Assembly: GCA_963855995.1 (NCBI GenBank)
Contig: OY979718.1
Location: forward strand, 46,590,559-46,654,558
Reading direction: 5' to 3'
DNA length: 64,000 nucleotides
Origin: Muricea muricata
Taxonomy: Eukaryota > Cnidaria > Anthozoa > Malacalcyonacea > Plexauridae
Below the pieces are notes generated by a model, which made no database searches, had not been told where the DNA came from, and was given only the letters and a program-made list of their open reading frames with translations. This document shows positions 1 to 64,000 of this stretch, one piece after another (position 1 is the stretch's first letter; each line of letters starts with the position of its first letter). The position numbers and the translations under genes were made by a program.

Positions 1-36
1 CTCCAAAAAAATAAATACAAGAAACTCATTTTTCAG

Positions 37-20303
<20,267 letters not shown>

Positions 20304-20894
20304 TATGTAAGTGGATGTAAAGTAAGTTCTAGAGTTCATGCTTTTGTGATATGTAAGTGATAAAGTTTATGCATTTTTATATGTAAATATTATTTATCAG
20401 TTTTTAATACATTCTTGTTTTGTGTTTGTAAGATTTTATTTATATTGTTAGCAACTTTATTATTGCGTGGGCTCATTTGGTATGGGACAGCTTAGTTGAG
20501 GTAGACCTAGATGGAAGTTTGTAGAATGTTGTTTCTCTATTAGTATTTCTTACGCGAATTAGCAGGGACAAGTGTCTCACAAGTTTATACCTGACTTCTA
20601 ATTTAGCTTTGTTTTGCTACAAAAATATTTGTAAAATATAATGAGAAATATAGAACGTATACAGTATAGTATATTTTATATACATGCAGTTTTAATGCTC
20701 TCTTCTCCGCAGAGGTTTTGTGTTTATGATTTAATATAGCCTTTAATAGCCGTAGTAGCGCTAGATAGCGCTAGATGGTAAATACAAGCAGTGGAGAGAA
20801 ACCGCTGCGAGGGGAACGCGGGCGAGGGGAGAGAAGGAGAGGAAGCCACTGAAGCTTCTGTGCAGGGGAGAGAGGTATATATAATGAATATCTT
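20304..20894. other. Convergent intergenic region between CEP164 and ACE
   Basis: The 3' ends of the two genes face each other here, with 591 bp between the stop codons. A GC-richer purine stretch lies at about 20790-20870 (GGAACGCGGGCGAGGGGAGA). I did not find a perfect AATAAA in the expected place for CEP164; TTTAATACA near 20403 is a possible weak variant. Confidence 0.5.
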
Positions 20895-21438
20895 CTATCC
20901 GTGCAGTTTAGAGCTGTATTTGTTCTCATCGTTTTTCTTTACTAAAGTTAAAGGATCTTTCCCATTGGACGGTACAAACACGGGTCTGGTAAGAATGGAA
21001 GACTTTGTACGACCCAATGGTCCAAGAACACTTTGAGTTTGCGTATTTGCTGTTTTTACTATTTTTATATTATCTTGAGATGCGCTAATTAAGGTACCAT
21101 CCTTTTTACTTCTCTGCATCGAATTGTTATTATTAGGCTTGTTTGTTTGCATCAGTCTACTCTCTTTCTTAACAGCCTGCACATATGATAAGCCAACATC
21201 AGAACTGTTTTTTAAGAAGATTGGTTTATCAGTATCCTTCGTTGTTATCTCACGTTTCCTACCGACATGCGCCTTGTTCCATCCTATGGGGTATTTGATT
21301 CTCTCTCTTTCAGATTTTAACCATTTTAGCAAAGGATCAAAATAATCCAACATGGCGTCTACACGAAGGCCTCTTTCTTCTGTCATCTTGTAAAGGATTT
21401 GTGGCCAGGGGTGACTTGAACCAGCAGCTAGAAGTTCT
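20895..21438 (-). CDS. ACE: ACE exon 5: C-terminal helix and unusual basic tail
   Basis: Starts [16 protein letters not shown], the family's conserved GSSRPW region, and ends the M2 domain at PIGW. About 125 further codons, rich in Lys, Ser, Asn and Thr, lead to a TGA at 20895-20897. No hydrophobic anchor is present. Confidence 0.88.
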
Positions 21439-24400
21439 CTGCAATATTTTAACAAACAATCACAGTTAGCTTTAAGACAAAGTTTTGGAAATAGTTGTCA
21501 TGTAGTTTATTTTCTGTAGAAATTAATCTCAATACTGCAACTGTACCAAGAAAATAAGTGTTGTGGAATTCTGCAATACTAAGATTTCGCAAAATATGAA
21601 TGAAATCCAAGTTATCCTATGTACGGTAATTTTATTCCTAAACTATCGAGGTGTGTGCTGAAAGACCGCGCTTTTTGGAGCTAAGGTTAGAGTTAAAGAA
21701 AGTTTTAAAGATTAGGGGCTAAAAGTATATGAATAAATGATAACCCTGAACAACACCGATGTTGAAACAGCTCGTTTTTCCTGCATAAACCAGGTATCTG
21801 TTGATACTGTAGCTACGACTGTTAGTTTTATCAAAAGTATGAAATGCTTTTTTCCAAACTAAGTTTTATGGCTTGAAATATCCAATATCATGCAAACATG
21901 CACAAATTAAAAACAACGTCGCTTGAATTAGCCAAGTAGTACGCTGTGTTGGTAGAAAATGATGACCTGGAGCCAGGCAGTTCTGACATTTACTTCTACA
22001 ATAGAATTATCTTTAATAGTAATTTTGAAGGTGCATGTCTCTCGACTACTAGGCATTAGCAGAAATTGTCATTCGATCATTGCTTTTCCTTCACTCTGAT
22101 TGGTCGACATTTTGTGACCAAAAAGTGAGAGCCCCCTTCCGCAGGTGACTTTTTCAAAATGGCTTCTTCGCGAGCAGCTCATTTTAGAAAGCAGGTTTTT
22201 GAGGATTATTTCAAGTCTTAAATCGGAAAAATTCATTCTAAATTGAATGTGGACAAACGGCTAACATATTCAAGGTAAGCGATAAAAAATCCTTTAGTTT
22301 TCTTGCAAATATAGCGTGTTTCGTCGCTAAAATGGACATGTAAATAAACTTTTTTCCCGTTTGGCCAAACCAGTATGGTTTTTGCTTTTAAAGTGTTCGT
22401 GTGTTATTTATATTGTTATGTTTCGCTGAAAGTTTGCTGTGATATATTTTTAGAACTATTTTATTTTTGAGCCTTTCCAAGACCTATTTCCTCACGCATT
22501 TTTTGTTCGAAGTGACTATATGTCCGGCAGTTTTCCTGGGCCGAGTCCTTACTCGCCCTTCGGGCTCGCGCTTTAGCAAAATTTGGTGAAGTAGATACAG
22601 TCCCAGTGAGTGAGAGTAGTGAGTTAGAATAGTTTCAATAAGAAAAATATAAGAAAAAAGGTATTCAAAAAATTAAGAAGAAGAAAAAAAAAGTATAAAA
22701 GAAAAGCACGTTATCGGGCTCGAACCCGAAACACAGGTCAAAAGCGCGCGACCTAGACCATTGAGCTAATGCGGCCAATCAAAAGTTTACTCTTAAAAAC
22801 TAAATTTATACTGCTTATGTAACCTGAACCTGAAAACGACATACGCAGAAAAACTGCCGGACATTTAGTTTTTTCAAACAACTGTCCGGCTCCCGGACAT
22901 ATAGTCACTTCGTTTTTTGTTTTGCTTTAAAATGTGTTTTAGGACTCGTAGCAAGAGTTGTTTTTACCGGCATATTTCGCTGTGTTTTTCTCACCGTGAA
23001 CTGAAATTTAAATGAGTTTCACTGGGAATTACAATATATGATTCTGTTATATCTATAAATCAATGTTGTTTTTCGAAACTATTTTATATTTCCGCCTGTT
23101 TTCGAGAGCGGTTGTTTTGTTTTGAATGTGCATATAGTTGTTTTGTTGTTGCAAAGCGGATGGTGAAAGTTTTAACCGGGCGTTGAGAAAAACTCTGATT
23201 TTTGGACTGTATGTAGTCTCTTCAATTGATTTCATAATGGGTGTGTTGCTTTTCTTCCCACAATTTCTACTAATACAATTAGTCGCCTCAGGCTCGGTGA
23301 TTCCAAGCCTATAGTCACTTCGCCTTCGGCTCAATGACTATAGGCTTGTAATCACCTCGCCTTCGGCGACTAATTGTTAATTAGTTTGCTTATTTTGGCA
23401 CAGGCGCGCCTCCTAATTGGCTGAGCACTCTTGATTTATACATTTGATATAGCGACACACTTCATGTGAGTATGATTATTTGTCATTTCACCTGAATACC
23501 ATGACTCACCAATCAGTAAAACGTTACATATACGCTTATCTCATCGCATTCGCAGACACATGTACGCTCAGCGTACGTGTTTTCATTACGTTAGTACGAC
23601 CACAAGAACCTTCCCAGCAGAATGAAGCATACGTAAACAGCTGTTGCATACGTACCTAAATTTTTCGCCAGCTTTTTTTGATTTATAAATGGAACATTTA
23701 TGTAATGGCTGCTTGGATTGCGCAGTCTTACATAGTGCTCGATGAAACTGAAACTGCAGTATTTGGCTGAAGAAATAACTGCAAGAGAAATATTAATATG
23801 TAAGTAGAGAATATTTAGCACATGAGAAATCTCTGCCAAATATTTGTAACACATCTATAATTGAAACATGCGTCTTACAGATCACATGCATATAAGCACC
23901 ATATAGCAATATATGACCTGGTGGTATGATGGTATATTTGCATGCATGTTTGTCATCTGTCGTTGAGGAGATTATCTTCTCCAATATTCTACCGAACAAA
24001 AAATCCAATAGCTGTGCGTGTCTTTTGCGTAGCATTTTCGAAATTTCGACTACCAGCTAGTAAATTCTTTCGGATCATTTACACGGGAGAAAATAAGATG
24101 CACCGTAATTAAATTGCGTCTTATTTGGGAGTGGAAACACCCCATAAATGGTGAAAGCTCTGGCAAAGTATTATATGAACCCTTGATCTCATTTTAGTCA
24201 CGACGTAAGATGGCAATGAATGCGAGTGTGTTTGTGAATTGGTTAGTTTAATCGAGACTTTGGTATAAATGGCCCTTTTTCCATATTGAATAATGCTGAT
24301 TGTTTTCTGCTTCAAACATTCAGCATTTTGCGCGTGCACGCCTATACCTTATATACGGCGAATTTGCGGCGATATGAAACTTAGCACCAGGGTCGAAATC

Positions 24401-26816
24401 GTTTTCATTACGTGGCACAGGTGGAGCTACACCCTGGTACCGAGTTCGAAGATTCCACCATTCTTGGTTGTACGTATCTGACGTTATATTGCCTGCAAAC
24501 ACTCCCCAACGCCACTGGTCAACCAGAAACGCAAACGGAACAAATGCAACACGTTGAAGAGCTTGTCGGAGAAGATAACTTATGGAATTATCTAAAATGA
24601 ATAGAAAATTGGTACATAGTGATTGCGCTGTTATCAATTTTTCCCGGGGTTTTTTGTACACGTGTCAGTTTTGCGCTAAATAATCGTTGATTACATTGGA
24701 AGTTGCAAGTTGGCTTTTTGCACTTTTTTGCGATTCTCATTACGGCCCAATCACTCAAAGATCCTAGGGTTCCTCTACGACAACTGAATTAGACTAAACT
24801 GAACTGCTGTAGGGAAAATGTACGGAGATCCTTTAACACTTGAAAAGAGTATATTGAAGGCATGAGATTGAATAATCTGGTCAAGCGAGGAAGACGGTTA
24901 ATTCTTGAAATCTACTCAAGCTAAGCTTATTAATATGTTTACTGAAATCCCAACCGAAATTTACTACTAAATAATTTTACACTCTTTTGGTATTATGACC
25001 TTCCTTATGAATTATTACCGAGTGTTAAATCTAGAAGGTTCCACTTACTATAAGTTTCTTCTGTCTCGTACAACAAACCAATTTCTTTAAGGTGTGTTGG
25101 ATTCTCGACGGAGAGAGCAATGGTATCTCCAACAGCTTCGTGAAATCCAGGATTAGCTCCGCCACGATATGCAAACGGTTTATCTTTATATGCGAGGAAG
25201 TAAGCACAATGTCCCATTTCATGATGTATGATTATTAAATCACTGTGACTAATCTTTGTGCACATCTTTATTCTATTTGATAAAAGTGAAAGCGAAACAG
25301 TTGCATTAGTACAGGAAATAGAGTAATTTGTTTTGACGCATGTTACTTGCGTGACATCGTTGTTGAATCCCCAAGTAAAGCCGCGCACACATGCACAATC
25401 TGTTAAGATTTTCTTGACAAGCTGACGTGACAAGCTAACCCTAATAAGCCTTAAGAAAAAATTATTTTATTAACTTTAACAAATAGAGAGGTTTACCAGT
25501 GTGAGTTAACTTCATGTAAGGACTTTGTACGAGTCACATTGGGAGCCTTGTGCTGAGGATGAAACTCGCGAGCTTCGAGGTACATTACATGCAGGCGACT
25601 ATTTAATGTGTTTAGCCTCTTGCCAAAACAAATTTGTCAGTTTCTGGCCGTAGACACAGGCAAAGGTTATAAAAAAATTATCAAAGTATGCTTAACCGTT
25701 TATATGCGAGAAAATGTGCATGATAACGTTTTCTTACCTGACTTCCCCATCAGAAAAATCCCATGCTGACGCATGACAAACAACTTTTCTATTTTTGGGT
25801 TTCTCAAACAGGGACATATTCCAAAAAGCAAATGGCAATGGATCCAAGCCTATGGATATGTAGAAAGACTGTGCGAGTTCGAACATCTTTTGAACCGTGT
25901 AATTTTGAGCACGTAAATTGTTCGTGACATCAATCGTACTTGTGTTTGGGAATGGCTTTATTAGATCGAATACATGATCCCAATGTTGGCTCCACATGTC
26001 TCCAAGCACGTGAGCTGGTATGGGTTCATCTACAGAGACATTCTTGTAAATTAAACTGAGTTTATAACGTACATAAGCATGGAGTTCTTTATATAGAGGT
26101 TGTATGTCTTCCCATGCTTTATTTAATGTTGGTTTGAAATCTGATCCAAGTTCATAATGAGAACGCTCAAAATAACCGTTATCCACCCAGTCATGCTCCC
26201 GGGCACCTAAATTGACAATATCCACAAATTTCTTATACAAAGGTTTCATACGAGGACCAACGGCATCTCGCCAACCTTTCCAAGCAAATAATAGTTTATT
26301 ATAATCTCTTGACTTTGCCATGATGTTTATTAAACCAGGTTCAAGCTCGAGATACTGAGGTTTCTTTGTTTGTTTGTCTAAATAATACACCTTCCCCTTG
26401 CTATAAATCCCCGTCATTTTTGCCTGAAGCTCATTAAGAAGTCGTAGTTTCTCTTCAGCTTTGGGAGAAGCACTGCGACTGATAAGCATCAATTGTCTTG
26501 TGAAGTCCTTGGATAGATCAGACATGGCTAGTGCAGCTGTTGCATTGTTACTGCCTTCAATAAAGAACAACGTAGCCTTGGTTGAAGCTTGAACTGATCT
26601 CTTCAGATTTTCTTCATTTAAATCCGTTTCATACTGCCATGACATTCGCGTTGTTGTTTTGGACATTTGAGTTGCCCTGATTTCATAACGGTGTAAAAAT
26701 TCTAATACACGTTTTGAAGTAGCATTTCCCAGTACATGTTCCGCTGTTAGAATTTCTCGAAAATGAAAAATACTGCATAATAACACAAACCATCCATTAA
26801 CGCAACGTATGAGCAT
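20895..26816 (-). CDS. ACE: Angiotensin-converting enzyme-like dipeptidyl carboxypeptidase (peptidase M2), five exons
   Basis: M2 zinc metallopeptidase removing C-terminal dipeptides from peptides outside the cell. Exons on the minus strand: 26816-25738, 25272-25049, 24591-24348, 23778-23656, 21438-20895. They join to exactly 738 codons including stop, with matching phases. Visible: an N-terminal hydrophobic signal peptide ([19 protein letters not shown]), [19 protein letters not shown], the zinc motif HHEMGH with the downstream ligand in [20 protein letters not shown], and [11 protein letters not shown]. It is one catalytic domain, as in insect and testis-type ACE. After PIGW comes a basic Ser/Lys/Thr-rich tail of about 125 residues with no membrane segment, so a secreted soluble enzyme is likely. 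The chloride-site Arg of PYIRY is Ser here (AG|T across an intron). Confidence 0.93.
22508..22912. mobile_element. MITE with CGAAGTGACTATATGTCCGG ends, 9-bp TSD, tRNA-like interior
   Basis: The inverted ends CGAAGTGACTATATGTCCGG are flanked by TTTTTTGTT at 22499-22507 and 22913-22921. The interior (minus strand 22776-22706) is tRNA-like. A 9-bp duplication suggests a MULE-type element, although the T-rich duplication is low in complexity. It lies in ACE intron 4. Confidence 0.75.
22706..22776 (-). other. tRNA-like sequence inside the MITE
   Basis: 71 nt on the minus strand: GGCCGCA, then TTAGCTCAATGGTCTAGG (A-box/D-arm like), and a well-paired T arm CGGGTTCGAGCCCG. The acceptor ends pair poorly and the anticodon arm is irregular, so a functional tRNA is unlikely. 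Confidence 0.5.
23275..23379. repeat. Complete palindromic repeat with ACAATTAGTCGCC ends
   Basis: A 105-bp imperfect palindrome from ACAATTAGTCGCC to GGCGACTAATTGT. The matching inner words are AAGCCTATAGTCA and TGACTATAGGCTT. It is related to the half copy at 7525-7590. It lies in ACE intron 4. Confidence 0.7.
23656..23778 (-). CDS. ACE: ACE exon 4: QFQFHRALC
   Basis: A 123-nt exon starting after TTCTCTTGCAG. It reads [16 protein letters not shown], then a cysteine-spaced [14 protein letters not shown]. The first base completes a Ser codon where the family has Arg, and QFHE is QFHR here. Confidence 0.88.
24348..24591 (-). CDS. ACE: ACE exon 3: DQWRWGVF to PYI
   Basis: Contains [35 protein letters not shown] and ends PYI plus two bases (AG) at a GTATAG donor. 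The Lys and His of AKFH and the Tyr of PYI, which bind the substrate carboxylate in ACE, are kept. Confidence 0.92.
25049..25272 (-). CDS. ACE: ACE exon 2: zinc-binding HEMGH
   Basis: Begins RIKMCTK after a ...AAATAG acceptor. It contains HHEMGH (two zinc ligands and the catalytic Glu) and [13 protein letters not shown] (third zinc ligand). It ends EETY with donor GTAAGT. All catalytic residues expected in this segment are present. Confidence 0.93.
25738..26816 (-). CDS. ACE: ACE exon 1: signal peptide and N-terminal helical part
   Basis: This exon holds 359 codons plus two bases. It starts at the only upstream Met followed by a hydrophobic leader. It includes the lid helices, [24 protein letters not shown] and CHASAWDF, and ends EV|R at a good GTAAGA donor. 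Confidence 0.92.
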
Positions 26817-28295
26817 TGCAAAGCAAAATTTGTAAGCAGACCAGTTGATCGGTGACCTGTATATCAGTGTATGTAAGATAACGATACGTAGTTCATCCTA
26901 GCATTTTAGCTGTTTATACTTTGTTTTTGAATCGCTGTAGAGACAAGACAACATTTTGTAGAAAAAGTATAAGATTCCCAACTGTGGAGCACTGACCGAT
27001 TAGAGAACAAATTCTAGATCATTTAAATCAGCTATCAATCCCAGTCCATATCGAAAGTTGATTTGGGTTAAAATTTCTCACTGTTATATCCCCACACTGT
27101 TGACACATAACAATGTGATAAACTGTTTTTCGTTGAGATCCAGTACTTCATCTGTTCATTTCAAGAATTCTTTCAATATTATTTTTGTACTTTATAACTT
27201 GATTGCAGTGCACGACCGGCAGGAGAACGACATTAATATTCATAACATCCAATTGTATTTAGACTAACATTGTAATACCTGTAGACTCTAACAATTGCTT
27301 TGTAGATTCGAAACAGGTCCAAAAATATAAACAACGGCGGTATTAAAGGGTATAGCACACAAAGTATGAAAGTGCTTTGAGGCAAATTTTGTCATTTATC
27401 TTTGCTAATAAAAGCTAGACGTGTACCTAAAAAATCTTTGGTTTAACTTTGCCAACTTTTGATGAGTAACCAGATTGTTATGACTTATAGTTATAGCCAT
27501 GTCAATCACAATTAAATGCAAATATAACAACGCAAATGAAAATGAAGCAATCGTGGTCTGAGACTAACCATTCTTCTCATGCATTGACTATTCATTAACG
27601 TGTCATTTGGTAAGCACTTTGTAACATTTGAAAATTGTACGTCATAGTAAAAGTGTTAGAAACGAGTTGTTATGTCACATAACACGCATCCTCCTCATGG
27701 AAAACATTAAAATATAGAGTCGGCTCTGGAATATACAAATACCTAATGGGTTCCATGATTGGATAGCCTGATCCATACTTGGCCGGGTATTGCGACAAGC
27801 TTTCCTCAACTCGAGCAATATCCTAAAGTGCTTGGATCAGGCCCTCTAATTAATTATATTTTCGTGTCTAAAAGGCCTAATCCAGACACAAGTATTGACC
27901 AATCAGAGTGCGCATGCGATATACGTTTTTCAGGGCACTGCGTTATTTTATACTACGCTGCCATGCCCGTTACAGCCTGAGTGAGGGGCCATTGTTGGTC
28001 GACAGAGGGCTCCCTGGTCTGCCCGGTACGTGTCCATGGTAGTCAGGCTTCTGATGAGCGAATCAATAAAACCGATGATTAGGATAAAAATTAAGATTTT
28101 GATTGTAAATCCTTTAGAAGTATATATGTGGTAATACAATGCTGGATCTACAGTGTGTATAAAAAAATGAGCATTGTTTAACATTAAACCTTTTAGTAGA
28201 TGTCGCATACGTTAATACTTCGCTATAATGAAGTGCATCGTTAGACTTTATACGTTGCATAACATGACGTAGTGGGGCTGCTGAGTAAGATTAAA
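26817..28295. other. Divergent intergenic region between ACE and PPP1R35-like
   Basis: 1.48 kb between the ACE start (minus) and the first upstream ATG of the next gene (plus). It holds a short palindrome at 27766-27843 whose ends read GCCTGATCCA on both strands. A possible promoter element lies at 27899-27918. No other gene was seen. Confidence 0.5.
27899..27918 (+). promoter_or_regulatory. Possible CCAAT box and NRF1-like site
   Basis: CCAATCAG is followed closely by TGCGCATGCG, which resembles the NRF1 consensus GCGCATGCGC. It lies about 390 bp upstream of the ATG at 28296, a plausible promoter position for a housekeeping gene. It could equally be part of a repeat. Confidence 0.25.
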
Positions 28296-28409
28296 ATGGC
28301 GCGGGAGAAAGTTGGATTTGAAAATGCACAGCTGAAGTACAGTGAACAATTTTTCCACGCTTCCCGTCGTTTCAATAAAAGTTTCACAATAATTTTAAAT
28401 TTTTGGTAA
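28296..28409 (+). promoter_or_regulatory. Upstream open reading frame ending in TAATG overlap
   Basis: ATGGCGCGGGAG opens a 37-codon frame. Its TAA (28407-28409) shares its last base with the ATG of the next coding frame (28409-28411). This resembles a termination-reinitiation arrangement, but the transcript start is unknown, so the uORF may not be in the mRNA. Confidence 0.35.
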
Positions 28410-31245
28410 TGGAGATTGACCATCTTCCAAACAGAAGACCTCCGAAACCCATCAAAGCCCCTTTGCTCAGTCCTGAAATCAATATACAGTTGAATGTGAC
28501 ACCAGAGAAGAAGGGTTCTCATGAGACATTTTTGAGGCAGGAACATACAAGGTGTTATGGTGATGTGGTTGCAAAAGACAAGTAGGTGTATTTGATGCGC
28601 ATATGTTAACAACATTTTGTTTTAAATTTTTGGGTTGTGTCAAACCAGTCAGGGACCAGTTAATTGACCATGAAACATGGCACTAAAGTCACTGGTGGCC
28701 CAGTATTAATACCAGTGTAACGGCTATTTCTCCATTACGGTCACTTTGGCTCATGGGTTGAGCAGACTTTTAAAATCTGTTTATCCAGCAAAACATGGTT
28801 TCAAAGTCATGCAAGCTTCATCCATGTGGGCAAAGTAAATGAAATGGAAAATGGCCTTTATGGTGTATGGCGACTAGAATTGACGGTGACAGTTTCCACA
28901 GAGGGATTAAATTGGAGTTGCTAAAAAAAAGTTACCAATTTTTGTGCATGAGTATTCAGTCCTATGATCCCAGTCCAAAATTTGTGATATTTTATACTAG
29001 AATTAAAGAATGGAACATTCATGCCTGAATCATAAATTCATAACCCAAAAATTTAGGTGCGTAAAACAGTTACTATGTGTGCATCATGTGTGAACTATCA
29101 TTAAGGGCACAAAAGTAAAAAGACAGTGCAAATAAGCATTGAAATTTCACATTTGAAATTTCATTCCCAGCTGCTCTAAATTTTTGTGTTGGAAAATTTC
29201 TTGTGTGGCACTAATCAACTTTGACATATGGGGCGTACTATAAAGTCTGAAAGATAAATGTGTTCCAGTCAAATTTTAAAATTACTTCATGCTCTATAAA
29301 TAGTTTGTACAGTATTTGCTCCTTGGAATAGCAAATATAATTATAAGGTATATGTGTACTAGATACATAAAATACCTAGTGCCTATTATATACCTAAGCA
29401 AATTTGTGATGATCTCACATTAATTGTCTACAATATACCGCTAGTATAAAACAATGCATATACCCAAGTCAGTATAAGCAAGCATTGATATCTCTTGTTG
29501 CAAAAGTTCTGAAACCAAGTGATGTTGAAAATAACTTTAGACAAATATCAGTGTTACCACAACTGGCTAAGGTTATAGAAAAACTACATGATAGATGGAC
29601 TGTTTCTGCTCTAATATCTACAACACAGACCTGTATAGTGCTACAGATAAAGCTCAGTCAGGTAGAAAAGGTATCCACACAATATTTATAGACTTTGGCA
29701 AGGCCTTTGATCTGGTGAATCAGATCAACATCATATTAGAAAATGTGCCTCAATGAATGTCAGCAAACCATCCTGATTAACCAGAAGAACACAACAACTC
29801 AAGTGATGTGTCTTAAATGGTATTCTATGATCTTTACAAACATGTTCTTCAGGCATGCCTCGGGACGCTGCTATATTACCAACCCCTTAATGTCAATAGA
29901 AATGATTTAGCTCTAGGATGCTGTGCCTAACCTTCTAAGCATTGTTATGTGCAAATATGAAGACGACTGTACCCAATATCAGATTGTTGAAAGGGAAATG
30001 TTTACAAAAAAAATGGTTTTGAACCTAGCTGAAAAAGACAAAGGATATGTAGATTTATTTCACAGATTTAATCCCAGAACCTCACCTCACATCCAACTTA
30101 AAAAATGAAGAACTAAAAGAGTAAAAGTGTTTAAGCTCCCAGGTACAACTTGCCAAATGATCTCAAATGGAATGAGCACATGCATCAAATTACATGTAAG
30201 GAAAATAAGAGATTATATCATCTTTGCAAGTATGGATTGCCTGTATGGACAGGGCTCTCAGACTATCTACAACAAAACATTAACCATTCAAGAGATTAGA
30301 AAGATTCAAGTAGAAATAAACCATTCTTGCTATTCCACACCACCCAATCTACCAACCAACACTAATACAACCTTAGGCAGAATAATTTACATAATATCCC
30401 CTTCTAAACTGAAAGACATAAGCAATCTTTTATTGTTAGATCTATAAAATATATAAAATTGATATCAATTGACATGTATTATAATTTTGTCTTTTTGATT
30501 TTTTAATCTTAGTCTTTGTAACTATAATCTTTGACTTTATTCTGATGTTATTTTCTATTGATAATTATTAATAAATTCAAATGTAGCCCAATTAATTGGA
30601 ATTGGCATCAGTGTTGCCATAAGGGCCTTGTTTGCTAAAAGTCAATTCTCAGTGGGAACATTTGGTTGCATAAAGCAAGCATTTTAACACAGCTATATCA
30701 TCTATATTGCGTTTGATGGAAACCAGGTTTTGGTCTTCTTTAATTCATTTATTTCTGTGTTCATGTTTGTTTTGCAACGGGTTTATTTGCAATTAACTTT
30801 CTGTAGCATTTTGAGCCAACCTCAAATGAACACAACTGCTATGGTAACACAGAAGATAAAAGAACTGAATCAAACGAAATTCGATGCACCTTCTATGATT
30901 AAGCAAGAGTTGAAAAAATCTGAAAAACTTCGTCAAGATATTGCAGAAAAAGCTTCAGAGGCATTAAACTATAATTCCAAAGAGTTAACATACCCTGGAT
31001 TGGTGTCTTTAAATGTCTCCGCAAGTGACCTGACATTACAACATAGAAAAATATTTAAAGAAAAAAAGGGCAATGAAAACATCAATGAACCAGACATAAT
31101 GAGCTTTATGTCAGCTGATCTTGAATATGAGAGTGTTAGTCTTTCATGTCATTGCAACTCGAAAGGTGCTGAACCTGAGTTATTTACTCAACCAACTGAA
31201 GATGTATTTAAGCTATATGAACTGATGGAATGTTGGAAACGATAG
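28409..31245 (+). CDS. PPP1R35: PPP1R35-like centriolar protein, two exons
   Basis: Exons 28409-28581 and 30807-31245 join in phase 2 to 204 codons including stop. In vertebrates PPP1R35 is a protein-phosphatase-1-binding centrosomal protein needed for centriole elongation and conversion to centrosomes. The second exon shows the family's C-terminal pattern: helical KIKELNQTKFDAPSMIKQEL, KKSEKLRQDIAEKASEALN, then YPGLVSLNVSASDL. The first exon is Pro/Arg-rich (PNRRPPKPIKAPLLSP). No clear RVxF-type PP1 docking motif was found. The protein is shorter than the 253-residue human one. Assignment rests on the C-terminal pattern from memory, so it is moderate. The 2.2-kb intron contains a LINE fragment. 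Confidence 0.6.
29470..30475 (+). pseudogene. Broken non-LTR retrotransposon reverse transcriptase (CR1/L2-like)
   Basis: Fragments in shifting plus-strand frames match the non-LTR RT order: NNFRQISVLPQLAKVIEKL, then IFIDFGKAFDLVN, then CKYEDDCTQY (the YADD box with Ala to Glu), then NDLKWNEHMHQI and CKYGLPVWTG near the 3' end. Many stops and frameshifts show it is dead. It lies in the intron of the PPP1R35-like gene, in the same orientation. Confidence 0.8.
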
Positions 31246-32405
31246 GAAAAATGAATGTATACATTTTAATATAGTCTGATATTGTTGAAGAAAATTTTCA
31301 GGGCGAATTGTAACATACATTGTAAATCACATGCAGTCATCTACTTTCAGGGGGTTTTTAGGGAATTTTTACTTTAGGGCCGTAAAACAGCTCCAAAAGC
31401 CCAATCTTAAATTAAGTTTTGAAACTTAATCTTCTCACCGTACCAAAACGTTCAGCGCAACGTTTTATCTCCTGTAGAAGTAATTTTTCAGCTGGAAACC
31501 CGAGAACTAAGAAAAAATGGCTAGGAATTATTTCACAACACTCTATTCATTATAGTGTTAATCGTATGCAATGACCAGGACACCTTTTCATTTCAACTAA
31601 TTTCTTCCTGTCACAACTACTTTGGGGAGGGGTATCTGTATATTTTGGGTTTGATAAATTATACCTCGCAAACTTACTCGCACTTGGTGAACGAAGAAAA
31701 AGCATTAAAAAAATACGAATTGGCAATAATCCAATTAATAAGCAACTCGATAATCTGATTTTGGAGTACCGTATGTCCATTCGAAGAGTAGCGAGATAGT
31801 ATATCAAAACTATACGCAACGTGCATTCTGTTAATTTCAACCAATAGCCAGAAGCTTCATTTAATTCGTAGAGTCTAAAATGACGACGTTTGACCTCGTT
31901 TATGAAAGAAGATGCTCTATCCTGCTTTAGCTTCAGATCATTTAGTTATTGGTTTCAACTGCGGTCATTGGTGTCCCTGCCCAATTGTTTTGTATAGTGT
32001 TGTATACTATATATCATAGTTACGTAAGTTTTGTGTCGTATTTTATCCGTGTTATTAGCGAGCTTAAGCTTCGCGTTTAAACGTGAAACGGCAAACGCCA
32101 GGCAAAGAAAGAAAGTTAATAGGAGGCAATTGTAATTATCGACGTTTCAAAACTTTATTGTATGACCGAAGTTATGACTTAAGAAAGAAAATCTAAAATG
32201 TACAGATTAGACGAAAAATAAAAAAAATGATACAAAATAAACTTTCATTATACAAAACAACACAAAATACTTTGTACTTATAAAATTTATTTCAATTTGA
32301 TATCACCCCATTTTATGAAATCAACTTATGAAATTTATAGGTGTCGTACAGGAATAATGAATATATGATATTAGAATAACGTATTCGATTAACACCACAG
32401 TACAT
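31246..32405. other. Convergent intergenic region after PPP1R35-like
   Basis: 1.16 kb between two facing stop codons. AT-rich, with no recognisable gene or repeat. The short open frames near 31550-31840 on both strands overlap and have no family resemblance. Confidence 0.45.
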
Positions 32406-35400
32406 CTAGCCACTGAAAGGATTGCACAGAATCTGATCGTTTTTCAAGTAGACGTGTTGAGTAGTGAGGATACCAGCTGTGCTCAAACACTTCGGTTGCG
32501 TCCCAGGCTTGAAGAAATACTGTAAAAATAAATTTAAAAGTTGTGCAAGCTTAAGCGTTCACATTGAGAAACGTTCTCAACACTGATATAGGCAGTATCC
32601 GCCAGCATAAACAGTATAGGCCTGTTTCCACTCGGGATAATTACCTCAAGGATAGGAACGGACAAAAAGGTTGAAATGAGAGGCCACGATGAGAAAGGAA
32701 ACATTCCAATCCATTCTTATGTGCAGAATAATTATCCGGAAAGTAGAAACATTGGCCTATATATGCCCGTAGCATTTTTCAAGATAGCCAAAAATGCGTG
32801 AATACAGTAATGTACAGGATCAATCTCTATAGATCCTCCAAATGAGACGCTTGGGTACGAGACTGCATGGTCATTACACAGGAATGTCACCCACCTAAGT
32901 TAAACTTTACACTTCAGAGCTTAGCTAACGACGAAAGCTGCGCCATCTGCATGTGCCACGTACCGTGTACTTTATCATTCTTTACACTTTTTGTGCGTAT
33001 TTTATAAAAATGTATATTGCATGTGTCAAAATACTTATTCCGTTTTCAGTAAAGAAACGGGTTGATTATAGGGGGAAGACGCGGACAAAAATGATGTCTG
33101 CATCTTGTTGTTCACGTTTTAAATACGCGTAATTGTGTTTTTTTCTTGTCCAAAAAATCCAACGCTTTTTACTAACCTTGAATGTGTTAGGTGTTGGGTG
33201 TTCGACACGTGTGCTGACGAGATCAGCAATCATTGCCCAACCAAAGCCTGTCAATTTACCCGAGTCATATAGTAAAAACACTGGAAATGAATCGTCGCAA
33301 CTTATTTCTTTGGATATGTTGTACCAGTAATGTTGACCTAAATGAACGCATGTTAATGATTAAGATATTGCGTAATATCAATATCAGATTTTGCATAAGA
33401 TTTATAAGTATTGCATAATAATAATAATTATTATTAATATAACTTCATTCCATGCATGAAGACGACAACGTGATTGGCAGGCGGTTGGCATGCCACAGAA
33501 AATATACCAAGTTACCAACTTGTTAAATATACCAAGGGGAGTTAAATATACCCAGTTACCAACTTGTATATATGTGCTATACCCATTCCTATAAAATTCT
33601 GCACCTACGCCATGTGTATACGAGTGCTTGAATACTAAATCGTTTTTTAAAATAAATTTAACGTTAACAGCATTTTAACAATTGGTCCTGCAGGGTAAAT
33701 ACCAACCTAAAACGATCAGTTTTTTATGGTATATTTCATATCGGAATTTTTCTGATTAACAATGCGAAAATTGTTTTACCGTCAATATCGCAACGTTAAT
33801 GAGTTGTGGTAAGAGAACAGAATATGTAAAAGTACCATAATTACTCCGCCTGCCGTAGGCGAGGCGGAGTTTTAAATTCGCCCGGTTTCTGTTTTTTTTT
33901 TCGGTGTCAGAAGTCGGTGCCGCCGCTAGGTAGATACTTTAAGTGACCCCCCATTATAATGTATCAGCATAGTTTATATACTAACATATACTTAAACATA
34001 CATAGATATCCTTAGTACTCCTTAGCCCTCCTTAGACTTCCTTAGCTATACCTACCGCTCCTTTCACATGCTTACCAGTCCTCAAGTATTCTTACACCTC
34101 CCTAGACCTCCCTAGACCTCCTTAGCCCTCCTTAGACTTCCTTAGCTATACCTACCGCTCCTTTCACATGCTTACCAGTCCTCAAGTATTCTTACACCTC
34201 CCTAGACCTCCCTAGACCTCCTTAGCCCTCCTTAGACTTCCTTAGCTATACCTACCGCTCCTTTCACATGCTTACCAGTCCTCAAGTATTCTTACACCTC
34301 CCTAGACCTCCCTAGACCTCCTTAGCCCTCCTTAGACTTCCTTAGCTATACCTACCGCTCCTTTCACATGCTTACCAGTCCTCAAGTATTCTTACATCTC
34401 CCTAGTCCTCCCTAGACCTCCTTAGCCCTCCTTAGACTTCCTTAGCTATACCTACCGCTCCTTTCACATGCTTAGCAGTCCTCAAGTATTCTTACACCTC
34501 CCTAGACCTCCCTAGACCTCCTTAGCCCTCCTTAGACTTCCTTAGCTATACCTACCGCTCCTTTCACATGCTTACCAGTCCTCAAGTATTCTTACACCTC
34601 CCTAGACCTCCCTAGACCTCCTTAGCCCTCCTTAGACTTCCTTAGCTATACCTACCGCTCCTTTCACATGCTTACCAGTCCTCAAGTATTCTTACACCTC
34701 CCTAGACCTCCCTAGACCTCCTTAGCCCTCCTTAGGCTTCCCTAGCTATACCTACCGCTCCTTTCACATGCTTACCAGTCCTCAAGTATTCTTACACCTC
34801 CCTAGACCTCCTTAGCCCTCCTTAGACTTCCTTAGCTATACCTACCGCTCCTTTCACATGCTTACCAGTCCTCAAGTATTCTTACACCTCCCTAGACCTC
34901 CCTAGACCTCCTTAGCCCTCCTTAGACTTCCTTAGCTATACCTACCGCTCCTTTCACATGCTTTCCAGTCCTCAAGTATTCTTACACCTCCCTAGACCTC
35001 CCTAGACCTCCTTAGCCCTCCTTAGACTTCCTTAGCTATACCTACCGCTCCTTTCACATGCTTAGCAGTCCTCAAGTATTCTTACACCTCCCTAGACCTC
35101 CCTAGACCTCCTTAGCCCTCCTTAGACTTCCTTAGCTATACCTACCGCTCCTTTCACATGCTTACCAGTCCTCAAGTATTCTTACACCTCCCTAGACCTC
35201 CCTAGACCTCCTTAGCCCTCCTTAGACTTCCTTAGCTATACCTACCGCTCCTTTCACATGCTTACCAGTCCTCAAGTATTCTTACACCTCCCTAGACCTC
35301 CCTAGACCTCCTTAGCCCTCCTTAGACTTCCTTAGCTATACCTACCGCTCCTTTCACATGCTTACCAGTCCTCAAGTATTCTTACACCTCCCTAGACCTC

Positions 35401-38400
35401 CCTAGACCTCCTTAGCCCTCCTTAGACTTCCTTAGCTATACCTACCGCTCCTTTCACATGCTTACCAGTCCTCAAGTATTCTTACACCTCCCTAGACCTC
35501 CCTAGACTTCCTTAGCCCTCCTTAGACTTCCCTAGCTATACCTACCGCTCCTTTCACATGCTTACCAGTCCTCAAGTATTCTTACACCTCCCTAGACCTC
35601 CTTAGCCCTCCTTAGACTTCCTTAGCTATACCTACCGCTCCTTTCACATGCTTTCCAGTCCTCAAGTATTCTTACACCTCCCTAGACCTCCCTAGACCTC
35701 CTTAGCCCTCCTTAGACTTCCTTAGCTATACCTACCGCTCCTTTCACATGCTTACCAGTCCTCAAGTATTCTTACACCTCCCTAGACCTCCCTAGACCTC
35801 CTTAGCCCTCCTTAGACTTCCTTAGCTATACCTACCGCTCCTTTCACATGCTTACCAGTCCTCAAGTATTCTTACACCTCCCTAGACCTCCCTAGACCTC
35901 CTTAGCCCTCCTTAGACTTCCTTAGCTATACCTACCGCTCCTTTCACATGCTTACCAGTCCTCAAGTATTCTTACACCTCCCTAGACCTCCCTAGACCTC
36001 CTTAGCCCTCCTTAGACTTCCCTAGCTATACCTACCGCTCCTTTCACATGCTTACCAGTCCTCAAGTATTCTTACACCTCCCTAGACCTCCTTAGCCCTC
36101 CTTAGACTTCCTTAGCTATACCTACCGCTCCTTTCACATGCTTACCAGTCCTCAAGTATTCTTACACCTCCCTAGACCTCCCTAGACCTCCTTAGCCCTC
36201 CTTAGACTTCCTTAGCTATACCTACCGCTCCTTTCACATGCTTACCAGTCCTCAAGTATTCTTACACCTCCCTAGACCTCCCTAGACCTCCTTAGCCCTC
36301 CTTAGACTTCCCTAACTATACCTACCGCTCCTTTCACATGCTTACCAGTCCTCAAGTATTCTTACACCTCCCTAGACCTCCTTAGCCCTCCTTAGACTTC
36401 CTTAGCTATACCTACCGCTCCTTTCACATGCTTACCAGTCCTCAAGTATTCTTACACCTCCCTAGACCTCCCTAGACCTCCTTAGCCCTCCTTAGACTTC
36501 CCTAGCTATACCTCCTGCTCCTTTCACATGCTTACCAGTCCTCAAGTATTCTTACACCTCCCTAGACCTCCTTAGCCCTCCTTAGACTTCCTTAGCTATA
36601 CCTACCGCTCCTTTCACATGCTTACCAGTCCTCAAGTATTCTTACACCTCCCTAGACCTCCCTAGACTTCCTTAGCCCTCCTTAGACTTCCCTAGCTATA
36701 CCTACCGCTCCTTTCACATGCTTACCAGTCCTCAAGTATTCTTACACCTCCCTAGACCTCCTTAGCCCTCCTTAGACTTCCTTAGCTATACCTACCGCTC
36801 CTTTCACATGCTTTCCAGTCCTCAAGTATTCTTACACCTCCCTAGACCTCCCTAGACCTCCTTAGCCCTCCTTAGACTTCCTTAGCTATACCTACCGCTC
36901 CTTTCACATGCTTACCAGTCCTCAAGTATTCTTACACCTCCCTAGACCTCCCTAGACCTCCTTAGCCCTCCTTAGACTTCCCTAGCTATACCTACCGCTC
37001 CTTTCACATGCTTACCAGTCCTCAAGTATTCTTACACCTCCCTAGACCTCCTTAGCCCTCCTTAGACTTCCTTAGCTATACCTACCGCTCCTTTCACATG
37101 CTTACCAGTCCTCAAGTATTCTTACACCTCCCTAGACCTCCCTAGACCTCCTTAGCCCTCCTTAGACTTCCTTAGCTATACCTACCGCTCCTTTCACATG
37201 CTTACCAGTCCTCAAGTATTCTTACACCTCCCTAGACCTCCCTAGACCTCCTTAGCCCTCCTTAGACTTCCCTAACTATACCTACCGCTCCTTTCACATG
37301 CTTACCAGTCCTCAAGTATTCTTACACCTCCCTAGACCTCCTTAGCCCTCCTTAGACTTCCTTAGCTATACCTACCGCTCCTTTCACATGCTTACCAGTC
37401 CTCAAGTATTCTTACACCTCCCTAGACCTCCCTAGACCTCCTTAGCCCTCCTTAGACTTCCCTAGCTATACCTCCTGCTCCTTTCACATGCTTACCAGTC
37501 CTCAAGTATTCTTACACCTCCCTAGACCTCCTTAGCCCTCCTTAGACTTCCTTAGCTATACCTACCGCTCCTTTCACATGCTTACCAGTCCTCAAGTATT
37601 CTTACACCTCCCTAGACCTCCCTAGACTTCCTTAGCCCTCCTTAGACTTCCCTAGCTATACCTACCGCTCCTTTCACATGCTTACCAGTCCTCAAGTATT
37701 CTTACACCTCCCTAGACCTCCTTAGCCCTCCTTAGACTTCCTTAGCTATACCTACCGCTCCTTTCACATGCTTTCCAGTCCTCAAGTATTCTTACACCTC
37801 CCTAGACCTCCCTAGACCTCCTTAGCCCTCCTTAGACTTCCTTAGCTATACCTACCGCTCCTTTCACATGCTTACCAGTCCTCAAGTATTCTTACACCTC
37901 CCTAGACCTCCCTAGACCTCCTTAGCCCTCCTTAGACTTCCTTAGCTATACCTACCGCTCCTTTCACATGCTTACCAGTCCTCAAGTATTCTTACACCTC
38001 CCTAGACCTCCCTAGACCTCCTTAGCCCTCCTTAGACTTCCTTAGCTATACCTACCGCTCCTTTCACATGCTTACCAGTCCTCAAGTATTCTTACACCTC
38101 CCTAGACCTCCCTAGACCTCCTTAGCCCTCCTTAGACTTCCCTAGCTATACCTACCGCTCCTTTCACATGCTTACCAGTCCTCAAGTATTCTTACACCTC
38201 CCTAGACCTCCTTAGCCCTCCTTAGACTTCCTTAGCTATACCTACCGCTCCTTTCACATGCTTACCAGTCCTCAAGTATTCTTACACCTCCCTAGACCTC
38301 CCTAGACCTCCTTAGCCCTCCTTAGACTTCCTTAGCTATACCTACCGCTCCTTTCACATGCTTACCAGTCCTCAAGTATTCTTACACCTCCCTAGACCTC

Positions 38401-41400
38401 CCTAGACCTCCTTAGCCCTCCTTAGACTTCCTTAGCTATACCTACCGCTCCTTTCACATGATTACCAGTCCTCAAGTATTCTTACACCTCCCTAGACCTC
38501 CCTAGACCTCCTTAGCCCTCCTTAGACTTCCCTAACTATACCTACCGCTCCTTTCACATGCTTACCAGTCCTCAAGTATTCTTACACCTCCCTAGACCTC
38601 CTTAGCCCTCCTTAGACTTCCTTAGCTATACCTACCGCTCCTTTCACATGCTTTCCAGTCCTCAAGTATTCTTACACCTCCCTAGACCTCCCTAGACCTC
38701 CTTAGCCCTCCTTAGACTTCCTTAGCTATACCTACCGCTCCTTTCACATGCTTACCAGTCCTCAAGTATTCTTACACCTCCCTAGACCTCCCTAGACCTC
38801 CTTAGCCCTCCTTAGACTTCCCTAGCTATACCTACCGCTCCTTTCACATGCTTACCAGTCCTCAAGTATTCTTACACCTCCCTAGACCTCCTTAGCCCTC
38901 CTTAGACTTCCTTAGCTATACCTACCGCTCCTTTCACATGCTTACCAGTCCTCAAGTATTCTTACACCTCCCTAGACCTCCCTAGACCTCCTTAGCCCTC
39001 CTTAGACTTCCTTAGCTATACCTACCGCTCCTTTCACATGCTTACCAGTCCTCAAGTATTCTTACACCTCCCTAGACCTCCCTAGACCTCCTTAGCCCTC
39101 CTTAGACTTCCCTAACTATACCTACCGCTCCTTTCACATGCTTACCAGTCCTCAAGTATTCTTACACCTCCCTAGACCTCCTTAGCCCTCCTTAGACTTC
39201 CTTAGCTATACCTACCGCTCCTTTCACATGCTTACCAGTCCTCAAGTATTCTTACACCTCCCTAGACCTCCCTAGACCTCCTTAGCCCTCCTTAGACTTC
39301 CCTAGCTATACCTCCTGCTCCTTTCACATGCTTACCAGTCCTCAAGTATTCTTACACCTCCCTAGACCTCCTTAGCCCTCCTTAGACTTCCTTAGCTATA
39401 CCTACCGCTCCTTTCACATGCTTACCAGTCCTCAAGTATTCTTACACCTCCCTAGACCTCCCTAGACTTCCTTAGCCCTCCTTAGACTTCCCTAGCTATA
39501 CCTACCGCTCCTTTCACATGCTTACCAGTCCTCAAGTATTCTTACACCTCCCTAGACCTCCTTAGCCCTCCTTAGACTTCCTTAGCTATACCTACCGCTC
39601 CTTTCACATGCTTTCCAGTCCTCAAGTATTCTTACACCTCCCTAGACCTCCCTAGACCTCCTTAGCCCTCCTTAGACTTCCTTAGCTATACCTACCGCTC
39701 CTTTCACATGCTTACCAGTCCTCAAGTATTCTTACACCTCCCTAGACCTCCCTAGACCTCCTTAGCCCTCCTTAGACTTCCTTAGCTATACCTACCGCTC
39801 CTTTCACATGCTTACCAGTCCTCAAGTATTCTTACACCTCCCTAGACCTCCCTAGACCTCCTTAGCCCTCCTTAGACTTCCTTAGCTATACCTACCGCTC
39901 CTTTCACATGCTTACCAGTCCTCAAGTATTCTTACACCTCCCTAGACCTCCCTAGACCTCCTTAGCCCTCCTTAGACTTCCCTAGCTATACCTACCGCTC
40001 CTTTCACATGCTTACCAGTCCTCAAGTATTCTTACACCTCCCTAGACCTCCTTAGCCCTCCTTAGACTTCCTTAGCTATACCTACCGCTCCTTTCACATG
40101 CTTACCAGTCCTCAAGTATTCTTACACCTCCCTAGACCTCCCTAGACCTCCTTAGCCCTCCTTAGACTTCCTTAGCTATACCTACCGCTCCTTTCACATG
40201 CTTACCAGTCCTCAAGTATTCTTACACCTCCCTAGACCTCCCTAGACCTCCTTAGCCCTCCTTAGACTTCCTTAGCTATACCTACCGCTCCTTTCACATG
40301 ATTACCAGTCCTCAAGTATTCTTACACCTCCCTAGACCTCCCTAGACCTCCTTAGCCCTCCTTAGACTTCCCTAACTATACCTACCGCTCCTTTCACATG
40401 CTTACCAGTCCTCAAGTATTCTTACACCTCCCTAGACCTCCTTAGCCCTCCTTAGACTTCCTTAGCTATACCTACCGCTCCTTTCACATGCTTACCAGTC
40501 CTCAAGTATTCTTACACCTCCCTAGACCTCCCTAGACCTCCTTAGCCCTCCTTAGACTTCCTTAGCTATACCTACCGCTCCTTTCACATGCTTACCAGTC
40601 CTCAAGTATTCTTACACCTCCCTAGACCTCCCTAGACCTCCTTAGCCCTCCTTAGACTTCCTTAGCTATACCTACCGCTCCTTTCACATGCTTACCAGTC
40701 CTCAAGTATTCTTACACCTCCCTAGACCTCCCTAGACCTCCTTAGCCCTCCTTAGACTTCCTTAGCTATACCTACCGCTCCTTTCACATGCTTACCAGTC
40801 CTCAAGTATTCTTACATCTCCCTAGTCCTCCCTAGACCTCCTTAGCCCTCCTTAGACTTCCTTAGCTATACCTACCGCTCCTTTCACATGCTTAGCAGTC
40901 CTCAAGTATTCTTACACCTCCCTAGACCTCCCTAGACCTCCTTAGCCCTCCTTAGACTTCCTTAGCTATACCTACCGCTCCTTTCACATGCTTACCAGTC
41001 CTCAAGTATTCTTACACCTCCCTAGACCTCCCTAGACCTCCTTAGCCCTCCTTAGACTTCCTTAGCTATACCTACCGCTCCTTTCACATGCTTACCAGTC
41101 CTCAAGTATTCTTACACCTCCCTAGACCTCCCTAGACCTCCTTAGCCCTCCTTAGGCTTCCCTAGCTATACCTACCGCTCCTTTCACATGCTTACCAGTC
41201 CTCAAGTATTCTTACACCTCCCTAGACCTCCTTAGCCCTCCTTAGACTTCCTTAGCTATACCTACCGCTCCTTTCACATGCTTACCAGTCCTCAAGTATT
41301 CTTACACCTCCCTAGACCTCCCTAGACCTCCTTAGCCCTCCTTAGACTTCCTTAGCTATACCTACCGCTCCTTTCACATGCTTTCCAGTCCTCAAGTATT

Positions 41401-44400
41401 CTTACACCTCCCTAGACCTCCCTAGACCTCCTTAGCCCTCCTTAGACTTCCTTAGCTATACCTACCGCTCCTTTCACATGCTTAGCAGTCCTCAAGTATT
41501 CTTACACCTCCCTAGACCTCCCTAGACCTCCTTAGCCCTCCTTAGACTTCCTTAGCTATACCTACCGCTCCTTTCACATGCTTACCAGTCCTCAAGTATT
41601 CTTACACCTCCCTAGACCTCCCTAGACCTCCTTAGCCCTCCTTAGACTTCCTTAGCTATACCTACCGCTCCTTTCACATGCTTACCAGTCCTCAAGTATT
41701 CTTACACCTCCCTAGACCTCCCTAGACCTCCTTAGCCCTCCTTAGACTTCCTTAGCTATACCTACCGCTCCTTTCACATGCTTACCAGTCCTCAAGTATT
41801 CTTACACCTCCCTAGACCTCCCTAGACCTCCTTAGCCCTCCTTAGACTTCCTTAGCTATACCTACCGCTCCTTTCACATGCTTACCAGTCCTGAAGTATT
41901 CTTACACCTCCCTAGACCTCCCTAGACTTCCTTAGCCCTCCTTAGACTTCCCTAGCTATACCTACCGCTCCTTTCACATGCTTACCAGTCCTCAAGTATT
42001 CTTACACCTCCCTAGACCTCCTTAGCCCTCCTTAGACTTCCTTAGCTATACCTACCGCTCCTTTCACATGCTTTCCAGTCCTCAAGTATTCTTACACCTC
42101 CCTAGACCTCCCTAGACCTCCTTAGCCCTCCTTAGACTTCCTTAGCTATACCTACCGCTCCTTTCACATGCTTACCAGTCCTCAAGTATTCTTACACCTC
42201 CCTAGACCTCCCTAGACCTCCTTAGCCCTCCTTAGACTTCCTTAGCTATACCTACCGCTCCTTTCACATGCTTACCAGTCCTCAAGTATTCTTACACCTC
42301 CCTAGACCTCCCTAGACCTCCTTAGCTCTCCTTAGACTTCCTTAGCTATACCTACCGCTCCTTTCACATGCTTACCAGTCCTCAAGTATTCTTACACCTC
42401 CCTAGACCTCCCTAGACCTCCTTAGCCCTCCTTAGACTTCCCTAGCTATACCTACCGCTCCTTTCACATGCTTACCAGTCCTCAAGTATTCTTACACCTC
42501 CCTAGACCTCCTTAGCCCTCCTTAGACTTCCTTAGCTATACCTACCGCTCCTTTCACATGCTTACCAGTCCTCAAGTATTCTTACACCTCCCTAGACCTC
42601 CCTAGACCTCCTTAGCCCTCCTTAGACTTCCTTAGCTATACCTACCGCTCCTTTCACATGCTTACCAGTCCTCAAGTATTCTTACACCTCCCTAGACCTC
42701 CCTAGACCTCCTTAGCCCTCCTTAGACTTCCCTAACTATACCTACCGCTCCTTTCACATGCTTACCAGTCCTCAAGTATTCTTACACCTCCCTAGACCTC
42801 CTTAGCCCTCCTTAGACTTCCTTAGCTATACCTACCGCTCCTTTCACATGCTTACCAGTCCTCAAGTATTCTTACACCTCCCTAGACCACCCTAGACCTC
42901 CTTAGCCCTCCTTAGACTTCCCTAGCTATACCTCCTGCTCCTTTCACATGCTTACCAGTCCTCAAGTATTCTTACACCTCCCTAGACCTCCTTAGCCCTC
43001 CTTAGACTTCCTTAGCTATACCTACCGCTCCTTTCACATGCTTACCAGTCCTCAAGTATTCTTACACCTCCCTAGACCTCCCTAGACTTCCTTAGCCCTC
43101 CTTAGACTTCCCTAGCTATACCTACCGCTCCTTTCACATGCTTACCAGTCCTCAAGTATTCTTACACCTCCCTAGACCTCCTTAGCCCTCCTTAGACTTC
43201 CTTAGCTATACCTACCGCTCCTTTCACATGCTTTCCAGTCCTCAAGTATTCTTACACCTCCCTAGACCTCCCTAGACCTCCTTAGCCCTCCTTAGACTTC
43301 CTTAGCTATACCTACCGCTCCTTTCACATGCTTACCAGTCCTCAAGTATTCTTACACCTCCCTAGACCTCCCTAGACCTCCTTAGCCCTCCTTAGACTTC
43401 CCTAGCTATACCTACCGCTCCTTTCACATGCTTACCAGTCCTCAAGTATTCTTACACCTCCCTAGACCTCCTTAGCCCTCCTTAGACTTCCTTAGCTATA
43501 CCTACCGCTCCTTTCACATGCTTACCAGTCCTCAAGTATTCTTACACCTCCCTAGACCTCCCTAGACCTCCTTAGCCCTCCTTAGACTTCCTTAGCTATA
43601 CCTACCGCTCCTTTCACATGCTTACCAGTCCTCAAGTATTCTTACACCTCCCTAGACCTCCCTAGACCTCCTTAGCCCTCCTTAGACTTCCCTAACTATA
43701 CCTACCGCTCCTTTCACATGCTTACCAGTCCTCAAGTATTCTTACACCTCCCTAGACCTCCTTAGCCCTCCTTAGACTTCCTTAGCTATACCTACCGCTC
43801 CTTTCACATGCTTACCAGTCCTCAAGTATTCTTACACCTCCCTAGACCTCCCTAGACCTCCTTAGCCCTCCTTAGACTTCCCTAGCTATACCTCCTGCTC
43901 CTTTCACATGCTTACCAGTCCTCAAGTATTCTTACACCTCCCTAGACCTCCTTAGCCCTCCTTAGACTTCCTTAGCTATACCTACCGCTCCTTTCACATG
44001 CTTACCAGTCCTCAAGTATTCTTACACCTCCCTAGACCTCCCTAGACTTCCTTAGCCCTCCTTAGACTTCCCTAGCTATACCTACCGCTCCTTTCACATG
44101 CTTACCAGTCCTCAAGTATTCTTACACCTCCCTAGACCTCCTTAGCCCTCCTTAGACTTCCTTAGCTATACCTACCGCTCCTTTCACATGCTTTCCAGTC
44201 CTCAAGTATTCTTACACCTCCCTAGACCTCCCTAGACCTCCTTAGCCCTCCTTAGACTTCCTTAGCTATACCTACCGCTCCTTTCACATGCTTACCAGTC
44301 CTCAAGTATTCTTACACCTCCCTAGACCTCCCTAGACCTCCTTAGCCCTCCTTAGACTTCCTTAGCTATACCTACCGCTCCTTTCACATGCTTACCAGTC

Positions 44401-47400
44401 CTCAAGTATTCTTACACCTCCCTAGACCTCCCTAGACCTCCTTAGCCCTCCTTAGACTTCCTTAGCTATACCTACCGCTCCTTTCACATGCTTACCAGTC
44501 CTCAAGTATTCTTACACCTCCCTAGACCTCCCTAGACCTCCTTAGCCCTCCTTAGACTTCCCTAGCTATACCTACCGCTCCTTTCACATGCTTACCAGTC
44601 CTCAAGTATTCTTACACCTCCCTAGACCTCCTTAGCCCTCCTTAGACTTCCTTAGCTATACCTACCGCTCCTTTCACATGCTTACCAGTCCTCAAGTATT
44701 CTTACACCTCCCTAGACCTCCCTAGACCTCCTTAGCCCTCCTTAGACTTCCTTAGCTATACCTACCGCTCCTTTCACATGCTTACCAGTCCTCAAGTATT
44801 CTTACACCTCCCTAGACCTCCCTAGACCTCCTTAGCCCTCCTTAGACTTCCTTAGCTATACCTACCGCTCCTTTCACATGATTACCAGTCCTCAAGTATT
44901 CTTACACCTCCCTAGACCTCCCTAGACCTCCTTAGCCCTCCTTAGACTTCCCTAACTATACCTACCGCTCCTTTCACATGCTTACCAGTCCTCAAGTATT
45001 CTTACACCTCCCTAGACCTCCTTAGCCCTCCTTAGACTTCCTTAGCTATACCTACCGCTCCTTTCACATGCTTACCAGTCCTCAAGTATTCTTACACCTC
45101 CCTAGACCTCCCTAGACCTCCTTAGCCCTCCTTAGACTTCCCTAGCTATACCTCCTGCTCCTTTCACATGCTTACCAGTCCTCAAGTATTCTTACACCTC
45201 CCTAGACCTCCTTAGCCCTCCTTAGACTTCCTTAGCTATACCTACCGCTCCTTTCACATGCTTACCAGTCCTCAAGTATTCTTACACCTCCCTAGACCTC
45301 CGTAGACCTCCTTAGCCCTCCTTAGACTTCCTTAGCTATACCTACCGCTCCTTTCACATGCTTACCAGTCCTCAAGTATTCTTACACCTCCCTAGACCTC
45401 CCTAGACCTCCTTAGCCCTCCTTAGACTTCCTTAGCTATACCTACCGCTCCTTTCACATGCTTACCAGTCCTCAAGTATTCTTACACCTCCCTAGACCTC
45501 CCTAGACCTCCTTAGCCCTCCTTAGACTTCCTTAGCTATACCTACCGCTCCTTTCACATGATTACCAGTCCTCAAGTATTCTTACACCTCCCTAGACCTC
45601 CCTAGACCTCCTTAGCCCTCCTTAGACTTCCTTAGCTATACCTACCGCTCCTTTCACATGCTTACCAGTCCTCAAGTATTCTTACACCTCCCTAGACCTC
45701 CTTAGCCCTCCTTAGACTTCCTTAGCTATACCTACCGCTCCTTTCACATGCTTACCAGTCCTCAAGTATTCTTACACCTCCCTAGACCTCCCTAGACCTC
45801 CTTAGCCCTCCTTAGACTTCCTTAGCTATACCTACCGCTCCTTTCACATGCTTACCAGTCCTCAAGTATTCTTACACCTCCCTAGACCTCCTTAGCCCTC
45901 CTTAGACTTCCTTAGCTATACCTACCGCTCCTTTCACATGCTTACCAGTCCTCAAGTATTCTTACACCTCCCTAGACCTCCCTAGACCTCCTTAGCCCTC
46001 CTTAGACTTCCTTAGCTTTACCTACCGCTCCTTTCACATGATTACCAGTCCTCAAGTATTCTTACACCTCCCTAGACCTCCCTAGACCTCCTTAGCCCTC
46101 CTTAGACTTCCTTAGCTATACCTACCGCTCCTTTCACATGCTTACCAGTCCTCAAGTATTCTTACACCTCCCTAGACCTCCTTAGCCCTCCTTAGACTTC
46201 CTTAGCTATACCTACCGCTCCTTTCACATGCTTACCAGTCCTCAAGTATTCTTACATCTCCCTAGTCCTCCCTAGACCTCCTTAGCCCTCCTTAGACTTC
46301 CTTAGCTATACCTACCGCTCCTTTCACATGCTTAGCAGTCCTCAAGTATTCTTACACCTCCCTAGACCTCCCTAGACCTCCTTAGCCCTCCTTAGACTTC
46401 CTTAGCTATACCTACCGCTCCTTTCACATGCTTACCAGTCCTCAAGTATTCTTACACCTCCCTAGACCTCCCTAGACCTCCTTAGCCCTCCTTAGACTTC
46501 CTTAGCTATACCTACCGCTCCTTTCACATGCTTACCAGTCCTCAAGTATTCTTACACCTCCCTAGACCTCCCTAGACCTCCTTAGCCCTCCTTAGGCTTC
46601 CCTAGCTATACCTACCGCTCCTTTCACATGCTTACCAGTCCTCAAGTATTCTTACACCTCCCTAGACCTCCTTAGCCCTCCTTAGACTTCCTTAGCTATA
46701 CCTACCGCTCCTTTCACATGCTTACCAGTCCTCAAGTATTCTTACACCTCCCTAGACCTCCCTAGACCTCCTTAGCCCTCCTTAGACTTCCTTAGCTATA
46801 CCTACCGCTCCTTTCACATGCTTTCCAGTCCTCAAGTATTCTTACACCTCCCTAGACCTCCCTAGACCTCCTTAGCCCTCCTTAGACTTCCTTAGCTATA
46901 CCTACCGCTCCTTTCACATGCTTAGCAGTCCTCAAGTATTCTTACACCTCCCTAGACCTCCCTAGACCTCCTTAGCCCTCCTTAGACTTCCTTAGCTATA
47001 CCTACCGCTCCTTTCACATGCTTACCAGTCCTCAAGTATTCTTACACCTCCCTAGACCTCCCTAGACCTCCTTAGCCCTCCTTAGACTTCCTTAGCTATA
47101 CCTACCGCTCCTTTCACATGCTTACCAGTCCTCAAGTATTCTTACACCTCCCTAGACCTCCCTAGACCTCCTTAGCCCTCCTTAGACTTCCTTAGCTATA
47201 CCTACCGCTCCTTTCACATGCTTACCAGTCCTCAAGTATTCTTACACCTCCCTAGACCTCCCTAGACCTCCTTAGCCCTCCTTAGACTTCCTTAGCTATA
47301 CCTACCGCTCCTTTCACATGCTTACCAGTCCTGAAGTATTCTTACACCTCCCTAGACCTCCCTAGACTTCCTTAGCCCTCCTTAGACTTCCCTAGCTATA

Positions 47401-50400
47401 CCTACCGCTCCTTTCACATGCTTACCAGTCCTCAAGTATTCTTACACCTCCCTAGACCTCCTTAGCCCTCCTTAGACTTCCTTAGCTATACCTACCGCTC
47501 CTTTCACATGCTTTCCAGTCCTCAAGTATTCTTACACCTCCCTAGACCTCCCTAGACCTCCTTAGCCCTCCTTAGACTTCCTTAGCTATACCTACCGCTC
47601 CTTTCACATGCTTACCAGTCCTCAAGTATTCTTACACCTCCCTAGACCTCCCTAGACCTCCTTAGCCCTCCTTAGACTTCCTTAGCTATACCTACCGCTC
47701 CTTTCACATGCTTACCAGTCCTCAAGTATTCTTACACCTCCCTAGACCTCCCTAGACCTCCTTAGCTCTCCTTAGACTTCCTTAGCTATACCTACCGCTC
47801 CTTTCACATGCTTACCAGTCCTCAAGTATTCTTACACCTCCCTAGACCTCCCTAGACCTCCTTAGCCCTCCTTAGACTTCCCTAGCTATACCTACCGCTC
47901 CTTTCACATGCTTACCAGTCCTCAAGTATTCTTACACCTCCCTAGACCTCCTTAGCCCTCCTTAGACTTCCTTAGCTATACCTACCGCTCCTTTCACATG
48001 CTTACCAGTCCTCAAGTATTCTTACACCTCCCTAGACCTCCCTAGACCTCCTTAGCCCTCCTTAGACTTCCTTAGCTATACCTACCGCTCCTTTCACATG
48101 CTTACCAGTCCTCAAGTATTCTTACACCTCCCTAGACCTCCCTAGACCTCCTTAGCCCTCCTTAGACTTCCCTAACTATACCTACCGCTCCTTTCACATG
48201 CTTACCAGTCCTCAAGTATTCTTACACCTCCCTAGACCTCCTTAGCCCTCCTTAGACTTCCTTAGCTATACCTACCGCTCCTTTCACATGCTTACCAGTC
48301 CTCAAGTATTCTTACACCTCCCTAGACCTCCTTAGCCCTCCTTAGACTTCCCTAGCTATACCTCCTGCTCCTTTCACATGCTTACCAGTCCTCAAGTATT
48401 CTTACACCTCCCTAGACCTCCTTAGCCCTCCTTAGACTTCCTTAGCTATACCTACCGCTCCTTTCACATGCTTACCAGTCCTCAAGTATTCTTACACCTC
48501 CCTAGACCTCCCTAGACTTCCTTAGCCCTCCTTAGACTTCCCTAGCTATACCTACCGCTCCTTTCACATGCTTACCAGTCCTCAAGTATTCTTACACCTC
48601 CCTAGACCTCCTTAGCCCTCCTTAGACTTCCTTAGCTATACCTACCGCTCCTTTCACATGCTTTCCAGTCCTCAAGTATTCTTACACCTCCCTAGACCTC
48701 CCTAGACCTCCTTAGCCCTCCTTAGACTTCCTTAGCTATACCTACCGCTCCTTTCACATGCTTACCAGTCCTCAAGTATTCTTACACCTCCCTAGACCTC
48801 CCTAGACCTCCTTAGCCCTCCTTAGACTTCCCTAGCTATACCTACCGCTCCTTTCACATGCTTACCAGTCCTCAAGTATTCTTACACCTCCCTAGACCTC
48901 CTTAGCCCTCCTTAGACTTCCTTAGCTATACCTACCGCTCCTTTCACATGCTTACCAGTCCTCAAGTATTCTTACACCTCCCTAGACCTCCCTAGACCTC
49001 CTTAGCCCTCCTTAGACTTCCTTAGCTATACCTACCGCTCCTTTCACATGCTTACCAGTCCTCAAGTATTCTTACACCTCCCTAGACCTCCCTAGACCTC
49101 CTTAGCCCTCCTTAGACTTCCCTAACTATACCTACCGCTCCTTTCACATGCTTACCAGTCCTCAAGTATTCTTACACCTCCCTAGACCTCCTTAGCCCTC
49201 CTTAGACTTCCTTAGCTATACCTACCGCTCCTTTCACATGCTTACCAGTCCTCAAGTATTCTTACACCTCCCTAGACCTCCCTAGACCTCCTTAGCCCTC
49301 CTTAGACTTCCCTAGCTATACCTCCTGCTCCTTTCACATGCTTACCAGTCCTCAAGTATTCTTACACCTCCCTAGACCTCCTTAGCCCTCCTTAGACTTC
49401 CTTAGCTATACCTACCGCTCCTTTCACATGCTTACCAGTCCTCAAGTATTCTTACACCTCCCTAGACCTCCCTAGACTTCCTTAGCCCTCCTTAGACTTC
49501 CCTAGCTATACCTACCGCTCCTTTCACATGCTTACCAGTCCTCAAGTATTCTTACACCTCCCTAGACCTCCTTAGCCCTCCTTAGACTTCCTTAGCTATA
49601 CCTACCGCTCCTTTCACATGCTTTCCAGTCCTCAAGTATTCTTACACCTCCCTAGACCTCCCTAGACCTCCTTAGCCCTCCTTAGACTTCCTTAGCTATA
49701 CCTACCGCTCCTTTCACATGCTTACCAGTCCTCAAGTATTCTTACACCTCCCTAGACCTCCCTAGACCTCCTTAGCCCTCCTTAGACTTCCTTAGCTATA
49801 CCTACCGCTCCTTTCACATGCTTACCAGTCCTCAAGTATTCTTACACCTCCCTAGACCTCCCTAGACCTCCTTAGCCCTCCTTAGACTTCCTTAGCTATA
49901 CCTACCGCTCCTTTCACATGCTTACCAGTCCTCAAGTATTCTTACACCTCCCTAGACCTCCCTAGACCTCCTTAGCCCTCCTTAGACTTCCCTAGCTATA
50001 CCTACCGCTCCTTTCACATGCTTACCAGTCCTCAAGTATTCTTACACCTCCCTAGACCTCCTTAGCCCTCCTTAGACTTCCTTAGCTATACCTACCGCTC
50101 CTTTCACATGCTTACCAGTCCTCAAGTATTCTTACACCTCCCTAGACCTCCCTAGACCTCCTTAGCCCTCCTTAGACTTCCTTAGCTATACCTACCGCTC
50201 CTTTCACATGCTTACCAGTCCTCAAGTATTCTTACACCTCCCTAGACCTCCCTAGACCTCCTTAGCCCTCCTTAGACTTCCTTAGCTATACCTACCGCTC
50301 CTTTCACATGATTACCAGTCCTCAAGTATTCTTACACCTCCCTAGACCTCCCTAGACCTCCTTAGCCCTCCTTAGACTTCCCTAACTATACCTACCGCTC

Positions 50401-53400
50401 CTTTCACATGCTTACCAGTCCTCAAGTATTCTTACACCTCCCTAGACCTCCTTAGCCCTCCTTAGACTTCCTTAGCTATACCTACCGCTCCTTTCACATG
50501 CTTACCAGTCCTCAAGTATTCTTACACCTCCCTAGACCTCCCTAGACCTCCTTAGCCCTCCTTAGACTTCCCTAGCTATACCTCCTGCTCCTTTCACATG
50601 CTTACCAGTCCTCAAGTATTCTTACACCTCCCTAGACCTCCTTAGCCCTCCTTAGACTTCCTTAGCTATACCTACCGCTCCTTTCACATGCTTACCAGTC
50701 CTCAAGTATTCTTACACCTCCCTAGACCTCCGTAGACCTCCTTAGCCCTCCTTAGACTTCCTTAGCTATACCTACCGCTCCTTTCACATGCTTACCAGTC
50801 CTCAAGTATTCTTACACCTCCCTAGACCTCCCTAGACCTCCTTAGCCCTCCTTAGACTTCCTTAGCTATACCTACCGCTCCTTTCACATGCTTACCAGTC
50901 CTCAAGTATTCTTACACCTCCCTAGACCTCCCTAGACCTCCTTAGCCCTCCTTAGACTTCCTTAGCTATACCTACCGCTCCTTTCACATGATTACCAGTC
51001 CTCAAGTATTCTTACACCTCCCTAGACCTCCCTAGACCTCCTTAGCCCTCCTTAGACTTCCTTAGCTATACCTACCGCTCCTTTCACATGCTTACCAGTC
51101 CTCAAGTATTCTTACACCTCCCTAGACCTCCTTAGCCCTCCTTAGACTTCCTTAGCTATACCTACCGCTCCTTTCACATGCTTACCAGTCCTCAAGTATT
51201 CTTACACCTCCCTAGACCTCCCTAGACCTCCTTAGCCCTCCTTAGACTTCCTTAGCTATACCTACCGCTCCTTTCACATGCTTACCAGTCCTCAAGTATT
51301 CTTACACCTCCCTAGACCTCCTTAGCCCTCCTTAGACTTCCTTAGCTATACCTACCGCTCCTTTCACATGCTTACCAGTCCTCAAGTATTCTTACACCTC
51401 CCTAGACCTCCCTAGACCTCCTTAGCCCTCCTTAGACTTCCTTAGCTTTACCTACCGCTCCTTTCACATGATTACCAGTCCTCAAGTATTCTTACACCTC
51501 CCTAGACCTCCCTAGACCTCCTTAGCCCTCCTTAGACTTCCTTAGCTATACCTACCGCTCCTTTCACATGCTTACCAGTCCTCAAGTATTCTTACACCTC
51601 CCTAGACCTCCTTAGCCCTCCTTAGACTTCCTTAGCTATACCTACCGCTCCTTTCACATGCTTACCAGTCCTCAAGTATTCTTACACCTCCCTAGACCTC
51701 CCTAGACCTCCTTAGCCCTCCTTAGACTTCCTTAGCTTTACCTACCGCTCCTTTCACATGATTACCAGTCCTCAAGTATTCTTACACCTCCCTAGACCTC
51801 CCTAGACCTCCTTAGCCCTCCTTAGACTTCCTTAGCTATACCTACCGCTCCTTTCACATGCTTAGCAGTCCTCAAGTATTCTTACACCTCGCTAGACCTC
51901 CTTAGACCTCCTTAGTCCTCCTTAGATTTCCTTAGCTATACCTACCGCTTCTTTCACATGTTTAGCAGTCCTCAAGTATTCTTACACCTCCCTAGACCTC
52001 CTTAGCCCTCCTTAGACTTCCTTAGCTATACCTACCGCTCCTTTCACATGCTTAGCAGTCCTGAAGTATTCTTACACCTCCCTAGACCTCCCTAGACCTC
52101 TTTAGCCTTCCTTAGACTTCCTTAGCTATACTTACCTCTCCCTTCACATGCTTGGCAGTCCTCAAGTATTGTTGCACCTCCCTAGACCTTCTTAGGCCTC
52201 GTGAGACTTCCTTAGCTGTACTTAGCTAATCTTGGAACTGCCTTGACATGCTTAGTACTGCTCATATATTCTTACAACTCCTTGGACCTTCTTAGTTTTC
52301 CTTAGACTTCCTTTGATATACTTGTCACTCTCTTCAGATGCTTAGCACTGCTCAAATATTCTTACACCTTTTTAGACCTCCTTAGGCCTCCTTAGCTATA
52401 GTTACTACTCCCTTGACAAGCTTAGCACTGCTCAAATAATCGTAGACCTCTTTAGGCCTACTTGGGCCTGTTTAGCCCTCCTTAGGTCTACTTATACCTT
52501 CTGAGGTATACTTCGCGCTCTTTGGATATGCTTAGTACTGCTGAGATAGCACTGATATTCTTAGACCACGTTAGACATCGTTAGGCCTAGTTGGACCACG
52601 TTAGGCATGCTTAGCTATAGTTAGCACTTCTTCGGTATGTTTAGGACCATGTCAATGTTCTTTTGCCTGAGTAGATACATGAACGTATTTTGTCAAGAGG
52701 TAGTAACACATCCTTCAGCATTTTTAAAACTTCTAACGGTATCTTATTGCTTTGCTTGGATTTGATGTGAAATAAAAGGTATGTATGTCATTGTATATTG
52801 TGATATTTTATGATGTAAAGTATCATATTGTTTTTATAGGAATTGCAGTTTAAAACGGATGATCTCGCCGTTAAATTATTGTGATATTGCCGTTTGTAAG
52901 AGTTATCATGTAACAAGTTTTCTTCTTTCCAGCATTTCAAAAACCTTTTTACGATTTTGTTTGTAATGAAAGATCTTTAAGGTACCCTGTGAGGAGAGCG
53001 TTGTTTTCCTCCAGTGCTGTGATAGAAAGGAAAATAAGACTCTGCTCACAGGGTAACCTGAACGATATTGATACAAAGTGTATTAGGATGATGAACGATA
53101 TTATGATGTACTGGAATTATGGGCATTGTAACACTGACAAACTCACAGATCACAATAATGTCACGATGAGATTAATTTATCACATTTATTTGACAATTTC
53201 TATAAAAAATTATACTTTATATCATAAAATAACACATAAACGCATACCTACCTTTATATCACACTAATACGCAACGTTTGCCGTCATTGTTACTGTTTAC
53301 AGTTGCGTAAATCCCATGAAGGTATGGGGGGGGTCGGCTCACCCCCCCCCCCCCAAGACTAAAATGAACAGTTTTGTCGGGCAAAACTAAGTGTTTTGCC

Positions 53401-56400
53401 GGGCAAAAAGCAACCAAGGGTTTTAAAGAAAATTTAATCTGTTTAGGTAAAAAAATACTAAATTACGAAGTTGATGCAATATAATGCGTGACAAAATGAT
53501 TTTTTTTACTTTTATTTATTTGACAATAACTTTTATTTGTGAGTAATATCTAATTAGTGTGGGCGTGGCTTTTCCAACCACGCCCTTTTGTTGGGAAAAA
53601 TTAGTTCCCCCCCCCCAATCTTGAGACCCAAGTTACGCCCCTGACTGTTTAAAATGATCAAAACTGAGTCCGTTTCACGTGTAAGAAACGATTATTTGTA
53701 TCATTTGAAACCCTAAACAAGCTTCTACGCCACGAAATTGGTATGTTTTATAACAAATAATAAAACGTGCATCAAAAAATGATATTTGCGGTCGGTCCGG
53801 TTTTGCATCTAAATGGTTTCCGCTTCAAACTGTCAAACGTCACGCTACAAACATAAAAAACTCGCGAATATGTTTGCGCTTGGTGCTTCGACGCAAATTG
53901 CTGTACCGTTAGAAGATTTAACATGATGAAGCATCACGCATGTGTTACTTCCTCTCGATAATATACGTTCCATCCCTAGGAGATGTAAGAACATCTGAGT
54001 CACTGAGTGTCCTAGGCATGTCTAGGGAGTGCTAAGTATAGCTACGAAGGGCGAAGTAGGTTTAAGGCAAAACTATATTCAGATTAATTTAACGCAGAGA
54101 AAAACGAAAAATCCGTTGTCTCGAGCGGGATTCGAAAATATTTCGGGCATTTAAATTGGATAAGACTCGCTACCAATCACAGCTGGCTGGCTTGGCTCGA
54201 TAGCTATATTTGTAGAGCAGCGGTCTAATATCCCGACGATGAGAGTTCGAATACAACTCGAAACAACAAATTTTTCGTTCTTCTCTGCAGTGTAAGATTA
54301 ATATGAATCTAGTTTTTCATATCTCTGATGATGGTTTTGAAATAGGTTTAACGACGTGTAAGAAAGTTTGAGCAGTGCTAAGTATAGCTAAGAAAGTCTA
54401 AGGAGGGCTAAGCAGGTCTAAGGAGGTCTAGGGAGGTGTAAGAATACTTGACGACTGCTAAGCACGTGAAAAGAGCGAAAAGTAAAGCTAAGGGAGTGCA
54501 AGGAGGTCTAGGGAGGTCTAGGGAAATGTAAGAATACTTGAGGACTGCTAAGCATGTGAAAGGAGCGGTAGGTATAGCTAAGGAAGTCTAAGGAGGGCTA
54601 AGGAGGTCTACGGAGGTGTAAGAATATTTGAGGACTGCTAAGCATTTGAAAGGAGCGGTAGGTATAGCTAAGGAAGTCTAAGGAGGGCTAAGGAGATCTA
54701 GGGAGGTCTAGGGAGGTGTAAGAATACTTGAGGACTGGTAAGCATGTGAAAGGAGCGGTAGGTATAGCTAAGGAAGTCTAAGGAGGGCTAAGGAGGTCTA
54801 GGGAGGTCTAGGGAGGTGTAAAAATACTTGAGGACTGGTAAGCATGTGAAAGGAGCGGTAGGTATAGCTAAGGAAGTCTAAGGAGGGCTAAGGAGGTCTA
54901 GGGAGGTGTAAGAATACTTGAGGACTGGTAAACATGTGAAAGGAGCGGTAGGTATAGCTAAGGAGGTCTAAGGAGGGCTAAGGAGGTCTAGGGAGGTCTA
55001 GGGAGGTGTAAGAATACTTGAGGACTGCTAAGCATGTGAAAGGAGCGGTAGGTATAGCTAAGGAAGTCTAAGGAAGGCTAAGGAGGTCTAGGGAGGTATA
55101 GGGAGGTGTAAGAATACTTGAGGACTGGTAAGCATGTGAAAGGAGCGGTAGGTATAGCTAAGGAAGTCTAAGGAGGGCTAAGGAGGTCTAGGGAGGTGTA
55201 AGAATACTTGAGGACTGGTAAGCATGTGAAAGGAGCGGTAGGTATAGCTAGGGAAGTCTAAGGAGGGCTAAAGAGGTCTAGGGAGGTCTAGGGAGGTGTA
55301 AGAATACTTGAGGACTGGTAAGCATGTGAAAGGAGCGGTAGGTATAGCTAAGGAAGTCTAAGGAGGGCTAAGAAGGTCTAGGGAGGTCTAGGGAGGTGTA
55401 AGAATACTTGAGGACTGGTAAGCATGTGAAAGGAGCGGTAGGTATAGCTAAGGAAGTCTAAGGAGGGCTAAGGAGGTCTAGGGAGGTCTAGGGAGGTGTA
55501 AGAATACTTGAGGACTGGAAAGCATGTGAAAGGAGCGGTAGGTATAGCTAAGGAAGTCTAAGGAGGGCTAAGGAGGTCTAGGGAGGTCTAGGGAGGTGTA
55601 AGAATACTTGAGGACTGGTAAGCATGTGAAAGGAGCGGTAGGTATAGCTAAGGAAGTCTAAGGAGGGCTAAGGAGGTCTAGGGAGGTCTAGGGAGGTGTA
55701 AGAATACTTGAGGACTGGTAAGCATGTGAAAGGAGCGGTAGGTATAGCTAAGGAAGTCTAAGGAGGGCTAAGGAGGTCTAGGGAGGTCTAGGGAGGTGTA
55801 AGAATACTTGAGGACTGGAAAGCATGTGAAAGGAGCGGTAGGTATAGCTAAGGAAGTCTAAGGAGGGCTAAGGAGGTCTAGGGAGGTCTAGGGAGGTCTA
55901 GGGAGGTCTAGGGAGGTGTAAGAATACTTGAGGACTGGAAAGCATGTGAAAGGAGCGGTAGGTATAGCTAAGGAAGTCTAAGGAGGGCTAAGGAGGTCTA
56001 GGGAGGTCTAGGGAGGTGTAAGAATACTTGAGGACTGGTAAGCATGTGAAAGGAGCGGTAGGTATAGCTAAGGAAGTCTAAGGAGGGCTAAGGAGGTCTA
56101 GGGAGGTGTAAGAATACTTGAGGACTGGTAAGCATGTGAAAGGAGCGGTAGGTATAGCTAAGGAAGTCTAAGGAGGGCTAAGGAGGTCTAGGGAGGTCTA
56201 GGGAGGTCTAGGGAGGTGTAAGAATACTTGAGGACTGGTAAGCATGTGAAAGGAGCGGTAGGTATAGCTAAGGAAGTCTAAGGAGGGCTAAGGAGGTCTA
56301 GGGAGGTGTAAGAATACTTGAGGACTGGTAAGCATGTGAAAGGAGCGGTAGGTATAGCTAAGGAAGTCTAAGGAGGGCTAAGGAGGTCTAGGGAGGTCTA

Positions 56401-59400
56401 GGGAGGTGTAAGAATACTTGAGGACTGGAAAGCATGTGAAAGGAGCGGTAGGTATAGCTAAGGAAGTCTAAGGAGGGCTAAGGAGGTCTAGGGAGGTCTA
56501 GGGAGGTGTAAGAATACTTGAGGACTGGTAAGCATGTGAAAGGAGCGGTAGGTATAGCTATGGAAGTCTAAGGAGGGCTAAGGAGGTCTAGGGAGGTCTA
56601 GGGAGGTGTAAGAATACTTGAGGACTGGTAAGCATGTGAAAGGAGCGGTAGGTATAGCTAAGGAAGTCTAAGGAGGGCTAAGGAGGTCTAGGGAGGTCTA
56701 GGGAGGTGTAAGAATACTTGAGGACTGGAAAGCATGTGAAAGGAGCGGTAGGTATAGCTAAGGAAGTCTAAGGAGGGCTAAGGAGGTCTAGGGAGGTCTA
56801 GGGAGGTCTAGGGAGGTGTAAGAATACTTGAGGACTGGAAAGCATGTGAAAGGAGCGGTAGGTATAGCTAAGGAAGTCTAAGGAGGGCTAAGGAGGTCTA
56901 GGGAGGTCTAGGGAGGTGTAAGAATACTTGAGGACTGGTAAGCATGTGAAAGGAGCGGTAGGTATAGCTAAGGAAGTCTAAGGAGGGCTAAGGAGGTCTA
57001 GGGAGGTGTAAGAATACTTGAGGACTGGTAAGCATGTGAAAGGAGCGGTAGGTATAGCTAAGGAAGTCTAAGGAGGGCTAAGGAGGTCTAGGGAGGTCTA
57101 GGGAGGTGTAAGAATACTTGAGGACTGGTAAGCATGTGAAAGGAGCGGTAGGTATAGCTAAGGAAGTCTAAGGAGGGCTAAGGAGGTCTAGGGAGGTCTA
57201 GGGAGGTGTAAGAATACTTGAGGACTGGTAAGCATGTGAAAGGAGCGGTAGGTATAGCTAAGGAAGTCTAAGGAGGGCTAAGGAGGTCTAGGGAGGTCTA
57301 GGGAGGTGTAAGAGTACTTGAGGACTGGTAAGCATGTGAAAGGAGCGGTAGGTATAGCTAAGGAAGTCTAAGGAGGTCTAGGGAGGTCTAGGGAGGTGTA
57401 AGAATACTTGAGGACTGGTAAGCATGTGAAAGGAGCGGTAGGTATAGCTAAGGAAGTCTAAGGAGGGCTAAGGAGGTCTAGGGAGGTGTAAGAATACTTG
57501 AGGACTGGTAAGCATGTGAAAGGAGCGGTAGGTATAGCTAAGGAAGTCTAAGGAGGGCTAAGGAGGTCTAGGGAGGTCTAGGGAGGTGTAAGAATACTTG
57601 AGGACTGGTAAGCATGTGAAAGGAGCGGTAGGTATAGCTAAGGAAGTCTAAGGAGGTCTAGGGAGGTCTAGGGAGGTGTAAGAATACTTGAGGACTGGTA
57701 AGCATGTGAAAGGAGCGGTAGGTATAGCTAAGGAAGTCTAAGGAGGGCTAAGGAGGTCTAGGGAGGTCTAGGGAGGTGTAAGAATACTTGAGGACTGGAA
57801 AGCATGTGAAAGGAGCGGTAGGTATAGCTAAGGAAGTCTAAGGAGGGCTAAGGAGGTCTAGGGAGGTCTAGGGAGGTGTAAGAATACTTGAGGACTGGTA
57901 AGCATGTGAAAGGAGCGGTAGGTATAGCTAAGGAAGTCTAAGGAGGGCTAAGGAGGTCTAGGGAGGTGTAAGAATACTTGAGGACTGGTAAGCATGTGAA
58001 AGGAGCGGTAGGTATAGCTAGGGAAGCCTAAGGAGGGCTAAGGAGGTCTAGGGAGGTCTAGGGAGGTGTAAGAATACTTGAGGACTGCTAAGCATGTGAA
58101 AGGAGCGGTAGGTATAGCTAAGGAAGTCTAAGGAGGGCTAAGGAGGTCTAGGGAGGTCTAGGGAGGTGTAAGAATACTTGAGGACTGGTAAGCATGTGAA
58201 AGGAGCGGTAGGTATAGCTAAGGAAGTCTAAGGAGGGCTAAGGAGGTCTAGGGAGGTGTAAGAATACTTGAGGACTGGTAAGCATGTGAAAGGAGCGGTA
58301 GGTATAGCTAAGGAAGTCTAAGGAGGGCTAAGGAGGTCTAGGGAGGTCTAGGGAGGTGTAAGAATACTTGAGGACTGGAAAGCATGTGAAAGGAGCGGTA
58401 GGTATAGCTAAGGAAGTCTAAGGAGGGCTAAGGAGGTCTAGGGAGGTCTAGGGAGGTGTAAGAATACTTGAGGACTGGTAAGCATGTGAAAGGAGCGGTA
58501 GGTATAGCTAAGGAAGTCTAAGGAGGGCTAAGGAGGTCTAGGGAGGTCTAGGGAGGTGTAAGAATACTTGAGGACTGGTAAGCATGTGAAAGGAGCGGTA
58601 GGTATAGCTAAGGAAGTCTAAGGAGGGCTAAGGAGGTCTAGGGAGGTCTAGGGAGGTGTAAGAATACTTGAGGACTGGAAAGCATGTGAAAGGAGCGGTA
58701 GGTATAGCTAAGGAAGTCTAAGGAGGGCTAAGGAGGTCTAGGGAGGTCTAGGGAGGTCTAGGGAGGTGTAAGAATACTTGAGGACTGGAAAGCATGTGAA
58801 AGGAGCGGTAGGTATAGCTAAGGAAGTCTAAGGAGGGCTAAGGAGGTCTAGGGAGGTCTAGGGAGGTGTAAGAATACTTGAGGACTGGTAAGCATGTGAA
58901 AGGAGCGGTAGGTATAGCTAAGGAAGTCTAAGGAGGGCTAAGGAGGTCTAGGGAGGTGTAAGAATACTTGAGGACTGGTAAGCATGTGAAAGGAGCGGTA
59001 GGTATAGCTAAGGAAGTCTAAGGAGGGCTAAGGAGGTCTAGGGAGGTCTAGGGAGGTCTAGGGAGGTGTAAGAATACTTGAGGACTGGAAAGCATGTGAA
59101 AGGAGCGGTAGGTATAGCTAAGGAAGTCTAAGGAGGGCTAAGGAGGTCTAGGGAGGTCTAGGGAGGTGTAAGAATACTTGAGGACTGGTAAGCATGTGAA
59201 AGGAGCGGTAGGTATAGCTAAGGAAGTCTAAGGAGGGCTAAGGAGGTCTAGGGAGGTGTAAGAATACTTGAGGACTGGTAAGCATGTGAAAGGAGCGGTA
59301 GGTATAGCTAAGGAAGTCTAAGGAGGGCTAAGGAGGTCTAGGGAGGTCTAGGGAGGTCTAGGGAGGTGTAAGAATACTTGAGGACTGGTAAGCATGTGAA

Positions 59401-62400
59401 AGGAGCGGTAGGTATAGCTAAGGAAGTCTAAGGAGGGCTAAGGAGGTCTAGGGAGGTGTAAGAATACTTGAGGACTGGTAAGCATGTGAAAGGAGCGGTA
59501 GGTATAGTTAAGGAAGTCTAAGGAGGGCTAAGGAGGTCTAGGGAGGTCTAGGGAGGTGTAAGAATACTTGAGGACTGGTAAGCATGTGAAAGGAGCGGTA
59601 GGTATAGCTAAGGAAGTCTAAGGAGGGCTAAGGAGGTCTAGGGAGGTCTAGGGAGGTGTAAGAATACTTGAGGACTGGTAAGCATGTGAAAGGAGCGGTA
59701 GGTATAGCTAAGGAAGTCTAAGGAGGGCTAAGGAGGTCTAGGGAGGTCTAGGGAGGTGTAAGAGTACTTGAGGACTGGTAAGCATGTGAAAGGAGCGGTA
59801 GGTATAGCTAAGGAAGTCTAAGGAGGTCTAGGGAGGTCTAGGGAGGTGTAAGAATACTTGAGGACTGGTAAGCATGTGAAAGGAGCGGTAGGTATAGCTA
59901 AGGAAGTCTAAGGAGGTCTAGGGAGGTCTAGGGAGGTGTAAGAATACTTGAGGACTGGTAAGCATGTGAAAGGAGCGGTAGGTATAGCTAAGGAAGTCTA
60001 AGGAGGGCTAAGGAGGTCTAGGGAGGTCTAGGGAGGTGTAAGAATACTTGAGGACTGGAAAGCATGTGAAAGGAGCGGTAGGTATAGCTAAGGAAGTCTA
60101 AGGAGGGCTAAGGAGGTCTAGGGAGGTCTAGGGAGGTGTAAGAATACTTGAGGACTGGTAAGCATGTGAAAGGAGCGGTAGGTATAGCTAAGGAAGTCTA
60201 AGGAGGGCTAAGGAGGTCTAGGGAGGTGTAAGAATACTTGAGGACTGGTAAGCATGTGAAAGGAGCGGTAGGTATAGCTAGGGAAGCCTAAGGAGGGCTA
60301 AGGAGGTCTAGGGAGGTCTAGGGAGGTGTAAGAATACTTGAGGACTGCTAAGCATGTGAAAGGAGCGGTAGGTATAGCTAAGGAAGTCTAAGGAGGGCTA
60401 AGGAGGTCTAGGGAGGTCTAGGGAGGTGTAAGAATACTTGAGGACTGGTAAGCATGTGAAAGGAGCGGTAGGTATAGCTAAGGAAGTCTAAGGAGGGCTA
60501 AGGAGGTCTAGGGAGGTCTAGGGAGGTGTAAGAATACTTGAGGACTGCTAAGCATGTGAAAGGAGCGGTAGGTATAGCTAAGGAAGTCTAAGGAGGGCTA
60601 AGGAGGTCTAGGGAGGACTAGGGAGATGTAAGAATACTTGAGGACTGGTAAGCATGTGAAAGGAGCGGTAGGTATAGCTAAGGAAGTCTAAGGAGGTCTA
60701 GGGAGGACTAGGGAGATGTAAGAATACTTGAGGACTGGTAAGCATGTGAAAGGAGCGGTAGGTATAGCTAAGGAAGTCTAAGGAGGGCTAAGGAGGTCTA
60801 GGGAGGTCTAGGGAGGTGTAAGAATACTTGAGGACTGGTAAGCATGTGAAAGGAGCGGTAGGTATAGCTAAGGAAGTCTAAGGAGGGCTAAGGAGGTCTA
60901 GGGAGGTCTAGGGAGGTGTAAGAATACTTGAGGACTGGTAAGCATGTGAAAGGAGCGGTAGGTATAGCTAAGGAAGTCTAAGGAGGGCTAAGGAGTACTA
61001 AGGATATCTATGTATGTTTAAGTATATGTTAGTATATAAACTATGCTGATACATTATAATGGGGGGTCACTTAAAGTATCTACCCGCCGCTAATGGGTGA
61101 TACCGCTGGGCACAAGCCGCGTGAGCCGACCTAAACACGTCGTTTAAACTCAATTTCCAGCGGAATATGTCAACAAAACACGCATTTTAACATGTATGCT
61201 AGAACATCTAAACCGCAAGAAGGTTTTACGTGCAAAAATTCTCATGCAAAATGTTTTAAAACGACAAATTCCACCGCGAAACTTTACCGAGGAGCGATGA
61301 GAGCGTGCTTCCGTCATTTTCTGTTGTATTCCTACTTTTAAGGAAATTTAGAAATTTCTACACAAGAATCAAACGCAAATTCTACTGAAATATCTACATA
61401 CAAAACACAATTTTTAACATGTAATAGTCAACAAAAAGGGACAGGAAGGTTCTTTATCAAAAAATTGCTCCAGAAATGTTTTAAAACGGCAAATAAAAGG
61501 TAAGAGACATTTTACATTCCAATTCCAGAAATACATATGTTATTCTAAAGTTCCCAACAAATTATATCGTGGAGACTTCAGACTTAATAGCTTAGTCTAA
61601 TTTTTAATTTTTGTTGTTTTTATGAGCGATTTTAATACTTGTTTTGTTAGAACGTCAACAGTCATAGCTGAGTGCGGCATTTTAGTCTTTATCTATAGTA
61701 TTTATAAATTATAATAACTTTCTTTATAAAAAAATTGACATGTTTATTGTTGAATAGTTGACTCAGAGAAAGGATTTCAAATTGGATATCACAGAAAATA
61801 CAGATCACAGAAATACTTTTAAGTCGATTACTGTAAAGATTGTTGCTATAATTATTAAAATAGCAAGAAAAAACTCAAAAATGCAAAATAAAAAAAAGAA
61901 CAAAATTTAACTTAAATTTAGTAAAATTTCAACTGGCACTTTCTTAATTTGCCAAAACTTTATCAGACACCCTGCCTATATACCAATGTTTTAACTGACA
62001 CCTGAAGCTTTCTGGAAGTAAATACTTTGTCAGCATGTCGAAAGACAACTTGTGGCCATGTACAGGTCAAAGTCTAACCGACATCTTGTCAACAAGCCAA
62101 AAGCCTAACTGATATCTTTTCAACAAGTGAAAAGCCTTACCGACATCTTGTCAACAAGCCAAAAGCCTTACCGGCATCTTGTCAACAAGCCAAAAGCCTA
62201 ACCAACATCTTTTCAACAAGCCAAAAGCCTAACTGGCATCTTGTCAACAAGCCAAAAACCTAACCGACATCTTGTCAACATGCCAAAAATCTAACTAGGA
62301 GCATATCAACATGTCAAAAGTCCATTTCAAAGCTTGTCCACATATTAAAAGACTAACTCAGATCTTATCAACATGTCAAAAGTCTGCTCGAAAACTTGTC

Positions 62401-63341
62401 AACTAGTCAAAATCCTTACCAACATTTTATAAACATGCCAAATATTTACCTGACACCTTATCAACACATCAAATATCTAATTCAAAGCTTGTCAATATAT
62501 CAAAAGGCTAGCCAACATTTTCCCAACAAATTATATCGTGGAGACTTCAGGCAGTGTGCTACAGAATAGATTTAATAAATTGATGGATTTAATAGACTGA
62601 TGTATTGTATACACTTTTAGTAAAATTTTCTTTACTTGCAAAATAAAACAGCTATTTGTTGGTGGCATTATGGCAAAAGAATCTTGTTTAACATATGTAC
62701 TATGAAAGTCTTTAATCTAAATTAAATTCTAAAAAATGCAATCCTACTAGGACTCTGGACAGAGTGCCTGGCAGGTCACTCAGACATTGATTTTTGGTTA
62801 TCTTAGTGATTGCATAAGATGTGCTAGCAATGTCTTAAAATGCCTTGGAAGGTACCGTAATAATAATTGATTTAAAAAGGAATTAGTTGGACAGAACAGA
62901 AATAAGTGAGTATACCCCACCCCCAATGAACTCTCTAGTTACAGCCCTGCCTGGCCTTGTGCCCATTTTCGTTTGGCAGGCGGAGTGAACGCCTTAGCAG
63001 GCGTCTTGTTTAAATTTAAAGTCCAATCACAAAGCCTGCATGATCATTTTAGGTTGGTATTATATATGGTCTTATATTTTAATTTTACAACACGTCTTAC
63101 CCATTGCCAAGAAACACTTTCCTTTCACCCAGAGAGTAGAGCTAATACTGCTCTCCAGGTAAGGAATACTCCTCAAGTTGTTTGGAGAAGGTCCGATTTG
63201 AATATAGAGGTTGTCTTCAGTGCGTTCTCCACTACAAATGCCTGAGGGATGTGTAAAGTATGCTGTGATAACTACAGCAGCGCCTTCCTCATTCCAATGT
63301 GCCTTATTGAAACTCTTGTGTGTAGCTAAAGATTTTGCAAT
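32406..63341 (-). CDS. Uncharacterised cysteine-containing protein, last three exons, intron holds the giant transposon
   Basis: Exons 63341-63101, 33337-33177 and 32519-32406 on the minus strand join with matching phases (G|GT, then phase 0) to 171 codons plus stop. They read through HWNEEGAAVVITAYF, a conserved-looking WVKGKCFLAMGQHYWY across the long intron, SFPVFLLYDSGKLTGFGWAM, EHPTPNTFKYFF and a C-terminal LSTAGILTTQHVYL. Five cysteines (ICSG, GKCF, ISCD, PKCL, ILCN) suggest an extracellular, disulfide-bonded fold. I recall similar unnamed invertebrate and fish proteins but no function. The N-terminus lies right of the window or in an unseen exon. The intron is 29.8 kb and contains the 27-kb foldback element. 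The donor GGTAAGA at 63100 and the acceptor TTCATTTAG at 33338 are good. Confidence 0.7.
33929..34010 (+). repeat. Left terminal inverted repeat, unique part
   Basis: Non-satellite terminal segment starting GGTAGATACTTTAAGTGACC, followed by CCCCATTATAATG, and ending at the first decamer. It is identical to the reverse complement of 61003-61084. Confidence 0.93.
34011..52650 (+). repeat. Left satellite arm, 100/90-bp unit built of 10-mers
   Basis: About 190 head-to-tail units. One unit is ten decamers: CTTAGCCCTC, CTTAGACTTC, CTTAGCTATA, CCTACCGCTC, CTTTCACATG, CTTACCAGTC, CTCAAGTATT, CTTACACCTC, and CCTAGACCTC twice. Loss of one CCTAGACCTC gives 90-bp units. Private variants (CTTACATCTC with CCTAGTCCTC, CTTAGCTCTC, CTGAAGTATT, CTTAGCTTTA) recur at spacings of 6,420 and 5,430-5,440 bp, showing large recent duplications. 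From about 51,890 to 52,650 the units decay progressively toward the loop. The plus strand is pyrimidine-rich. Confidence 0.97.
53300..53643. mobile_element. Nested hAT-like MITE with 8-bp TSD ACTGTTTA
   Basis: The left end is CAGTTGCGTAAATCCC. The right end, read inward, is CAGGGGCGTAACTTGGG. ACTGTTTA flanks both sides (53292-53299 and 53644-53651). Runs of G and C lie just inside each end. The 344 bp have no coding capacity. CA(G)...CTG ends and an 8-bp duplication fit hAT. Confidence 0.82.
54066..54343. mobile_element. Nested palindromic MITE with AGGTTTAA direct repeats and tRNA-like halves
   Basis: Flanked by AGGTTTAA at 54058-54065 and 54344-54351, and it interrupts decayed decamers of the right arm. 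The interior is a long imperfect palindrome: AACGAAAAATCCGTTGT on the left and its complement-like ACAACAAATTTTTCGTT on the right. Each half holds a B-box-like motif (CGGGATTCGAA on the left read in reverse, GAGTTCGAATAC on the right). No CAG-type ends are seen, so the superfamily is open. Confidence 0.6.
54352..61002 (-). repeat. Right satellite arm, inverted copy of the left arm
   Basis: About 69 units of the same satellite in reverse orientation: AGGAAGTCTA, AGGAGGGCTA, AGGAGGTCTA, GGGAGGTCTA, GGGAGGTGTA, AGAATACTTG, AGGACTGGTA, AGCATGTGAA, AGGAGCGGTA, GGTATAGCTA. Unit length varies by 10-bp steps (extra or missing GGGAGGTCTA or AGGAGGGCTA). Markers such as AGAGTACTTG (57311, 59761) and GGGAAGCCTA (58021, 60281) again indicate duplications of about 2.3-2.5 kb. 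The inner edge (54352-54660) is diverged and the outer edge is clean. Confidence 0.97.
61003..61084 (-). repeat. Right terminal inverted repeat, unique part
   Basis: Reverse complement of 33929-34010 without a mismatch that I can see. It ends GTATCTACC, immediately followed by the duplication CGCCGCTA. Confidence 0.93.
61093..61551. repeat. Right flank of the insertion: two diverged copies of a repeated block
   Basis: Blocks at about 61150-61270 and 61385-61500 share the order AAAACAC, TTTTAACATGTA, AAGGTT and ATGTTTTAAAACG(A/G)CAAAT. Together with the GC-rich left flank before 33921 (TCCGCCTGCCGTAGGCGAGG), this suggests the giant element landed in or next to an older repeat. Confidence 0.4.
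61552..62550. repeat. 30-bp direct repeat enclosing about 940 bp
   Basis: TCCCAACAAATTATATCGTG followed by GAGACTTCAG occurs at 61552-61581 and again, identically, at 62521-62550. The enclosed segment includes the minisatellite below. Confidence 0.7.
61925..62520. repeat. Minisatellite of about 31 bp
   Basis: Repeated unit CAACAAGCCAAAAGCCTAAC plus CGACATCTTGT, clearest at 62080-62290 and progressively diverged on both sides. It has no coding frame and lies in the long intron of the uncharacterised gene. Confidence 0.75.
62551..63100. other. Intron segment with no identified gene
   Basis: AT-rich sequence upstream of the exon at 63101 when read on the plus strand. A GC-richer patch at 62960-63010 (GGCAGGCGGAGTGAACGCC) loosely resembles the GCCTGCC/GGCGGAG words at 33845-33870. 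Confidence 0.35.
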
Positions 63342-63400
63342 CTTTACAAAACAAAATTAAGATAGAAACAGAAGATATTGCTGATGATAACGATATAATT

Positions 63401-63450
63401 AACAATTAGATTACGAGCTCGAGAAATCGAGAGCGAGTAATCTAATTGTT
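63401..63450. repeat. 50-bp palindrome with AACAATTAG ends
   Basis: AACAATTAGATTACGAGCTC and GAGCGAGTAATCTAATTGTT form a hairpin with a short loop. The same end word (ACAATTAG) occurs in the palindromes at 23275 and 7525. It lies just upstream of the exon ending at 63341. Confidence 0.65.
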
Positions 63451-64000
63451 TTAGTAGAATCATAATTGCTTCTAGCAACACTAATATCACAGAAGACCAG
63501 GGCCGCCTTGGGGCAATTATGGACAATTCTGAATCATTTCATCTTTTAGGGGGTCTGGTTGTTGTACTGCGTGCAAGCACCATAAGTTAGTGTCGCCATT
63601 TCATTTCAATACCAAATATTTTGAAAACTCGCAGTATCAGGTTCGAAATTCGTTTGTGATTAGGATCGCATACGTTGGTGGACGGTGCCATCTGCTATTA
63701 ACCATTTTTTGTTAAAATTAAAATCATAGTTCGGAATCGCGTTTGATCCCCTTCTTAGTTTACCTTCCCCGTTTTAACTTTTTAACCCTCCCCCCAACCT
63801 TTTGGTAACGTTTTTCGCTAAACTATAATAATCCGTCAAAATGATGCACCAAATTTAACGAAATTTCGTAATTAGTACGAGAGCATTTCTGCTCATCTCC
63901 TCTTTTTAGCACTCACCAAATTTTGAAGAAGAAAGTTTATCCTCCGTAGGAAACGGGCGGACAAATTATGTAAAATCGAGGCACGAAATATTGATGCCAC
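63451..64000. other. No identified gene
   Basis: AT-rich sequence. A minus-strand GTGAGT donor-like site near 63919 follows an open stretch, which could be an upstream exon of the uncharacterised gene. I could not tie its frame to the exon at 63341. Confidence 0.3.

Follow-up and report, generated by a model that had tools for sequence, protein, structure and literature searches.

Foldback-type transposons with satellite arms in the genome of Muricea muricata

Positions 33929-61084 (27,156 bp) of the window, by which we mean the whole 64,000-nucleotide stretch of DNA analysed, form a single inserted unit made up of inverted ends, satellite arms and a 2.0-kb core. Copies within the same genome support the conclusion that this unit is a foldback-type transposon derived from one insertion. 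The same copies support the tie between the satellite and a DNA transposon, and both ideas had been put forward in an earlier note on this DNA. The family works in the manner of the foldback elements FB, Tetris and Galileo, though at a much greater size, and the assembly suggests that a foldback unit with its duplication still intact can reach 172.6 kb.

Boundaries, arms and target site of the inserted unit

The unit is flanked by an 8-bp target-site duplication, CGCCGCTA, the copies of which (33921-33928 and 61085-61092) are both exact. The left terminal inverted segment of 82 bp (33929-34010, plus strand) begins GGTAGATACTTTAAGTGACCCCCC, and its counterpart lies at 61003-61084 on the minus strand. 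These 82 bp of unique end and the first satellite units together constitute inverted repeats that are perfect over 368 bp. One unit with perfect terminal repeats and an exact 8-bp duplication, as the earlier note had described it, is therefore what the window contains.

The arm edges were determined by k-mer marking at a resolution of 50-bp steps. The left arm (34011-52378, plus strand) and the inverted right arm (54379-61002, minus strand) consist of the type-A satellite, with a 10-bp base and a unit of about 100 bp; Tandem Repeats Finder placed the two satellites at 34018-52396 and 54382-60995. The left arm, 18.4 kb long, carries the C-rich strand and the 6.6-kb right arm has the opposite orientation, close to the 18.6 and about 6.7 kb given in the earlier note. 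Periods of 10, 100 and 290 bp are present in both arms, and one of 390 bp in the left arm only. Between the arms lies the conserved 2-kb core (52379-54378, plus strand), which is 95.5-98.55% identical to the cores of eight other copies. Rfam gave no match within the window, nor in L010, L060 and L089.

The unit interrupts a repeat, with a left piece of about 91 bp (33838-33928, plus strand; outer edge approximate) and a right piece of about 1.93 kb (61085-63020, plus strand), to which two other copies align over flank positions 1-1935 and 1-1929. Joined without the element, the window flanks recur intact elsewhere in nine copies with 100% identity over 320 bp, and they form an intact, unrelated repeat. 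The duplication at the insertion is thus accompanied by intact sites without the element in other copies of the repeat.

Copies across the genome

The family comprises about 50 ends in the 453-Mb genome. On the 19-kb contig C74 of this assembly, a COX1 frame contains 13 TGG codons and no TGA, which may point to a non-bilaterian animal. When up to 3 mismatches were allowed, a 33-bp pattern of the end gave 49 matches genome-wide, compared with 0 for the reversed control, and the first 45 bp or so of the terminal segment are common to the 49 aligned ends. With a laxer 21-bp pattern, one more close end (C5:9604618) and nine weaker matches were obtained, compared with three in the control, and no related autonomous family was established.

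The ends could be paired at 22 loci, in all of which a plus end is followed by a minus end. The 8-bp duplication is exact at 16 of these loci and agrees at 7 of 8 positions at two more, and the spans of these 18 loci range from 4.6 to 172.6 kb. As a chance control, 462 mismatched flank pairings were compared; 4 agreed at 8 of 8 and 7 at 7 of 8 positions, all of them joining loci inserted in the same repeat. The other four paired loci have no duplication. At two of them, e9 and e10, the flanks are inverted repeats, which at e10 extend for only about 200 bp; at C3:56.23 the right end is damaged, and the fourth is e1. The support that the earlier note had asked for, further copies of the terminal segment that carry duplications and differ in arm length, was thus obtained.

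Among ten type-A copies measured, arm length around the conserved core varies from 0.47 to 18.4 kb. It differs between copies as well as between the two arms of an element, and the middles differ too. In the 172.6-kb copy (C2:63521621-63694210), all 11 sampled points were type-A satellite as in the window, inverted about the core, indicating by sampling arms of apparently more than 100 kb in this copy. The long copies C2:54.83, C1:38.05 and C1:46.56 are not mostly satellite.

Growth of the arms and alternative explanations

The left arm of the window copy is made up of about three near-identical blocks of 5.4-6.4 kb, and no such blocks are present in the right arm; exact repeats of at least 1 kb cover 94% of the former and 0% of the latter. 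The left arm matches itself at a lag of 6,420, where the match is 4,789 bp long and contains 12 mismatches, and at lags of 5,430 and 5,440, where the matches are 3,609 and 2,200 bp long and contain 14 and 12 mismatches, respectively. The longest exact repeat within this arm is 3,367 bp, while between any two of ten elements it is at most 555 bp. In addition, the copies e5 and e7 have cores that are 99.75% identical and left arms of 0.47 and 4.3 kb, an approximately ninefold difference. The earlier note had left a choice between movement as a giant unit and growth after insertion. The recent, roughly threefold block amplification confined to the left arm and the unequal left arms of e5 and e7 make the evidence lean to growth, whereas its timing after insertion is something we infer. 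The window copy was probably about 15 kb long at first and was enlarged by block duplication, a step that most likely followed insertion, as opposed to movement as a 27-kb unit.

We are fairly confident that the element is a non-autonomous foldback-type cut-and-paste transposon, the arms of which grow and shrink by block duplication, and that the left arm of the window copy tripled in this manner. A transposase presumably supplied elsewhere would recognise the terminal 45-82 bp, and the unit would be inserted via an 8-bp staggered cut, as the observed duplications and intact empty sites suggest. Behind the ends, the tandem repeats are inverted relative to each other, and the arms change in length through duplication of blocks of hundreds of bases to several kb. 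Repeats within an arm are observed, and the route could be unequal sister exchange, replication slippage or break-induced copying. Originally, both arms of the window copy were most likely about 6.5 kb long, and the left one would then have tripled, most likely after insertion. The same process carried further would yield the 172.6-kb copy. Different satellites have either formed or been taken up behind these ends.

It is conceivable, if unlikely, that the element moved as a 27-kb unit with arms already long in a donor that was lost by excision. A cut-and-paste donor vanishes, so such a unit could have moved, and indeed no near-identical donor was seen, the core nearest to that of the window copy being 98.55% identical. 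Two sister copies with a common satellite middle, C4 (78.1 kb) and C7 (49.2 kb), lie at different sites with exact duplications, and in flies, pairs of foldback elements are reported to move the DNA enclosed by them, in segments of hundreds of kb (Ising TE, PMC6431247). However, the restriction of block duplications of at least 1 kb to one arm and the unequal arms of e5 and e7 speak against it, and we favour growth by block duplication.

The copies that share a target could also owe their spread to the target repeat, if it is mobile and takes the foldback element with it. This repeat has a high copy number and includes near-identical copies, and e11 and e13 have target variant, octamer and arm type in common. 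However, the paired loci display the combinations of octamer and arm type CGCCGCTA/A, CAGCGCTC/A, CAGCGCTC/B and CAGCGCAC/B, which indicates at least four separate insertions, and the unpaired C13 ends show the further octamer TGCCGCTC. We therefore find such spread quite unlikely.

There is a slim chance that the insertion is real and the satellite copy number an assembly artefact, with over-expanded arms. The near-identical multi-kb blocks of the window's left arm look like an assembly over-expansion as well, and C13 holds an inverted pair with identical flanks, a pattern that assemblers can produce, as could be the flanks of e9, which mirror each other at 100% over the 800 bp counted. On the other hand, the blocks in the window recur at several lags and not at one, the 1-10-kb arms of other copies need no such cause, and even the longest spans are bounded by exact duplications.

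The same 45-82-bp ends are followed by no fewer than three different satellites, so arrays may come from outside, yet a pre-existing array that a transposon entered, or that two independent ends came to enclose, is scarcely probable: the joined flanks are an unrelated intact repeat, no type-A satellite was found in the rest of the window, and of 1,480 genome-wide matches to a type-A 30-mer, 663 fall in the 17 loci read and the 100 among the matches listed are all inside elements.

More tentatively, and with somewhat less than even confidence, the 45-82-bp end module may act as a satellite nursery. It would have given rise to, or taken up, three or more unrelated arm satellites (with a 10-bp, a 9-bp and a second 10-bp base) as well as a fourth satellite in the middle. 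At the insertion site, block duplication could then inflate single insertions to 50, 78 and 173 kb with ends and duplication intact, turning a dispersed, possibly still mobile element into a megasatellite locus, and one position of a young high-copy repeat would be preferred.

Known foldback elements and the search for a transposase

The origin of new satellite DNAs is a long-standing question. Here, satellite growth inside a low-copy transposon family is visible at several stages: one genome holds the element together with its sister copies and paralogous empty sites, and its arms begin at 0.5 kb and, as judged by sampling, exceed 100 kb at the upper end, and therefore growth could be dated against insertion. 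The family also offers naturally occurring examples of very long inverted repeats. Like FB-type elements, it has inverted ends of tandem repeats, a duplication with an empty site, and variable arms and middles. Drosophila FB and sea urchin TU likewise have inverted ends of short tandem repeats, promiscuous middles and 8-9-bp duplications, but their arms measure hundreds of bases to a few kb.

Tetris, a foldback element of Drosophila virilis (PMC4079207), resembles the present family in being non-autonomous, with tandem repeats in long inverted ends, a variable middle and 8-10-bp duplications. Its repeats formed satellite-like arrays, so that the seeding of satellites by foldback ends is already known. 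It has terminal inverted repeats (TIRs) of up to 1,735 bp, a 220-bp unit and arrays of kb size, in contrast to the 18.4-kb arm in the window and, by sampling, far longer ones elsewhere, all still part of elements whose ends and duplications are intact. Galileo, of the P superfamily, shares the foldback form and tandem repeats in the ends that expand independently per arm; it differs by 7-bp duplications, TIRs of 18-1,250 bp in the surveyed species and a known P-type transposase (PMC3573991). The Tm1 Mutator/Foldback elements of root-knot nematodes (PMC3169594) have composite ends with a variable number of 13-15-bp tandem repeats, and ends common to different element groups, but mostly 9-bp duplications, an element of 1,080 bp and, in some, a putative transposase. 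Rehavkus and other MULEs (PMC6446971) are alike in their 8-11-bp duplications and long TIRs, Rehavkus also having a minisatellite ahead of its 3' TIR, and unlike in being coding elements with TIRs of 14-500 bp in the survey, whereas no MULE domain was found inside the elements here. In the excerpts of open-licence literature, a scope outside which the older FB and TU papers fall, the longest foldback arm was 1,735 bp; against these sources, the expectation of arms longer than known foldback arms held.

The 8-bp duplication fits the 8-11-bp range given for MULEs in PMC6446971 and the 8 bp of both hAT and KDZ/Zisupton (PMC12730594). Found at 16 of 22 loci, it does not fit the 7 bp of Galileo, a member of the P superfamily. 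None of the transposase matches lay inside the 22 spans when coordinates were compared by eye: at least 103 for the MULE transposase (PF10551; 150 of 269 candidates scored), at least 150 for the hAT dimerisation domain (150 of 1,175) and 66 for the KDZ transposase (132 of 132), for which a partner elsewhere is possible. An autonomous MULE partner may likewise lie elsewhere in the genome. An autonomous role for the 29.0-kb copy at C1:46.56 Mb was weighed and rejected, as neither a 324-aa frame close to the right end of this copy nor other pieces had a Pfam match above the curated cut-off; two pieces compared with NCBIfam gave nothing above the curated cut-off either.

No recognised protein was found in the window core. 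Its 92-aa ORF (52989-53267, plus strand) has no Pfam match and was rejected as a transposase remnant, since neither this frame nor the 150-aa version matched Pfam even at E-value limits of 1 and 10. The ORF may bear a faint likeness to hAT C-termini. In four other copies the matching frame runs for 150 aa without a stop, and the core frame was detected at family loci only (21 matches from 26 scored candidates).

Structure and insertion of the window element

The element at window 33929-61084 carries an identical 82 bp at both termini in inverted orientation, the inverted identity of its ends is perfect over 368 bp, and the octamer CGCCGCTA directly abuts it on both sides. A C-rich left satellite arm (window 34011-52378) is separated by a 2.0-kb core from a right arm (window 54379-61002) made of the same satellite in inverted orientation, with a base period of 10 bp and higher units of 100, 290, and 390 bp. 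Exons of an ACE-like peptidase M2 were noted on the minus strand at window 20895-26816, and a frame with a PPP1R35 C-terminal domain lies upstream of the element at window 30730-31245.

The element is inserted in a high-copy target repeat (window 33838-33928 and 61085-63020; 1,880 and 3,133 first-look candidates). Joined via a single octamer, the flanks form 320 bp that are intact elsewhere in the genome, with nine copies at full score and 100% identity among the 40 scored of the 1,880 candidates. This match is a paralogous empty site. The right flank, for which 40 of 3,133 candidates were scored (the window itself included), aligns to this repeat for 1.93 kb. Its first 573 bp are 100% identical in nine other copies among those scored; about 90 bp absent from most copies follow, and then identity is 98-99%. 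The insertion is taken to be young, given how closely the element-proximal part of the flank resembles its relatives. The target repeat, a putative Helitron-like element, contains a 31-bp minisatellite at window 62069-62412 as well as a terminal hairpin (CTCCGCCT..AGGCGGAG).

One position of this repeat holds seven loci: the window, the family copies e3, e6, e11, e13, and C4:4.09, and the mirrored ends on contig C13 (counted once). Since octamer and arm type form four combinations among the paired loci there, at least four of the insertions at this position were separate, and e11 and e13 may come from one insertion. Dada and Pokey (PMC3706591) are precedents for DNA transposons with a site preference.

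Family members across the genome

The window corresponds to C3:46590559-46654558 in a 453-Mb genome of 74 contigs. Searching this genome with the first 33 bp of the end, at up to three mismatches, gave 25 forward and 24 reverse matches, and the reversed control pattern gave none genome-wide at the same threshold. A 21-bp version added one close end and nine weak ends, compared with three control matches. Sixteen loci were read entirely or mostly (14 with both ends, two with a single end), and further copies at their ends.

Pairing of a + end with the following - end yielded 22 loci including the window, a count that excludes the unpairable ends at C2:63.83, C12:11.02, C9:6.68, C3:48.4, and C5:9604618 and two on C13. 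The target-site duplication agreed in all eight bases at 16 of these loci, in seven of eight at two, and was missing at four. Among 462 mismatched flank pairings, 8/8 agreement occurred in four and 7/8 in seven, all between loci sharing one target. The loci without a duplication are e1, e9, e10, and C3:56.23. The flanks of e10 are inverted copies of each other over about 200 bp; e9 (L047, C4:5579967-5584127) sits at the centre of a palindrome whose mirrored flanks are 100% identical across 800 bp counted of 873 bp available, its own core not being mirrored; and the right end of C3:56.23 has a damaged tip. Where a duplication is present (18 loci), the lengths from end to end are 4.6, 5.7, 6.0, 7.0, 8.2, 9.2, 9.2, 10.9, 11.8, 15.6, 15.7, 27.2, 29.0, 29.9, 29.9, 49.2, 78.1, and 172.6 kb.

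Satellites behind one end and probable growth of the arms

In an alignment of 49 ends, from which the damaged C3:56.23 end was excluded, about the first 45 bp are common to all and about 82 bp to most. Behind this end, type A (10-bp base) was found in the window, e2, e4, e5, e7, e8, e9, e11-e13, and others, type B (9-bp base, ATCTTTGTA) in e1, e3, e6, e14, e16, the 78.1-kb copy on C4, and the 49.2-kb copy on C7, and a third satellite (base CTATACACAC) in C1:38.05 and C1:46.56. The type-B middles vary: Pfam identifies part of a reverse transcriptase in that of e1 and an integrase of gypsy-like type in that of e14; those of e3 and e6 hold frames in inverted copies, and the e6 middle piece had no match in Pfam. 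Two type-B ends on C13, L067 (C13:6440984) and L068 (C13:6513528), face outward 72.5 kb apart; in inverted orientation they are identical both inside (997 aligned bases with 8 gap columns) and across 500 bp of flank, a pattern that represents either an extended palindrome or a fold in the assembly. Flank and inner sequence are shared by the C12 end (L066) and the left end of e1 (L039), which may form a single older subfamily lacking satellite at this place or may reflect a duplication.

A type-A 30-mer had 549 forward and 931 reverse matches genome-wide, and 663 of these 1,480 fall in the 17 loci read, window included; the remainder could come from incompletely read copies, above all C2:63.5. 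The 100 matches listed of the 1,480, in contig order, all lie within three C2 elements, with none on C1 (124 Mb).

The largest copy, C2:63521621-63694210, is flanked on either side by GATCGACA and had type-A satellite in 11 of 11 samples of 300 bp. Because sample orientations flip about a core match at 63555208-63555451 (two samples to its left in one orientation, nine to its right in the opposite one), sampling implies arms of approximately 33 and 138 kb. The copies on C7 (49.2 kb, duplication TGACTTCG) and C4 (78.1 kb, duplication CAGCGCAC) have type-B ends, and their samples consisted of a 25-bp satellite throughout in eight of nine and partly in one; this satellite also occurs in the middle of e14. 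Copy length is not satellite in every family member. The listed type-A 30-mer matches in the 29.9-kb copy C2:54.83 lie near its two ends only, and in C1:38.05 and C1:46.56 satellite occupies just the first ~1 kb where read, the left arm of the former being interrupted after about 100 bp. All six inner samples of these two copies were non-satellite, one with a DUF1759 piece.

Exact repeats of at least 1 kb and at least 2 kb cover 94% and 82% of the left-arm bases of the window element, and those of at least 1 kb cover 0% of its right arm. Given the lags of 6,420 (4,789 bp, 12 mismatches) and 5,430/5,440 (3,609 and 2,200 bp, 14 and 12 mismatches), the left arm comprises about three blocks. Less two blocks it would measure ~6.5 kb (18.4 - 6.4 - 5.4), compared with 6.6 kb for the right arm. 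Among the other arms, only the left arm of e13 has exact repeats of at least 1 kb (33% of bases), and the longest exact match between any of ten compared type-A elements is 555 bp. Elements e5 and e7 have cores 99.75% identical and left arms differing by 3.85 kb in length. In nine type-A elements an element's own two ends are closer than shuffled pairs (20 differences; as low in 8 of 5,000 shuffles), which common descent explains as well as exchange between the arms.

Classification and known foldback elements

By structure the family is a foldback-type element. Its 8-bp duplication agrees with the P superfamily. It also agrees with hAT and Zisupton (PMC12730594) and with MULE (PMC6446971). 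Inside the 22 spans no domain was found for MULE transposase (150 of 269 candidates scored), hAT (150 of 1,175), or KDZ, that of Zisupton (132 of 132).

FB and TU arms range from hundreds of bases to a few kilobases. Tetris has terminal inverted repeats of up to 1,735 bp, duplications of 8-10 bp, and a role as satellite founder (PMC4079207), Galileo has repeats of 18 to 1,250 bp that vary partly through internal tandem repeats (PMC3573991), and the transport of hundreds of kilobases by foldback elements has been reported in Drosophila (PMC6431247). The foldback kind is thus already known. For the scale, the several satellites per end, and the visible growth steps, no earlier report was found in the consulted parts of the open-access literature.

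Transposition with an 8-bp duplication, an intact empty site, arm-length variation, and, at the level of the assembly, block duplication are documented. We infer that the transposase would be supplied in trans, and likewise how blocks may duplicate and in which order insertion and growth may have occurred. The C1:46.56 copy (L010, L060, L093-L095; C1:46558142-46587107; 29.0 kb, duplication GAGTATGC) has an open frame of 324 aa near its right end and a cysteine-rich piece, and is possibly gene-carrying or autonomous. As a separate observation, COX1 without TGA codons lies on the 19-kb contig C74 (C74:4213-5553). Another COX1 copy, interrupted by one stop, lies on the large contig C1 (C1:38414782-38416095), 0.33 Mb from a family member.
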